A stretch of DNA of 64,000 bases. It comes from Kineosporia succinea. GTDB taxonomy: Bacteria > Actinomycetota > Actinomycetes > Actinomycetales > Kineosporiaceae. The DNA lies in assembly GCF_030811555.1 (NCBI RefSeq), contig NZ_JAUSQZ010000001.1, forward strand, positions 1,984,001-2,048,000. Reading direction: 5' to 3'. This document shows, piece by piece, positions 1 through 64,000 of the stretch. The notes below the pieces were generated by a model that saw only the letters and a list, made by a program, of their open reading frames with translations, did no database searches and had not been told where the DNA came from. The translations under genes and the position numbers were made by a program. Numbering within the stretch: position 1 is the stretch's first letter; the number at the start of each line of letters is the position of its first letter.

Positions 1-165
1 AGCACGCTGTCGCTGTCGGCGCTGGCCGCCGGGATCGAGGCCTGGCAGGCGTTCTCGAACACCCGGCCCTGCACCGGGGCGGACTGGATCGGGGGCACGC
101 TGGGCGTGGTCATCGGCGTGATCATGGGGATCACGGTGATCAACCGGACGCTGGAACCGGCCTGA
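1..165 (+). CDS. C-terminal end of a membrane protein (5' truncated)
   Basis: The reading frame is open from the first base and ends in TGA at 163-165, giving 54 residues. The last part, from the Trp-Ile-Gly-Gly stretch onward, is a Gly/Val/Ile-rich hydrophobic segment that should cross the membrane, followed by a short polar tail. The start lies outside the window. I do not recognise the family; it could be a small integral membrane protein or the last helix of a transporter. It converges with the IclR gene that follows. Confidence 0.6.
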   Translation, partial: STLSLSALAAGIEAWQAFSNTRPCTGADWIGGTLGVVIGVIMGITVINRTLEPA

Positions 166-170
166 CGTCC

Positions 171-956
171 TCAGGCCCGGCCGCCGTGCAACCGCCGTTC
201 CAGGGCTGAGGCGGCCGCCCGGATCGACGCGACCAGACGCGACCTCGCGTCGTCCGTCATCGTGTCGCTCGAGAAGGTGACCGCCACCGCCGCCGCCGGG
301 TGCCCGGTGTGGTCGAGCACCGCGACCGCCACCGACGAAAACCCGGCCGTGACCTCGTCCACCTCCTCGGCGAACCCGGCCCCGCGCACCCCCGCCAGCA
401 CCCGCCGCAGCTCGGGCAGGCTCTGCGGGCCGTCCGGGCCGAACGCCTCGCGGGTCGGGAACAGCGCCCGTACCTGGGCCGCGGGCAGCGCCGCGAGCAT
501 CGCGCGACCGCTGGCCGTGCGCTCACTCGGCAGCCGCACCCCCACGTCGGTGACCAGCGGCGGACGTCCGGGGGCGCGCTCCTCGATCAGGTAGAGCACC
601 TCCCGGCCGTGCAGCACCCCCAGATGGGCGGTGTGGCCCACCGCGTCCACCAGCCGCGAGAGCACCAGCCGGGACAGACGCTGCAACGGCTCCTGGCGGG
701 TGTACGCGGAGCCGATCTCGAACGCCGCGACCCCCAGCCCGTACCGCTGCTCCTCGGGCAGGTGGGTCACGAACCCCTGCTCGGTCATGGCCTCGAGCAG
801 GTGGTAGACGGTGCTGCGGGGCAGGCCGAGCTCACGGGCCAGCGCCCCGGCGGGCAGCGGGCCGGGAGCCCGGGCCAGCAGCCGCAGGATCGCGAGGGCC
901 CGGGTCGCGGCCGGAGGTTTCGTCACGTCACCAGTGTCTCGGATTCGAGACAGCAT
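171..956 (-). CDS. IclR-family transcriptional regulator next to hut genes
   Basis: The product has an N-terminal winged helix (the [19 protein letters not shown] stretch is the recognition region) and a C-terminal IclR effector domain with the [15 protein letters not shown] motif. At 261 residues it has the usual family length. The gene is divergent from hutU, so it is probably the local hut regulator; this is inference from position. The start is uncertain. ATG at 956 has an AGGA about 11 bases upstream, while GTG at 926 would leave a palindrome at 935-952 outside the gene. The frame stays open further upstream, into hutU, but that part does not look like IclR. Confidence 0.85.
935..952. 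promoter_or_regulatory. 18-bp palindrome, candidate hut operator
   Basis: TGTCTCG and CGAGACA form perfect 7-bp arms around GATT, between the divergent iclR-type gene and hutU. It lies about 55 bases before the hutU start and overlaps or abuts the regulator start, so a protein bound there could control both genes. IclR proteins bind short palindromes in such positions. Binding is not shown by the sequence alone. Confidence 0.5.
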
Positions 957-1005
957 CACCGTGGCGGTCCTGTCACCGGCGCCCGAACGGCGCTGCAATA
1001 GACCC

Positions 1006-2675
<1,670 letters not shown>

Positions 2676-2679
<4 letters not shown>

Positions 2680-3863
2680 GTTTCGCACGTCGCTGGGCCG
2701 AGCTGGACCCTGTCGGACGCGCCGCGTCCGGTGGGTACCGGCGGTTCGCCTGGACCCGGGAGGACGCCACCCTGCGGGAGTGGTTCGCTTCTGAGGTCGG
2801 CGCGCTCGGGCTCGACCTCACGCTCGACCGGGCCGGCAACCAGTGGGCCTGGTGGGGTGACCCGGACGCCGCGCCGGGCATCGTCACCGGCAGCCATCTG
2901 GACTCGGTGCCGGACGGCGGCGCGTTCGACGGGCCGCTCGGGGTGGTCAGTGCTCTGACGGCCGTGGAAGCCTTGCAGGCCAGCGGTTTCCGGCCGTCGA
3001 AGCCGATCGGCGTGGTCAACTTCGGCGACGAGGAGGGCGCCCGGTTCGGGGTCGCCTGCGCCGGGTCGCGGTTGATCACCGGCGCCATGACGCCCGCCCG
3101 GGCGGCGGCGCTCCGCGACGCCGACGGAACGTCGATCCACGAGGCCATGTCCAGGGCGGGCCTTGACCCGGAGCACCTCGGACGGGACGAGGAGACCCTG
3201 CGCCGGATCGGGGCCTTCGTCGAGCTGCACGTGGAGCAGGGCAAGGCGCTGGCCACGGACGAGTACGACGCGGCGGTCGGCGTCGGCACCGCGATCTGGC
3301 CGCACGGGCGCTGGCGCTTCGACTTCGCCGGGCAGGCCAACCACGCCGGAACGACCCGGCTGGTCGACCGCGACGACCCGATGCTGTCGTACGCGTCCAC
3401 CGTGACCGCGGCCCGTTCGATCGCCGCTTCTCACGAGGCGGTGGCCACCTTCGGCAAGCTGCTCGTGGAACCCAACGGGGTCAACGCCATTCCGTCGCTG
3501 GTGCGGGCCTGGCTGGACTCGCGGGCGCCGTCCGAGGACAGCGTCCGGGGCACGCTGGACGATCTGGTCAGACACGCAGAGCAGCTGGGTGCCAGCGTCA
3601 CCGAAGAATCCTGGACGGGCAACACGGCCTTCGATGTTCCGCTGGCGCAGCGGTTGAGCGAGATTCTGGGCGGTGCACCGCTTCTGGGCACCGGCGCGGG
3701 TCACGACGCGGGCATCCTGGCCACGGCGGGCGTCACCACCGGCATGCTGTTCGTGCGCAACCCCACCGGTATCTCGCACTCCCCGGCCGAGTTCGCCCCC
3801 GAGGCGGACTGCCTGGCGGGCGTCGAGGCCCTCACCACCGTGCTGCGAGAGCTGGCCGCATGA
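2676..3863 (+). CDS. M20 amidohydrolase of the allantoate/carbamoyl-amino-acid type, candidate N-formylglutamate deformylase
   Basis: This 395-residue protein belongs to the allantoate amidohydrolase branch of M20 metallohydrolases. Metal-site motifs are visible: [11 protein letters not shown] (His74), the GDEEG acidic pair (119-120), ELHVEQG (His185) and the C-terminal ISHSPAEF His. The GTG start overlaps the hutU stop and its stop overlaps the hutF start, so it is coupled with histidine genes. Homologues act on allantoate, N-carbamoyl amino acids or related amides. HutF makes N-formylglutamate and no HutG is present, so hydrolysis of N-formyl- or N-formiminoglutamate is the simplest role. 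That substrate is inferred from context; the sequence alone would only say amidohydrolase. Confidence 0.88.
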
Positions 3864-5173
3864 CCGCCTACTGGGCACCGCACGCCTGGCTGCCCTCCGG
3901 GGTCGCCGACGACGTGCGGATCTCGGTCTCCGACGGCCGGATCACGGCCGTCGGGACCGGGGTCCCGGCGTCGGGGGACGACGTGAGGCTGCCGGGTGTC
4001 GTCCTGCCCGGCCTGGCGAACGCGCACTCTCACGCCTTCCACCGGGCACTGCGCGGGCGCACCCACGCCGACGGCGGGTCGTTCTGGACCTGGCGCACGG
4101 TGATGTACGACGTGGCGCGCCGTCTCGACCCGGACTCGTACCTGGCTCTGGCCCGGGCGGTCTACGCGGAGATGGCGCTGGCCGGGGTCACCACGGTCGG
4201 CGAGTTCCACTACGTGCACCACAATCCCGACGGCACGGCCTACGACGACCCGAACGCGATGGGCGAGGCCCTGCGTCAGGCGGCGGTGGACGCGGGCATC
4301 CGGATCACGTTGCTCGACACCTGTTATCTGACCGGCGGTCTCACGGCCGACGGCTACACCCCGCTGAACGAGGTTCAGCGGCGTTTCGGCGACGGGGACG
4401 CGGACGCCTGGGCCGCGCGGGTCGCGGACCTGAAACCGTCGGCGAACCTGCGGGTCGGCGCGGCCATCCACTCGGTGCGAGCGGTGCCGGCCGACCAGCT
4501 GGGCACGGTGGCCAGTTTCTCACCGGAAAGCCCTCTGCATGTGCACCTCTCGGAGCAGCCCGCGGAGAACGAGGCCTGCCTCGCCCTGCACCACAAGACG
4601 CCCACCGCGCTCCTGAAGGACGCGGGCGTTCTGTCGGGACGCACGTCCCTCGTTCACGCCACCCATCTGACCGACACCGACATCACCGACCTGAGCGGCA
4701 CTTTCGCCTGCTTCTGCCCCACCACCGAACGCGACCTGGCCGACGGCATCGGCCCGGCCCGGGCCCTCGCCGACGCCGGGGCCACGCTCACCCTGGGCAG
4801 CGACCAGCACGCGGTGATCGACCTGTTCGAGGAGGCGCGCGGGCTGGAGATGCACGAGCGGCTCTCGACGCGGCAGCGCGGGCGCTTCTCCCCCGCCGAG
4901 CTGCTCCAGGCCCTCACCGGCGACGGGCACCGCAGCCTGGGCTGGGACGAACTGGGCCGCCTGGAACCGGGGGCCCCGGCCGACCTGGTCGCGGTGCGGC
5001 TCGACTCGGTGCGCACCGCCGGAACCCAGCCTTCGCAGGCTGTCTACAGTGCGACGGCGACCGACGTCGACACCGTTGTGGTGGGCGGTGAGATGGTGGT
5101 CAGCGAGGGCCGGCACCGACTCGGCGACGTCGGCGCACTCCTGCGCAGCGCTATCGACAACCTCTCGAACTGA
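3860..5173 (+). CDS. hutF: Formimidoylglutamate deiminase
   Basis: HutF is an amidohydrolase-superfamily zinc enzyme that turns N-formimidoyl-L-glutamate into N-formyl-L-glutamate and ammonia. The 437 residues contain the [11 protein letters not shown] metal motif (His56, His58), the [14 protein letters not shown] region with further metal and catalytic residues, and a C-terminal [20 protein letters not shown] segment that is typical of HutF rather than of guanine or cytosine deaminases. The ATG overlaps the preceding stop (ATGA), so translation is coupled. It follows the urocanase and amidohydrolase genes and precedes hutI, which points to the five-step histidine route through formylglutamate. 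Confidence 0.95.
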
Positions 5174-5187
5174 AGGGAATTACCCCC

Positions 5188-6390
5188 GTGAGTCACCTGG
5201 TCACCGGAATCGGCCAGCTCGTCACCAACGACCCCGCGGTCGGTGACGGTTCGGCGCTGGGTCTGCTCGACGACGCCGCGGTCGTGCTGGAGAACGAGAG
5301 GATCGCCTGGGTGGGACCTTCCGCGCAGGCTCCGGCGACCGACTCGACGACCGACCTCGAAGGTCGCGCGGTCGTACCCGGTTTCGTCGACTCGCACTCG
5401 CACTTGGTGTTCGCCGGCGACCGCGCGGGTGAGTTCGCGGCCCGGATGACCGGCGAGCCGTACACCGGCGGGGGCATCGCGACCACGATGGCCGCCACCC
5501 GGGCCGCCTCCGACGAAGACCTGCTGGCGCACGTGCGCGGCCTGGTGGCCGAAATGCGTTCGCAGGGAACCACGACGGTCGAGATCAAGGGCGGCTACGG
5601 GCTCGACGTCGAGCAGGAGGTGCGGGCCCTGCGCATCGCCGCCCAGGTGACCAGTGAGGTGACCTATCTCGGTGCGCACGTCGTCCCCCCTTCGATGCGT
5701 GACCGCCGTGACGACTACGTGGCCCTGGTGGCCGGCGAGATGCTCGAGGCCTGCCGTCCCTACGCGCGCTGGGCCGACGTGTTCTGCGAGCCCGCGAGCG
5801 CCTACGCGTTCGACGGCGACGAGACCCGCACGATCCTGAAGGCCTGTGCCGAAGCGGGTCTCGCGCTGCGGGTGCACGGCAACCAGCTCTCCGAGGGGCC
5901 GGGGGCGCGGATCGCGGCGGAGTTCGACGCGGCGAGCGTCGACCACTGCACCCACCTCACTGAGGACGACGTGGCCGCCCTGGGCGCGGCCGGTCGCCTC
6001 GTGGACGTGGAGAACCCGGTCACCGGAACGGTTTCCACGTTGCTGCCGGGTGTCGAGTTCTCCACCCGCTCGCCCTACCCGGACGCCCAGCGACTGCTCG
6101 ACGCCGGGGCCGTGGTGGCGCTGGCCAGTGACTGCAACCCGGGCAGCTGCTTCACCTCGTCGATGCCGCTGGTGATCGCGCTGGCCGTGCGGGAGATGAA
6201 CATGAGCCCGGCGCAGGCACTCTGGGCCGCGACGCTCGGCGGGGCCCTGGCCCTGCGGCGCAGCGACGTGGGCCGGATCCGGGTGGGTGCCCGGGCCGAC
6301 CTGACCGTGCTGAACGCTCCGTCGTACCTGCACCTGGCCTACCGGCCGGGGGTGCCGCTGGCCCGGGCGTTCGAGGTCCCGGCCTCCTAG
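5188..6390 (+). CDS. hutI: Imidazolonepropionase
   Basis: HutI opens the imidazolone ring of 4-imidazolone-5-propionate to give N-formimidoylglutamate. The 400-residue protein shows [12 protein letters not shown] (metal ligands His70 and His72), the [11 protein letters not shown] motif, HVVPP, DVFCEP and the [10 protein letters not shown] metal-Asp region. The GTG start at 5188 has AAGGGA about ten bases upstream. It lies 14 bp after hutF and is the last gene of the cluster; the next gene is convergent. Biochemically it acts before HutF although it is encoded after it. Confidence 0.96.
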
Positions 6391-6401
6391 GCTCTGGGCC
6401 C

Positions 6402-6947
6402 TCAGCCGTAGTAGTCCGGGTTGATCTTCTGGAACAGGATCGAGTCGGACCAGGCGCCGTTGATGTAGAGGAAGTCCGGGGCCAGGCCGATGCGCTCGAA
6501 CCCGGTCTTGGCCAGCACCCGCTGCGAGCGCACGTTGCTGACCATCGTGCTGGCGGCGATGCGGTGCAGGTTGAAGCTGTCGAAGGCGATCTTCAGCATG
6601 CCGGTGACGGCGGCCGTGGCCACCCCGCGGCCGCCGTGCGACTCGGCCACCCAGTAGCCGACGTCACCGGACTGCAGGGCGCCGCGCACGATGTTGTTGA
6701 TGTTGATGCGCCCGACCAGCTCGCCCCGCACGAGGATGACGCAGGGCAGCAGCACGCCGCCCGCGTAGAGCAGCAGCGCGTCGTCGATCAGGCGGCTCTG
6801 ACCGAGCGTGGTGAAGTACGACTCGTCGCGGATCGGTTCCCACGGCTGCAGAAAGGCGCGGTTCGCCGAGACCGCCCGGGCGAGCGGCTCGGCGTCTTCC
6901 TCGCGCAGGATCCGTACCGTGACTCCGGGGTTGTCGGGTGAGCTCAC
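6402..6947 (-). CDS. GNAT acetyltransferase, RimJ/RimL type
   Basis: The 181-residue protein begins with a VTVRILREEDAEPLARAV N-terminus. It has the acetyl-CoA loop ESHGGRGVATAAV and the LHRIAASTMVSNVRSQRVL and KTGFERIGL segments, which are those of ribosomal-protein-alanine or aminoglycoside-like acetyltransferases. It probably N-acetylates a protein or small molecule; the substrate cannot be told. The GTG start at 6947 has no Shine-Dalgarno site but is preceded by TACCCT seven bases away, suggesting a leaderless mRNA. It is convergent with hutI and stands 22 bp after the Gfo/Idh gene on the same strand. Confidence 0.88.
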   Translation of the reverse strand: MSSPDNPGVTVRILREEDAEPLARAVSANRAFLQPWEPIRDESYFTTLGQSRLIDDALLLYAGGVLLPCVILVRGELVGRININNIVRGALQSGDVGYWVAESHGGRGVATAAVTGMLKIAFDSFNLHRIAASTMVSNVRSQRVLAKTGFERIGLAPDFLYINGAWSDSILFQKINPDYYG

Positions 6948-6954
6948 GGAGGTC

Positions 6955-6960
6955 AGGGTA
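6955..6960 (-). promoter_or_regulatory. -10 element for a leaderless GNAT mRNA
   Basis: On the minus strand TACCCT is followed by seven bases and then the GTG start. This spacing would place the transcription start at or next to the start codon. No Shine-Dalgarno sequence is present. Confidence 0.45.
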
Positions 6961-6969
6961 CGGCTCTGG

Positions 6970-7983
6970 TCAGAGCGTTACGACCTGCCCGGTCGCGGCG
7001 CTGGTGCGGGCCGCGTCGAGAACCTCGGTGGAGGCGACGGCGTCGCGCGGGTCGACCGGCACGGGGCCCTCTCCGCGCACGGCGGCGGCGAAGGCCGGGT
7101 AGTAGGTGTCCCAGCTGCCCCGTTCGGTGGGCACGGCGGTCGGCTCGTCGGCGCGGTAGAGCCTGCCCCAGTCCGACTCCGGCTCCACGCCCCAGGCGTC
7201 ACCGGCGGTCTGGGGGTTGAGGCCCTGCAGCAGCTGGTGCTCCTGGCCCTCCATGGGCTTCTCGAGCACGAACGAGCCGGAAGAACCCGTGACCCGGTAG
7301 CGCGGACCGGGAGCTCCCTCGAGCCAGCTGCCGATGAGGTGCGAGCTGACGCCGTTGACGTGCTTGATCGCGACGAAGAAGTCGAGTTCGCCGTTCTGCT
7401 CGGCGTACACCGAGGCCGCCGGGCCGAACAGGTAGAGGGCCTGGTCGACCAGGTGACTGCCGAAGTCGTGCAGGATGCCACCGCCGGCCGCCGGGGGCCT
7501 GGTGGTCGGCTCGAAGCGCTCGAACCGGGACTGGAACCGGTGCACGCTGCCGAGTTCACCCGTCTCGACCAGCTTCTTGACCGTGAGCAGGTCGGAGTCC
7601 CAGCGGCGGTTCTGGTAGACGGAGAGCTTCACGCCCGCCTTCTCCGCGGCCTCCACCGCGCCCAGCGCGTCTTCTCTCTTGAGCGCGAAGGGCTTGTCGG
7701 AGACCACCGAGAGCCCCAGCTCGATCGCCTCGTGCACCAGGGGGATGTGGGTGTCGGCCGGGGTCGAGATCGCGACCGCCTGCGCACCCGCCGCCTTGAG
7801 GTCGGCCAGCGAGGCGAACGTGGGGACGCCCGGGTAGAGCTCCGCCACCTCCGCCTGCCGCTCGGGAGACTTCGTCACCACACCGGCGAACTCCACGCCC
7901 GGCGCGGAGGCGATCAGCGGGGCGTGGAAGTACTTCCCGCCGAATCCGAAACCGGCCAGGCCAATCTTCACGTCGTCCGTCAC
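6970..7983 (-). CDS. Gfo/Idh/MocA family NAD(P)-dependent oxidoreductase
   Basis: The N-terminal Rossmann fold carries the KIGLAGFGFGGKYFHAPLI dinucleotide loop. The SDKPFALKR segment is the family's E/D-K-P motif, and ILHDFGSHLVDQALYLFG is the catalytic-region helix. The 337 residues are the usual length. Members oxidise sugars, inositols or related polyols; the substrate cannot be deduced here. Two starts compete: GTG at 7983 has TACGAT six bases before it (leaderless pattern), and GTG at 7971 has AAGGAG eleven bases before it. I chose 7983. It is divergent from the ABC exporter. Confidence 0.9.
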   Translation of the reverse strand: MTDDVKIGLAGFGFGGKYFHAPLIASAPGVEFAGVVTKSPERQAEVAELYPGVPTFASLADLKAAGAQAVAISTPADTHIPLVHEAIELGLSVVSDKPFALKREDALGAVEAAEKAGVKLSVYQNRRWDSDLLTVKKLVETGELGSVHRFQSRFERFEPTTRPPAAGGGILHDFGSHLVDQALYLFGPAASVYAEQNGELDFFVAIKHVNGVSSHLIGSWLEGAPGPRYRVTGSSGSFVLEKPMEGQEHQLLQGLNPQTAGDAWGVEPESDWGRLYRADEPTAVPTERGSWDTYYPAFAAAVRGEGPVPVDPRDAVASTEVLDAARTSAATGQVVTL

Positions 7984-7989
7984 TCCTTG

Positions 7990-7995
7990 ATCGTA
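7990..7995 (-). promoter_or_regulatory. -10 element for a leaderless Gfo/Idh mRNA
   Basis: TACGAT on the minus strand lies six bases before GTG at 7983. The alternative is a Shine-Dalgarno-led start at 7971, so this call decides the start of the oxidoreductase. Confidence 0.4.
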
Positions 7996-8157
7996 GGCAC
8001 ACCTGCCCGCGGGCGGCGGTTCGGCCCTGGGTGAACAGCGAAAGATCAGTGCTTGAGGACGCGTTGAGCACCCGTGCGGGAGGGGCACCTCCGGCGCGAA
8101 ATTGTCGGGGGTGCCCGGTACGGTCGTCGGGACGGCCGGGATTCGGTGGGTCGGTCA

Positions 8158-8245
8158 GGTTTCACGGTTCGTGGGTTCCACGGGTTCGTGGGCTCCACGG
8201 GTTCGCGGGTTCGCGGGTTTCCACGGGTTCGCGGGTTTCCACGGC
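8158..8245 (+). repeat. Degenerate tandem repeat of about 18 bp upstream of the ABC exporter
   Basis: Units resembling cacgggttcgcgggtttc follow one another, some shortened, in the stretch between the divergent oxidoreductase and ABC genes. The reading frame of the ABC gene stays open through it (repeating Arg-Gly-Phe), but the likely TTG start at 8272 leaves it untranslated. Confidence 0.75.
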
Positions 8246-8271
8246 ATCTGGGCAGGACGGGAGGGGCGACG

Positions 8272-10773
8272 TTGAGCGAGCGGACGGCAAGGACGGGTGC
8301 GACGGCGCCCGGTGACTCCGGTTCCCCCGGGGGGCCGGACGGCCCGAGTGGTTCCGGCGGCCCCGACGGCTCTGGTCGGGCTGGTGGATCCGGTGGTCCT
8401 CGTGCTGCCGGTTCCGGTGCTGGTTCCGGTGCGCCGGGGATGCGGGGGCACGGGCACGCGGGGCGGCATCCGGGAGCCACCGTGTCCGAGGCGGCCGCGG
8501 GGCTGAAGGCCGCGGCGGCCGACCGCGCGCTGCTGCGACGGGTGGTGGCACTGTTCCGTCCCTACCGGCGGCGGGTCACCTATGTGGCGCTGCTGATCCT
8601 GGTCACGGCCGGGCTCGGGGTGGCGAATCCGCTGCTGATCCGCGAGATCTTCGACAAGGCGCTGTTCGTCAGCGGTGGGCCCGACCTGCCGTTGCTGTTC
8701 ACGCTGAGCGCGATCATGGTCGCGGTGCCGGCGGCGTCGAGCGCCCTCGGGGTGGTGCAGGCCTACCAGACCAATTTCGTCGGCCAGCAGATCATGCGTG
8801 ACCTGCGCGGAAAGCTGTTCAGCCACCTGCAGAGCCTGTCGCTGCGGTTCTTCACGGGCACGCGCACGGGCGAGATCCAGAGCCGGCTCCAGAACGACGT
8901 GGGCGGCCTGCAGACCGTCATCACCGACACCGCCAGCACTCTGCTGAGCAACAGCGTCATCCTGATCTCCACGCTGATCGCGATGTTCGTACTGAGCTGG
9001 CAGCTCACGCTGCTGTCGCTGGTCATGCTGCCGCTGTTCGTCTGGCTCACCGGCCGGGTGGGGCGCATCCGCCGTGACATCACCGGCCGCACCCAGACGG
9101 CCCTGGCCGAGATGAGCGCGATCACCCAGGAGTCGCTGTCGGTCTCCGGGGTCCTGCTGTCCAAGGTGTTCGGCCGGCAGGACCGCGACGCCGACCGCTA
9201 CCACCGCCAGAACGAGAAGCTCGCCGACCTGCAGGTGCGGCAGCAGATCGTGGGCCGGGCGTTCTTCGCGGTGGTCTCCACGTTCTTCTCGATCACGCCG
9301 GTGCTGGTGTATCTGGTGGCCGGGCTGCAGCTGTCCAACGGCAGTGGGCCGAGCGCGGGCACGATCATCGCCTTCACCACGCTGCAGTCGCGGCTGTTCA
9401 TGCCGATCGGCCAGGTGCTGCAGACCAGCACCGAGGTGTCGAGCAGCCTGGCCCTGTTCTCGCGGGTGTTCGGCTACCTCGACCTGCGGGCGGAGATCGT
9501 CGAGCCGGAACGTCCGGTGCGCCTCGACCCCGTCGACGTGAAGGGCGAGATCCAACTCGACGACGTGTGGTTCAGCTACATCGAAGACGAGCCCGTTTCC
9601 CCCTCGCCCGCCATCCCGCACGACGACGCCAGCTCCCTCGGCAACGCCGCCTCGCACAACGGCGCCACCCCGCACGGCCGCACGACTTCCCCCAGCAGCG
9701 CTGCCTCCCCCAGCAGCGCTGCCTCCCACGACCACGCTGTCTCCCACGACCACGCTGTCTCCCACGACCACGCTGCCTCCCACGACCGCGCCACTTCTCA
9801 CGACCGCGCTGCCTCCCACGACCCCGCCACTTCTCACGACCACGCTGCCTCCCACGACCGCGTTACTTCTCACAACGGCGCCACCTCCCACAACGGCGCC
9901 ACCTCGCTCGACCGCGCCACCTCTGGGGGCCCGGGCGACCCGATGTTCCCCATCGAGACCGCCACGGTGCCCTCCTCCCCCGACGGCGCCGTGACCGACA
10001 CCTCCGGCACCCGGCGCTGGGCCCTGCGCGGGCTCGACCTCACGGTGCTGCCGGGGCAACTCGCGGCGGTGGTCGGGGCCAGCGGAGCGGGCAAGACCAC
10101 GCTGAGCTACCTGATCCCACGGTTGTACGACGTCACTTCGGGCGCGGTACGGCTCGACGGCCACGACGTACGCACGCTGTCGCTCGACTCGCTGGCCGGG
10201 GCGATCGGCATGGTCACCCAGGAGACGTACCTCTTCCACGCCACGGTGCGCGACAACCTGGCCTATGCCCGTCCCGAGGCCACCGACGACGAGATCGAGG
10301 CCGCGGCCCGGGCCGCGTTCATCCACGACCGCATCCTCGAACTGGAACACGGCTACGACACGGTGGTGGGTGAGCGGGGATACCGGCTGTCCGGGGGCGA
10401 GAAACAGCGGCTGGCCATTGCCCGGGTCCTGCTGAAAGACCCTCGCGTGCTCCTGCTCGACGAGGCCACCAGCGCCCTCGACACGGTCAGCGAGCGCCGG
10501 GTGCAGGCCGCCCTCGAACCCCTGATGGCGGGCCGCACCACGATCGCGATCGCGCACCGGCTGAGCACGATCCGCTCGGCCGACGTCATCTTCGTGATGG
10601 ACGCCGGCCGCGTCGTCGAGAAGGGCAGCCACGAAACCCTTCTCGAGCTCGGTGGGGCCTACGCCGCACTGTACGAGCAGCAGTACGGCGGCGGCCTGGT
10701 CGAGGCCCGCACCGCCGACGGGTTCCAGCTCACCGACGGAAGGGTTCTGGGCACGGGCGACTCCGCGGTTTAA
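8272..10773 (+). CDS. ABC exporter (transmembrane + ATPase fusion) with a His/Asp repeat insertion
   Basis: This is a type IV (MsbA-like) half-transporter of 833 residues. After a Gly/Pro/Ser-rich cytoplasmic N-terminus of about 80 residues come six membrane helices with the intracellular-loop motif FFTGTRTGEIQSRL. The ATPase domain follows, with A-loop FSY (Tyr436), Walker A GASGAGKTT (about 602), Q-loop TQETYLF, signature LSGGEKQR, Walker B VLLLDEAT and the H-loop AHRLST. Between the A-loop and Walker A there are about 140 extra residues, including eleven S-H-D-x-A-x hexapeptides; ordinary members have about 20 here. TTG at 8272 was chosen for its GGGAGGGG ribosome binding site; the frame is open back to 8074. 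Substrate unknown, probably a lipid or drug. Confidence 0.92.
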   Translation: MSERTARTGATAPGDSGSPGGPDGPSGSGGPDGSGRAGGSGGPRAAGSGAGSGAPGMRGHGHAGRHPGATVSEAAAGLKAAAADRALLRRVVALFRPYRRRVTYVALLILVTAGLGVANPLLIREIFDKALFVSGGPDLPLLFTLSAIMVAVPAASSALGVVQAYQTNFVGQQIMRDLRGKLFSHLQSLSLRFFTGTRTGEIQSRLQNDVGGLQTVITDTASTLLSNSVILISTLIAMFVLSWQLTLLSLVMLPLFVWLTGRVGRIRRDITGRTQTALAEMSAITQESLSVSGVLLSKVFGRQDRDADRYHRQNEKLADLQVRQQIVGRAFFAVVSTFFSITPVLVYLVAGLQLSNGSGPSAGTIIAFTTLQSRLFMPIGQVLQTSTEVSSSLALFSRVFGYLDLRAEIVEPERPVRLDPVDVKGEIQLDDVWFSYIEDEPVSPSPAIPHDDASSLGNAASHNGATPHGRTTSPSSAASPSSAASHDHAVSHDHAVSHDHAASHDRATSHDRAASHDPATSHDHAASHDRVTSHNGATSHNGATSLDRATSGGPGDPMFPIETATVPSSPDGAVTDTSGTRRWALRGLDLTVLPGQLAAVVGASGAGKTTLSYLIPRLYDVTSGAVRLDGHDVRTLSLDSLAGAIGMVTQETYLFHATVRDNLAYARPEATDDEIEAAARAAFIHDRILELEHGYDTVVGERGYRLSGGEKQRLAIARVLLKDPRVLLLDEATSALDTVSERRVQAALEPLMAGRTTIAIAHRLSTIRSADVIFVMDAGRVVEKGSHETLLELGGAYAALYEQQYGGGLVEARTADGFQLTDGRVLGTGDSAV
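9724..9921 (+). repeat. 11 tandem 18-bp units inside the ABC ATPase domain
   Basis: Eleven in-phase units, first unit tcccacgaccacgctgtc, encode hexapeptides of the type SHDHAV, SHDRAT and SHNGAT (residues 485-550). More decayed units precede them from about 9640. Length polymorphism would keep the frame. Confidence 0.95.
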
Positions 10774-10876
10774 GCAGACGGCAGACACGCGCCCCGACGT
10801 GGCAGTTCCGACACACCACCGACGCACCACCGATGTTCAGCACACGGGCGGCCGGAAGCAGACGGCCGGGGACCGG

Positions 10877-11064
10877 CGCCCGGAAACAAGCAGCCAGAAG
10901 CAGACGACCGGCGACCAGCGCCCGGAAACAAGCAGCCAGAAGCAGACGACCGGCGACCAGCGCCCGGAAACAAGCAGCCAGAAGCAGACGACCGGCGACC
11001 AGCGCCCGGAAACAAGCAGCCAGAAGCAGACGACCGGCGACCAGCGCCCGGAAACAAGCAGCCG
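10877..11064. repeat. 42-bp minisatellite in the gap between convergent genes
   Basis: Units start at 10877, 10919, 10961, 11003 and (partial) 11045, almost identical, with a decayed copy just upstream. They fill most of the 344-bp gap between the ABC exporter stop (10773) and the oxygenase stop (11118). Long open frames cross the repeat on both strands, but these reflect its length being divisible by three. I see no gene or clear terminator in the rest of the gap. Confidence 0.93.
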
Positions 11065-11117
11065 GGGACGGACAGCCGGAAACCGGCGCGAGAGCGCGAC
11101 CGCCATCCCGCAGCAGG

Positions 11118-12239
11118 TCAACCGGCGAGGCGCTCCTGCACCCACTCGTGGAACTCCGAGATGTGGTGCTCGCTCGGCACCAGCACCCCGCCGGCCCGGT
11201 ACGCGCGCGACGACATGCCCGGCTGCGTGACCTCGCAGGCCTCGAAGTCCTGGCGGTTCACCCGGTCGAAAAGCTCCACCGAGCGGGTGAGGTCGGCCCC
11301 CGACTCGACCACGCCCGGCAGGTAGAGCCAGTCGCACTCGACGATCGTGCGGTCGACGGCGATCGGGAACATCCGGTGGAAGATGACGTGGTCGGGCACC
11401 AGATTGATGAAGACCTGGGGGCGCACGGTGATGGCGTAGTAGCGGCGGTCGTGGTCTTCGTCGACGCCCGGAATGCGTTCGTGGCCGCCGGAGCCGTCGA
11501 TGGTGAAGGCCGAGGCGTCTTCCCGGAACTCGGCGCCGTGCCCCACGAACGCCTGGGCCGCGTAGCCCCCGGCGAACTCGGGCAGCATCTCGGTGAGCTC
11601 GGGGTGGATCGTGGCGCAGTGGTAGCACTCCATGAAGTTCTCGATGATGAGCTTCCAGTTGGCCTTCACGTCGTAGGTGATGCGACGGCCGACGGACAGG
11701 TCGTCCACCTGCCAGCCCCCGATCAGCCCTTCACCGCCGAGCCTCTCGTCGGCGGCGGCGATCACGTCGGTCTCGAACGACGGGGGCTCGTCGGCCAGGC
11801 AGACCCAGGCGTAGCCCAGCCACTCGCGCAGGGCCACCTCGATCAGGCCGTACTCGCCGCGGTCGATGTCCTGCATCTTGGTCAGGTTCGGGGCGGCCAC
11901 GAGCTTGCCGTCGAGGCCGTAGGTCCAGGCGTGGTACATGCACTGGATGTTGCGGCGCAGCGCCCCGGACTCCTCCGAGCACAGCCGGGCCCCACGGTGA
12001 CGGCAGACATTGAGGAAGGCCCTCAGCTTCTGGTCGCGCCCCCGCACGACCAGCACGTTCTCGCGGCCGACCTGCTTGGTGACGAACGCTCCGGCGCCGG
12101 CGAGCTCGGCGGACCGCGCGACCGCGAACCACATCCGCTCGAAGATCTTCTCCTGCTCCAGCGCGAAGACGGCGGGATCGGCGTAGATGTTGCCGGGCAG
12201 CGTCGCCACGAGGCTCGGTGGCAGACTGACACTGGTCAT
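11118..12239 (-). CDS. Rieske non-heme iron oxygenase, probable glycine betaine demethylase subunit (GbcA-like)
   Basis: The 373-residue protein has the Rieske [2Fe-2S] ligands CRHRG and CMYHAW (C-x-H and C-x2-H) near residues 76-105. The mononuclear iron site is seen in NFMECYHCATIHPEL. It resembles the quaternary-amine demethylase group (glycine betaine, stachydrine, carnitine oxygenases). The neighbours betA, betB, a betaine importer and dimethylglycine dehydrogenase point to glycine betaine, giving dimethylglycine and formaldehyde. ATG at 12239 has GGAG six bases upstream. It is the third gene after a Rieske ferredoxin and an FAD reductase, which would feed it electrons. Substrate is inferred from context. 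Confidence 0.9.
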   Translation of the reverse strand: MTSVSLPPSLVATLPGNIYADPAVFALEQEKIFERMWFAVARSAELAGAGAFVTKQVGRENVLVVRGRDQKLRAFLNVCRHRGARLCSEESGALRRNIQCMYHAWTYGLDGKLVAAPNLTKMQDIDRGEYGLIEVALREWLGYAWVCLADEPPSFETDVIAAADERLGGEGLIGGWQVDDLSVGRRITYDVKANWKLIIENFMECYHCATIHPELTEMLPEFAGGYAAQAFVGHGAEFREDASAFTIDGSGGHERIPGVDEDHDRRYYAITVRPQVFINLVPDHVIFHRMFPIAVDRTIVECDWLYLPGVVESGADLTRSVELFDRVNRQDFEACEVTQPGMSSRAYRAGGVLVPSEHHISEFHEWVQERLAG

Positions 12240-12308
12240 GTCGACTCCTGTCGAGGGATCCGCGCAGCCCGAAAACCGCTGCCGGTCAGAAGAACAGAGC
12301 AGAACCGG

Positions 12309-13514
12309 TCAGGCGAGACGCTTCGCCAGCTCTCGCCGCCACCGGCCGAACACCTTGGGCTGACCGACGCCGAACACGCCGACCGGCTCCCCGTCACGGC
12401 GGTAGACGACGGTGAACGCCTCGCCGTCGAGATCGCCGTCCACCACCTCCACCGCATCGCCAGGCTGATGGTGCCCGGCGAACTGGAAATGCTTGCCGTA
12501 CTGCTCCGACCAGACGTACGGCACCCGCATCGCCGGGGCGACGGCCGGGGCCGGCACACCGATCAGCGCCGCCACCGCCTGGGCCGGATGTTGCGCCGCA
12601 TGGGTCCAATGCTCCTGCCGCATGATCTTTCCCGCGAAGGGATGGTGCATGGCCGTGCAGTCGCCGGTGGCCACGACCCCGTCCAGCGAGGTGCGGCCGG
12701 CCTCGTCCGTGAGCACACCCCCGTCGAGCTCCAGGCCCGACCCACCCAGCCACTCGACATTCGGTTCCGAACCGATGCCGACGACCACCACGTCCGCAAG
12801 CAGTGAACGCCCGTCGGCCAGCGAGACCGACCCGACCCGACCGGGTGAGCCCTCGCCGAGCGCCGAAACCCCCACCCCGGCGAGCACCCCGACGCCGTGC
12901 GAGGCGTGCAGCCGGCTCAGGGCCGCCCCCGCCTCGGCCCCCAAGGGCCCCGCCAGCAGCACCGGCGCCACCTCGACCAGCGTCACGTCGACCCCGAGAG
13001 TGACTGCCGTGGAGGCAATCTCGGCCCCGATGAACCCGCCGCCCACGATCACCAGCCGGGCTCCGGGCACCAGCTCGGCCTTCAGCGCCAGCGCATCGTC
13101 GAGAGTGCGCAGAGTGTGCACCCCGTCGAGCTTCACCCCCGGCAGCGAGCGTGCGCGTGCTCCGGTCGCGATCACCACGCCGTCGGCCCGCACACTGTCA
13201 CCGCCCTCGAGCTCGACCAGCCAGCCCGGACCCGCGCCGTCGGCCCGCAACCCGACCGCCCGCCGCCCCAGCTGCCAGTCCAGATCCAGCCCGGCGTCGG
13301 TGGGCAGCCCGAGCGCGATCTTCGACGGGTCCCACTCCCCGGCCAGGAACGCCTTCGACAGCGGCGGCCGGTCGTAGGGCTCGTGCTTCTCGTCTCCGAT
13401 CAGCACGATCCGGCCGGTGAACCCCAGCTCACGCAGGGCCCGCGCCGAGGACAGACCGGCCAGGCCGGTTCCGACCACGGCAACCACCGCCGGCGAGGGG
13501 TGCTCGGTTGTCAT
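12309..13514 (-). CDS. FAD-dependent ferredoxin reductase for the Rieske oxygenase
   Basis: The 401-residue flavoprotein carries two dinucleotide folds: VVGTGLAGLSSARALRELG near the N-terminus for FAD and VIVGGGFIGAEIAS near residue 150 for NAD(P)H. The GDEKHEPYDRPPLSKAFL segment and the VVATGDCTAM FAD motif are those of the BphA4/rubredoxin-reductase family. It should move electrons from NADH to the neighbouring Rieske ferredoxin. ATG at 13514 has GGAAAG close upstream and gives the normal length; a GTG at 13556 would add 14 residues without a good site. It lies between the ferredoxin and oxygenase genes on the same strand. Confidence 0.9.
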   Translation of the reverse strand: MTTEHPSPAVVAVVGTGLAGLSSARALRELGFTGRIVLIGDEKHEPYDRPPLSKAFLAGEWDPSKIALGLPTDAGLDLDWQLGRRAVGLRADGAGPGWLVELEGGDSVRADGVVIATGARARSLPGVKLDGVHTLRTLDDALALKAELVPGARLVIVGGGFIGAEIASTAVTLGVDVTLVEVAPVLLAGPLGAEAGAALSRLHASHGVGVLAGVGVSALGEGSPGRVGSVSLADGRSLLADVVVVGIGSEPNVEWLGGSGLELDGGVLTDEAGRTSLDGVVATGDCTAMHHPFAGKIMRQEHWTHAAQHPAQAVAALIGVPAPAVAPAMRVPYVWSEQYGKHFQFAGHHQPGDAVEVVDGDLDGEAFTVVYRRDGEPVGVFGVGQPKVFGRWRRELAKRLA

Positions 13515-13566
13515 CGCTTTCCGCTCCACGGCCGAGGACGAATCAGGACTGCTCACGCACCAGAGG

Positions 13567-13923
13567 CTAGGCGAGGGAGGCGGACACCGAGTCGGCCGGC
13601 CTCAGCGCCACGAACACCTCACCGTTCTCGATCAGCACGGCGTGCGTGCGCACCGGCACCCGCGCGGGCGGACCGCTCGGCATCCCGGTGCGCAGATCGA
13701 AGCAGCTGGCGTGCAGCGGACACTCGACCGCGCAGTCCGCCTCCTCGACGTACCCGTCGGCGAGCGACGCGTCTTGATGGGTGCAGGTGTCGTCGACGGC
13801 GTAGTGCCGCCCGCCCACGTTGAACACCGCTAACGGAACACCGTCGGGCCCCTGCTCGACCCGCAGTGCCTCACCCTCGGGGACATCCCCGACCGCACAG
13901 ACCCGAATCACGGCACGCCTCAT
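13567..13923 (-). CDS. Rieske [2Fe-2S] ferredoxin (bacterial dioxygenase ferredoxin / NirD-like)
   Basis: The 118-residue protein is a stand-alone Rieske fold. CTHQDASL and CPLHASCFDL supply the two Cys and two His ligands, and the spacing matches dioxygenase ferredoxins. The N-terminus RVCAVGDVPEGEALRVE and the VRTHAVLIENGEVFVAL end are typical. As the first gene of the leftward group it should carry electrons from the FAD reductase to the oxygenase. The ATG at 13923 gives the family length; the frame stays open to 14028 but the extra residues look non-coding. It is divergent from the IclR gene. Confidence 0.92.
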   Translation of the reverse strand: MRRAVIRVCAVGDVPEGEALRVEQGPDGVPLAVFNVGGRHYAVDDTCTHQDASLADGYVEEADCAVECPLHASCFDLRTGMPSGPPARVPVRTHAVLIENGEVFVALRPADSVSASLA

Positions 13924-13962
13924 CTCAAGACGAAGGACCTGGAGGGAGAAGGTGGTGCGCTT

Positions 13963-13979
13963 GTTGCGTCTTGCACAAC
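13963..13979 (+). promoter_or_regulatory. Copy A of a 17-bp motif in betaine-gene promoters
   Basis: GTTGCGTCTTGCACAAC lies between the divergent ferredoxin and IclR genes. It matches related sites at 18550-18566 and 24865-24881 in 13-14 of 17 positions. A related sequence, GTGCGATATGCAAC, follows at about 13985. It is a candidate operator for the adjacent IclR regulator. Confidence 0.6.
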
Positions 13980-14056
13980 ACGAAGTGCGATATGCAACAG
14001 CGTGCGGCCGATGGATACCGCGCGTCAAGACATAACGGGGTTACTGGTGGGCAGCT

Positions 14057-14854
14057 ATGGTTTCAGCCATGGCGGAGACGACCCGCGCCGGAGGCGACGC
14101 CTCACAGGTGCAGTCCGTCGACCGGGCACTCATGGTGCTGGACCTGCTCGCCCGGCGGGGCGAGCTGGGGGTGACCGAACTCGCCACCGAACTCGCCGTG
14201 CACAAGTCCACGGCCTTCCGGCTCGTCACCGCGCTGGAACGCCGCGACCTGGTGCAGCAGGTCGGCGATCGCGGCAAGTACCGCCTCGGCCTGGGTGTCC
14301 TGCGTCTGGCGGCGGCCACCACGGGCCGGCTCGAGGTCAGCCGGGAGGGCCGCGAGGTGTGCGAGCGCCTGGCCCACGAGCTGGGCGAGACCGTCAACAT
14401 CGCGATCATGGACGACGACAGCGCCGTCAACGTGCTGCAGGAGTACGGCAACGCGTCGGTGATGACCCGCAACTGGATCGGGCGGCGCACCCCGCTGCAC
14501 GCCACCTCGAGCGGCAAGGTGCTGCTGGCCTTCGCCGACGGGTCGGTGCGCAAGCACTTCCTGTCGATGCCGCTCGAGCCGCTCACCGAGAACACCCTCA
14601 GCGACCCGGACGAGCTGCTCACCGAACTGGTCGAGGTGACCGGCCGGGGCTGGGCCTCGACCTACGAGGAACTCGAGATCGGCCTGACCGCGGTGGCCGC
14701 CCCGGTGCGGGACGGCAGTGGTCAGGTGATCGCGGCCGTGAGTGCGTCGGGGCCGTCGTTCCGGCTGACCCGCGACCGGTTCGAGCCGGTGGCCGCCCGG
14801 CTCGTCGACGGCGCGGCCGAGATCAGCTCACGCCTGGGGTATTTCGGCGCGTAG
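14057..14854 (+). CDS. IclR-family regulator of the betaine catabolic genes (inferred)
   Basis: The winged-helix N-terminus (SVDRALMVLDLLARRGELGV, then TELAVHKSTAFRLVTAL) is followed by an IclR effector domain (GRRTPLHATSSGKVLLAF, STYEELEIGLTAVAAPV). The 265 residues fit the family. It is divergent from the Rieske demethylase genes, and a shared 17-bp motif occurs in its own promoter, between betB and betA, and before the dimethylglycine dehydrogenase gene. That makes it the probable regulator of the group. Whether it represses or activates, and its ligand, are unknown. ATG at 14057 has GGTGGG upstream; the in-frame ATG at 14069 is possible. Confidence 0.9.
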   Translation: MVSAMAETTRAGGDASQVQSVDRALMVLDLLARRGELGVTELATELAVHKSTAFRLVTALERRDLVQQVGDRGKYRLGLGVLRLAAATTGRLEVSREGREVCERLAHELGETVNIAIMDDDSAVNVLQEYGNASVMTRNWIGRRTPLHATSSGKVLLAFADGSVRKHFLSMPLEPLTENTLSDPDELLTELVEVTGRGWASTYEELEIGLTAVAAPVRDGSGQVIAAVSASGPSFRLTRDRFEPVAARLVDGAAEISSRLGYFGA

Positions 14855-14860
14855 ACGAAC

Positions 14861-14894
14861 AGTGCGCCGCCCCCTTCGAAGGGGACGGCGCACT
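14861..14894. terminator. Bidirectional hairpin terminator
   Basis: AGTGCGCCG and CGGCGCACT pair over 9 bp, and the inner CCCCTTCGAAGGGG is itself palindromic. It sits between the convergent ends of the IclR and first DUF805 genes. Confidence 0.75.
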
Positions 14895-14899
14895 CGGCA

Positions 14900-15325
14900 T
14901 CAGGCCTGGGCGTAGCCCGGCTGGCCGTAGCCGGCGTCGAGACCCTTGGGGCTCGGGCCGTACGCGTTGCTGCCGGGCTCACTGTCGAGAACGGTGAACA
15001 CGAGCAGCACCAGGCTGCCGAAAGGCACGATGCCGAGCAGGATCCACCAGCCGGTGCGGCCGGTGTCGTGGAGCCGGCGGACGAACACGGCCAGGCTGGG
15101 GATGAACATCCCGAGCGAGATGACGGCGTAGATGATTCCGCCGATGACGGCGATCGCCGGGGCGTCCTGCCCGGCGACCAGACCGACCACCAGGATGATC
15201 GTGGCGACGATGCTGATCAGAATCGAGGCCAGGGTGAAGAACCAGTACTCCGAGCGCCGTGCGCGGCCTGAGAACGTGGCGTACTTCTGCTTGAGAACCG
15301 TGTTGACGGCCTCTGAAAACGACAC
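14900..15325 (-). CDS. DUF805 membrane protein 1
   Basis: This 141-residue protein has the DUF805 pattern: an amphipathic start (SFSEAVNTVLKQKYATFSGR, then ARRSEYW), hydrophobic helices, the [20 protein letters not shown] signature and a final helix ending [13 protein letters not shown]. Function of the family is unknown; members are inner-membrane proteins. GTG at 15325 has GGAG seven bases upstream. It is the third of three paralogues encoded in a row on this strand, with a short Gly/Tyr/Gln tail (GYGQPGYAQA) that is a small version of the long tail of its neighbour. Confidence 0.88.
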   Translation of the reverse strand: MSFSEAVNTVLKQKYATFSGRARRSEYWFFTLASILISIVATIILVVGLVAGQDAPAIAVIGGIIYAVISLGMFIPSLAVFVRRLHDTGRTGWWILLGIVPFGSLVLLVFTVLDSEPGSNAYGPSPKGLDAGYGQPGYAQA

Positions 15326-15452
15326 GCTGCGACTCCTGACGTCGTAGTGCGAGGGATGTGTGCACGACGGACGGGCTCGGCCATCCATCGGTCAGGAGAA
15401 GTATGAATGCGCGTCTACCTGGCTAAATGCTCTTTATGGTCACAACCCGACA

Positions 15453-15492
15453 ACAACGGCACGCCACCCGTGACGGGGTCGCGTGCCGTTGT
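15453..15492. terminator. Hairpin between DUF805 genes
   Basis: Perfect 12-bp arms (15453-15464 and 15481-15492) with a further CCCG/CGGG pairing inside. It follows the stop of the second DUF805 gene and precedes the first, so the two are probably separate transcripts. Confidence 0.7.
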
Positions 15493-15531
15493 GGTTCCGG
15501 TGCGTCAGGACGACGTGGTGAAGCGGGTGCG

Positions 15532-16248
15532 TCAGCGCCAGTTGTCGTTGCCCGAGGACCCGTAGCCCTGCTGGCCGTTCTCACCCTGCTGACCGTTCTG
15601 ACCCGGCTGACCGTACTGGCCCGACTGGTCGCCGTAGCCGGACTGCTGGCCGTAGCCCTGATTCTCGCCATACCCCTGGTTCTGGCCGTAACCCGGCTGC
15701 TGGCCGTACTGCTGGTCCGGCTGGCCGTACCCCGGCTGCTGCTGACCGTAGCCGGACTGCTGACCGTAGCCCGCCTGCTGCCCGTATCCAGGCTGCTGAC
15801 CGTAACCGGCCTGCTGACCATACCCCGGCTGGCCGTAACCGCCCTGCCCGTAACCACCTTCAGCACCCTTGGGGTTCGGACCGTACTGGTTCGAGCCCGG
15901 CTCACTGTCGAGCACCATGAAGACGAGCAGCACCAGGCCGCCGAACGGCACGATCGAGATCAGCCACCACCAGCCGGAGCGGCCGGTGTCGTGCAGACGG
16001 CGCACCCCGACGGCCAGGTTCGGCACCAGGAAGCCGAAGACCGCGACGACGTACCAGAGCACGAGCAGGGCCGACGACAGGGCATTGTCACCGAGGATGG
16101 CGACGAGGATTCCCACCACGATCAGGCTGGCGAACACCCCGAGCACGTAGGCCAGGTACCACCACCAGTACTCGGACCGCCGGGCCCGGCCCTGGAACGT
16201 GGCGTACTTCTGCGTCAGGACGATTCTGACGGCGTCTTGGATCGACAC
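15532..16248 (-). CDS. DUF805 membrane protein 2 with a long Gly-Tyr-Gln repeat tail
   Basis: Residues 1 to about 125 form a normal DUF805 domain ([53 protein letters not shown]). The remaining 110 or so residues are a low-complexity tail of [15 protein letters not shown] and related units ending in a polar NDNWR. Such Tyr/Gln/Gly-rich tails are disordered and can self-associate in other proteins; any such role here is inference. GTG at 16248 has GGAG seven bases upstream. The function of the DUF805 domain is unknown. It is flanked by two paralogues without the long tail. Confidence 0.9.
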
Positions 16249-16489
16249 GCGGGTTCTCCATGATGTCGGTGGTCAGGGCGTACAGGTGGTCAGGGCGTAC
16301 GCGTGATCTGGACGTGCGGATGGTCAGGGCCGCGCGAACCTAGCAACCCTTCACCCGGTGCCGACACCCTGACAGCGGCGAACGGAGCAGCACGGCTGCT
16401 CTGCGTCGACAGGCTGTGCACCGGCAGTGCCGGTGCACAGCCTCCTCCAGATCGTCGTGTCAGCACCCCACCACAGCCGTCACCAGCCG

Positions 16490-16912
16490 TCACCAGCCGG
16501 CCCCTGGCCGCACCTCACCACCCTCGACGCCCTTCGGGTTCGGGCCGTAGCGGTTGCTGCCCGGCTCACTGTCGAGCACCAGGAAGACGAGCAGCACCAG
16601 GACACCGAACGGGAGCAGGCTGATCCAGAACCACCAGCCGGTGCGCCCGGTGTCGTGCAGCCGCCGCACCAGAACCGCGGTGCTGGGCACCAGCAGCGCG
16701 AGGTAGATGACCAGGATCGCGAGCCCGGCGATCCCCCCGACCGCCTCGCTCCCCTCGGTGAGGTAGGCGATGAGGCCCAGCACGATCCAGACCACCCCGA
16801 TCGCCAGCAGTTCGGCGAGGTAGAACCACCAGTACTCGCACCGCCGGGCCCGGCCCGAGAACGTGGCGTACTTGTGCCGGAGAACGATGGTGACGGCTTC
16901 TGCGAAAGACAC
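16490..16912 (-). CDS. DUF805 membrane protein 3
   Basis: The 140-residue protein repeats the family pattern: SFAEAVTIVLRHKYATFSGR start, hydrophobic segments, [20 protein letters not shown] and a [17 protein letters not shown] end. GTG at 16912 has GGAG six bases upstream. The bases before this start and before the start of paralogue 1 are nearly identical (cgacgtcaggag), which suggests recent duplication. It lies 57 bp downstream of betB on the same strand and might be read with it. Function unknown. Confidence 0.88.
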   Translation of the reverse strand: MSFAEAVTIVLRHKYATFSGRARRCEYWWFYLAELLAIGVVWIVLGLIAYLTEGSEAVGGIAGLAILVIYLALLVPSTAVLVRRLHDTGRTGWWFWISLLPFGVLVLLVFLVLDSEPGSNRYGPNPKGVEGGEVRPGAGW

Positions 16913-16969
16913 GTGGCGCTCCTGACGTCGAATACGGAGGATGCGTACCCGACCAGGGCGTTCCGGTCG

Positions 16970-18493
16970 TCAGGCGGAAGCGCCCCCGGAGAACCAGTGT
17001 TGCGCCGAGGGGGCCGTGTTCTCGTAGAGGTGCTTGGCCTCCCGGTACTCCGCCAGCCCGCTGGGCCCCAGTTCCCGCCCGGTGCCGGAGAGCTTGAACC
17101 CGCCCCACTCGGCCTGCGGCAGGTAGGGCCCGAACTCGTTGATCCAGACCGTGCCGTGCCGAAGCCGCCCGGCCACCCGGTGCGCGCGGGCCCGGTCCGA
17201 CGTCCACACCCCGCCCGCCAGCCCGTAGCGGGTGTCGTTGCCCAGGAAGACCGCCTCGTCTTCCGAGGAGAACCGCTCGACCGTGACGATCGGCCCGAAC
17301 GTCTCCTCCTGCACGATCCGCATCTCCCGCGAGCACCCGGCGAAAACCGTTGGCCGGTAGAAGTACCCGGCCTGATCGGCGGAGAGTCGCGCACCCCCGG
17401 TCAGCAGCTTCGCCCCCTCCTGCAGACCGAGAGCGACATAGCCCTCGACCTTGGCCAGATGCTCCGCCGACACCAGCGGCGGCATCTCCGACGAGGGATC
17501 AAGGCCGGGCCCGACACGGATCAGCTCCGCCCGCCGCACCAGCTCGGCCACGAACTCGTCGTGCAGAGAGTCTTCCAGCAGCAGCCGGGTACCCGCCGAG
17601 CAGACCTGGCCCGCATGCAGGAACACCCCGGTCAGCGCCGCATCGAGCGCGGCCTCCCGGTCGGCGTCCGCGAACACGATGTGCGGGTTCTTGCCGCCGA
17701 GCTCGAGCGCGACCTTCTTCACGGTGTCCGCGGCGGTCCGCATGATCGTGCGCCCGGTGTCCAGACCGCCGGTGAACGAGACCAGGTCGACGTCTTCACT
17801 GGCCACCAGCCCCGCGCCCACCACCGCACCCGACCCGAGCAGCAGGTTCGCGACCCCCGCCGGTACCCCCGCGTCCTCGAGCAGGCCCGCCAGGATCACC
17901 GTGGTGAGCGGCGTGACCTCGCTCGGCTTGATCACGACGGTGCAGCCGGCCGCCAGCGCGGGCGCGACCTTCCAGGAGATCTGCAGCAGCGGATAGTTCC
18001 ACGGCCCGATCGCCACGCAGACCCCGACCGGCTCGTGAACCACACGGCTGACGACGGCCGGATCGCCCGCGTCGACGAGCCGGCCGGGATCCCCCAGCGC
18101 CAGGGCGGCGTAGTAGCGAAACACCGATGTCACGTCGTCGACATCGATCTCGCTCTCCCGCAGGGTCTTTCCGGTGTCGAGGGTCTCGATCCGGGCGATC
18201 TGCGAGCGGTTGGCCTGCAGCAGATCGGCCACCCGGTTCAGGATCGCACTGCGCTCGGAGACCGGCGTCGCGCTCCACTCCCCCGCGTCGAACGTGCGCC
18301 GCGCGGCCGCCACGGCATCCCGCACGTCATCGGCGGAAGCCTCGTCCACCTGGCAGATCTCGCTGCCGTCAGCGGGATTCAGCACCGGCCGGGAGGCCGA
18401 GGCCGCACGCCACTGCCCACCGATGTAGAGCGTCCCCTCGAACGCTGGAGTGCCGTCGGGGGCGACTGCGAGCTGAGTTGCCGGGGATGACAT
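16970..18493 (-). CDS. betB: Betaine aldehyde dehydrogenase
   Basis: This 507-residue NAD(P)+-dependent aldehyde dehydrogenase should oxidise betaine aldehyde to glycine betaine. It has the GPWNYPLLQISWK segment, the general-base LELGGKNPHIVF Glu and the catalytic Cys in HAGQVCSAGTR. The C-terminal EFGPYLPQAEWGGFKLSGTG and GLAEYREAKHLYEN segments match the betaine aldehyde and aminobutyraldehyde group. ATG at 18493 has GGGG five bases upstream. It is divergent from the choline dehydrogenase gene across 130 bp, the usual partner. A broader aldehyde range is possible. Confidence 0.93.
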   Translation of the reverse strand: MSSPATQLAVAPDGTPAFEGTLYIGGQWRAASASRPVLNPADGSEICQVDEASADDVRDAVAAARRTFDAGEWSATPVSERSAILNRVADLLQANRSQIARIETLDTGKTLRESEIDVDDVTSVFRYYAALALGDPGRLVDAGDPAVVSRVVHEPVGVCVAIGPWNYPLLQISWKVAPALAAGCTVVIKPSEVTPLTTVILAGLLEDAGVPAGVANLLLGSGAVVGAGLVASEDVDLVSFTGGLDTGRTIMRTAADTVKKVALELGGKNPHIVFADADREAALDAALTGVFLHAGQVCSAGTRLLLEDSLHDEFVAELVRRAELIRVGPGLDPSSEMPPLVSAEHLAKVEGYVALGLQEGAKLLTGGARLSADQAGYFYRPTVFAGCSREMRIVQEETFGPIVTVERFSSEDEAVFLGNDTRYGLAGGVWTSDRARAHRVAGRLRHGTVWINEFGPYLPQAEWGGFKLSGTGRELGPSGLAEYREAKHLYENTAPSAQHWFSGGASA

Positions 18494-18549
18494 CTAGACC
18501 CCTCACCAATCGTGATGATTCACTGTGCCTGTTGCTTTGTCTGGAACTC

Positions 18550-18566
18550 GGTGCGCATGACGCAAC
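18550..18566 (-). promoter_or_regulatory. Copy B of the 17-bp betaine motif
   Basis: On the minus strand this reads GTTGCGTCATGCGCACC. It lies midway between the divergent betB and betA genes and differs from copies A and C at three positions each. It could control both genes. Confidence 0.6.
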
Positions 18567-18623
18567 GAATGGTAGGCGGGAACCACCACCACAGCATCAA
18601 GCACGCATCAGGAGGTCGGCATC

Positions 18624-20324
18624 ATGGCCGAGGCAAGGGTCGAGCGGTACGACTACGTCATCGTCGGCGGCGGTTCGGCCGGGTGCGTCCTGGCGAACAG
18701 ACTGAGCGAAGACTCCTCGGCGAGCGTGCTCGTGCTCGAGGCGGGCCGCTCGGACTTCGCCTGGGACCTGCTGATCCACATGCCCGCGGCCCTGACCATG
18801 GTGATCGGGAACCCGCTCTACGACTGGCGTTACCGGAGCGAACCCGAGCCCTTCATGCACGGGCGACGCATCGCGCACGGGCGGGGCAAGGTGCTGGGCG
18901 GTTCGTCGAGCATCAACGGCATGATCTTCCAGCGCGGTAACCCGCTCGACTTCGAGCGCTGGGCCGCCGACCCGGGCATGGGGTCCTGGGACTACGCGCA
19001 CTGCCTGCCCTACTTCAAGAAGATGGAGAACTGCCTGGCGGGCGAAGACGAGTGGCGCGGTGGCGACGGGCCGCTCGAGCTGGAACGCGGCCCGGCCACG
19101 AACCCGCTGTTCCAGGCCTTCTTCGAGGCCGTGCAAGAGGCCGGCCATCCGCTCACCGACGACGTGAACGGTTACCGGCAAGAGGGTTTCAACCGTTTCG
19201 ACCGCACGATCCGGGGCGGCCGCCGCCTGTCGGCCGCCCGAGCCTACCTGCACCCGATTCTGAAACACCGCAAAAACCTGACGGTGCGCACACTTTCGAT
19301 GGTGCACCGGGTCGTTTTCGATGGTGGACGCGCGGTCGGGGTGGAGTACACGCGGTCCCTTCCCTTCAACGGGCCCCTGGGACGCGTCGGCACGGGCCTG
19401 AGGCGGGTCGAGGCGGGAGAGGTGATCCTGGCCGGCGGAGCCGTCAACACCCCGCAGCTGCTCCAGCTCTCCGGCCTCGGAAATGCCGCGGACCTGAGGA
19501 AACTCGGCATCGACGTGGTGGCCGACCTGCCCGGTGTGGGCGAGAACCTGCAAGACCACCTCGAGGTCTACGTGCAGCACGCCTGCAAGCAGCCGGTCTC
19601 ACTCAATCCGTCACTCAAGCTCTACAAGCGCCCGACGATCGGCCTGGAGTGGCTGCTGCGCAAGACCGGCCCGGCATCCACCAACCACTTCGAGGCCGGC
19701 GGCTTCGTCCGTGGAAACAACGATGTCAGCTACCCCAACCTGATGTTCCACTTCCTGCCGGTGGCCGTGCGCTACGACGGCACCTCACCGGCCGCCGACC
19801 ACGGCTACCAGGTACACATCGGGCCGATGTACTCCGACGCCCGTGGCAGCGTGAAGATCAGCAGCACCGATCCGCGGCAGGCCCCGGCCCTGCGCTTCAA
19901 CTACCTGTCCACCGAGCAGGACCGGCGGGAGTGGGTGGAGGCGATCCGGGTGGCCCGGGACATCCTCTCCCAGCCCGCGTTCGGTGAGTTCAGCGCCGGG
20001 GAGATCAGCCCCGGGCCGGGTGTGAGCACCGACGACGAGATCCTCGACTGGGTGGCCCGCGACGCCGAGACCGCCTACCACCCCTCCTGCACGGCCAGGA
20101 TGGGCACCGACGAGATGGCCGTCGTGAATCCCGAGACGATGGGCGTGCACGGCGTCGAGGGGCTTCGCGTCGCCGATGCCTCGGTCATGCCCTACGTCAC
20201 CAACGGCAACATCTACGCACCGGTCATCATGCTCGCCGAGAAGGCGGCCGACCTGATCCGCGGCACCGCACCGCTCGAGCCGCAGCCGGTGCCGTACTAC
20301 CGGCACCACCATTCACTTCAATAA
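18624..20324 (+). CDS. betA: Choline dehydrogenase (GMC oxidoreductase)
   Basis: The 566-residue flavoprotein starts with the FAD fold [17 protein letters not shown] (GGGSAG at 15-20). It carries the GMC signatures [15 protein letters not shown] and [18 protein letters not shown], and the catalytic-region [10 protein letters not shown] and [14 protein letters not shown] near the C-terminus. It oxidises choline to betaine aldehyde, probably at the membrane with a quinone or other acceptor. AGGAGG lies nine bases before ATG 18624. It is divergent from betB and followed by the betaine importer genes. The GMC family has many alcohol substrates, so choline rests on family resemblance plus context. 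Confidence 0.93.
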
Positions 20325-20431
20325 AGTTCAACGCGGTTTCGACCAGAGCGACGGAAAACCGTTCGGCGCAATTGGCCCCACGACCCCACCCAGGCACCGC
20401 AGGATGCAGAAAAGGACTGATGGACATCCGC

Positions 20432-20447
20432 ACGCACTACTCTGCGT
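20432..20447. promoter_or_regulatory. ACGCA-N6-TGCGT inverted repeat
   Basis: Perfect 5-bp arms around CTACTC. The half-sites are those of the 17-bp betaine motif but in the opposite (everted) arrangement, so a link with the IclR regulator is only suggestive. Confidence 0.3.
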
Positions 20448-20492
20448 CGCCGAATGACCCACTCTCGGTCATGTCACGATTGGGCCGCGGAA

Positions 20493-20522
20493 TTAAGCCT
20501 CACATACGGCTTTGGCTAGATT
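20493..20522 (+). promoter_or_regulatory. Promoter candidate for the importer operon
   Basis: TTAAGC (20493-20498), an 18-base spacer and TAGATT (20517-20522) resemble a housekeeping promoter. It would give a leader of about 130 nt before the ATP-binding gene. Confidence 0.4.
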
Positions 20523-20657
20523 AACCACACCGAAACGGGGGCATACCTTGACCATGACCTCGCGGCGGGCACAGTGTGTCCCCCGGTGAGACGCAAGACC
20601 TCATGCAGAGCTCGCGGGCCCCTCGCCCCTACTGTCATAAACCAGAAAGGGTGAGCG

Positions 20658-21746
20658 ATGGCCGCCGTCACCGAGAACAGCCAGGACCTGACCGTGACGC
20701 CCGGCGAAAGCACCACCACGGCCGGGAAACCGCTGATCTCGGTGCGCGACCTGTGGATGGTGTTCGGCCCCAAGGCCGCCACCGTACCGAACAACGAGGA
20801 GCTGTGCGCCCTTTCCCGTCGCGAGCTCATGGAGCGCACGGGTAACACCATTGCCGTGCGCGACATCTCGTTCGACGTGGCGCCCGGCGAGGTCTTCGTG
20901 GTGATGGGCCTGTCCGGGTCCGGTAAGTCCACGCTGGTGCGGTGTCTCACGCGTCTCATCGAACCCACCGCCGGTTCGGTCGTGTTCGAGGGCGAGAACC
21001 TGCTCGAGGCCGATGCGAAGCGCCTCCGTGAGCTCAGGCGTCACAAGTTCTCCATGGTGTTCCAGAACTTCGGCCTGCTGCCCCACCGGCGCGTCGTCGA
21101 CAACGTGGCCTACGGCCTCGAGGTGCGCGGCGCCGGGCGGGCCGAGCGGCGTGAGCGAGCGGCCGAGGTGATCGAGCTGGTCGGCCTGGCCGGCTACGAG
21201 AACTCCTACCCCGACGAGCTCTCCGGCGGCATGCAGCAGCGCGTCGGCCTGGCCCGGGCCCTGGCCGTGGAGCCCGACCTGATGCTGTTCGACGAGCCGT
21301 TCTCGGCGCTCGACCCGCTGATCCGGCGCGACATGCAGAACGAGGTCATCCGGCTGCACCGCGAACTGGGCAAGACGATGGTGTTCATCACCCACGACCT
21401 GTCCGAGGCGCTGAAGCTCGGCGACCGCATCCTGATCATGCGCGACGGCAAGCCCGTGCAGATCGGCACCGGCGACGAACTCGTCGGGGCGCCGGCCGAC
21501 GACTACGTGCGCGACTTCGTCTCCGACGTGCCCAAGGGCGACGTGCTCACCCTGCGCTGGATCATGCGCCCGGTCACCGACGCCGATCCGGCCGACGGCC
21601 CGGAGGTCAGCCCCGACACGGTGATCCGCGACGCGACCCGCCTGGTGCTGAGCAACCACCAGCCGGTGCGCGTGGTCGAGAACGGCGCAGTGGTCGGGAT
21701 CGTCGGCCACGAGGAGATTCTCGCGATCGTGGCGGGCGTCCGGTGA
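20658..21746 (+). CDS. proV: Glycine betaine/quaternary-amine ABC importer, ATP-binding protein
   Basis: The 362-residue ATPase has Walker [11 protein letters not shown]-loop QNFGLLPHR, signature [15 protein letters not shown], Walker [14 protein letters not shown] and the H-loop ITHDLSEAL. The segment before Walker A ([18 protein letters not shown]) and the [20 protein letters not shown] run are typical of the ProV/OpuAA group. A CBS-like C-terminal portion follows (about 280-362). AAGGG precedes ATG 20658. Its end overlaps the permease start (GTGA). It energises uptake of betaine or a related compound for the catabolic enzymes around it. Confidence 0.94.
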
Positions 21747-23707
21747 CCGTTCTCCCCCTTTCCCGGGCCGCCGTCACGAAACCCGGCCGGGGGCGCATCA
21801 TCGCCGCCGTGCTGGTGGCGTTCGTGGTGCTGGCCGCCGTGTTCCGCGGCCGCGACACCCTCGGCCTGGTGCCGTCCGACACCACAGCCCTGCACCGCCG
21901 GCTCAACGACCTCAACCACTGGGTCTCGAGCAACCGCAACGAGAGCCCGATCTTCCTCTACTTCTTCAACGAGATCCGGGCGTTCGTCGACGCGCTGACC
22001 ACGCTCTTCCAGAACCTCATCTCCCAGCCCGGTTTCGGCCGTCCGGTGCCGGTGATCGGCTGGCTCGGCGTGGTCGCGATCTTCGCGCTCGTCGCCCTGG
22101 CCTTCGCCGGAGTGCGCGTAGCCCTGCTGCTGGCCGTGGGTTTCGTGTTCATCGGCATGCAGGGCCTGTGGGAAGAGAGCATGGACACGCTCGCCCTGAC
22201 CCTGAGCGCGGTGCTGCTGGCCCTGGTCATCGGCATCCCGCTGGGCATCTGGGCCGGGCTGAACGACCGGGCCAGTGCCGTGGTCACCCCGGTGCTCGAC
22301 TTCCTGCAGACCATGCCCACGTTCGTCTACCTGGCGCCGTTCACCCTGCTCTTCCTGATCGGCCCGGCCTCGGCCACGCTGGTCACCCTGGTCTACGCGC
22401 TGCCGCCGGCCGTGCGCTACACCGCGCACGGCATCCGCTCGGTGCCGCGCAGCAGCGTCGAGGCCTCGGAGTCGCTGGGCTCCACCAGTTTCCAGCGCCT
22501 CACCGGGGTGCTGCTGCCGATGTCCCGGCGCACGATCGTGCTCGGGCTGAACCAGACCATCATGGCCGCGCTCTCGATGGCCACGGTCGCCGCGCTGATC
22601 GACGCGCCCGGGCTGGGCAAGACCATCCTGAAGTCGCTGCAGACGCTCGACGTCGGGGTCTCGTTCAACGCCGGGCTCGCGATCGTCGTGATGGCGATCC
22701 TGCTCGACCGGCTGACCACCGCGATCAGCCGCTCGAAAACCCGCCGCCCCTCGAGACTCCGGCTCCCCGTCCTCGCCGTGTCGGGCGTCCTCACGGTGTT
22801 CGCCGTATACCTCTCACGCACCTACCTGTGGGCCGCCGAGTTCCCGACCACGCTGGGTGCCACCGACATCAACATCGGAAACGACATCGCCCGCATCAGC
22901 GGAAACGCGGCCGAGTGGGTCACGCTGCACTTCTCCGACCTCACCGGGCAGCTGAAAGACAGCACCACCACGCTGCTCATCGACCCGGTGCAGACGCTGC
23001 TGGTCGAGTCGCCCTGGTGGCTCGTGGCGGCCCTGGTGCTGTCGCTGGCCTTCCTGCTCGGCGACCTGCGCACCACCGTGATCAGCGCGTTCTGCGTGGC
23101 CGGGTTGATCGGCAGCGGACTCTGGCAGGACAGCATGACCACCCTGGCCGCCACCCTGATCGCGACCGCCGCCACCATGCTGCTCGGCGTCGTGTTCGGC
23201 GTCTGGATGGCCCGCAGCCGCCGTGCCGACCTGGCCATCCGGCCGGTGCTCGACGCGCTGCAGGTGATGCCGCCGTTCGTCTACCTGGTGCCGTTCCTGG
23301 CGCTGTTCGCCGCGAGCCGCTTCACCGCCATCCTGGCCGCCGTGCTCTACGCGGCGCCGGTGGCGATCAAGGTGGTGGCCGACGGCATCACCGCGGTCTC
23401 CGCCACCACCGTCGAGGCGGCGACCGCCTCGGGATCCAGTGCCGGCCAGATCATCTGGAAGGTTCAGCTCCCGATGGCCCGCCAGGCGCTGGTGCTCGCG
23501 GCGAACCAGGGCATCTGTTATGTGCTCGCGATGATCGTGGTCGGCGGCCTGGTCGGCGCCGGCGCGCTGGGGTACGACGTGGTGGCGGGCTTCTCGCAGG
23601 GTGAGCTGTTCGGCAAGGGGCTCACCGCCGGGTTCGCCATCGTCATCCTGGGCATTCTGCTCAACCGGATCACTCAGGCCGCAGCAGAACGCCGGCGCGG
23701 CGCCTGA
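21743..23707 (+). CDS. proW: Glycine betaine ABC importer permease, two permease domains in one chain
   Basis: The 654-residue protein contains two ProW-like permease domains. The first has [20 protein letters not shown] and the [20 protein letters not shown] coupling motif; the second has [20 protein letters not shown] and [20 protein letters not shown]. Each matches the EAA loop that contacts the ATPase. The usual ProW is a single domain of 300-350 residues that works as a dimer, so this one chain probably forms the whole channel. GTG at 21743 overlaps the proV stop. It lies 29 bp before the binding-protein gene. Confidence 0.93.
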
Positions 23708-23736
23708 GATCGTCTCATCAGGAGGATGAAAACACA

Positions 23737-24705
23737 GTGCTTCATACGATGAAGGCCAGGCGGGTCGGGACGGGCGTGGCCGCGCTCGCGCTGGTTCTGG
23801 CCGGATGTGGTGGCGCGACCGTGGAGTCCGGCAGCTCGGGCGGCTCGGGTTCCGGCGGCGACTGCGGCACGGTCAACATGGCGGTGAACCCGTGGGTCGG
23901 GTTCGAGGCCGACGTGGCCGTGGTGAAGTACGTGGCCGAGAAGGAACTCGGGTGCACGGTCAACACCAAGGACCTCACGGAAGAGGTCTCCTGGCAGGGA
24001 TTCGCCTCCGGTGAGATCGACGTGATCATGGAGGACTGGGGTCACCCGGACCTCGAGAAGCAGTACGTGGACGAGCAGAAGGTGGCCACGAAGGTCGGCG
24101 AGACCGGCAACGTGGGCCAGATCGGCTGGTTCGTGCCGCCGTGGATGGCCGAGAAGTACCCGGACATCACCGACTGGAAGAACCTGAACAAGTACGCCTC
24201 GCAGTTCAAGACGTCGGAGTCGGGCGGCAAGGGGCAGGTGCTCGACGGCGACCCCTCGTACGTCACCAACGACGAGGCCCTGGTGAAGAACCTGGACCTC
24301 GACTACAAGGTGGTCTACGCGGGCAGTGAGGCGGCGCTGATCACCGCGTTCCGCCAGGCGGAAGAGAAGAAGACCCCGCTGCTGGGCTACTTCTACACGC
24401 CGCAGTGGTTCCTGTCCGAGGTGCCGCTGGTGAAGGTCGACCTGCCCGCCTACGAGGAGGGCTGCGACGCCGACCCGGAGAAGGTCGACTGCGACTACCC
24501 GGAGACGCCTCTGCTGAAGTTCGCCCGCACCGAGTTCATCACCTCGGACAGCCCGGCGGCCAAGCTGGTCAAGAACTTCAGCTGGACCAACGACGACCAG
24601 AACCTCGTGGCCAAGTACATCGCCGAGGACAAGCTCGACTACGACGACGCCGCCAAGAAGTGGGTCGACGCGAACCAGGCGAAGGTCGACGCCTGGATCA
24701 AGTAG
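23737..24705 (+). CDS. proX: Glycine betaine/quaternary-amine binding lipoprotein
   Basis: The 322-residue protein begins with a short lipoprotein signal ending in the lipobox LVLAGC. A Gly/Ser linker follows, then an OpuAC-type binding domain (VNMAVNPWVGFEADVAVVKY, EVSWQGFASGEIDVIMEDWG, NVGQIGWFVPPWM). The aromatic residues in these stretches are of the kind that cage trimethylammonium groups. AGGAGG lies eleven bases before GTG 23737; ATG at 23749 is a second option. It delivers betaine to the ProV-ProW complex. The strong hairpin after the gene should end the importer transcript. Confidence 0.93.
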   Translation: MLHTMKARRVGTGVAALALVLAGCGGATVESGSSGGSGSGGDCGTVNMAVNPWVGFEADVAVVKYVAEKELGCTVNTKDLTEEVSWQGFASGEIDVIMEDWGHPDLEKQYVDEQKVATKVGETGNVGQIGWFVPPWMAEKYPDITDWKNLNKYASQFKTSESGGKGQVLDGDPSYVTNDEALVKNLDLDYKVVYAGSEAALITAFRQAEEKKTPLLGYFYTPQWFLSEVPLVKVDLPAYEEGCDADPEKVDCDYPETPLLKFARTEFITSDSPAAKLVKNFSWTNDDQNLVAKYIAEDKLDYDDAAKKWVDANQAKVDAWIK

Positions 24706-24716
24706 GTCGCTGACGA

Positions 24717-24755
24717 GGGGGCGGGCGGCTGCGGCTGCCCGCCCCCGTTTTGTTG
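24717..24755 (+). terminator. Intrinsic terminator of the importer operon
   Basis: GGGGGCGGGC (24717-24726) pairs with GCCCGCCCCC (24737-24746) and is followed by GTTTTGTTGT. Confidence 0.88.
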
Positions 24756-24859
24756 TGTCGAACTGCTTTTGGACGTTTCTGGGCCTTGGACTGTCCGCGT
24801 GGCCCCTGCCTCTTGACGGGCCGGGAAGCGGCGTTGCACCCTGCTGTTGCGCTTGATGA

Positions 24860-27328
<2,469 letters not shown>

Positions 27329-27336
27329 TCAGGTGC

Positions 27337-27768
27337 TCAGGGGTGCATGACCGCGCCCTTCAGCACCTTGTCCACGCCGTTCTTCGGGCCGTGCACGGCC
27401 AGTCCCACCAGGTCGAGCTTGTCGCGGGGCACGGCGGCCACGGCGGCCCGGTTGTCGCGGTCGTTGCCGCTGGTGAAGAGCTCGGAGGTGAAGATGGACA
27501 TGGGCAGCCCGCGTCCCAGGGCCCTGGTGTGCGCCGAGGTCAGCACCTCGCGGGAGCCCTGGAACACCAGGATCGGCTGCCGGATCATGCCCAGGTAGCC
27601 GGTGCCGTCGGCGTCGGCATAGGGCTCGCCGATGAGGTCCGGCTGCCCGCCGGTGATGCCGCTGACCAGGAACGCGCACACGTTGAGGCGCTGCCAGGCG
27701 GCGAGGTCGTCGCGCAGGAGCACGGCGATCTTGGTGTCGAAGCGGATCTCGGTCTCTGTCTCACTCAC
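27337..27768 (-). CDS. DUF2000-family protein
   Basis: The 143-residue protein has the DUF2000 pattern: FDTKIAVLLRDDLAAWQRLN near the N-terminus, then CAFLVSGI, QPILVFQGS and FTSELFTSGNDRDNRAAVAA. The fold resembles peptidyl-tRNA hydrolase in solved relatives, but no activity is established. GTG at 27768 has no Shine-Dalgarno site. It is divergent from an AraC regulator and convergent with the dimethylglycine dehydrogenase gene, nine bases away. DUF2000 genes next to AraC genes are common in bacteria, so the regulator may control it. Confidence 0.82.
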   Translation of the reverse strand: MSETETEIRFDTKIAVLLRDDLAAWQRLNVCAFLVSGITGGQPDLIGEPYADADGTGYLGMIRQPILVFQGSREVLTSAHTRALGRGLPMSIFTSELFTSGNDRDNRAAVAAVPRDKLDLVGLAVHGPKNGVDKVLKGAVMHP

Positions 27769-27804
27769 GAAGGAGATGGTGCCGCGCGTCCACCATCGGG
27801 CTCT

Positions 27805-27863
27805 TGTACGTTCTTGGCATGGCTGTACGTCCTTCGGTACGGCTGTACGTTCTTCGGTATGGC
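27805..27863 (+). repeat. Three direct repeats of 19-20 bp carrying a -10 and start-codon module
   Basis: Copies begin at 27805, 27824 and 27844 (tgtacgttcttcggtatggc in the third). Copies 1 and 3 each contain TACGTT followed six or seven bases later by ATG; copy 2 has TACGTC and ACG. The ATG of copy 3 starts the AraC gene. Confidence 0.9.
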
Positions 27864-28653
27864 GGACGAGGCGCCGCAGCTGACGGCTTGGCAGCCGGAC
27901 GTGCACGGCGTCCGGGAGGTGCTGCACGCCCGGTTCGGGCGGCACGCGTACCCGATGCACGCGCACGACTCGTGGACGCTCATGCTGCTCGACCTCGGCA
28001 CCGTGCGGTACAACCTGGGCCGCGAGGAGCACGGATCGTCGACGTCCCTGGTCACCCTGCTGCCCCCGAATGTCCCTCACAACGGGCGGGCGACCGGGCC
28101 GGAGGGCTTCACCAAGCGCGTGGTCTACCTCGACGACTCGCTGTTCGCCCCGGGGCTGCTCGACGCCGCGCTGCGCAACCCCTCCCTCGAAGACCCGCTG
28201 CTGCGGCGGCGGGTGCACCAGCTCAACGTGGCTCTGTCGCGCCGCACCGAGTCGCTGGAGGCGGCGAGCCGGCTGGCCCTGATCCGCGAGCGCCTGCACA
28301 CCTCGCTGGGATCCTCGGCCGGTCCGGGCCCGTCGCGCGCCGGCCTGGCCCACGACCTGCGTGACCTGCTCGACGCGAACGTGGTCGAGGGCGTCGCCCT
28401 GGAAGACGCGGCCCAGACCCTGCACAGCCATCCGACCCACCTGGTGCGGGCGTTCACGCGGGAGTTCGGCATGCCGCCGCATCTGTACCTGACCGGGCGG
28501 AGGGTGGAGAAGGCCCGGCGGCTGCTGCTGTCGGGCGAGACCCCGGCCCAGGCCGCGGTGGGGGCCGGGTTCTACGACCAGTCGCACCTGGCCCGGCACT
28601 TCCGGCGCATGCTGGGCACCACGCCGGGCCGGTTCGCGCGCCGGCCGGCGTAG
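27859..28653 (+). CDS. AraC-family transcriptional regulator
   Basis: The 264-residue protein has an N-terminal cupin-like ligand domain (YPMHAHDSWTLMLLDLG, TLLPPNVPHNG) and two helix-turn-helix motifs at the C-terminus. These are seen in EDAAQTLHSHPTHLVRAF and AAVGAGFYDQSHLARHFRRM, and the chain ends in GTTPGRFAR. This is the AraC effector-binding layout. ATG at 27859 is preceded by TACGTT seven bases upstream and no Shine-Dalgarno site. It is divergent from the DUF2000 gene, its likely target, and followed by an aldo-keto reductase gene. The frame is open far upstream but that part is not AraC-like. Confidence 0.9.
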   Translation: MADEAPQLTAWQPDVHGVREVLHARFGRHAYPMHAHDSWTLMLLDLGTVRYNLGREEHGSSTSLVTLLPPNVPHNGRATGPEGFTKRVVYLDDSLFAPGLLDAALRNPSLEDPLLRRRVHQLNVALSRRTESLEAASRLALIRERLHTSLGSSAGPGPSRAGLAHDLRDLLDANVVEGVALEDAAQTLHSHPTHLVRAFTREFGMPPHLYLTGRRVEKARRLLLSGETPAQAAVGAGFYDQSHLARHFRRMLGTTPGRFARRPA

Positions 28654-28725
28654 GGACGGGGCATATCGTCGGCCGTGAGGTGTTGTCGCCTCACGACGTC
28701 ATCGCTCGCCCGTAGGAGGTTCCTC

Positions 28726-29643
28726 GTGTCCCTGATCCCCCGCACCGACCTCGATGTGTCGCCGCTGTGCCTGGGCGGCAACGTGTTCGGCTGGACCGCG
28801 GACGAGCAGCAGTCGATGGCCGTGCTCGACGCCTACACCGAGGCGGGTGGCAACTTCATCGACACCGCCGAGGGCTACTCGCACTGGGTGCCGGGCAACC
28901 AGGGCGGCGAGTCGGAGACGATCATCGGCAACTGGCTGGCCCGGCGCGGGCGCCGCGACGACGTGATCATCGCGACCAAGCTGAAGGACCTGTCCCGCGA
29001 GGGTATCCGCAAGGGCGTGGAGGGCTCTCTGCGGCGTCTGCAGACCGACTACATCGATCTGTACTACGCGCACTACGACGCCCCCGACACGCCGCAGGAA
29101 GAGACCGCGGCGGCGTTCGGCGAGCTGGTGGCCGAGGGCAAGGTGCGCTACCCGGCGGCGTCGAACTTCACCGCCGACCGGCTGGCCGGTGCGCTGCGGG
29201 CCGCCGACGAGCTGGGGGTGCCGCGGTACGTGGGGCTGCAGCCGCACTACAACCTGGTGGAGCGGGACACCGTCGAGGGGCCGCTGGCTTCGGTGGCCGC
29301 CCAGGAGAATCTGGCGCTGTTCCCGTACTACTCGCTGGCGAGCGGGTTCCTCACCGGCAAGTACCGCACGGCCGACGACGTAGAGGGCCGCGAGCGGGGG
29401 GACCGGGCCGGAAAGTACCTCGACGAGCGCGGTTTCCGGGTGCTCGACGCGCTGGACAGGGTGGCCGCGGCGCACGAGGTGCCGGTGACCACGATCTCGC
29501 TGGCCTGGCTGCTGAGCCGGCCGGACGTGGTGGCGCCGATCGCGAGTGCCCGCACGGTGGACCAGCTTCCGGCGCTGCTGGCGGCGGGCGAGGTGGAACT
29601 GACCGAGGCCGAGGTCGCGGAGCTGACCACGGCCTCGGCCTAG
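28726..29643 (+). CDS. Aldo/keto reductase
   Basis: The 305-residue NADPH-dependent reductase has the catalytic Asp and Tyr in FIDTAEGYSHW, Lys in DVIIATKLKD and His in YYAHYDAPDTP. The C-terminal cofactor loop is seen in PIASARTVDQLPALLAA. It reduces an aldehyde or ketone; the substrate is unknown. GTG at 28726 has AGGAGG six bases upstream; the longer frame from 28675 lacks one. It is convergent with a second aldo/keto reductase twelve bases downstream. Confidence 0.92.
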   Translation: MSLIPRTDLDVSPLCLGGNVFGWTADEQQSMAVLDAYTEAGGNFIDTAEGYSHWVPGNQGGESETIIGNWLARRGRRDDVIIATKLKDLSREGIRKGVEGSLRRLQTDYIDLYYAHYDAPDTPQEETAAAFGELVAEGKVRYPAASNFTADRLAGALRAADELGVPRYVGLQPHYNLVERDTVEGPLASVAAQENLALFPYYSLASGFLTGKYRTADDVEGRERGDRAGKYLDERGFRVLDALDRVAAAHEVPVTTISLAWLLSRPDVVAPIASARTVDQLPALLAAGEVELTEAEVAELTTASA

Positions 29644-29654
29644 GACCTGAGGTT

Positions 29655-30644
29655 CTACCAGCGGTTGTGCACCAGGGGACGGATGTCCTCGTCGTAGATC
29701 AGCCGGATCACGCCGCGCACGTCGTCGCTGAGCTCGGGGAGCTCGGCGGCGGCCGCGTTGGCCCGGGCCTGGTCGGGGTTGCGGGCGCCCGGGATGACGG
29801 TGCTGACGCCCGGCTGGTCGAGGATCCAGCGCAGGGCGGTCTGGGCGAGGGTGCCCTCGTCGTCGGAAAGCTCTTGCTGCAGGCGGCGAACCGCACGCAC
29901 CCCGGCCCGGAACGGGACGCCGGCGAAGGTCTCGCCGACGTCGAACGCCTCGCCCGAGCGGTTGAACGTGCGGTGGTCGTCGTCGGCGAACGTGGTGTCT
30001 TCGGTGTAGCGGCCGGACAGCAGGCCGCTGGCGAGAGGGACGCGTGCGATGATGCCGACGCCGGCCGCCTCGGCCGCGGGGAGCACCTGCTCCAGCGGCT
30101 TCTGGCGCAACGGGTTGAGGATGATCTGCACGGTGGCCACGTTCGGCCGGGCGATCGCGGTGATCGCCTCGGCACAGGTCTCCACGCTCACGCCGTACGC
30201 CGCGATCCGGCCCTTCGACACCATCGAGTCGAGGGCGTCGAAGACCTTGTCGGTCGAGTAGACCGGAGTGGGCGGGCAGTGCAGCTGGACCAGGTCGAGC
30301 GTGTCCACGCCCAGGTTCGACCGGCTGCGGTCGACCCAGGCCTTCATGTTGTCTTTCGTGAAGGTGGCCGGCTCGAACGGCTCGGCCCGGCGGCCCAGCT
30401 TCGTCGCGACCGTCAGCCCGGCGTCGGGCAGTTCCTTCAGCAGCTTGCCGATGACCTTCTCGCTGCGCCCGTCGCCGTAGACGTCGGCCGTGTCGATGAA
30501 CGTCACCCCGGCCTCGACTGCGGCGTGCAGGGTCGCGAGCGCGTCGTGTGTACTCACCGAGCCCCAGTCGGCCCCGAGCTGCCAGGCACCCAGACCGACG
30601 ACACCAACGCTCCTGCCGGTCCGGCCCAGCGTCCGTTTCTCCAT
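29655..30644 (-). CDS. Aldo/keto reductase
   Basis: The 329-residue protein is a different subgroup from its neighbour. MEKRTLGRTGRSVGVVGLGA starts the barrel; FIDTADVYGDGRSE, LTVATKLGRR and LVQLHCPPTP hold the Asp, Tyr, Lys and His of the active site; VIPGARNPDQARANAA is the NADPH loop. ATG at 30644 gives the usual start of the family. It lies 26 bp after a TetR gene on the same strand, so TetR may control it. TATCGT eight bases before the ATG could also serve as its own leaderless promoter. Substrate unknown. Confidence 0.92.
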   Translation of the reverse strand: MEKRTLGRTGRSVGVVGLGAWQLGADWGSVSTHDALATLHAAVEAGVTFIDTADVYGDGRSEKVIGKLLKELPDAGLTVATKLGRRAEPFEPATFTKDNMKAWVDRSRSNLGVDTLDLVQLHCPPTPVYSTDKVFDALDSMVSKGRIAAYGVSVETCAEAITAIARPNVATVQIILNPLRQKPLEQVLPAAEAAGVGIIARVPLASGLLSGRYTEDTTFADDDHRTFNRSGEAFDVGETFAGVPFRAGVRAVRRLQQELSDDEGTLAQTALRWILDQPGVSTVIPGARNPDQARANAAAAELPELSDDVRGVIRLIYDEDIRPLVHNRW

Positions 30645-30670
30645 AGCCCGCAACGATAGGGCCTGATGGA

Positions 30671-31339
30671 TCAAACCGGAGCCAGGGGCATGAACCTCGC
30701 CATCACCTCGTCGATCGCCGCGATCAGGGACTCGGCCGCGGTTGCATCACCGGCGCAGTGCCGCAGCAGCGCCTGCTGAAAGAGGCCGTCGAGAATGCCG
30801 TAGGTCACGTCCGGGCCGAACGGCGGCGCGACGTGGGCCAGTTCGCCGATGCGCGTGGCGACACGCCACGTCATGTCTTGCAATCCGGTATCGATCGCCT
30901 CCACGTCGGCCCGGAAGGCCGGGTCGAACATCGACTGCGAGCGCAGGTCGTACCAGAGCCGGTGCAGGTCGCCGTCACGCACCAGGGTCTCGGCCATGGC
31001 CAGGGCGAATTCGTGGCGCAACTGTGATGCGGTGACCGCAGTCGCGATGATGCCGTCGTAACGGCGCATGCAGTGATTCTTGTACTGCCGCACGCAGTAG
31101 GTGATCAGGTCGACCTTGTCGGCGAAGTAGTAATGCAGCACCCCGTGCGAGAACTCGGAATTCTGCGCGATCTCCCGCAGACTGGTGCGGGCATATCCCA
31201 GTTCTGACAACGTTTTCAGGGCCGCGTCGGCGAGTTCGGTGCGGCGTTGCTCGAATTTGCCGCTGCCCCGACCCCGTCCCGCGCGGCGTTCCGGTCTTCC
31301 GATTCCGGCCACCCCGGGTCGTTCCGCTGGCTCAGCCAC
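30671..31339 (-). CDS. TetR-family regulator
   Basis: The 222-residue protein has a TetR helix-turn-helix (KTLSELGYARTSLREIAQNS, then HGVLHYYFADKVDLI) near residues 35-80 and an all-helical ligand domain after it. The HGVLHYYF form is shared with BetI-like and other small TetR groups. GTG at 31339 has GGGGAG three bases upstream; the frame stays open to 31450. The next gene on the same strand is an aldo/keto reductase, the likely target. Ligand unknown. Confidence 0.85.
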   Translation of the reverse strand: MAEPAERPGVAGIGRPERRAGRGRGSGKFEQRRTELADAALKTLSELGYARTSLREIAQNSEFSHGVLHYYFADKVDLITYCVRQYKNHCMRRYDGIIATAVTASQLRHEFALAMAETLVRDGDLHRLWYDLRSQSMFDPAFRADVEAIDTGLQDMTWRVATRIGELAHVAPPFGPDVTYGILDGLFQQALLRHCAGDATAAESLIAAIDEVMARFMPLAPV

Positions 31340-31658
31340 AGTCTCCCCCGTGGGATCTCGTCGCTCGTGTCCACACCAATGCGCCCGTCGCACCGCACGA
31401 TATCGGCGCCGCAACACCCGCGCCTTCTCGCCGAACACCGCTCGCCGCACTCAAGAACCGGCAAACAGTGCGGGTTTTACCGTTACCTCACTCCCCGGCC
31501 GTCCCGGCATTCCCGCCGAGCACCGGTTCACTCATTCTCCGGGCATGTGTGAAAGCGCCTTCCCGAGAGCGGAAAAGGCACCTGCGAATGGACGTGGTGG
31601 TCGCTTTCTGGACGGATGTCCAGGAGAATTCTGGGCAGTTGGTCAAACCAATTGGCCG

Positions 31659-31674
31659 TGTGACCCGGATCACG
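31659..31674. promoter_or_regulatory. CRP-like palindrome
   Basis: TGTGA-CCCGGA-TCACG differs at one base from the TGTGA-N6-TCACA consensus of CRP proteins. It lies about 70 bases before the protease start. Confidence 0.35.
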
Positions 31675-31730
31675 ATGTCTTTTTACCGTGCTGCCCTCCG
31701 CCCTTCTGCGGCCGTCGCGGGCGACCCGCC

Positions 31731-31736
31731 TAAAAT
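31731..31736 (+). promoter_or_regulatory. -10 element for a leaderless S49 protease mRNA
   Basis: TAAAAT is followed by six bases and the ATG at 31743. There is no Shine-Dalgarno site. Confidence 0.55.
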
Positions 31737-31742
31737 CCGGAC

Positions 31743-32702
31743 ATGCCCGACGCGCTGACCTCGTATTTCCTGTTCCTGGCCGAGGGGGTCACCGTGGTCG
31801 CTCTGCTGGCGACTCTCGGGGTGGCCCTGGTCACCCTCGGCCGCCCCCGCAAGCCACGATCGCGGCTGCGGGTGAAGAACGTCAGCGAGCACTACGACCA
31901 CCTGCACGACCGGCTGGCCGAGGCGGTGCTGCCGAAGGCGGCGCGCAAGGAACGGCGACGGGCCCGGCGCAGGCCCACCGGCGAGCGGCCCCGGGTGTTC
32001 GTGCTCGACTTCCACGGTGACCTGCGCGCCTCCCGGGTGAAGGGGCTGCGCGAGGAGATCACGGCCGTGCTCGGCCTGGCCACCCCGGACGACGAGGTGG
32101 TGGTGCGCCTGACCAATCCGGGTGGTGCCGTCAGCGACCAGGGGCTGGCCGCGTCGCAGTTGCAGCGGGTGCGTCACCGCGGCGTCCCCCTGACCGTCTG
32201 CGTCGACACCGTCGCGGCCTCGGGCGGCTACATGATGGCCTGTGTGGCGGGGCGCATCGTCGCGGCGCCGTTCGCGGTCGTCGGCTCGATCGGCGTGGTC
32301 TCGTCGGTGCCGAACTTCCACCGCCTGCTCGACCGGCTGGGCATCGACGTGGAGCAGTTCACCGGCGGGCAGTACAAGCGCACCGTGACCATGTTCGGCC
32401 GCAACACCGACGCCGACCGGGCCAAGGTCACCGAGCAGGTCAACGAGATCCACGACCTGTTCAAGGATTTCGTGCACGAGCAGCGGCCCGGCATCGACCT
32501 GGAGCGGGTGGCCACCGGGGAGTACTGGTACGGCACCGACGCTCTCGAGCTGAATCTGGTGGACGAGCTGAGCACCAGCGACGACTACCTGCTGCGGGCC
32601 CGCGAGCGCGCCGACCTGTTCGAGGTCTCGTACACCGTGCCGCGGTCACGGGTGCGGCAGCTCACCGAGGCCGGGCAGGCCGCGGTGGCCCGGTTACGCT
32701 GA
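31743..32702 (+). CDS. S49-family serine protease (SohB/SppA-like)
   Basis: The 319-residue protein has one N-terminal membrane helix (EGVTVVALLATLGVALVTLG), a basic linker and an S49 protease domain. The nucleophile Ser is in TVAASGGYMMACVA and the general-base Lys in FTGGQYKRTVTMFGRN, the Ser-Lys dyad of SohB. These enzymes cut membrane or signal peptides. A leaderless promoter seems to drive it (TAAAAT six bases before ATG). It stands alone, with a sigma-factor gene downstream on the same strand after about 120 bp. Confidence 0.92.
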   Translation: MPDALTSYFLFLAEGVTVVALLATLGVALVTLGRPRKPRSRLRVKNVSEHYDHLHDRLAEAVLPKAARKERRRARRRPTGERPRVFVLDFHGDLRASRVKGLREEITAVLGLATPDDEVVVRLTNPGGAVSDQGLAASQLQRVRHRGVPLTVCVDTVAASGGYMMACVAGRIVAAPFAVVGSIGVVSSVPNFHRLLDRLGIDVEQFTGGQYKRTVTMFGRNTDADRAKVTEQVNEIHDLFKDFVHEQRPGIDLERVATGEYWYGTDALELNLVDELSTSDDYLLRARERADLFEVSYTVPRSRVRQLTEAGQAAVARLR

Positions 32703-32821
32703 CCACGTCCCAGGGGCTTCTGAGAAAACTCGGCCCGGACTGCAACCGCGCCCACCGGCCACGCGTGTTTCCAGGTGTGGATACGACAGCACCGGCCGAC
32801 GCCGGGAGGGAGGTGGGCAGG

Positions 32822-33337
32822 ATGGACGACAAGGGTCTCGACTTCGACGACTTCTACGCCGCCGGCTCCCGTCGGCTCCTGAGCCAGGTCTACGTGATGA
32901 CGGGTGATCTGGGCGCCGCCGAGGATGCCGTCGCGGAGGCGTACGCCCGGGCCTGGCAGAACTGGGGAAGCCTGCAGAAGTACGGCTCGCCCGAGGCCTG
33001 GGTGCGCACGGTGGCCATGCGGACAGCCGTGAGCAGCTGGCGCAAGGCCCGCAACCGTCTGCTGGCTCACCGCCGGGAGCAGTACACCGACCCGATGGCG
33101 CCCTCGCCCGACGCCGACCGCGTGATGCTCGTGCGGGCCCTGCAGAAGGTGCCCGCCCGGCAGAGGCAGGCGCTGGTGCTGCACTTCATCGCCGATCTGC
33201 CCGTGCGGGAGGTGGCCGCGGAGATGCAGGCCTCGGAGGGCACGGTGAAGTCGTGGCTGTCCCGCGGCCGTGCCGCGCTGAAGACCGAACTCGGGGAGTC
33301 CGCCTCCTCGATGCACCGTGGAAGGGGTGAGTACTGA
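32822..33337 (+). CDS. SigE-family ECF RNA polymerase sigma factor
   Basis: The 171-residue protein has sigma region 2 (FDDFYAAGSRRLLSQVYVMT, then AEDAVAEAYARAWQNW) and region 4 (ALQKVPARQRQALVLHFIAD, then EVAAEMQASEGTVKSWLSRG). The layout is that of the actinobacterial SigE-like ECF group. ATG at 32822 follows a purine-rich GGGAGGGAGGTGGGCAGG. The stop overlaps the ATG of the next gene by one base, so a membrane partner is made together with it and may act as its anti-sigma factor. Confidence 0.93.
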   Translation: MDDKGLDFDDFYAAGSRRLLSQVYVMTGDLGAAEDAVAEAYARAWQNWGSLQKYGSPEAWVRTVAMRTAVSSWRKARNRLLAHRREQYTDPMAPSPDADRVMLVRALQKVPARQRQALVLHFIADLPVREVAAEMQASEGTVKSWLSRGRAALKTELGESASSMHRGRGEY

Positions 33338-34110
33338 TGGACGAGACGGAGTACCGGCTCCGGGAACTGCAGGGTGCCGCCGAGCAGTCGGGCCGCTTGC
33401 CGTCGGCGGCCGAGCTGAGACGCCGGGGGGATCGCCGGCGCACGGCGCAGCGGGCCCGGCTGGCCGTGGGCACCTTCGCGGTGGTGGCGGTGATCGCCGG
33501 GGGTGTGACCGCCTGGATCGGACCCGACGACGACCTCGGCCGGGCCGTCCCCGCCGGGCCGGCCACCACGTCCACCGCCGCCCCCCGGCCGACGGGCGAC
33601 GGCACCCCCACCCCCACGAGCTCCACCTCGGGCTCGGCGGTGAAGGTGCCGTCGAAGACCGACGCGCTCACCCGCGACGGCAACGAGCAGTTCTGGATCT
33701 GGGCAGCGGGCGACGGCTCCCGCATGCTGACGTACGGGCCGGAGAGCGGGTTGCTGGACCTCACGAAGGCCGACCGCGAGGAGACCTGGCACGGCTACTC
33801 CGGGCAGATGCTGCTGATCCCAATTCCCGGCACCGACGACGTCTGGGAGATGGCCGACCCGTCCAGCGACGCCGACCTGATGTGCGTGACGGTCGGCGAG
33901 GCCGACTTCCGCACGGAGATCTGCGACGACTCCGACGTCAAGCAGCAGTTCCGGGTGGTGCGATCCGACGACGGCGCGACCTACTCGCTCTCCTCCGTCT
34001 CGAGGGAGCGATCCGGGTCGATGTACGTCACCGCCGACGGCGACAGCCTCACCTGGTCGGGCACCGAGAACGACTCAACGGCCTGGATCTTCGAGGCCGC
34101 CGGCGACTAG
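33337..34110 (+). CDS. Single-pass membrane protein, probable sigma-factor partner
   Basis: The 257-residue protein has a charged cytoplasmic N-terminus of about 40 residues, one membrane helix (ARLAVGTFAVVAVIAGGVTA), a Thr/Pro-rich linker and an extracellular domain of about 150 residues without a family I recognise. It starts at the last base of the sigma-factor gene (TGATG). This layout fits a membrane anti-sigma factor or sensor of the SigE-family groups, but the N-terminus lacks a clear zinc anti-sigma motif. Its 3' end overlaps the convergent VOC gene by 36 bp. Confidence 0.82.
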   Translation: MDETEYRLRELQGAAEQSGRLPSAAELRRRGDRRRTAQRARLAVGTFAVVAVIAGGVTAWIGPDDDLGRAVPAGPATTSTAAPRPTGDGTPTPTSSTSGSAVKVPSKTDALTRDGNEQFWIWAAGDGSRMLTYGPESGLLDLTKADREETWHGYSGQMLLIPIPGTDDVWEMADPSSDADLMCVTVGEADFRTEICDDSDVKQQFRVVRSDDGATYSLSSVSRERSGSMYVTADGDSLTWSGTENDSTAWIFEAAGD

Positions 34111-34485
34111 TTCGGCCTCGAAACCGTCACTGTTCTCGAGGTACCCGGCATAGACCTGGGGGCCGCCCGCGTGGGGATACTTCTCCGCGAAGAGCGGCCT
34201 CCAGCCGTGCCCGGGCGCGTTCTCCATCAGGGCATCGACCTGCTCGGGGGTACCACTCTGAAAGGCCAGGTGATTCAGCCCGGGTCGCAGGCGCTCGTGC
34301 CGGTCGGCCGACAGGGCCGGGCTCTGCTCGATCACCAGGTAGGTGCCGTTACGGCTCCAGCTGCGCCCGGCGGGCCAGTCCTGGAACTGCTCGTAGCCGA
34401 GTTCACCGAGCAGCCAACCCCATTCGGCCACTCCCCGGGCCAGGTCGGGCACCCAGAGTTCGACGTGGTGCAGGGCCCCGCGCAT
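34075..34485 (-). CDS. VOC-family (glyoxalase/dioxygenase fold) protein
   Basis: The 136-residue protein has the vicinal-oxygen-chelate pattern: HHVELWVPDLARGVAEWGW at the start, YLVIEQSP, then GLNHLAFQSGTPEQVDALME and VYAGYLENSDGFEAELVA. The His and Glu residues of these segments are the usual metal ligands. The reaction is unknown. ATG at 34485 has GGAG six bases upstream; the ATG at 34491 would overlap it. The end overlaps the membrane-protein gene on the other strand. Confidence 0.88.
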   Translation of the reverse strand: MRGALHHVELWVPDLARGVAEWGWLLGELGYEQFQDWPAGRSWSRNGTYLVIEQSPALSADRHERLRPGLNHLAFQSGTPEQVDALMENAPGHGWRPLFAEKYPHAGGPQVYAGYLENSDGFEAELVAGGLEDPGR

Positions 34486-34502
34486 GCGCATCTCCTCGGT
34501 CA

Positions 34503-34541
34503 GGATCGTGCAGACTCTCGCGCGGAGAGTCTGCACGATCC
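34503..34541. terminator. Perfect 17-bp hairpin after acs
   Basis: The arms 34503-34519 and 34525-34541 are perfectly complementary around a GCGCG loop. It lies 13 bp downstream of the acs stop. There is no T tract. Confidence 0.75.
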
Positions 34542-34553
34542 CGGCAGACGCTG

Positions 34554-36512
<1,959 letters not shown>

Positions 36513-36637
36513 CGGATCCCCTTCTCCAAGCGTCTTCGCGTGTGTTCGTGGGTCTTCTGGTGTGGCCGTGCTCACCCTGACCCTAATCGTCCCCGCCCGG
36601 TGGCGACATGGGTGTGGTGATCCCCTCTCCGGCGATC

Positions 36638-36676
36638 GTTCCCCGCCGTGGTTCCCCGCCCTGGTTCCCCGCCTTG
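36638..36676. repeat. Three 13-bp tandem repeats upstream of acs
   Basis: gttccccgccgtg, gttccccgccctg and gttccccgccttg follow each other in the 319-bp gap between acs and the LytTR gene. No gene was seen in this gap. Confidence 0.8.
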
Positions 36677-36771
36677 GTTCGTGGCCGTGTCCCCACCTCG
36701 GTGCCTGCGTGTCCGCATCCGGTTCGCCACCGCGTCCTCAAGCAGTGCCCGTTCTCCTCCCGCCCCGGCAC

Positions 36772-36812
36772 AGACACACCCCCTATACCCAATGGGTATA
36801 GGGGGTGTGTCT
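36772..36812. terminator. Perfect inverted repeat with 20-bp arms after the LytTR gene
   Basis: Arms 36772-36791 and 36793-36812 pair completely around a single central A. It begins 20 bp past the LytTR stop and is AT-richer in its middle (CTATACCC). It may end that transcript; the unusual perfection also suits a protein-binding palindrome. Confidence 0.65.
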
Positions 36813-36831
36813 CCGCTCAGCGATGCGGGAT

Positions 36832-37665
36832 TCAGCCGACGTCGGCCACACGATGCTGCTGGGGGCGAGCCTCGACCCGCGGCGGCGCCTCACCGGCACC
36901 GGCCAGCAGGACCTCACGCACGTGCCGGCCCTGACGCCGGCTCACCTGCAGCGTTCGTCCCCGCAGACGTACCCGCATCCGACCGCCCACGGTGCGCACC
37001 TCGTCCACATGCGGCAGCGCGACCATCGTGCTGCGGTGGATGCGCAGGAAGCCGTAGGGCTCCCACCGCTCTTCGAGAGTGCTGAGGGGCACCCGGATCA
37101 GGTGACTGCCACTGGCCGTGTGAAGCCGGGCATAGTCGCCCTGGGCCTGCACGAACAGGATCTGCGAGCGCCGGATGAACCGCGTGACACCCGCCAGCTC
37201 GACCGCGATGGTCTCGTCGGTGGAGGCCGCCACCGTGCGCCGCACCGCATCGGCCAGCCGCTCGGCCGTCACCGGCTTGTCCACGTACTCGACCGAGTCC
37301 AGCTCGAACGAACGCGGTGGATGCTGCCGGGCCGGCACCGTGAACACCAGGTGCGGATGCCGGTCGATGCGGGCGAGAGCACGGGCCAGGTGCGGCCCGT
37401 CCAGCCCGGGGGTGGACACGTCGCAGACCAGCAGGTCCACCGGGTCGTCGCGGAGTATCTGCAGTGCGCCCGCGCGGTTTCGCGTGGTGCGCACAGCACT
37501 GATCCGCGGATCAGCCCGGAGGAACTGGGTCATCCGGGCGAGTGCCGCTCCGTCCGGGTCCACGATGAGTGCCCGCAGCGGAGTCGGGTCCGGGGGATGG
37601 GTCCATCGCGGACCACTAGTTCTACCCCGACCAATTGCCGTCACGTTCCCAGGCGCCGTTGCCAT
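36832..37665 (-). CDS. LytTR-family response regulator
   Basis: The 277-residue protein has a receiver domain (ALIVDPDG acidic pocket, phospho-acceptor Asp in LLVCDVSTPGLDG, Thr in LVFTVPAR, Lys in VEYVDKPV) and a C-terminal LytTR DNA-binding domain (RRSQILFVQAQGDYARLHT, GFLRIHRSTMVALPHVDEV). No kinase gene is adjacent. ATG at 37665 was chosen because TACTCT lies seven bases upstream, a leaderless pattern; the frame is open to 37716. It is divergent from a GtrA-like gene. Confidence 0.88.
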   Translation of the reverse strand: MATAPGNVTAIGRGRTSGPRWTHPPDPTPLRALIVDPDGAALARMTQFLRADPRISAVRTTRNRAGALQILRDDPVDLLVCDVSTPGLDGPHLARALARIDRHPHLVFTVPARQHPPRSFELDSVEYVDKPVTAERLADAVRRTVAASTDETIAVELAGVTRFIRRSQILFVQAQGDYARLHTASGSHLIRVPLSTLEERWEPYGFLRIHRSTMVALPHVDEVRTVGGRMRVRLRGRTLQVSRRQGRHVREVLLAGAGEAPPRVEARPQQHRVADVG

Positions 37666-37672
37666 GTGTCCA

Positions 37673-37678
37673 AGAGTA
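37673..37678 (-). promoter_or_regulatory. -10 element for a leaderless LytTR mRNA
   Basis: TACTCT on the minus strand is followed by seven bases and ATG at 37665, which supports that start. Confidence 0.5.
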
Positions 37679-37763
37679 AGGACGCACAGTGCCTCTGTGA
37701 ACCTATGAATTTCCATAAGTCACACACAGACGACTTTGAGTTTCGCGGCGCACCCTCGTTGTC

Positions 37764-38240
37764 ATGACCGCACCGATGAGCACGGACTTCCCCACGGGCA
37801 CCGGTGGATCCTACGAACGGGCAGGTCAGAGGCGTCGCACCCTGGGGCAGCTGATCCGTTTCGCCGGAGTCGGAGTGGTCAGCACCCTGGCCTACTCGCT
37901 GCTCTACCTGATCCTGCGAACTTTCCTGAACTCCTTCGCCGCGAACACCCTGGCCCTCCTGATCACCGCCGTGGCCAACACCGCAGCCAACCGGAGGGTC
38001 ACGTTCGGGGTCAGGGGCAACCAGGGCCTGGCCGGCGACCACGCCGTCGGGCTGCTGGCCTTCGCCGTCGGGCTCGGCCTGACCAACGGCTCGCTCTTCC
38101 TCGTGCACTGGGCCGGCGTCGAGGCGCACTGGGTCGAGGTGGTGGTGCTGACGGTGGCCAACGCCGTGTCGACGGTGCTGCGGTTCATCGCCCTGCGACT
38201 ACGTCTCCCCCGCACGGCCGGGTCCCACGCGCTGCCGTAG
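37764..38240 (+). CDS. GtrA-family membrane protein
   Basis: The 158-residue protein has four predicted membrane helices in the GtrA arrangement: GQLIRFAGVGVVSTLAYSLL, then an AANTLALLITAVANTAANRR stretch with the family's N-R-x-x-T-F (NRRVTF), and two further helices to residue 150. GtrA proteins are thought to flip polyprenyl-linked sugars for cell-surface glycans. No glycosyltransferase gene is adjacent, so the sugar is unknown. It is divergent from the LytTR gene. No clear ribosome binding site precedes ATG 37764. Confidence 0.88.
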   Translation: MTAPMSTDFPTGTGGSYERAGQRRRTLGQLIRFAGVGVVSTLAYSLLYLILRTFLNSFAANTLALLITAVANTAANRRVTFGVRGNQGLAGDHAVGLLAFAVGLGLTNGSLFLVHWAGVEAHWVEVVVLTVANAVSTVLRFIALRLRLPRTAGSHALP

Positions 38241-38326
38241 AGCACGCGCTGCCGTGGGGCAGGCACTGCCGTGGAGCGCGTCGATGCCGTGGAGCACACC
38301 GGCGCGGGGTCCCGGACGGACTTCCG

Positions 38327-38332
38327 TAGGCT
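38327..38332 (+). promoter_or_regulatory. -10 element for a leaderless Fic-like mRNA
   Basis: TAGGCT is followed by six bases and GTG at 38339. Confidence 0.5.
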
Positions 38333-38338
38333 CCGGCT

Positions 38339-39184
38339 GTGACGTCTTCCCTCGCCGAGAGCCTGGCCGCACTGGAGAACCTGCCGGGAGTGGCCGGGGC
38401 GGTGCAGTCGGCCCGCACGGCCTGCACGGAGATCCGCTGGCACAACGCCCTGCGCCGGCGCTCGGCCGAGGCCCGCGCGGAGGCCACGGTGCGCTCGGCC
38501 CGCAGCTCCGCCGCACTGGAGGGAGCCCGCTACCCGGTCGACCTCGTGCGCGACGTGGCCCGGGGTGCGGCCGAGTTGCCCTCCGACGGCTCCGGGCGAC
38601 TGGCCCAGGCCGCCGTGCGCGTCTACTCCGAGGCCGCCCTGCTCGAGAAGTCGCTGTCCCAGGCTCCCGCCCAGGCCCTGGCCCGGCTGCACCTCGCGGC
38701 CGCCGGAGGACTGCTGCCCGGCGACCAGGTGGGCCGGCCCCGGCAGGGCACCGAACTGCCGTCGGACGGGATCGGCGACCCCGCGGGCGCCCCGATCGGC
38801 GCCGAGCTGTCGGGGCGCCTCACCGGCATCACCGGCCTGCTGTCCGCCCCCGCCTCGGCCCCGGCGCTCGTGGTGGCCGCGCTGGTGCACGCCGAGATCC
38901 TCACCGCCCGGCCGTTCGTGGCGGGCAACGGCCTGGTCGCCCGGGGACTGGCGCACGCCGTGATGATCGGGCGCGGCCTCGACCCGATGGGCGTGGTGGT
39001 CTGGGAGGCAGCACATCTCGACGCCGGTCCGGATTACCATCGCCGGCTCCAGGCGTACACGAGCGGGCGTGTGGACGCGGTGGCGGACTGGCTGATCCAC
39101 TGCGCCGACGCCGTGGTCAAGGGGGCCGGGGAAGGTCGCGTCGTCTGCGACGCGGTCACCGCGGGACGCGTCACCCGGTCCTGA
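38339..39184 (+). CDS. Degenerate Fic-domain protein
   Basis: The 281-residue protein follows the Fic fold, with an N-terminal helical part (SARSSAALEGARYPVDLVRD, which resembles the inhibitory-helix region) and the active-site region HAEILTARPFVAGNGLVARG. In active Fic enzymes this reads HPFxxGNGR; here the catalytic His is replaced (ARPF) and the Arg is Leu. AMP transfer is therefore unlikely. Related degenerate Fic proteins lie next to the same HAD phosphatase gene in other actinobacteria. GTG at 38339 has TAGGCT six bases upstream. Confidence 0.8.
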   Translation: MTSSLAESLAALENLPGVAGAVQSARTACTEIRWHNALRRRSAEARAEATVRSARSSAALEGARYPVDLVRDVARGAAELPSDGSGRLAQAAVRVYSEAALLEKSLSQAPAQALARLHLAAAGGLLPGDQVGRPRQGTELPSDGIGDPAGAPIGAELSGRLTGITGLLSAPASAPALVVAALVHAEILTARPFVAGNGLVARGLAHAVMIGRGLDPMGVVVWEAAHLDAGPDYHRRLQAYTSGRVDAVADWLIHCADAVVKGAGEGRVVCDAVTAGRVTRS

Positions 39185-39525
39185 AACCTTCCCATTCCGG
39201 AACGAAAGTGCTTGACGCCGAGGTGCGTTCGTCGTCCATTGCTTGAATGTTCGACGAAAATGGTCACCGGCGTGGACTACTCGACCAACCGCTCGTCGCA
39301 CGAACGGCGGCTACTCATGGGTAAGCCTGTTGCGGCCCGGCTTCGGGGAGTAGACCTGTCACCACGAACCGGGAACCGGCTCCACACCCGAGGTTTCCGG
39401 ATCCACACGGACAGCACGGCAGTTCGGTACCCACGCGCGAGCAGTCCTCGTGAGGACCCGTCAGGGTGGGCTTGCCCACCCGGCGAATTGACCTTGCGCG
39501 CCTGGTAGCCGAACACCGTGCTCCT
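39185..39525. other. 341-bp region without a recognised gene
   Basis: Short open frames exist on both strands (for example from 39317 on the plus strand) but have no ribosome binding site or recognisable product. I see no tRNA or clear structured RNA. Confidence 0.5.
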
Positions 39526-39560
39526 GGGTGGCGGCGCCCGGCTGCGGGGCGCCGCCACCC
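39526..39560. terminator. Hairpin downstream of the HAD phosphatase
   Basis: GGGTGGCGGCGCCC (39526-39539) pairs with GGGCGCCGCCACCC (39547-39560). It lies 66 bp after the HAD stop on the minus strand. Confidence 0.75.
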
Positions 39561-39625
39561 GTCACATCGTGACCCCCGTCAGAGGATTCGAGGTGATGCG
39601 TGAAAGAGCCTGACCGAGAACAGTT

Positions 39626-40462
39626 CTACTGCTCCGGCCGGGAGGGCGCCCGACGCACGCGGGCTTCCTCCCGGCCGGACGGCCGTCGGGCCGTCTCCCG
39701 GCGGCGATTGCCGTACCAGACCAGGCCGGCCGCGACTCCCGCGGCGGCGGTGCCGAGTGCCGCGGTGCTCTGGGCCGGGAACTTCGGGCGCAGGCTGATC
39801 GGCCGCACGAAGTCCTGAACCGGCCAGTCCCGCAGCAACGCCTCGCGCCGCAGCCCCTTGTCCGGGTTGACCACGACCGGATGGCCGACCGTCTCGAGCA
39901 TCGGCAGGTCGGTGATCGAGTCGCTGTAGGCGTAGCAGTCCTCGAGCCGGTAGCCCCGCTCGGCAGCCAGCTCACGGATCGCCTCGGCCTTGTTCGCACC
40001 GTAGGCGTAGTACTCGATGTCGCCGGTGTATCGCCCCTCCGCGATCACCATGCGGGTGGCCACGACGTGGTCGACACCGAGCAGGGCACCGATCGGCTCG
40101 ACCAGCTCGACCCCCGAGGCCGACACGATCACCACGTCACGCCCGGCCGCCCGGTGCTCGGCGATGAGCGCGGTGGCCTCCTCGTAGACGATGGGCACGA
40201 TCAGCTCGCCGATCGTGGTGGCGACGATGTCGCGCACCTGCTGCACCTCCCAGCCGACGACCATGCGCGAGACCTGCTCGCGGAGGCGTTCCATCTGGGT
40301 GTGATCAGCGCCACTCGCGTGGTAGAAGAAGTGGGCGTAGGCACTGCGGAGCATCGCGGAGCGCGTCAGCAACCCACCCGCCTGCAGGGGCCGGGAGAAG
40401 GCCACCGTGCTGGACCGCGCGATCACCGTCTTGTCCAGGTCGAAGAACGCCGCCTCAGCCAT
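39626..40462 (-). CDS. HAD-IB family phosphatase (SerB-like)
   Basis: The 278-residue protein has HAD motif I FFDLDKTVIARSS at the start, motif II VIVSASG, the motif III Lys in ANKAEAIRELA and motif IV YAYSDSITDLPMLE. Members of this subgroup dephosphorylate phosphoserine-like or lysophospholipid substrates; which one here is unknown. A C-terminal hydrophobic stretch (STAALGTAAAGVAAGLVWYG) may anchor it to the membrane. It has the position of Rv3661 in mycobacteria, next to the 6C RNA and ssd. The ATG at 40462 is preceded by TATCCT seven bases upstream. Confidence 0.93.
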   Translation of the reverse strand: MAEAAFFDLDKTVIARSSTVAFSRPLQAGGLLTRSAMLRSAYAHFFYHASGADHTQMERLREQVSRMVVGWEVQQVRDIVATTIGELIVPIVYEEATALIAEHRAAGRDVVIVSASGVELVEPIGALLGVDHVVATRMVIAEGRYTGDIEYYAYGANKAEAIRELAAERGYRLEDCYAYSDSITDLPMLETVGHPVVVNPDKGLRREALLRDWPVQDFVRPISLRPKFPAQSTAALGTAAAGVAAGLVWYGNRRRETARRPSGREEARVRRAPSRPEQ

Positions 40463-40469
40463 GCCGCTC

Positions 40470-40475
40470 AGGATA
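40470..40475 (-). promoter_or_regulatory. -10 element for a leaderless HAD phosphatase mRNA
   Basis: TATCCT on the minus strand is followed by seven bases and ATG at 40462. Confidence 0.5.
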
Positions 40476-40694
40476 GGCGCACCCGGAAATCACCCGACGT
40501 ACAGGCTTGACCGCTTTGTGCAAGGACTTTCATCGCGCCCGACCTGGACGGGATGATCCGGAATGCCGTCGACACAGTGTGATCACTCGTAGCAGAACTC
40601 CTTTCGAGTGTGACACAAAGTACTTGGCCGTGACCGGAACGGCCCTTTACCTGTCTCTTTCCTGTCGAGTTGCCGCCGTCCGGTGGCGTAGGTG

Positions 40695-40722
40695 TTGCAC
40701 TCGACGCCACAGGGGGTACAGA
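40695..40722 (+). promoter_or_regulatory. Promoter of the 6C RNA
   Basis: TTGCAC (40695-40700), a 16-base spacer and TACAGA (40717-40722) lie just before the structured RNA. Confidence 0.6.
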
Positions 40723-40727
40723 CTGAC

Positions 40728-40829
40728 GTTGCCGGCTTAATTGCCGTGCCCGCCCGGTCCGACTCCTCCCCCCCGAGCCGGACCGGCCAGACGGCCCCCG
40801 CTCCCCCCCAGCGGGGGCCGTCGCCTTTT
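40728..40829 (+). ncRNA. 6C small RNA (actinobacterial, B11-like)
   Basis: Two hairpins each expose a run of seven cytosines in the loop, the defining trait of 6C RNA. Stem 1 pairs CCGGTCCG (40754-40761) with CGGACCGG (40779-40786). Stem 2 pairs ACGGCCCCCGC (40791-40801) with GCGGGGGCCGT (40811-40821) and is followed by CGCCTTTT, so it doubles as the terminator. The place between the HAD phosphatase and ssd genes is the same as for B11 in Mycobacterium tuberculosis. C-rich loops of this RNA are thought to pair with G-rich ribosome binding sites. The 5' end is estimated from the promoter. Confidence 0.92.
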
Positions 40830-41180
40830 GCCCTCGTCGATCGACGGCTTGAGGACGCTTCGGGAGGCTCGGGCGGCAGCCTCACCTCTCCCTTCCGGCT
40901 GGTTCCCTGGCCCGGTGCCATTCGTGATCACGAAAAGGCTCATGGGGGCGGACTTGTGGGCATTCGGATTCCTTCGACCGGTTCTTTCCCCAGGGCGCGC
41001 TTTCTGACGGGTAGGGCCTGCGACCGGGGAGCCTGACACCGGAGGGTTCCGCCAGGCCGGGCCTTTACGCCGAGCCACCTTTTCCGGACCGGCTTTCCAC
41101 AGGCAGGCACGACGGTGGGTTTGTCCACAGCGCCGGTCGGGTGAGCGCGGGGTCGGGGGTTGCTGGCGGAGCGTGGCGGC
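40830..41180. other. 351-bp region between 6C RNA and ssd
   Basis: No convincing gene. One TTGTCCACA (41121-41129) matches a DnaA box and a TTTCCACA lies near 41094, but no cluster is present. The promoter of the ssd-tad operon should be here. Confidence 0.5.
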
Positions 41181-42269
41181 ATGGTCTCTGCTGCGCGTTC
41201 GACGGTCCCTGCTGCGCGTCCGATGGTCTCCGCTGCGCCTTCGGCGGTCTCTGCTGCGCGTTCACCGGTTCTGCCTCGGGTCCGGGGGCCTCGCGGCTGT
41301 CTGCCTCTCCCGGCTCCAGGTCTCCCGGCTCCAGGTCTCCCGGCTCCAGGTCTACGGGCTTCCGGTCCTCGTGCCTCCGGTCTTCCCACCTCTGGCCCGC
41401 TGGCCTCCGTCGGGCAGCGTCCCGGTGGCCGGGCCGGGGCAGGTTCGGTGCCCGAATCTGCCCAGCTGCGCAAGTCCGTCGCCGCGGCCGGTGCGGCCCA
41501 CGTGGTGCGGCTACCTCAGGCCGGGCACCGGCCACTGGTGGTCCCCACCGGGCGGTGGCAGGGCCTGGTCGTGGGTGTGGTCGGTGGTTGCGGCGGGGCC
41601 GGGGCCAGCGTTCTCGCGGCCGCACTGGCCCGAACGGCCGCATCGCCGCAGTCCCGGGCCGGTGTCACCCTGCTCGCCGAGATCGACCAGCTCGGCGGTG
41701 GGCTCGACCTGCTGCTCGGCGCCGAAGACGAACCCGGCCTGCGCTGGCCCGATCTCGCCTCGGCCCGCGGGCGCCTGCTGCCCGGCAGTCTCTCCGGCAC
41801 ACTGCCCGTGATCGACGGGGTGCACGTGCTGGCCGCTGTCCGCTCCGGACCGGTCACCGGGCTCTCCGCAGCCGCCGTGCAGGCCGTGCTCGACGCCGCC
41901 CGCTCCGAGTACGGCCTCGTCGTGCTCGACCTGCCGCGCCATCTGGACGAGGCCGCCAGAGCCGCTGTGCGGGCCGCGCACGTGTGTCTGGTGGTCGTTC
42001 CCGCCGATGTACGGGCGACGGCGGCAGCGCGGCGTGTGGTGGCGTCTCTGCGGCCGGAGGTGGACGACGTCCGGGTCGTGGTGCGGGAGCCAGGGCCGGC
42101 CGGGATCGCGGCGGACGGCATCTGCGCCGCTCTCGACCTGCCCCTGGCCGGGCTGCTGCCGACCGAGCCCCGGCTCCGTCTGGCCCTCGACCGGGGTGAG
42201 CCACCGGGGTTACGGCCCCGGGGGCCGCTGGCCGCGTTCTGCCGGGAGCTGCTCGAGGAACTCCGGTGA
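41181..42269 (+). CDS. ssd: Septum site-determining / CpaE-like protein of the Tad locus
   Basis: The 362-residue protein is a MinD/CpaE-type P-loop ATPase relative. Its nucleotide loop reads GVVGGCGGAGASVLAAALA, without the lysines of the usual KGGxGKT motif, as in mycobacterial Ssd. AAHVVRLPQ just before it matches the end of a pseudo-receiver domain. The first 90 residues are instead four 21-bp and three 15-bp tandem repeats (VSAARST, PAPGL types). Later LDLPRHLDEAARAAVRAA and VVVPADVRATAAARRVVAS fit the ATPase fold. ATG at 41181 has GGAG nine bases upstream. It leads the tad genes and overlaps tadA. Confidence 0.85.
   Translation: MVSAARSTVPAARPMVSAAPSAVSAARSPVLPRVRGPRGCLPLPAPGLPAPGLPAPGLRASGPRASGLPTSGPLASVGQRPGGRAGAGSVPESAQLRKSVAAAGAAHVVRLPQAGHRPLVVPTGRWQGLVVGVVGGCGGAGASVLAAALARTAASPQSRAGVTLLAEIDQLGGGLDLLLGAEDEPGLRWPDLASARGRLLPGSLSGTLPVIDGVHVLAAVRSGPVTGLSAAAVQAVLDAARSEYGLVVLDLPRHLDEAARAAVRAAHVCLVVVPADVRATAAARRVVASLRPEVDDVRVVVREPGPAGIAADGICAALDLPLAGLLPTEPRLRLALDRGEPPGLRPRGPLAAFCRELLEELR
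41183..41266 (+). repeat. Four 21-bp units at the start of ssd
   Basis: Units of ggtctctgctgcgcgttcga-type sequence encode heptapeptides such as VSAARST. A 15-bp repeat of three units follows at 41309-41353 (ccggctccaggtctc). Confidence 0.85.
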
Positions 42270-43462
42270 ACCGCCCCGGCGACGGTGAGACCGCCCTGGT
42301 CTCCCGGTTACGGGGCGGCCTCGCCGGTTCCGGGCGCCCCGACCGGCGCGAGCTGGCGGCATTGGTCGCCGCCACCTCGGCCGGCCTCGGGCAGGTGCTC
42401 GGGCAGGACGACGTGCTGGCCGCCACCGAACGGGTCAGCGCGGAACTCTGGGGCCTCGGCCCGCTGCAGCCCTTCCTCGAACTGCCGGGCGTCACCGACG
42501 TACTGGTCAACGGGCCGGGCGAGATCTGGGTCGACCGGGGCTCGGGCCTCACCCGGGTGGCCTGTCCGGCCGCGCTGTCCGCCGAGACGCAGGTGCGGGC
42601 CCTCGCGACCCGGCTCGCGTCCACCGCCGGGCGACGACTCGACGACGCCGCTCCCTACGCCGACGCCCGGCTCGACGGCGGAATCCGGCTCCACGCGGTC
42701 ATTCCCCCGGTCTCACCGGGCGGCACGCTGATCTCGCTGCGGGTGCTGCAGCAAGAACCCCTCACGCTCGAGACGCTGGTGTCGACCGGCTCGATGCCCG
42801 CCCGCTGGGCCGAGGTGCTGCGGGCGATGATCGCGGCCCGGGCGGCGTTCCTGGTCAGCGGGGGCACGGGCGCGGGCAAGACCACCCTCCTGGCCTCGTT
42901 GCTGTCGCTCGTCCCCGCCCGTGAGCGGATCGTGCTGGTCGAAGACGTCGGCGAGCTCCGCCCCGCTCACCCCCATCTGGTGCGGCTCGAGGCCCGGCAC
43001 GCGAATGTCGAGGGAGCAGGCGCGGTTCCGCTCGAGGTCCTGGTGCGCCAGGCCCTGCGGATGCGCCCCGACCGGGTGGTGGTCGGAGAGTGCCGGGGTG
43101 CCGAGGTCCGCGATCTGCTGGCCGCCCTGAACACCGGGCACGCGGGCGGATGCGGCACGGTGCACGCCAACGCCCCGGCCGACGTCCCGGCCCGGCTGGA
43201 GGCTCTGGGGGCCCTGGCCGGGCTCACGGTCGACGCGGTGCGGGCCCAGGCGGCCGCCGCGCTCGACGCCGTGGTGCACGTGGAGCGGCGCGGAAACCGG
43301 CGCCAGGTCACCCAGATCGCGGTCGCCCGACGCGGCGAGCGCGGTGAACTGACGATGCTGCCGGCGCTGACTGCCGATCCTCGCGATCCGTCGTCCGACG
43401 GATCGCTGGGCGCCGGCTGGCCCGACCTGGCCGCCCGTCTGGACTGCGAAGGACGAGCATGA
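42266..43462 (+). CDS. tadA: Tad pilus assembly ATPase
   Basis: TadA/CpaF powers Flp pilus assembly at the cytoplasmic membrane. The 398 residues include the N-terminal GLGPLQPFLELPGVTDVLVN region, Walker A SGGTGAGKTTLLASLLS (about 195), the Asp box VLVEDVGELRP, Walker B MRPDRVVVGECRG and the HAGGCGTVHANAP His box. GTG at 42266 overlaps the ssd stop. The next gene, tadB, overlaps its end (ATGA), so the operon is tightly coupled. Confidence 0.94.
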   Translation: MNRPGDGETALVSRLRGGLAGSGRPDRRELAALVAATSAGLGQVLGQDDVLAATERVSAELWGLGPLQPFLELPGVTDVLVNGPGEIWVDRGSGLTRVACPAALSAETQVRALATRLASTAGRRLDDAAPYADARLDGGIRLHAVIPPVSPGGTLISLRVLQQEPLTLETLVSTGSMPARWAEVLRAMIAARAAFLVSGGTGAGKTTLLASLLSLVPARERIVLVEDVGELRPAHPHLVRLEARHANVEGAGAVPLEVLVRQALRMRPDRVVVGECRGAEVRDLLAALNTGHAGGCGTVHANAPADVPARLEALGALAGLTVDAVRAQAAAALDAVVHVERRGNRRQVTQIAVARRGERGELTMLPALTADPRDPSSDGSLGAGWPDLAARLDCEGRA

Positions 43463-44061
43463 GCGCGCGCAGGCTGTCACCGGAACCATTGTCCGGCCCT
43501 CGTTTCCGGCTGGCACGGGATGACGCCGCCCAGCTCTGCGGGCGGGTCTCGGCTCTGTCCCGGGCCGGGGTCCCGCCCGGCCGGACCTGGGAGGTGCTGG
43601 CCGCGGGCCGAGGGCCGGACGCCCGGGTGGCGACCACCGTGGCCGGGATGATGGCCGTCGGCGGCACCACGGCCGAAGGGTTGCGGCTGGCCGCGTCCGG
43701 GTGCGACGGGCCCGGGGTGGAGGCGCTGGAGTGGCTCGCCGCGACGGCCGAGGTGGTCCGGAGATCGGGAGCCCCGGCGGCAGCGATCTTCGACGGTGTC
43801 GGGTCCGGCCTGCTGGCCCAGATCGCGGAGTCCGACGAGCGCGACGTCGCTCTGTCCGGCCCTCGTACCACCGCGAAAGTACTGGCGACGCTTCCGGTCA
43901 TCGGTCTCCTGCTGGGTGCCGCGCTCGGGGTGAACACGCTCGGGGTGCTGCTCGGCAGTGCGCCCGGACTGGCCTGTCTGGTGGGCGGGGCCCTGTTCTG
44001 GTGGGCGGGCCGGCGCTGGACCGCCCAGCTCGTGCGGTCGGCCTCCCGGGAGAACCCATGA
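43459..44061 (+). CDS. tadB: Tad pilus inner-membrane protein TadB-like
   Basis: The 200-residue protein is a short form of the type II secretion F domain. A cytoplasmic part (ALSRAGVPPGRTWEVLAAG) resembles the GspF helical bundle, and two membrane helices follow (TTAKVLATLPVIGLLLGAAL, and GLACLVGGALFWWAG). Full-size TadB proteins have about 300 residues, so this is the trimmed actinobacterial type. Start and stop overlap tadA and tadC by four bases each. Confidence 0.85.
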   Translation: MSARRLSPEPLSGPRFRLARDDAAQLCGRVSALSRAGVPPGRTWEVLAAGRGPDARVATTVAGMMAVGGTTAEGLRLAASGCDGPGVEALEWLAATAEVVRRSGAPAAAIFDGVGSGLLAQIAESDERDVALSGPRTTAKVLATLPVIGLLLGAALGVNTLGVLLGSAPGLACLVGGALFWWAGRRWTAQLVRSASRENP

Positions 44062-44555
44062 GCACCCGCCTGTCCCGGGCCCTGGTGCCGTACCGGCGCT
44101 CGGCCGCACCGATCCCGCGACCGGCCACCACGGTCATGCCGGGCCCACTCGTGCTCGATCTGATCGCAGCCCTGATGGAGAGCGGAGCCCCACCCACGAG
44201 CGCCCTGCACGGTGCCGGAGAAGTGCTGGCCGAGCTGGGCGACCCCCGCGGTGAGAAGCTGCTGCGGCTGGGCGATCTCATCAACGATCCGCTCCCCGGG
44301 CCGGACGGCGCCGCAGCCGACAGCACCACGGCGGCGCTGGCCGAGGCACTCACCCTGGCGGCCCGTTCCGGCCTGCCGCCGTCGGCCCTGATCCGCCGGG
44401 CGGCGGTGGAGGAGCGACGCCGCCTGGCCGCCACCCGGGCCGTGGCCGTGCACCGGCTCGAGGTGCTGATCGTGATCCCCGGAGCCGTCTGCCTGCTGCC
44501 CGCCTTCGTCCTGCTCGGCATCATGCCGCTGGTGATCAGGATGGTGGCGGGATGA
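44058..44555 (+). CDS. tadC: Tad pilus inner-membrane protein TadC-like
   Basis: The 165-residue protein matches the C-terminal half of a GspF domain: LVLDLIAALMESGAPPTSAL, then ALTLAARSGLPPSALIRRAA, and a hydrophobic end (HRLEVLIVIPGAVCLLPAFV, then LLGIMPLVIRM). It probably pairs with TadB in the assembly platform. ATG at 44058 overlaps the tadB stop (ATGA). A 153-bp gap separates it from the pilin gene. Confidence 0.85.
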   Translation: MSTRLSRALVPYRRSAAPIPRPATTVMPGPLVLDLIAALMESGAPPTSALHGAGEVLAELGDPRGEKLLRLGDLINDPLPGPDGAAADSTTAALAEALTLAARSGLPPSALIRRAAVEERRRLAATRAVAVHRLEVLIVIPGAVCLLPAFVLLGIMPLVIRMVAG

Positions 44556-44708
44556 CTTTCGTGCTGTCCACAGCCGGTAGGAATCCGATTCCGTCCACAG
44601 GCCGGGCTTTTGCGGGGTGGTGCCAGGTGTTCACGGGCGAGTCTGGATGTGGCCGGGAAGAGGGCGGCCGACCCGGCCGGGGGCACCGGCCACGGGGAGA
44701 GGAACACG

Positions 44709-44957
44709 ATGCGCATTCGTCACGGAGTCTCAGCAGTTCTGCCGGTCCGACGCGGGATCTCGGGTCTTCACCGTCAGTGGAGGCAGGTGGTGGCCACGGC
44801 GCGCTCGGCGGGCGAGGCGGGTGCGAGCACGGCGGAGTACGCCATGACCACACTCGCGGCCTGCGGCTTCGCCGGGGTGCTGCTGGTGATCCTGCGCAGC
44901 AGCCCGGTGAAGAGCATGCTGCTCGGGATCATCCAGAAGGCGCTGAGCCTCGCATGA
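44709..44957 (+). CDS. Flp-type pilin precursor (DUF4244)
   Basis: The 82-residue protein has a basic N-terminus, then GEAGASTAEYAMTTLAACGF and a long hydrophobic segment ending in a short LLGIIQKALSLA tail. This is the actinobacterial DUF4244/Flp pilin pattern, in which a prepilin peptidase cuts before the hydrophobic stretch. It should form the pilus shaft. GAGAGGAA lies a few bases before ATG 44709. Its stop overlaps the tadE start (ATGA). Confidence 0.88.
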   Translation: MRIRHGVSAVLPVRRGISGLHRQWRQVVATARSAGEAGASTAEYAMTTLAACGFAGVLLVILRSSPVKSMLLGIIQKALSLA

Positions 44958-45826
44958 TCCGGCCGGACGGCCGGGGCGGCACGGCGCCGACCGCCCCGGT
45001 CCGCCCGGCGAGCCTGGCCTGGCCGGGACGCTCGACGTGGTCGGAAGGCTCGTCGGGGTGGGCTTACTCATGCCACGCGGCTGGGTCGGGACGCTCGGCG
45101 GGGTTGGCGGGGTTGGCGGGGTTGGCATGGTCGGCGACGTTGGCATGGTCGGCGACGTTGGCATGGTCGGCGACGTTGGCATGGTCGGCGACGTTGGCAT
45201 GGTCGGCGACGTTGGCATGGTCGGCGACGTTGGCATGGTCGGCGACGTTGGCACGGTCGATGGGGTTGGCATGGTCGACGGGGTTGGCATGGTCGACGGG
45301 GTTGGCATGGTCGGGCGTGACCAGGCGCCGGGTGGCACCTTTCGGGTCTCGGCCCGGTCCGGCAGCGCTCCCCGCGTCGTGGCGAGACCCGTCGACGCTC
45401 ACCACGTCCCGGTGCGGTCGGGTGGTTCTCGCCGAGTCGGCGCGCGGCCAGATATCGCTTCCTCAGTCTCGGCGCGAACAGGCCGGGCGCGGCGAGCGCG
45501 GTTCGGTCACGGCCGAGTTCGCGCTCCTGATACCGGCGTTCATCCTGCTCATGGCCGCGGTCCTCAGCATCCTGCTGGCCGGCGTGGCCCAACTGCAGTG
45601 CATCGACGCGGCGCGCGCCGGAGCCCGGGCAGCGGCCCGGCACGACGATCCGCGTGGGGCGGCCCAGGCGGTCGGGCCGAGAGGGGCCGTGGTGGAGGCG
45701 TCCGAGAGGGGTGATCGGGTCACGGTGAGGGTCTCGGCCGGGATACGTCTGATGCTGCCGGGGCGTCCAAAGACCGAGGTGGCGTCCGAGAGCACCGCCC
45801 AGGTGGAGCCGGAGGTGGCACCGTGA
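44954..45826 (+). CDS. TadE-like minor pilin with an N-terminal hexapeptide repeat
   Basis: The last 110 residues are a TadE protein: GERGSVTAEFALLIPAFILL forms the pilin-like membrane helix, followed by ILLAGVAQLQCIDAARAGAR and a short outer domain. The first 180 residues are unusual, with eleven LAWSAT-type hexapeptides at about 57-122. The ATG at 44954 is fixed by overlap with the pilin stop, and the repeat is in frame from there. A downstream start close to residue 170 would give a normal TadE, so use of the repeat part is not certain. Its stop overlaps the next gene (GTGA). Confidence 0.82.
   Translation: MIRPDGRGGTAPTAPVRPASLAWPGRSTWSEGSSGWAYSCHAAGSGRSAGLAGLAGLAWSATLAWSATLAWSATLAWSATLAWSATLAWSATLAWSATLARSMGLAWSTGLAWSTGLAWSGVTRRRVAPFGSRPGPAALPASWRDPSTLTTSRCGRVVLAESARGQISLPQSRREQAGRGERGSVTAEFALLIPAFILLMAAVLSILLAGVAQLQCIDAARAGARAAARHDDPRGAAQAVGPRGAVVEASERGDRVTVRVSAGIRLMLPGRPKTEVASESTAQVEPEVAP
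45122..45319 (+). repeat. 11 tandem 18-bp units in the tadE-like gene
   Basis: Units of ttggcatggtcggcgacg, the first seven nearly identical, encode LAWSAT. Later units vary (ttggcatggtcgacgggg). Shorter 9-bp ttggcgggg units precede them. Confidence 0.95.
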
Positions 45827-46641
45827 TCACGAACTGGTTGTCGAGAACGTTGAGCGGTACGCCTGTCTCGGTCAGAATCCACTCGTCCGCAGCGGATCCT
45901 CGCCCCGGGAGCCCGCACCCGACCGGGGGCGTCCGCCCGACCGCGAGCGTCCACCCGACCCGGGGCGTCCACCCGACCCGGGGCGTCCACCCGACCCGGG
46001 GCGTCCACCCGACCCGGGGCGTCCACCCGACCCGGGGCGTCCACCCGACCCGGGGCGTCCACCCGACCCGGGGCGTCCACCCGACCGGGAGCGTCCACCC
46101 GACCGGGAGCGTCCACCCGGCAGGAAACCACCCGGCCAGGAACACCGGCGCAGCCGGCAGCGTCCGGACCGGTCCTTCCGGCGTCGCCCGCAGCCGTTCT
46201 GCCGGAGACGTGGGTCTCTTCCGGGGCGAGGAGTCGCCTGCCGGTGACGGCTCTTCGCGCGATCGAGGCGCCAGCACCGTGATGGCGCTCGGCCTGATCG
46301 TCGCGACGTGTCTCCTGATGTCGGCGGTGGTCACTCTCGGCGTCGCGGTCGCAGCCCGGCACCGGGCCGCGGCTGCCGCCGACCTCGCGGCCCTCGCAGC
46401 TGTCGACTCGCCGCAGGGGTGTTCGGCGGCCGGATCCGTCGCGGAGATCAACGGGGCCCGGCTCGAGGAGTGCACACCCCAGGGAAATGGCACGGTGCTG
46501 GTGACCGTGATGGTCGAGGTGCCGGGACTGGCCGCAGATGTCCGCGGCCGGGCCCGAGCAGGCCCCGGACCTGCACCGATACCCACCACAACCAGTTGGA
46601 CGAGCGTAAGAACCACAAGGGGGACGGGCACTTCTCAGTGA
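45823..46641 (+). CDS. TadE/TadG-like protein with an N-terminal VHPTRG repeat
   Basis: From about residue 150 the protein matches the small Tad-locus secreted protein group (Rv3654c-like): RGASTVMALGLIVATCLLMS membrane helix, then AARHRAAAAADLAALAAVDS and a CSAAGSVAEINGARLEEC pair of Cys residues. Residues 31-102 are twelve hexapeptides, mostly VHPTRG. GTG at 45823 overlaps the tadE stop. It ends the tad operon. As with its neighbour, a start after the repeat is possible but would lack the coupling. Confidence 0.82.
   Translation: MITNWLSRTLSGTPVSVRIHSSAADPRPGSPHPTGGVRPTASVHPTRGVHPTRGVHPTRGVHPTRGVHPTRGVHPTRGVHPTRGVHPTGSVHPTGSVHPAGNHPARNTGAAGSVRTGPSGVARSRSAGDVGLFRGEESPAGDGSSRDRGASTVMALGLIVATCLLMSAVVTLGVAVAARHRAAAAADLAALAAVDSPQGCSAAGSVAEINGARLEECTPQGNGTVLVTVMVEVPGLAADVRGRARAGPGPAPIPTTTSWTSVRTTRGTGTSQ
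45913..46128 (+). repeat. 12 tandem 18-bp units in the tadG-like gene
   Basis: Units of gtccacccgacccggggc begin at 45949 and repeat seven times almost exactly, with variant units on both sides. They encode VHPTRG. Confidence 0.95.
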
Positions 46642-46652
46642 GAGGAGGAAAC

Positions 46653-46703
46653 ATGTCAGCCAAATTGGTGACACGCAGTGCGCCGTGTAGGCCATTGGAG
46701 TGA
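46653..46703 (+). CDS. Possible 16-residue leader peptide upstream of bldG
   Basis: AGGAGG lies four bases before ATG 46653, one of the best ribosome binding sites in the window. The frame is [16 protein letters not shown], then TGA at 46701-46703. No longer protein follows. It sits 100 bp before bldG. It may be a regulatory leader peptide, a small protein, or the remnant of the start of a lost gene. Confidence 0.45.
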
Positions 46704-46803
46704 CCGTCAGATGATTGAATGCCGGAGGCGCGCCCCCATGGCGAGGGCTGAACAGAAGATTCGAGCACCGCGATACGGGCACAGGACTTCCCGGGGAGGC
46801 GAT

Positions 46804-47277
46804 GTGGAGCTCACGGTGGCGACACGGCGCGAAGGTGTCCAGACGGTCATCAGCGTGTCCGGAGAGATCGACGTATATACGGCTCCCACTCTGAGGGAAC
46901 GTCTCAACGAGCTGGTCTCGGAGGGCGAGTACCACCTGGTGGTGGACATGGGCGGGGTCGACTTCCTCGACTCGACGGGGCTCGGGGTCCTGGTCGGCGG
47001 GCTGAAGCGAGCGCGCTCGCACGAGGGCTCACTGCAGCTGGTGTGCGACCAGGAGAAGATTCTCAAGGTCTTCCGGATCACCGGGCTGACCAAGGTTTTC
47101 CCGATCCACTCCTCGCTCGGCGAGGCTCTGGCGGGTCCGCCGAACGCCGGGGCGACCACCGAATCTTCGCCCGAGCAGCCACGTCCGGACGAGCACGTCA
47201 CGATCTCGCTCGACAGCACCCAGGAGAAGACGCTCGACGGCACCGCGAACGGGGAGTCCTTCAGAGGCACCCCATAA
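46804..47277 (+). CDS. bldG: Anti-sigma factor antagonist BldG
   Basis: The STAS-domain protein closely follows Streptomyces Bld[41 protein letters not shown] and [18 protein letters not shown]. Ser57 in the DSTGLG loop is the residue phosphorylated by the partner kinase. It frees sigma factors by binding their anti-sigma factors and controls development and stress in relatives. The 157 residues include a C-terminal polar extension of about 45 beyond the usual 113. GTG at 46804 has GGGGAGG four bases upstream. The kinase gene follows. Confidence 0.95.
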
Positions 47278-47312
47278 CCGGGACCGGGCCGGAACCGCCC
47301 GAGTCCGGTGCA

Positions 47313-47600
47313 GGCCACCACGGTGCAACCGGCCACCACGGGATACCCGGTGGCCACGGGACACCGGATGGCCACGGGTCACCCGGTGGGCACGAGACAC
47401 CCGGTGGGCACCGGACGACGGGCGGCGACGGAACGCCGGGCGGCCACGGGACGGCCGAGCGTGGCGAGACGACGGAGCACGACAGAGCGACCGAACACGA
47501 CGAGACGACCGAGCACGACAGAGCAGCCGAACACGACGAGACGACCGAGCACGACAGAGCAGCCGAACACGACGAGACGACCGGACACGACGACCCGGCC
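47313..47600 (+). repeat. 16 tandem 18-bp units between bldG and its kinase gene
   Basis: Sixteen units fill the gap without a break. The first eight are of the ggtggccacgggacaccg type and the last eight of the gaacacgacgagacgacc type. In the frame of the kinase gene they encode hexapeptides such as GGHGTP and EHDETT, leading directly into it. Confidence 0.93.
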
Positions 47601-47603
47601 GAG

Positions 47604-48020
47604 GTGGTCGGGGTCGAGCTGCGGTTTCCGCCGGCCGCCGAATACGTCCGTACGGCCCGGCTCGTCGCCGTGGCGGTGGCTCGTCGCGCCGGTCTCACCC
47701 ACGACCTGGAAGAGCTGCGTCTGGCGGTGGGTGAGGCGTGTGCCCGGGCGGTCCGTCGCTGCGAGGCCGCCAGCTGCGGCGACCAGGTGACGATGTTCGT
47801 CGACGACACCGGCCCCGGACTCGTGGTCGAGGTGACTGACGTGGCCAAGACCGATCCCGGCCCGGAACCTGTGGCGCTGTCGCTGCTCGAGGGCCTGGCC
47901 GACCGCGTCGAGGTCCTTGCCCATCAGGGTGTCCCGGGTGGCCTCGTGCGCCTGGAGTGGTGGCCCCCACCGTCTTTCGGGTCCACCCCGGTCGCCCTGC
48001 CGCGAAACTCAGCAGACTGA
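47604..48020 (+). CDS. Anti-sigma factor kinase (RsbW-like ATP-binding protein), BldG partner
   Basis: The 138-residue GHKL ATPase has ELRFPPAAEYVRTARLVAVA at the start, the N box LEELRLAVGEACARAVRRC and a G1-like VDDTGPGLVVEVTD. It matches the protein encoded after bldG in Streptomyces (SCO3548), which phosphorylates BldG and binds sigma factors. GTG at 47604 gives that length but has no ribosome binding site. In the same frame the upstream 18-bp repeat is open back to the bldG stop without any ATG, GTG, TTG or CTG, so how translation begins is unclear. Confidence 0.85.
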   Translation: MVGVELRFPPAAEYVRTARLVAVAVARRAGLTHDLEELRLAVGEACARAVRRCEAASCGDQVTMFVDDTGPGLVVEVTDVAKTDPGPEPVALSLLEGLADRVEVLAHQGVPGGLVRLEWWPPPSFGSTPVALPRNSAD

Positions 48021-48460
48021 CACGCGTCCACCATCAGTCGAGCCGGCATCCGGGCCAACAGGTCGACCCACCAGGTCGAACCGCCAGCCCGTCATCAGCC
48101 GAGCCACCGGCCCGCCGCCAAGCCGACCCACTAAGCCGACCCACCGAGCCGAGCCGACCCACCGAGCCACCACCGAGCCCGCCCCAGACCACCGCTGAGC
48201 CATCTCGAACCGCTCGACGCCGTCCGGACGGCCACTTCGGTGACAGCAAACCGGTACGAATACCCACAAAGTGAAAAGAGCCACGCGCCAGACGTTTGGT
48301 GGTGCGCATCACAGTACATAGACTCCGCGAGGTGGGAACTCTCGTCGGGCTTCCGGCGTCCCACGCAAGCCAAGGCCCCGTTCCGCCCTGTCGCCTGCTC
48401 TGGAGACCACCCACCCGCGACGGGTGAGGGGGTCGCCCACGCACGCGTCGAGGAGGACGG
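48021..48460. other. 440-bp region upstream of the pyrophosphatase gene
   Basis: No gene. Short decayed repeats of agccgacccaccg occur at 48121-48168. The lower-GC part near 48240-48330 probably holds the hppA promoter. Confidence 0.55.
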
Positions 48461-50896
48461 ATGCACGGCTCTATGGCTGCCACCACTACGGCAGAGGTAA
48501 ATCTCGAAGGACGAAATCTGACCCTGGTGGTCGCGGTCCTGGTGATCTCGATCGCCGCGCTCGGGGTGGCGGCCGCGTTCCGCAGACTCGTCCTGGCCGC
48601 GCCCGACGGCACGCAGAGCATGGTGGAGATCGGCACCGCGGTTCAGGAAGGCGCCGCCGCCTACCTGCGCCGCCAGTTCCGCACCCTCGCCGCCTTCGTC
48701 GTCCTCGTCCTGCTCGTCCTCTTCCTGCTCCCCGGAGACACCGAGGTACGCATCGGCCGGGGCATCTTCTTCATCGTCGGTGCGGCCTTCTCGGCCGCCA
48801 TCGGCTACCTCGGCATGTCCCTGGCGGTCCGGGCCAACGTCCGCGTCGCCGAGGCCGCCCGCAAGGGCGACCGCGACGGCGGCATGCAGCTGGCCTTCCG
48901 CACCGGCGGATTCGTCGGCATGTGCACCGTCGGCCTCGGCCTGCTCGGCGCCTCGGCCGTGGTGCTGCTCTACGGCGGCGACGCCCCGTCGGTGCTCGAG
49001 GGCTTCGGCTTCGGCGCCGCCCTGCTGGCCATGTTCATGCGGGTCGGCGGCGGCATCTTCACCAAGGCCGCCGACGTCGGCGCCGACCTGGTCGGCAAGG
49101 TCGAGCAGAACATCCCCGAAGACGATCCCCGCAACGCCGCGACGATCGCCGACAACGTGGGAGACAACGTCGGTGACTGCGCCGGTATGGCCGCCGACCT
49201 GTTCGAGTCCTACGCCGTCACCCTGGTGGCCGCGCTGATCCTGGGCAAGGCCGCCTTCGGCGTCGAGGGCCTGGTCTTCCCCCTGATCGTCCCCGCCCTG
49301 GGCGCCCTCACCGCCGTCCTCGGCGTCATCATCACCCGCACCCGCCCCGGCGAGAGCGGCCTGGCCGCGATCAACCGGGGCTTCGGCATCTCGGCCGTCG
49401 TCTCGGCCGTGCTCTGCGGGATCGCCGCCTTCACCTACCTGCCGTCGTCGTTCAGCGACTTCAGCGGGGCCGACGACATCGTCGCCGGTCTGGACGGCGA
49501 CCCCCGGCTGATCGCCTTCGCGGCCGTCATGATCGGCATCGTGCTGGCCGGCGTCATCCTCTGGCTCACCGGCTACTACACCGGCACCGACAAGCGCCCG
49601 ACCAAGGACGTCGCCGACACCACCACCACCGGTGCCGCCACCGTCGTTCTCTCGGGCATCGGGCTCGGCCTGGAGTCGGCCGTCTACACCACCGCGATCA
49701 TCGCCGGCGCCGTTTTCCTGGCCTTCACGCTGGGCGGCGTCTCGATCTGGCTGTCGCTGTTCCTCATCGCGCTGGCCGGCTGTGGCCTGCTGACCACGGT
49801 CGGCGTCATCGTCGCGATGGACACGTTCGGCCCGGTCAGCGACAACGCCCAGGGCATCGCCGAGATGTCCGGTGACGTCGACGGCGAGGGCGCGCAGATC
49901 CTCACCGAGCTGGACGCGGTGGGCAACACCACCAAGGCCATCACCAAGGGCATCGCGATCGCCACCGCCGTGCTCGCGGCGACCGCTCTGTTCGGCTCGT
50001 ACACCGACGCCTGGCAGACCGCCCTGGCCGACAGCGGCGCCGCCGTCACCGAACTGGGCCGCAGCTTCAGCCTCGAGATCGTGCAACCCAACACCCTGGT
50101 CGGCCTGATGCTGGGCGCCTCGGTGGTCTTCCTGTTCTCCGGGCTCGCGATCAACGCCGTCACCCGGGCCGCCGGGGCGATCGTGGTCGAGGTGCGGCGT
50201 CAGTTCCGCGAGAACCCCGGCATCATGGACCGCACCGTCAAGCCGGAGTACGGCCGCGTGGTGGACATCTGCACCCGGGACTCGCTGCGCGAGCTGGCCA
50301 CGCCCGGCCTGCTGGCGGCCCTGGCCCCGGTCGCCGTCGGGTTCGGCCTCGGCATCGGCCCGCTCGCCGGGTACCTGGCCGGCGCCATCGGTGCCGGTGC
50401 GCTGATGGCGGTGTTCCTGGCCAACTCCGGTGGCGCCTGGGACAACGCGAAGAAGATCGTGGAAGACGGCCACCACGGCGGCAAGGGCTCTCCGGCCCAC
50501 GCCGCGGCGGTCATCGGCGACACGGTCGGTGACCCGTTCAAGGACACCGCCGGTCCGTCGATCAACCCGCTGATCAAGGTGATGAACCTGGTCGCCGTCC
50601 TGATCGCGCCCGCCGTGGTGCAGCTCAGCGTGGGCGACGACAAGTCCGACGTCCTGCGGTACACGATCGCCGGCGTGGCGGTCGCGATCATCGTGGCCGC
50701 GCTCGTCGTCACCAAGCGTCGCACCGTCGACTACGGCGACAGCGCCTCCACGGGCCCTGCCGCCCCGGTCACGGCCGGTCATCCGGCCACGTCGGTGTCC
50801 GCCCCGAGCGCAGCGGTGGACCAGCCGGCGACCGGTAAGACGGTGGACGTCGGGGAGACGGCCCCGTCGGCGTCCACGGGACGCACCACCCCGTAA
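48461..50896 (+). CDS. hppA: Membrane proton-translocating pyrophosphatase
   Basis: The enzyme couples hydrolysis of pyrophosphate to proton export. The 811 residues hold many membrane helices and the substrate-site motifs DVGADLVGKVEQNIPEDDPR, DNVGDNVGDCAGMAADLFES and GDTVGDPFKDTAGPSINPL. The Lys in GNTTKAITKG marks the K+-independent class. The polar C-terminal tail of about 50 residues is not part of the pump. AGGAGG lies four bases before ATG 48461. The gene has the same place after bldG and before topA as in other actinobacteria. Confidence 0.97.
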   Translation: MHGSMAATTTAEVNLEGRNLTLVVAVLVISIAALGVAAAFRRLVLAAPDGTQSMVEIGTAVQEGAAAYLRRQFRTLAAFVVLVLLVLFLLPGDTEVRIGRGIFFIVGAAFSAAIGYLGMSLAVRANVRVAEAARKGDRDGGMQLAFRTGGFVGMCTVGLGLLGASAVVLLYGGDAPSVLEGFGFGAALLAMFMRVGGGIFTKAADVGADLVGKVEQNIPEDDPRNAATIADNVGDNVGDCAGMAADLFESYAVTLVAALILGKAAFGVEGLVFPLIVPALGALTAVLGVIITRTRPGESGLAAINRGFGISAVVSAVLCGIAAFTYLPSSFSDFSGADDIVAGLDGDPRLIAFAAVMIGIVLAGVILWLTGYYTGTDKRPTKDVADTTTTGAATVVLSGIGLGLESAVYTTAIIAGAVFLAFTLGGVSIWLSLFLIALAGCGLLTTVGVIVAMDTFGPVSDNAQGIAEMSGDVDGEGAQILTELDAVGNTTKAITKGIAIATAVLAATALFGSYTDAWQTALADSGAAVTELGRSFSLEIVQPNTLVGLMLGASVVFLFSGLAINAVTRAAGAIVVEVRRQFRENPGIMDRTVKPEYGRVVDICTRDSLRELATPGLLAALAPVAVGFGLGIGPLAGYLAGAIGAGALMAVFLANSGGAWDNAKKIVEDGHHGGKGSPAHAAAVIGDTVGDPFKDTAGPSINPLIKVMNLVAVLIAPAVVQLSVGDDKSDVLRYTIAGVAVAIIVAALVVTKRRTVDYGDSASTGPAAPVTAGHPATSVSAPSAAVDQPATGKTVDVGETAPSASTGRTTP

Positions 50897-50948
50897 GGCG
50901 ACCTCGACCGGCAACACCAGCCCGACGCGTCCTCAATCAAAACCAGCG

Positions 50949-50988
50949 AACCGGCCACGTGGGCACCCGACCCGCGTGGCCGGTTTCC
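50949..50988. terminator. Hairpin terminator after hppA
   Basis: AACCGGCCACG (50949-50959) pairs with CGTGGCCGGTT (50975-50985), followed by TCC. Confidence 0.8.
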
Positions 50989-51022
50989 TGTCAGCGCCGC
51001 CCTGCGGTGTAGAAACACAGGC

Positions 51023-52558
51023 ATGACAGCTGACGTCACTGATCCCCGTAGGGGCGAGCTGGTCGAGCGGCTGCGCACCGACCTCACCGGTTTCACCGTG
51101 GACGCGGTCAACGAGCTGCTCGGGCCGGTTGCGCAGGCGGCCCTGGGCCGTGAGCAGTCGTTGCCCGCCCGACTCGCCGTCGCCCGCCGCCTCGACGAGC
51201 CCCTCGCCGCCCTGATCGCGGTTTTCGTTCTGGGGCTTGAGGTTCCGGCCCGGCAACTGGCGGCCGCCGTGCCCTCCACCGGCCTGGACGCACTCGCCGA
51301 ACTCGGTCTGGTCACCCGGGCCGGCCACGACTCCGGTGACCCGGTGCGCGCTCTCGTCGACCTGCGCCCCTACGCCACCGTGGACTCCCTAGGCCCGGCC
51401 GACTGGTGGCTCGCCTCCGACCTCTCCGAAGTGTCCACCGGGCAACCACTCTCGGAAGACCACGTGCTCGGCGTCGGCGGCGCGTCACTCACGTTGGCGC
51501 GCAGCACGATCCGGCGCCCGACCGGGCGCGTGCTGGACCTCGGCACCGGCTGCGGCATCCAGGCCCTGCACGCCGCCCGGCACGCGAAACACGTGGTGGC
51601 GACTGACATTTCCGCTCGCGCACTTCACCTCGCCCAGCTCAACTGGGAACTCAACCAGGCCTCGGGCACCATTGAGGGACGCCGTGGCAGCCTTCTCGAG
51701 CCGGTCACCGGCGAGTTCTTCGACCAGGTGGTGAGCAACCCGCCGTTCGTGATCACGCCGCGGTCCACCCCCGCGGCCGCGTTCGAGTACCGCGACGGCG
51801 GTCTGGTCGGTGACGACCTGGTGCGCCGGCTGGTCGAGTCGATCGGCTCGGTGCTGGCTCCCGGCGGTGTCGCCCAGTTCCTGGGCAACTGGGAGGGACG
51901 ACGCGGCGAGGGCTGGACGGACCGGGTGACGTCGTGGCTCGAGGCGTCCGGGCTGGACGGCTGGGTGGTGCAGCGAGAGTGGCAGGACCCGGCCGAGTAC
52001 GCCGAGACCTGGATCCGCGACTCCGGTCAGCACCTGGGCAAGGACGCCGACGAGCTCTACGCGTCGTGGCTCGACGACTTCGCGTCGCGGGGTGTCGAGG
52101 GTGTGGGGTTCGGCCTGATCACGCTGCGGCGGCCGGTTTCCGGTGAACCGCGGCTACGCGTGGTGGAGGAACGCCGAAGCGGTCCTGGGCTGCCGTGGGG
52201 CGACGAGGTGATCGCCACGCTGGAGCGTCAGGACTGGCTGGCCGGGCACGACGACGACGCCCTGCTCGCGGCCATGCTGAAGGTCGCGGCGGACGTCACC
52301 GAAGAACGCCACCATCTGCCCGGCGCCGAAGACCCGACCGCGATCCTGCTCAGGCAGGGCGGCGGGGCCGGACGCGTGGTGCAGGCCGGCACCGCACTCA
52401 CCGGATTCGTCGGAGCGAGCTCCGGCGACATCCCGGTGGGCCGCCTGATCGCCGCCCTCGCATCTCTGCTGGAGGTCGACGTTCAGGCGTTGCGGGCCGA
52501 ACTGCTGAGCGATGTGCGCAATCTGGTGCGCGACGGACTGCTGGAGCCCACCGACTGA
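51023..52558 (+). CDS. Class I SAM-dependent methyltransferase (HemK/RlmG-like)
   Basis: The 511-residue protein has an N-terminal region with no known function (LVERLRTDLTGFTVDAVNEL) and a central Rossmann methyltransferase: motif I VLDLGTGCGIQALHAARHAK and motif IV DQVVSNPPFVITPR. NPPF is typical of enzymes that methylate an amide or exocyclic amine in proteins, rRNA or DNA. The C-terminal part has no clear motif. The locus position equals SCO3545 in Streptomyces. The target is unknown. It is convergent with the conservon. Confidence 0.88.
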   Translation: MTADVTDPRRGELVERLRTDLTGFTVDAVNELLGPVAQAALGREQSLPARLAVARRLDEPLAALIAVFVLGLEVPARQLAAAVPSTGLDALAELGLVTRAGHDSGDPVRALVDLRPYATVDSLGPADWWLASDLSEVSTGQPLSEDHVLGVGGASLTLARSTIRRPTGRVLDLGTGCGIQALHAARHAKHVVATDISARALHLAQLNWELNQASGTIEGRRGSLLEPVTGEFFDQVVSNPPFVITPRSTPAAAFEYRDGGLVGDDLVRRLVESIGSVLAPGGVAQFLGNWEGRRGEGWTDRVTSWLEASGLDGWVVQREWQDPAEYAETWIRDSGQHLGKDADELYASWLDDFASRGVEGVGFGLITLRRPVSGEPRLRVVEERRSGPGLPWGDEVIATLERQDWLAGHDDDALLAAMLKVAADVTEERHHLPGAEDPTAILLRQGGGAGRVVQAGTALTGFVGASSGDIPVGRLIAALASLLEVDVQALRAELLSDVRNLVRDGLLEPTD

Positions 52559-52573
52559 CGACGACCCCGTGGG

Positions 52574-52595
52574 GCCGGGCCTGGTTAGGCCCGGC
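52574..52595. terminator. Hairpin centred on the cvnD stop codon
   Basis: GCCGGGCCT (52574-52582) pairs with AGGCCCGGC (52587-52595) around GGTT. It would serve both convergent genes and overlaps the TAA of cvnD. Confidence 0.65.
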
Positions 52596-53160
52596 TCCAG
52601 GTGGCGAGCGCGTGCTCGACCACCGAGATCAGCGTCTGCTTGGCCGATTCCCGCTCTCGTGCGTCACAGACCAGGACAGGAACGTCCTGACTGAGCTGCA
52701 GCGCCTCGCGGACGTCTTCGGGGCGGTGCCGGAGCAGACCGTCGAAGGCGTTGATGGCGACCACGAAGGGCAGGTTGCGGGCCTCGAAGAAGTCGATCGG
52801 GCCGAAACAGTCTTCGAGTCTGCGGGTGTCCACCAGGACCACCGCACCGATTGCACCACGGACCAGGTCGTCCCACATGAACCAGAACCGGTTCTGCCCC
52901 GGGGAGCCGAACAGGTAGAGCACGAGCTCCTGGTCGATGCTGATGCGGCCGAAGTCCATCGCGACCGTGGTGGTGGTCTTGTTGGGCGTGGCCGTCAGAT
53001 CATCGACGCCGACGCTGGCCGAGGTCATGACGGCCTCGGTTCGCAACGGCATGATTTCGGAGACCGCACCCACGAACGTGGTCTTGCCCGCACCGAATCC
53101 ACCCGAGATGACGATCTTCGTCGACCGGGTGGCCCTGGTCTCAGAGCCGCTGAAGGCCAC
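52585..53160 (-). CDS. cvnD: Conservon GTPase CvnD
   Basis: The 191-residue small GTP-binding protein has the P-loop ISGGFGAGKTTFVGAVSEI, the switch region TTTTVAMDFGRI, the LFGSPGQNRFWFMWDDL G3 region and VAINAFDG as the G4 specificity site. CvnD works with a sensor (CvnA), a roadblock protein (CvnB) and a DUF742 protein (CvnC) at the membrane, rather like a G-protein system. GTG at 53160 overlaps cvnC by 20 bp. No cytochrome P450 (CvnE/F) gene follows. Confidence 0.94.
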   Translation of the reverse strand: MAFSGSETRATRSTKIVISGGFGAGKTTFVGAVSEIMPLRTEAVMTSASVGVDDLTATPNKTTTTVAMDFGRISIDQELVLYLFGSPGQNRFWFMWDDLVRGAIGAVVLVDTRRLEDCFGPIDFFEARNLPFVVAINAFDGLLRHRPEDVREALQLSQDVPVLVCDARERESAKQTLISVVEHALATWSRA

Positions 53161-53521
53161 TGAGCACCCTCCTCAAGAAAGCTGGATCACGTTCGTCACC
53201 AGAAGCGTTCGCCGTGCTCAGCACCTCGACCAGACCCAGCTCGACCATGTCCGCGATAATCACGCGGGCCACGCCGAGCGGGGTGTGCAGTCGGGCGGCG
53301 ATCTCGGCGACGGAGATCGTTCCCTCACACAACTCGATCACCGTGCTGTGTTCCGGCGAGAGCAAGTCGTTCATTCCCGGGTCCTGACCGGTGACCGTAG
53401 TCACCACCAGGGCCTCGAGGTCGAGGTCGTGCACCGGACGGGTCCGGCCACCGGTACGGGCGTAAGGACGCACCATCGACGGTGGCGGGTCCCCGCCCTC
53501 ATGAGCTGAATAGTCGGTCAT
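53141..53521 (-). CDS. cvnC: Conservon DUF742 protein CvnC
   Basis: The 126-residue protein is a winged-helix-like DUF742 member: SMVRPYARTGGRTRPVHDLD, LEALVVTT, the helix LCEGTISVAEIAARLHTPLG and VARVIIADMVELGLVEVL. It links the roadblock protein and GTPase of the conservon. ATG at 53521 lies 13 bases after cvnB. Whether it binds DNA is not known. Confidence 0.93.
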   Translation of the reverse strand: MTDYSAHEGGDPPPSMVRPYARTGGRTRPVHDLDLEALVVTTVTGQDPGMNDLLSPEHSTVIELCEGTISVAEIAARLHTPLGVARVIIADMVELGLVEVLSTANASGDERDPAFLRRVLSGLQRL

Positions 53522-53534
53522 CGCGGCAATCTGC

Positions 53535-53957
53535 TCACATCGGTGGCAGCGAGCCGCCGTGGCCGTTGTGGCGGATCTCCGGCGACAGGTGCTGACCGAC
53601 GCGGTCGACCAGCAGTGTCATCTCGTAGCCGACCAGTCCGATGTCGGAGGTCGGCGCAGCCAGAACCGCCAGCCAGGATCCGTCCGAGATGGCCATGAGA
53701 AGCAGGAAACCGCCCTGCATCTCGACAACCGTCTGGACGACCGCACCCGCGGCGAAGCACATGGCCGCGCCGTTCGTGAGGCTGCCCAGGCCGGAGGCCA
53801 CTGCGGACAACTGGTCGGCGCGGTCGCGTGGGAGTCCTGCGGAACTCGCCACCAGAAGACCGTCGGCCGAGACCACGGCTGCGTGCGCCACTCCTGGTAC
53901 CCGCTGTGCGAACCCGTCGACCAGCCAGGTGACGTCGGTGCCGGTGCCCGTGCTCAC
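53535..53957 (-). CDS. cvnB: Conservon roadblock/LC7 protein CvnB
   Basis: The 140-residue roadblock-fold protein has [40 protein letters not shown] and the [20 protein letters not shown] helix. Roadblock proteins act on small GTPases, here probably CvnD. ATG at 53957 overlaps the cvnA stop by four bases. Confidence 0.94.
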
Positions 53958-56900
53958 TGGTCCCCTCCCTGCTCTGCGGAGGAGCCACTATCGGCACCGC
54001 CGTCGCTGTTGGTGGTGAAAAGGCTTGCCCCGACCGGATTGAAGGCCGGCGCCGGGTCTGACTTCGCCCGTGCCTTACGTGCATTGGCAAGACCACGCTG
54101 GTAGCTGCCCAGCTTGCCACGAACAACCGAGGCGTCGGCCGGCTGGGCCTTCGCCGCCGGACGAGCACGCACCGGAGACCCGTCGGTGACCGCTGCCGCC
54201 GTGGAGGGCAGCAGGTTGGCACCGGGCCGGCGAGTCGGCAGACCCGCCTCGGAACGACCGTCGGTGTCCGGGGCCGACGCTGCGCGGGCGTTCGTGGCCA
54301 GCCATCGCTGGTCTCCGAGCGCCGCCCAGCGGCTGGACTGCTTGTTGCGCTCCCGCTCGTGGTCGCGCAGATCAATGATCCGCTGGTCGCCGTTCTCGAC
54401 CGAGATCGAGGGGGCGGCCGGTGCCGGCTCCGAACTGAACCAGACCGAGATCTGGTCGAAGATCGGCGTCGGATCGTTGAAGTCTGATCCCGGGGCCTCG
54501 CCGATCATCGGCGCCCCCGGCTCGGACGGGCGGTAGGCCGCGGCCGCCGAGGCCCGGGCCGCCAGCTCGCTGGGCAGCTCCGGATCCTGCCACCCCTGGG
54601 TGACCTCGCCGGTGGGCAGACCCTGGTTGGGGGCTGCCCGGAACGAGCCGGTCGGGGTGGACAGCGGGTCGCTGACCGGCAGGCTGCCGGTGGCCGGGCC
54701 CGTGGTGCGGACCGGGCCGGTGCTCGGCGAGCTGTAACCGCTCGGGCCGGATCCGGAGTACGCGGCCGGACCGGACCCGGAGGGGCGGCGGGCCAGGCCG
54801 GGCAGACCGGAGATGCCGGCGGCCGGGGTGTTCTCGGCCTGGCCGAAACCACTCTCGGGCTGACCCTGGCCGTAGCCGGTGGGGCGGGCGGGCAGCTGGC
54901 GGCTGTCGGGACCCTGGCTCTGCTGCTGACCGAGCGGCTGGCCCGGTCGCGGGGCGAAGCCCAGGTCACTCCGGCCGAAGCCCTGCTCGTTCGACCCCGG
55001 GTTCTGGCTCTGGAGGGGCTGTTCGAACGGGCCCGGCTGGTTCTGGTTCTGACCGAAACCCGGCAGACCTCGGTTCTGGCCGCCCTGCCCCGGGCTGTTC
55101 TGGCCGGGGCTGTTCTGGCCGGGGCCGTTCTGGCCCGGGCTCCCGAAGCTGCCTCGCGGCGCCCGCTCACCCGGGGTACGGGTGGGCAGACTCGGGATGC
55201 CACCCGGAGTGGTCTCCGGCGGGACGTTGAACTGCGCGGCGGTGCGGCCCGACATGGGTTCCTGCCGACCGAAGGCGGCGGGCTGGTCGGACTGGTCGGC
55301 GCCGAAGCCGAAGGCGGGCGGCTGGTCCTGGGTGAACCCGAAGGCCGGCTGCTGCGGACCCGAGTTCTGACCCGGGTTGCGGCTGAGGGCGGCCGCGCCG
55401 CGCTCGGCGTTCTCACCGGGCACGGTCGGCACGTTCGGGGTGAACAGGCCGGTCGAGCCGGACTCGGCGACCTGACTGGCCTCCGGCGGCATACCGGCGT
55501 TGCCGCCCGGCACCCGACGGCGACGGGGCAGCTCGGAGTCGTCGGTCTCGGCGACCGAGCGGACACCGGCCGCGGCCTGGGCCGCGACTCCCGCCGCGGC
55601 GGCGGCCGGCGACGGGTAGCCCTGGGGCAGCTGGTCGGTCTGACCGATCTGGCCGAACGTGTCGTAGTTGTTGCCCTGCGGCTGCTGCGGGGTGATCTGC
55701 GGACGCGGCATCCCGGCGGCCGGGGTGAGCGGCCGCAGCTGCGGGTTGGCTCCGGTGGGGTTCTCGCCGGTGCTGCCCGGGGCGCCGATGACCAGCGAGG
55801 CCGGGACCCGCACGAGGGCGATGGTGCCGGACGCGTCGGGCCGGGCCTGCAGCTGCACCCCGAAGGTGCCGCGGCGGGCCAGGCGGGCGACCACGAACAG
55901 ACCCATGCGGGACGGGACCTGCGTGTCGATCGCCTCGGGCTGCGTGAGGCGGGAGTTCAGCCGGTCGAGCTCGCCGGGGCTGATACCGACACCGGCGTCG
56001 AGCACCTCGATCTGCAGGCCACCGTCGGCGGTGAAGGCCGCCGAGAGCACGATCGCGCTGGAGGGCGGCGAGTACATCGCCGCGTTGTCGAGCAGCTCGG
56101 CCAGCAGGTGGACGAGCTCGCCCGCGACCGTACCGGCGATGGAGGCACCACTGACCGGCTGCAGACGCACCCGCTCGTACTGCTCCATCTCGGAGGTGGC
56201 GGCGCGGAACAGCTCGGCGATCTTGACCGGCGCGGTGGCGCGGGTGCGCACGGCCGAGCCGGCGAGCACCAGCAGGTTGTCGTTGTAGCGGCGCATCCGG
56301 GCGGCCAGGTGGTCGAGCCGGAAGAGGTTGCGCAGCTGGTCGGGGTCCTGCTCCTGGCTCTCCAGGTTGTCGATGATGGCGAGCTGCTTCTCCACCATCG
56401 ACTGGCTGCGGCGGGACATCGACACGAAGGCCTCGTCGAGCGCACGCCGCAGGCGCACCTGCGCGGTGGCCAGCCGGACCGCCTCGGCGCCCAGGTCGTC
56501 GACCGCGTGGGCCACCGCGAGGGTCTCCGGACCGGGGTTGAAGTCGGCCGGGAGCACGGGCGGCAGCGAGATGTCGGCGCCCACGCCGTCCTGCTCGATC
56601 CGGGCCACCGCGGCCGGCAGCTGCACGCTGGCGACCTCGACGGCACCGGCGCGCAGACGGCGCAGGGGGGCGGTGACAGTGCGGGCGATCGTGGTGAGCA
56701 GGGCGCTCACGACGATGATCGTGAGGAGCACGGCGCCGGCCACCAGGGCGACCCGGAAGAGGGCGCCGGTCTCGGAGTCCTGGGCGGACTTGAGGGTGAA
56801 GCGGGCCGTGTCGGTGGCGACCGACTCGATGTTCGCCAGCCGCTTGGAGGCCAGGTCACCGAAGTCGTCGGGGTCGGCGAAGTTGGTCTTGCCGGTACCG

Positions 56901-57865
56901 AGCGAGCCCTCCAGCGCCGAGCGCCAGCTCTCCATCTTGACCGTGGTGTCGGACAGTGCGGTGAGCTGCTTGTTCTGCTCGGTGGTGGCGACCCGCTGGG
57001 CCTGCACCAGGCCGAGCTCCTGCTGGGCGATGAGGCCCTCGAGCTCACGGATGCTGGCCGGGTTGACCTTCGCCTGACCGCTGAAGGTCTTCGAGAACAC
57101 GACGATCTCGTTGGCCGACGCGAAGCCCATCTTCGTGACGTTGGTGAAGACGGTCGCGGAGGAGATCGTGGACCGGCTGTTAGCCGTGACCGCCATGTCG
57201 GTGGCCAGGCCGTCGGGCAGGTTCTGCACGTACGTGAACAGGTTGTTGTTGCGCGAGCTGAGTTCGTTCAGGCTCGAGCTGGTGTTCAGCGTGTCGTCGG
57301 CGATGCGCGAGTCGATCGTGGCGCGGGTGTTGGAGATGTTGTCCAGCTCGCCGAGCAGGTTGCGCGCGGTACGCGGCAGCGTGGAGCCCGAGCTGTCCCG
57401 CGCGGCCAGGTCTTCCAGCTTCGGGCGGATCGCCGCGATCTCGCTGTCGGTCTGGTCGCGGAACTGCTTCAGCTGCTTGGCCTCGGTGTGCGCAGCCGGC
57501 ATGCCGAGCTCGTTGAAGAGCACGCGGCTCAGGCGCAGCGCAGGCTCCATCAGCTCGGCGTCGAGCCGGGCCGTGTGCGCCTTCTGGTAGGTGCTGGCCA
57601 ATGACGCGACCAGCACGCCGCCGCCGATGAGCAGCACGACGAGCGGAATGGTGACCAGAAGCGTCAGCTTGCGGCGGATTGACCACCCGGCAAGCGACGA
57701 GCGACGGGGGGCGTCCGGGACGCTCTCGACGTCGGCCCCCGGTTCGGCCGAACCGTGTCGCGGCACGCGATCCTCCCTGCGGCCACTTTCAAGTGGCATC
57801 CGGTAATCTGGCCGTCCGCTCAGTGACCTTTTCGTGTCGTCGTCGACACGGTTGATCCCAGGCAT
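53954..57865 (-). CDS. cvnA: Conservon sensor histidine-kinase-like protein CvnA
   Basis: The 1303-residue protein has an N-terminal membrane helix (about 65-88), a large extracellular helical sensor domain, a second helix ([20 protein letters not shown], about 368-390), a HAMP-like linker and a GHKL ATPase (N box [18 protein letters not shown]1 [16 protein letters not shown]2 [16 protein letters not shown]). The normal phosphorylated-His motif is not obvious. From about residue 700 the chain is disordered, rich in Pro, Gln and Gly ([10 protein letters not shown] units). ATG at 57865 has GAGGTG eight bases upstream. It leads the four-gene operon. Confidence 0.92.
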
Positions 57866-58400
57866 TTCGGCCCACCTCGTTGTCCAGCGTGTGCTGATCG
57901 TGGCAGAAGGTCTCGCCCAGAGGCTACGTCCCGATACCGGCCTTCGACGAACCCGGCCTCGACCCACGCGGCCAACATGAGGGCCCTATTCTTCGCACTC
58001 GTGCTCAAATCACCCTAGCGCCTCGACGCAACCGCACGGCAAACTCGGCCGACGCCGAAGCCCGCGGCCTGGGCAAGCGCCATTAAGCGGCAAAGAGTGT
58101 GACGCGTAACACACTCGGATGGCCTTGCCCGGTTTGGGCCGGGGGTGGCCAGTCGTCACTTTGCGTGTCACTCTCGCAACGGCGACGTGATCACCGTCGA
58201 GGACCGTGGGCAGCCACGGGCCCCGCTCACGGGTTACGGTGCTTCACCGGTGCGCGTTGTGTAGCGTCCCGCCGCAGCCGCGTTACCGGGAGTACACCTG
58301 TACCCGGCCGGTGAAGGAGTCCGGCTGATGCGGAGCCAGGTACCCGGGCGGGAACCGTCGGGTACGCGTCAGGAAGAACTGCGTCAGGAAAGGTGAGCCT
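57866..58400. other. 535-bp region between divergent cvnA and topA
   Basis: No gene was found. It should hold both promoters. The palindrome at 58095-58116 is its clearest feature. Confidence 0.6.
58095..58116. promoter_or_regulatory. Palindrome resembling a CRP site
   Basis: GAGTGTG (58095-58101) and CACACTC (58110-58116) are perfect 7-bp arms. Inside, TGTGA-CGCGTA-ACACA (58098-58113) differs at one base from the CRP consensus. It lies about 290 bases before topA and 230 before cvnA. Confidence 0.45.
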
Positions 58401-61205
58401 GTGGCCGCCAGCAAGACCGCGACCGGTAGGCGGCTCGTGATCGTCGAGTCGCCGACCAAGGCCCGGAAGATCGCCGAGTACCTCGGCCCGGAGTTCGACG
58501 TCGAGGCGAGTGTCGGCCACATCCGCGACCTGCCGCAGCCGAGCGAGCTGCCGCCGGAGATGAAGAAGGGGCCCTTCGGCAAGTTCGCCGTCGACGTGGA
58601 GAACGGCTTCGAGGCCTACTACGTCGTCGACGCGGACAAGAAGAAGAAGGTCAGCGAGCTCAAGCGGGCGATGAAGGACGCTGACGAGCTCTACCTCGCC
58701 ACCGATGAGGACCGCGAGGGCGAGGCCATCGCGTGGCACCTGCTCCAGGTGCTCGAGCCGAAGATCCCGGTGCACCGGATGGTCTTCCACGAGATCACCC
58801 GCGAGGCGATCCGGCGCGCCCTGGAACAGACCCGCGACCTCGACGAGCGACTGGTCGACGCCCAGGAGACGCGGAGGATCCTGGACCGGCTGTACGGGTA
58901 CGAGGTCTCCCCCGTGCTCTGGCGCAAGGTGCGGGCCGGCCTGTCCGCCGGACGGGTCCAGTCCGTCGCCACCCGCCTGGTGGTGGAGCGCGAGCGCGAG
59001 CGGATGGCCTTCCGCTCGGCGTCGTACTGGGACATCACCGGTGAGTTCGCGGCCTCCGAGGGCCACGCCCAGGCCGGCCGCTGGTTCGAGGCCCGCCTGG
59101 TCAGCCTGGACGCGCGACGTGTGGCCACCGGCCGCGACTTCAACGACGTCGGGCAGCTGACCTCGGCCGACGTGGTGCACCTCGACGAAGAGGCCGCGAA
59201 CGTCCTGGTGCGGGCGCTCGACGGGGCCAACCCCGACGTGCGCAGCGTGGAGGAGAAGCCCTACCGGCGTCGTCCGGCAGCCCCCTTCACCACCTCGACC
59301 CTGCAGCAGGAGGCCGGGCGCAAGCTGCGGCTGTCGGCGAAGCAGGCCATGCGCACCGCGCAGTCGCTGTACGAGAACGGCTACATCACCTACATGCGTA
59401 CCGACAGCACCACGCTGTCGGACCAGGCGGTGAACGCCGCCCGCACCCAGGCGTCCGACCTGTACGGCCCGGAGTACGTGCCGGCCAAGCCGCGTGTGTA
59501 CGCCAGCAAGTCGAAGAACGCGCAGGAGGCGCACGAGGCGATCCGCCCGGCCGGCGATCACTTCCGCACCCCCGCCCAGGTCTCGAACGAGCTGCGGGGT
59601 GACGACTTCCGGCTCTACGAGCTGATCTGGAAGCGCACCGTGGCCTCCCAGATGGAAGACGCGCGCGGCTCCACCGCGACGATCCGGCTGGGTGCGCGCA
59701 CGAACGACGGACGGGACGCGGTCTTCGGTGCCTCCGGCACCGTGATCACCTTCCGCGGCTTCCTGGCGGCCTACGAGGAGGGCCGCGACGAGGAGCGGCA
59801 CACCGGTGACGACGACGAGCGCCGCCTGCCCGAACTCACCGTCGGTGACCAGCTCGACGCCCGTGACCTGACCGCCGACGGCCACACCACGTCCCCGCCT
59901 CCCCGCTACACCGAGGCGAGTCTGGTGAAGGCGCTGGAGGAGCGGGGCATCGGCCGGCCGTCCACCTACGCCGCCACGATCAGCGTGATCGTCGACCGCG
60001 GTTACGTCGGCCACAAGGGCAACGCCCTGGTGCCGACGTGGCTCGCGTTCGCCGTGACCCGGCTGCTGGAAGAGCATTTCGGTGGCCTGGTGGACTACGA
60101 CTTCACCGCCTCGATGGAGGCCGACCTCGACCAGATCGCGGCCGGTGAGCAGGACCGCAAGGAGTGGCTGGCGCGGTTCTACTTCGGCGACGGCTCGGCG
60201 AACGGCACCCCGGGCGCGGCCCCCTCGGCCGGCCCGGACGTGATGCACGGGCTGAAGCCGCTCGTGGACGACCTGGGTGACATCGACGCCCGCGACATCA
60301 ACTCGGTGCCGCTGGGTGAGGGCATCGTGCTGCGGGTCGGTCGCTACGGCCCCTACCTCGAGGTCCCGGGCGAGGACGGCGAGGCCAAGCGGGCCAGCGT
60401 GCCCGACGACGTCGCGCCCGACGAGCTGACCGTGGAGAAGGCCCGCGAACTGCTCGAGACGCAGGCCGACGGGGACAAGGAGCTGGGCACCGACCCGGAC
60501 ACCGGGCACCAGATCGTGGCGCGCAACGGCCGGTTCGGTCCGTACGTCACCGAGGTGCTGCCCGAGGACGCGCCGAAGTCGGCCAAGCCGCGCACCGGAA
60601 GCCTTTTCAAGAGCATGGACCTGCAGTCCATCGGTCTGGACGAGGCCCTCAAGCTGCTCTCGCTGCCGCGTCTGGTCGGGGTCGACCCGGAGACCAACGA
60701 GGAGGTCACCGCGCAGAACGGCCGTTACGGCCCGTACCTGAAGCGCGGCACCGACTCGCGGTCGCTGGAGACCGAGGACCAGCTCTTCACGATCACGATG
60801 GACGAGGCGAAGGCGATCTACGCCCAGCCGAAGCAGCGGGGTCGCCGGGCCGCGGCGCCGCCGCTGCGTGAGCTCGGGGCCGACCCGGAGACCAGCGCGC
60901 CGATCGTGATCAAGGACGGCCGGTTCGGCGCGTACGTCACCGACGGCACGACCAACGCGACCCTGCGCAAGGACGACGAGGTCGAGTCGATCACGCTGGA
61001 GCGGGCGGCCGAACTGCTCGCCGAGAAGCGGGCGGCCGGGCCGAAGAAGAAGGTCACGAAGAAGACCACGGCCAAGAAGACGACCGCGAAGAAGACCACG
61101 TCGGCGGCCAAGAAGACCACCGCCAAGAAGACGACGGCGAAGAAGACGACCACCAAGAAGGCGGCCTCGGCGGCTACCAAGAAGGCCGCCGCGAGCTCCG
61201 ACTAG
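58401..61205 (+). CDS. topA: DNA topoisomerase I
   Basis: TopA relaxes negative supercoils. The 934-residue protein has the Toprim domain (RLVIVESPTKARKIAEYLG, acidic DEDREGEAIAWH), the catalytic Tyr331 in NGYITYMRTDSTT and SLVKALEERGIGRPSTYA. C-terminal repeats (NGRFGPYV, NGRYGPYLKRG, DGRFGAYVTDG) replace zinc fingers and bind DNA. A tail of Lys-Lys-Thr-Thr units closes it, as in other actinobacteria, and helps processivity there. GTG at 58401 has AGGAAAGG upstream. Confidence 0.97.
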   Translation: MAASKTATGRRLVIVESPTKARKIAEYLGPEFDVEASVGHIRDLPQPSELPPEMKKGPFGKFAVDVENGFEAYYVVDADKKKKVSELKRAMKDADELYLATDEDREGEAIAWHLLQVLEPKIPVHRMVFHEITREAIRRALEQTRDLDERLVDAQETRRILDRLYGYEVSPVLWRKVRAGLSAGRVQSVATRLVVERERERMAFRSASYWDITGEFAASEGHAQAGRWFEARLVSLDARRVATGRDFNDVGQLTSADVVHLDEEAANVLVRALDGANPDVRSVEEKPYRRRPAAPFTTSTLQQEAGRKLRLSAKQAMRTAQSLYENGYITYMRTDSTTLSDQAVNAARTQASDLYGPEYVPAKPRVYASKSKNAQEAHEAIRPAGDHFRTPAQVSNELRGDDFRLYELIWKRTVASQMEDARGSTATIRLGARTNDGRDAVFGASGTVITFRGFLAAYEEGRDEERHTGDDDERRLPELTVGDQLDARDLTADGHTTSPPPRYTEASLVKALEERGIGRPSTYAATISVIVDRGYVGHKGNALVPTWLAFAVTRLLEEHFGGLVDYDFTASMEADLDQIAAGEQDRKEWLARFYFGDGSANGTPGAAPSAGPDVMHGLKPLVDDLGDIDARDINSVPLGEGIVLRVGRYGPYLEVPGEDGEAKRASVPDDVAPDELTVEKARELLETQADGDKELGTDPDTGHQIVARNGRFGPYVTEVLPEDAPKSAKPRTGSLFKSMDLQSIGLDEALKLLSLPRLVGVDPETNEEVTAQNGRYGPYLKRGTDSRSLETEDQLFTITMDEAKAIYAQPKQRGRRAAAPPLRELGADPETSAPIVIKDGRFGAYVTDGTTNATLRKDDEVESITLERAAELLAEKRAAGPKKKVTKKTTAKKTTAKKTTSAAKKTTAKKTTAKKTTTKKAASAATKKAAASSD

Positions 61206-61223
61206 ACCTGGTTCTCGCAGCTG

Positions 61224-61307
61224 GCCAAGGGTGGACGCGGCGGTCGGGTTCGGGACGGAAGTCCCGGTTCCGTCCCCGGGCTCCCGGGTACCGCGCCCAC
61301 CCTTGGC
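61224..61307. terminator. Large inverted repeat after topA
   Basis: GCCAAGGGTGG (61224-61234) pairs with CCACCCTTGGC (61297-61307); the 62 bases between contain GGGACGGAAGTCCC-type pairing. It begins 19 bp past the topA stop and may end transcription or form a structured RNA end. Confidence 0.55.
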
Positions 61308-61422
61308 TGAGCACTCTTCGGGGGACACCGTTCCGTGGTCACCGGCCCGTACCGTGCGGAACTCACGGGCCCTCGCTGGGCGGCGCGGGTGAAGGTTTCC
61401 CAGGACTGTCCGGGGTGGCCGT

Positions 61423-61428
61423 TACCCT
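61423..61428 (+). promoter_or_regulatory. -10 element for a leaderless tmk mRNA
   Basis: TACCCT is followed by six bases and GTG at 61435; no Shine-Dalgarno sequence is present. Confidence 0.5.
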
Positions 61429-61434
61429 GACCGA

Positions 61435-64000
61435 GTGACAGCCAGCGGACACCACGAGACCGGGCCCGGCCCTGACCCCGAGACCGCGGCGGCATCGCGC
61501 GGGCCGTTCTCCCGGGCGCTGGCCGTGTCCTCGTTCGGGGGCTGGCTGGGGCTGCTCGCCGTCACCGCCACGGCGGCCACCCTCGCCGACGTCTCCTACG
61601 CCCGGGCCAACCTGGCCGTCGCCGGTGTCCTGGCCCTGTGGCTCGCCGGCTGGCTGCTGGCCGAACCGGCCGCGGCCGCCCTGGCCGGGCGCAAGGGCCT
61701 GCTGGCCGGGGCCGATGTGCTGCGCGCGGTGCTGTTCGTCAGCATCCCGGTGCTCGGCTCGTTGAGCTGGGTCCTGATCGCCGCCGTCCTGCTCGGTGCG
61801 CTCAGCCAGGTGGCGCGGCGTGCCGCCGCCACGACGCACCCGGCCGTGGTCTTCGGCCCGGCGCCGTTCGCGGGCCTCGCGTTCTCCGTCCTCGCCCTGG
61901 CGAACGGCCTGCTGGCCGGGCTGGCCGGGCGGTTCGCCGACCATCCGCTCGACCTCACGCTCACCCTCACCGCGCTGGTGCTCCTGGTCTCGGCCGGGCT
62001 GAACGCCCGGGGCCCGCTCATCCCGGCCGGCGCCGGTGCCGCCGGTGAGCCGGCGCTGCCCGCGTTCGCCGCCGGGCGTCCACTCGTCAGCTCCGTCCCG
62101 GCCGCGAAAGGCCTGGTCACCGGCATGCTCGCGGCCTTCGCGGCGGCCGGTCTGGTCGCCGGTCTGGCCCAGACCTACGTGCGTGACCTGGGTGCCGGGC
62201 AGCCCGGTTTCGGGATGCTGTTCGCCGCTGTCGTCGCCGGCCTGGCCCTCGGGCTGAGGGTGGCTCCCGGGCTGCTCGGGGGCTTCGCCCGGGCCCGGCT
62301 CTTCGCCCTCGCCCTGATCGCGACCGGCCTGTTCCTCGCGGCGATCGCCCTGATCCCCAACATGGTGATGGCGGTCCTGCTCACCGTGGGCCTGAGCATC
62401 TGCGGCGGCGTCGTGTGGGGCACCGGCGGCGCGCTGCTCGGTCTGGCCGTCGACGACACCGTGCGTGGCCGGGCCTTCTCCTACCTCGGCGCCGCGGCCC
62501 AGATCGCGCTGGTCGCGGTGCTGGCGATCGGGCCCGCCCTGGCCGCCGGAATCGGCCGCCACACCTTCAACTTCACCGACTCGCACTCGCTCACCTACAA
62601 CGGTGCCGCGTTCGTGTTCCTGATCGCCGCCGTGCTGGCCGTGGCCATCGGGGTGGCCACCTACCGCCGCACCGACGACGGCACCGGTTCCGGGCTGCGG
62701 CACGACCTGCAGGCGCTGCTCGCGGCCCGCCGGGCCCAGCCGGTCACGCCCCCGGCGCCGGCCGAGTACCCCGGCGTGTTCGTGGCACTCGAGGGTGGCG
62801 ACGGCAGCGGCAAGTCCACCCAGGCCCGTCTGCTGGCCGACTGGCTACGCACCGACCAGGGTCACGACGTCGTGCTCACCCGGGAGCCCGGCGCCACCCC
62901 GCTCGGCGTGCGGCTGCGTGAGGTGCTGCTGGGCAACGCCTCCGAGCTGGGCAGCCGGGCCGAGGCCCTGCTGTTCGCGGCCGACCGGTCGCACCACGTC
63001 GAGGCGGTCGTGCGGCCGGCGCTCGAGCGCGGGGCGGTCGTCGTCACCGATCGCTACATCGACTCCTCGGTCGCCTACCAGGGCGCCGGGCGTGAGCTCG
63101 ACGGCGACGAGGTGCAGCGCCTTTCCGCCTGGGCCACCGGTGATCTGGTGCCCGCCCTCACCGTTCTGCTCGACGTCGACCCGGTGATCAGCAAGGCTCG
63201 CCGGGCGCGCGACGCCTCGCGCACGGGTGAAGACCGGCTCGAGTCCCTGGCCGACGAGTTCCACGACCGGGTGCGGGCCGAGTTCCTGGCCCTGGCCCGC
63301 CGGGCACCGCACCGCTACCTGGTGGTCGACGCCGGGATGGGCCCCGACGAGCTGCAGCACCTCATCCGCGAGCGGGTGCGGCAGGTGCTGCCGGTCTCGG
63401 CGCGCCGCCGCGCCGAGCTGAACGAGCGGCTCGCCGACGAAGAACAGGCCCGCGAGCGCCGGGCCGCCGCCGAGGCCGAGGTCCTGCGGATGGACGCGGA
63501 TCTCCGCCGCCGCCGGGTGCTCGAGGCCCGCGAGCGCGAGGAGTCACGGCGCCGGGCGCGCGACGAGGCCGAGCGCCAGCTGCAGCACGAGGCCGAGCGC
63601 GAGCTGCGGTCCGAGGAGTCACGGCGTAACCGCGAGGAGGTCGACCGGCGGGCCAGCGAGGCGGCGGCCGCCGCGGCGCTGGGGCCGGTCACCGAGCCGG
63701 TTCGGATGCCGGGCCGCTACCCGGCCCGTCCCGACGCACCGACGCAGGTCGTGCCGCCGGTCCGGCCTGACGAGCCGACGCAGATCGTGCCCCCGGTGCG
63801 TCCCGACGAGCCGACGCGTTCGGTCCAGCCGGTTCAGCCGGTTCAACCTTCGCCCCCGGCGGCGCCCCATCAGCCGGGTCAACCGGGTCAGCCGGGCTAC
63901 CCCGCTCAGTCGGGTCAGCCGGGTCCGTCCGGTCAGCCGGGTCCGTCGTCCACGGGACCACAGCCGACGCAGCCGCCCGGTGCCCAGCCGCCCGCGCGTC
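61435..64000 (+). CDS. tmk: MFS-like membrane domain fused to thymidylate kinase (3' end outside window)
   Basis: One open frame runs from GTG 61435 to the window end (855 codons). Residues about 30-420 are a transporter-like domain of ten or more helices (RAFSYLGAAAQIALVAVLAI among them). Residues 448-660 are a dTMP kinase: P-loop ALEGGDGSGKSTQARLLADW, REPGATPLG, TDRYIDSSVAYQGAGREL and the LID region RASRTGEDRLE-like stretch. An Arg/Glu-rich coiled coil and a Pro/Gln tail follow. Fused kinases of this sort occur at the same place in Streptomyces (SCO3542). The kinase makes dTDP for DNA synthesis; the role of the membrane half is unknown. Confidence 0.92.
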   Translation, partial: MTASGHHETGPGPDPETAAASRGPFSRALAVSSFGGWLGLLAVTATAATLADVSYARANLAVAGVLALWLAGWLLAEPAAAALAGRKGLLAGADVLRAVLFVSIPVLGSLSWVLIAAVLLGALSQVARRAAATTHPAVVFGPAPFAGLAFSVLALANGLLAGLAGRFADHPLDLTLTLTALVLLVSAGLNARGPLIPAGAGAAGEPALPAFAAGRPLVSSVPAAKGLVTGMLAAFAAAGLVAGLAQTYVRDLGAGQPGFGMLFAAVVAGLALGLRVAPGLLGGFARARLFALALIATGLFLAAIALIPNMVMAVLLTVGLSICGGVVWGTGGALLGLAVDDTVRGRAFSYLGAAAQIALVAVLAIGPALAAGIGRHTFNFTDSHSLTYNGAAFVFLIAAVLAVAIGVATYRRTDDGTGSGLRHDLQALLAARRAQPVTPPAPAEYPGVFVALEGGDGSGKSTQARLLADWLRTDQGHDVVLTREPGATPLGVRLREVLLGNASELGSRAEALLFAADRSHHVEAVVRPALERGAVVVTDRYIDSSVAYQGAGRELDGDEVQRLSAWATGDLVPALTVLLDVDPVISKARRARDASRTGEDRLESLADEFHDRVRAEFLALARRAPHRYLVVDAGMGPDELQHLIRERVRQVLPVSARRRAELNERLADEEQARERRAAAEAEVLRMDADLRRRRVLEAREREESRRRARDEAERQLQHEAERELRSEESRRNREEVDRRASEAAAAAALGPVTEPVRMPGRYPARPDAPTQVVPPVRPDEPTQIVPPVRPDEPTRSVQPVQPVQPSPPAAPHQPGQPGQPGYPAQSGQPGPSGQPGPSSTGPQPTQPPGAQPPAR

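Follow-up and report, generated by a model that had tools for sequence, protein, structure and literature searches.

Minisatellite arrays in Kineosporia succinea probably arise through short tandem duplications with a preferred length of 15 to 18 bp

The tandem arrays in the 64-kb stretch of the Kineosporia succinea genome that we analyzed (the window) look like products of a general short-duplication habit of this soil bacterium's genome. They are probably minisatellites generated by a microhomology-assisted short-duplication process that is widespread in high-GC actinobacteria, combined with strong growth or retention of arrays in this genome. The evidence for the process is an excess of arrays, a length mode in coding as well as noncoding sequence, the size range of two-copy duplications, homology at the duplication junctions, and the lack of detectably related arrays at the six main sites in the congener intervals that could be scored. 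In the proposed sequence of events, a stretch of about 13 to 21 bp (mostly 15 to 18 bp), often flanked by a direct repeat of 3 to 9 bp, would be duplicated in tandem by replication slippage or template switching, further slippage would expand the duplication into an array, and point mutation would later blur it. Arrays would persist through weak constraint on the spacers, N-terminal extensions, and linkers that they occupy, and the reading frame would filter the coding ones to multiples of 3. What differs in this genome may be the growth or retention of arrays rather than their birth.

Arrays were detected with Tandem Repeats Finder and counted if they spanned at least 60 bp and had at least three copies. 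A 1.6-Mb sample, 20% of the genome, contained 147 such arrays, compared with one in 1.6 Mb of order-5 Markov sequence and none in a local triplet shuffle. As in minisatellites and variable-number tandem repeats (VNTRs), the units are arranged head to tail and fall within a size range of roughly 10 to 100 bp. The window contained 12 arrays, about twice the sample density [P(≥12) = 0.018; P(≥5 arrays of period 18) = 0.004], although it was chosen for these very arrays and the P values are not corrected for that choice. Array density was 9.2 per 100 kb in the sample, 5.5 in five congeners (22 arrays in 400 kb), 2.0 in other high-GC contigs (12 in 612 kb), and 21.1 (38 in 180 kb) in G073, a member of a different order that we take to be Frankia alni and that has the same period mode as K. 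succinea. At Rfam gathering thresholds, no match fell over any array in the window; the sole match there was a 6C RNA at positions 40753 to 40826, away from the arrays.

The sequence-only reading of the window had described 18-bp-period arrays at five places, and Tandem Repeats Finder located each of them within about 30 bp. Upstream of an ABC exporter gene with a likely TTG start at 8272 lies a degenerate 17/18/26-bp array (8158 to 8244); the same spacer holds an unrelated 9-bp array in congener G003 and a weak 32-bp array (1.9 copies) in G004. Within the gene, an 18-bp array of 12.6 copies (9698 to 9923, plus strand) encodes (HDxAxS) hexapeptides in the linker that joins the membrane domain to the ATP-binding domain. 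At this site, G002 has an unrelated 15-bp array, and the corresponding stretch is about 65 bp long in G003 and G005. The spacer after the exporter gene contains a 42-bp array (10851 to 11063; 5.1 copies, 97% matches), while G001 has an unrelated 17-bp array and the gap in G003 is 15 bp. Unrelated arrays thus occupy the same spacers in G001, G002, and G003. Two further 18-bp arrays encode N-terminal extensions on the plus strand: (LAWSAT)n in a TadE-like protein (45095 to 45314, 12.2 copies), whose frame is open from an ATG at 44954 overlapping the stop codon of flp, and (HPTRGV)n in a TadE/G-like protein of the Pfam Tad family (45916 to 46119, 11.3 copies). The 42-bp array and the 21-bp (41181 to 41274, 4.4 copies) and 15-bp (41306 to 41367, 3.2 copies) arrays, which had also been reported before, are all present. 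The latter two share one spacer, in a gap of 721 to 740 bp that measures 179 to 470 bp in congeners, and the similarity of the 15-bp array to G004 barely exceeded the best shuffle (26 versus 24).

Three arrays were absent from the earlier description. An 18/36-bp array (15566 to 15847, minus strand) lies in a gene for a DUF805 protein. A 17-bp array at the edge of a coding segment (16268 to 16330, 3.7 copies) showed a similarity in G005 barely over that of the best shuffle (22 versus 20). Another 17-bp array, with noncoding flanks (38226 to 38297, 4.2 copies), sits in a gap of 129 to 151 bp that spans 22 to 201 bp in the five congeners, none of which has an array there.

The fifth of the 18-bp arrays comprises 16 units in an 18-bp register between the bldG stop codon and the GTG codon of a kinase gene (47316 to 47603, with the GTG at 47604); Tandem Repeats Finder splits it into two blocks within 47313 to 47593. 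Hexapeptide products had been proposed for the 18-bp arrays, which holds for the three coding ones described above, but the bldG-kinase array is more likely a spacer, since the GTG common to three of the five congeners lies downstream of it. From the bldG stop to the kinase core, the spacer measures 338 nucleotides (nt) here, 35 nt in four of the five congeners, and 53 nt in G004. By a count made by eye, a 10-bp piece of the 35-nt spacer, as found in G003, matched each array end at 8 of 10 positions. When the array ends were compared with the presumed ancestral spacers of congeners by shuffling, the left end against G003 was reached in 9 of 500 shuffles and the seven other tests were unremarkable. 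For a possible empty ancestral site, the short spacer is clear in four of the five congeners, while the single-unit match is weak by shuffling.

To compare arrays among species, we examined the sites of 17 arrays in five congeners (85 rows). Anchors were missing in 17 rows and colinearity in 2, all of them outside the six main arrays. At these six, 5 of 30 congener intervals were too short to score, and none of the remaining 25 matched beyond the best of 60 shuffles. The sequence-only reading had also spoken of a recurring 18-bp unit, and this wording is misleading, as the period recurs while the unit sequences differ between arrays. A single unit shared across arrays was likewise unsupported by the window consensus units, which differ. 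With the tadE array as the sole query, the genome gave three weaker partial matches (68 to 89% over 42 to 112 bp).

The commonest periods in the sample were 15 bp (27 of 147 arrays) and 18 bp (26 of 147), so that 18 bp marks the top of a 15- to 18-bp mode, above which the frequency falls. An excess at 18 bp had been named as the test of a common expansion mechanism, and the proposal survived this test in the 20% of the genome examined. A common process is likely because array periods peak near 18 bp genome-wide beyond the effect of the reading frame, although the peak covers 15 to 18 bp rather than 18 bp as such. Coding duplications followed the frame closely: 112 of 115 had periods that were multiples of 3, with 29 at 15 bp, 25 at 18 bp, and 5 at 21 bp. 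Among noncoding duplications (at least 1.9 copies), 49 had units of 15 to 18 bp and 18 had units of 19 to 22 bp, and periods not divisible by 3 numbered 32 at 13, 14, 16, and 17 bp, 11 at 19, 20, 22, and 23 bp, and 3 at 25, 26, 28, and 29 bp. The reading frame alone does not account for the length mode, since the mode is also present at these noncoding periods; the noncoding set includes some coding arrays, as the gene model labeled the TadE and Tad arrays noncoding despite their open frames. Simple slippage predicts that short periods are the commonest, and against this prediction noncoding arrays with at least three copies favored 12 to 18 bp (50 arrays) over 5 to 11 bp (26 arrays).

We also searched for clean duplications, defined as exact two-copy duplications of at least 13 bp with low identity in the neighboring units and no internal periodicity or composite periods, with N letters excluded (the other high-GC set contains 457 of them). 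In the K. succinea sample, a search to 120 bp yielded 27 such duplications, and all 27 had units of 13 to 21 bp, a range whose lower edge is partly the detection limit (shorter lengths are indistinguishable from chance) and whose upper part is affected by an exactness requirement somewhat biased against longer units; shuffles yielded 0, 1, and 1. Searched to 60 bp, 10 of 11 duplications in G073 and 9 of 11 in other high-GC sequence fell within 13 to 21 bp. The rate in K. succinea was 16.9 per Mb, not a clear excess over pooled other high-GC sequence (11 in 932 kb; P = 0.40), and 400 kb of the five congeners contained none, where the K. succinea rate predicts 6.75 (P = 0.0012). Birth rate therefore does not explain the array density. 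The sequence-only reading had placed the mechanism in this lineage, a restriction contradicted by these congener counts, by the similar duplication sizes in pooled high-GC sequence, and by G073, with its higher density and identical mode.

Homology at the junctions averaged 3.30 bp in K. succinea, compared with 0.90 bp in a random-placement null, and reached at least 4 bp in 10 of 27 duplications versus 3.7% by the null (P = 3 × 10^-7). The corresponding counts were 6 of 11 in G073 (P = 0.012) and 4 of 11 in the other sequences (P = 0.0017). Short direct repeats at the junctions thus exceed chance, as in duplications of the slippage type, although homology of this kind can also be the remnant of a partial third copy. 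Because 6 of the 27 clean duplications had no junction homology, some may have formed by a route that needs none. Short direct-repeat pairs were about equally frequent at all spacings from 6 to 40 bp, 3-periodicity aside, and opportunity therefore does not set the duplication length.

Such a narrow size range could instead reflect an enzymatic step beyond simple slippage that limits duplication size, candidates being the ligation of a 5' flap that escaped removal and the sealing of a staggered break once its ends have been filled in. We regard this explanation as unlikely, even though the level opportunity and the homology-free duplications speak for it, since the enriched junction homology suits slippage at least equally well, Ku was found in 13 of the 14 genomes examined, including array-poor ones, and the acidic motifs of the Pol I flap-nuclease domain were judged by eye to be intact in both K. 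succinea and G073. A broader proposal, which we put forward only tentatively, is that a replication or repair step in high-GC actinobacteria acts as a molecular ruler that limits newborn tandem duplications to about 13 to 21 bp, and that in some genomes, such as this Kineosporia and G073, the seeds expand into hundreds of arrays, which continue to remodel spacers, linkers, and protein N termini.

Selection on proteins together with the reading frame, by which hexapeptide arrays are kept for their function and six codons dictate 18 bp, is improbable as the sole explanation. All 65 arrays called gene-internal in the sample and window do have periods divisible by 3, and relatives of some coding arrays occur in other species: the DUF805 tail (in G001 and G004), a topoisomerase tail (G003 and G005), and the array at 63534 to 63608 (G003). 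Contrary to the six main arrays, the DUF805 array is thus probably a retained low-complexity tail. Against protein selection, the length mode persists at noncoding periods not divisible by 3, and none of the congener intervals that could be scored holds an array related to those of the ABC exporter, TadE, and Tad genes. Loss of a repair function (NucS, ExoVII, or SbcCD), including a silent loss of activity, might have raised the duplication rate in this lineage and would fit an array density 4 to 5 times that of other high-GC contigs, but it is very improbable, as NucS was found in all six Kineosporia genomes and G073, and matches to the ExoVII large subunit and SbcD were above the cutoff in K. 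succinea and G073. With Ku and the Pol I flap domain also present in K. succinea, loss of any of these genes was rejected. Assembly artefacts are the least credible explanation: the genome is a single contig, units drift along the arrays, the frame is kept in nearly all coding duplications, and draft congener genomes bear arrays of their own.

The preferred reading, short duplication followed by growth or retention, places these arrays beside bacterial minisatellites and VNTRs, which likewise consist of head-to-tail units of tens of base pairs in spacers and genes, with coding units in multiples of 3. The Kineosporia arrays differ in being dense, in having unrelated units, and in their 15- to 18-bp mode, and they are described here from one genome per species. 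Short tandem duplications with short junction repeats also occur in yeast rad27 (flap nuclease) mutants, whereas here the flap nuclease domains are present with intact acidic motifs. Tandem duplication is a well-established source of new sequence in spacers and proteins. In a study of penA in Burkholderia, 3 of 11 de novo tandem duplications were bounded by direct repeats of 3 to 8 nt and ascribed to replication slippage, the other eight used a different sequence pair, and the authors described the mechanism as fundamental in bacteria (Yi et al. 2014, PMC4169377). The penA units, obtained under selection, were 9 to 60 bp long (PMC4169377), unlike the 13 to 21 bp of the exact two-copy duplications in K. 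succinea. In a search of open-licence literature, we found no paper combining Kineosporia and "tandem repeat," and among the matches listed, the titles and the beginnings of the abstracts stated no 15- to 18-bp repeat mode in bacteria and nothing on actinobacterial array lengths.

With its exact two-copy duplications, about 17 per Mb, confined to a narrow size range, such a genome would make the size-setting step accessible to knockout and mutation accumulation studies. Annotators should be aware that in genomes of this kind a hexapeptide extension can be a recent by-product rather than a domain. The strand GC skew of the arrays seemed elevated (0.237 versus 0.105 to 0.152), but the difference was gone in comparison with units of the same length (0.249 versus 0.18 to 0.33). 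GC-rich words were enriched in the units, for example, GGCCTG, with 12 occurrences versus 2.7 expected.

All of the arrays on which the sequence-only reading was based were recovered by TRF in the window (positions 1,984,001 to 2,048,000 of the single 8,065,021-bp contig of Kineosporia succinea), and further arrays were also detected. Across 80 systematic 20-kb stretches of this genome we found an excess of arrays of at least 60 bp and at least three copies, with 147 arrays versus one in order-5 Markov sequence and none after triplet shuffling. The 18-bp period proposed to be shared by the arrays was indeed frequent (26 of the 147), but 15 bp was equally so (27), followed by 12 bp (11), 17 bp (10), 9 bp (9), and 21 bp (8). 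When this sample and the window were divided by a simple gene model (159 arrays), all 65 arrays internal to genes had periods that were multiples of three, as did 35 of the 72 with non-coding flanks; 19 lay at gene edges and 3 between different frames. Exact repeats, counted independently of TRF, had their non-coding maximum at 15 to 18 bp (19, 15, 19, and 24, with 7 at 19 bp), and, with one period counted per place, there were 49 non-coding duplications at 15 to 18 bp versus 18 at 19 to 22 bp. Non-coding periods that were not multiples of three numbered 20 (7, 8, 10, and 11 bp), 32 (13, 14, 16, and 17 bp), 11 (19, 20, 22, and 23 bp), and 3 (25, 26, 28, and 29 bp). The 18-bp period therefore marks the upper edge of a broad mode at 15 to 18 bp, which the reading frame sharpens to 15 and 18 bp within genes. 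Along the chromosome the arrays were mildly uneven (per-stretch mean, 1.84; variance, 2.61).

Exact two-copy duplications, filtered against internal periodicity and neighboring copies, occupied a narrow size range. The 27 cases in 1.6 Mb (16.9 per Mb), versus 0, 1, and 1 in three shuffles, measured 13 (2 cases), 14 (1), 15 (7), 16 (4), 17 (3), 18 (6), 19 (1), or 21 bp (3), and none exceeded 21 bp in a search extending to 120 bp. Longer mismatched cases exist, yet they are rarer per length. Short direct-repeat pairs able to prime slippage were distributed about evenly over spacings of 6 to 40 bp, codon periodicity aside. Junction homology was 3.30 bp, compared with 0.90 bp under random placement, and reached at least 4 bp in 10 of 27 duplications (null, 3.7%); it also exceeded the null in G073, a repeat-rich genome from another order (6 of 11), as well as in other high-GC sequence taken together (4 of 11). 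Thus, homology-assisted duplication is favored, with 6 of the 27 lacking any junction homology. Yi et al. 2014 (PMC4169377) describe de novo duplications with units of 9 to 60 bp, of which 3 of 11 were bordered by direct repeats of 3 to 8 nt.

Array density per 100 kb was 9.2 in the K. succinea sample and 18.8 in the window, compared with 5.5 in five congeners together (3.3 to 7.9 singly), 6.2 in other Kineosporiaceae genera, 5.0 and 2.5 in the genomes G054 and G048, 2.0 in other high-GC contigs, and 21.1 in G073; the comparison samples are small (20 to 612 kb), and long arrays may be lost from the congeners, whose assemblies are drafts. In G073 (a single contig of 7,497,934 bp), with about twice the density of K. 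succinea and the same 15- to 18-bp mode, coding periods peaked at 15 and 18 bp (11 and 16), and non-coding periods numbered 16 at 15 to 18 bp versus 2 at 19 to 22 bp. Clean two-copy duplications occurred there at 61 per Mb (11 in 180 kb; 10 at 13 to 21 bp and one at 27 bp). The rates in other Kineosporiaceae genera (18.8 per Mb; n = 3) and other high-GC sequence (10.4 per Mb; n = 8), when pooled, showed no detectable difference from that of K. succinea (P = 0.40), and 9 of these 11 duplications measured 13 to 18 bp, the others being 25 and 31 bp. None were found in 660 kb of lower-GC loci or in 400 kb of the congeners (L195 to L214), for which the K. succinea rate predicted 6.75 (P = 0.0012); the congeners contain arrays all the same. 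Among high-GC actinobacteria, this range of two-copy sizes thus seems to be general. Two-copy births do not account for the difference in array density, so array growth or retention, instead of birth, may differ between genomes. A Frankia genome paper (PMC4447401) describes tandem-repeat counting for four Frankia strains, with a table in its supplement, and Frankia array counts may therefore already be published.

We compared six arrays, starting at 8158 (exporter leader), 9698 (exporter linker), 10851 (after the exporter), 45095 (tadE), 45916 (tadG), and 47313 (bldG-kinase spacer), with the five congeners (G001 to G005), taking tadE and tadG as one common interval. Among the 25 of 30 intervals scorable by length, none exceeded the best of 60 shuffles for a related array. 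Unrelated arrays were present in the exporter leader (9 bp in G003 and a weak 32-bp array in G004), in the exporter linker and the tadE/tadG region of G002 (15 and 24 bp), and after the exporter in G001 (17 bp). Arrays at the main sites are absent or replaced between species. In K. succinea, a 338-nt spacer separates the bldG stop from the kinase core, compared with 35 nt in four congeners and 53 nt in G004. Elsewhere in the window, related arrays were found for the DUF805 tail (G001 and G004), the topoisomerase tail (G003 and G005), and the array at 63534 to 63608 (G003), with marginal scores for 41306 in G004 and 16268 in G005. Conserved low-complexity coding tails are therefore a class separate from the six main arrays. 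The topoisomerase I tail (61039 to 61190) is Lys/Thr rich, with periods of 66, 30, and 15 bp.

We infer that tandem duplication proceeds via slippage or template switching and that arrays are retained where constraint is weak. This proposal explains neither the two-copy size range nor array density. A search by gene presence, which is no proof of activity, found no loss of candidate repair functions. The 5'-3' exonuclease N-domain had three matches in K. succinea, Pol I and two shorter frames (369878 to 370387, 5193121 to 5193657, and 8036574 to 8037080), and three or four in each of the other five Kineosporia genomes.

The ABC exporter (82 to 88% identical over the best segment to those of Kineosporia rhizophila, K. 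mesophila, and K. babensis) carries its array between a Pfam membrane domain (residues 104 to 378) and an ATP-binding domain (585 to 734). This His- and Asp-rich HDxAxS repeat (9698 to 9923) had a related array in none of the congeners; judged from its composition, metal binding could be a candidate property. Pfam also identified the other carriers as a TadE-like and a Tad (TadE/G-like) protein, and the neighbors of the bldG-kinase array as a STAS-domain protein (bldG) and an HATPase_c_2 protein (the kinase). Both the TadE and the Tad reading frame run uninterrupted from a start that overlaps the upstream stop codon, and their arrays therefore probably encode N-terminal extensions; an in-frame ATG is similarly placed in G004 and G005. 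The bldG-kinase array is probably a spacer, because G002, G003, and G005 share the kinase GTG at 47604 and no other ATG, GTG, or TTG occurs in frame until 561 bp upstream of it, within bldG. A 6C RNA (Rfam RF01066; 50.4 bits versus a cut-off of 47) lies at 40753 to 40826, upstream of the tad gene cluster.
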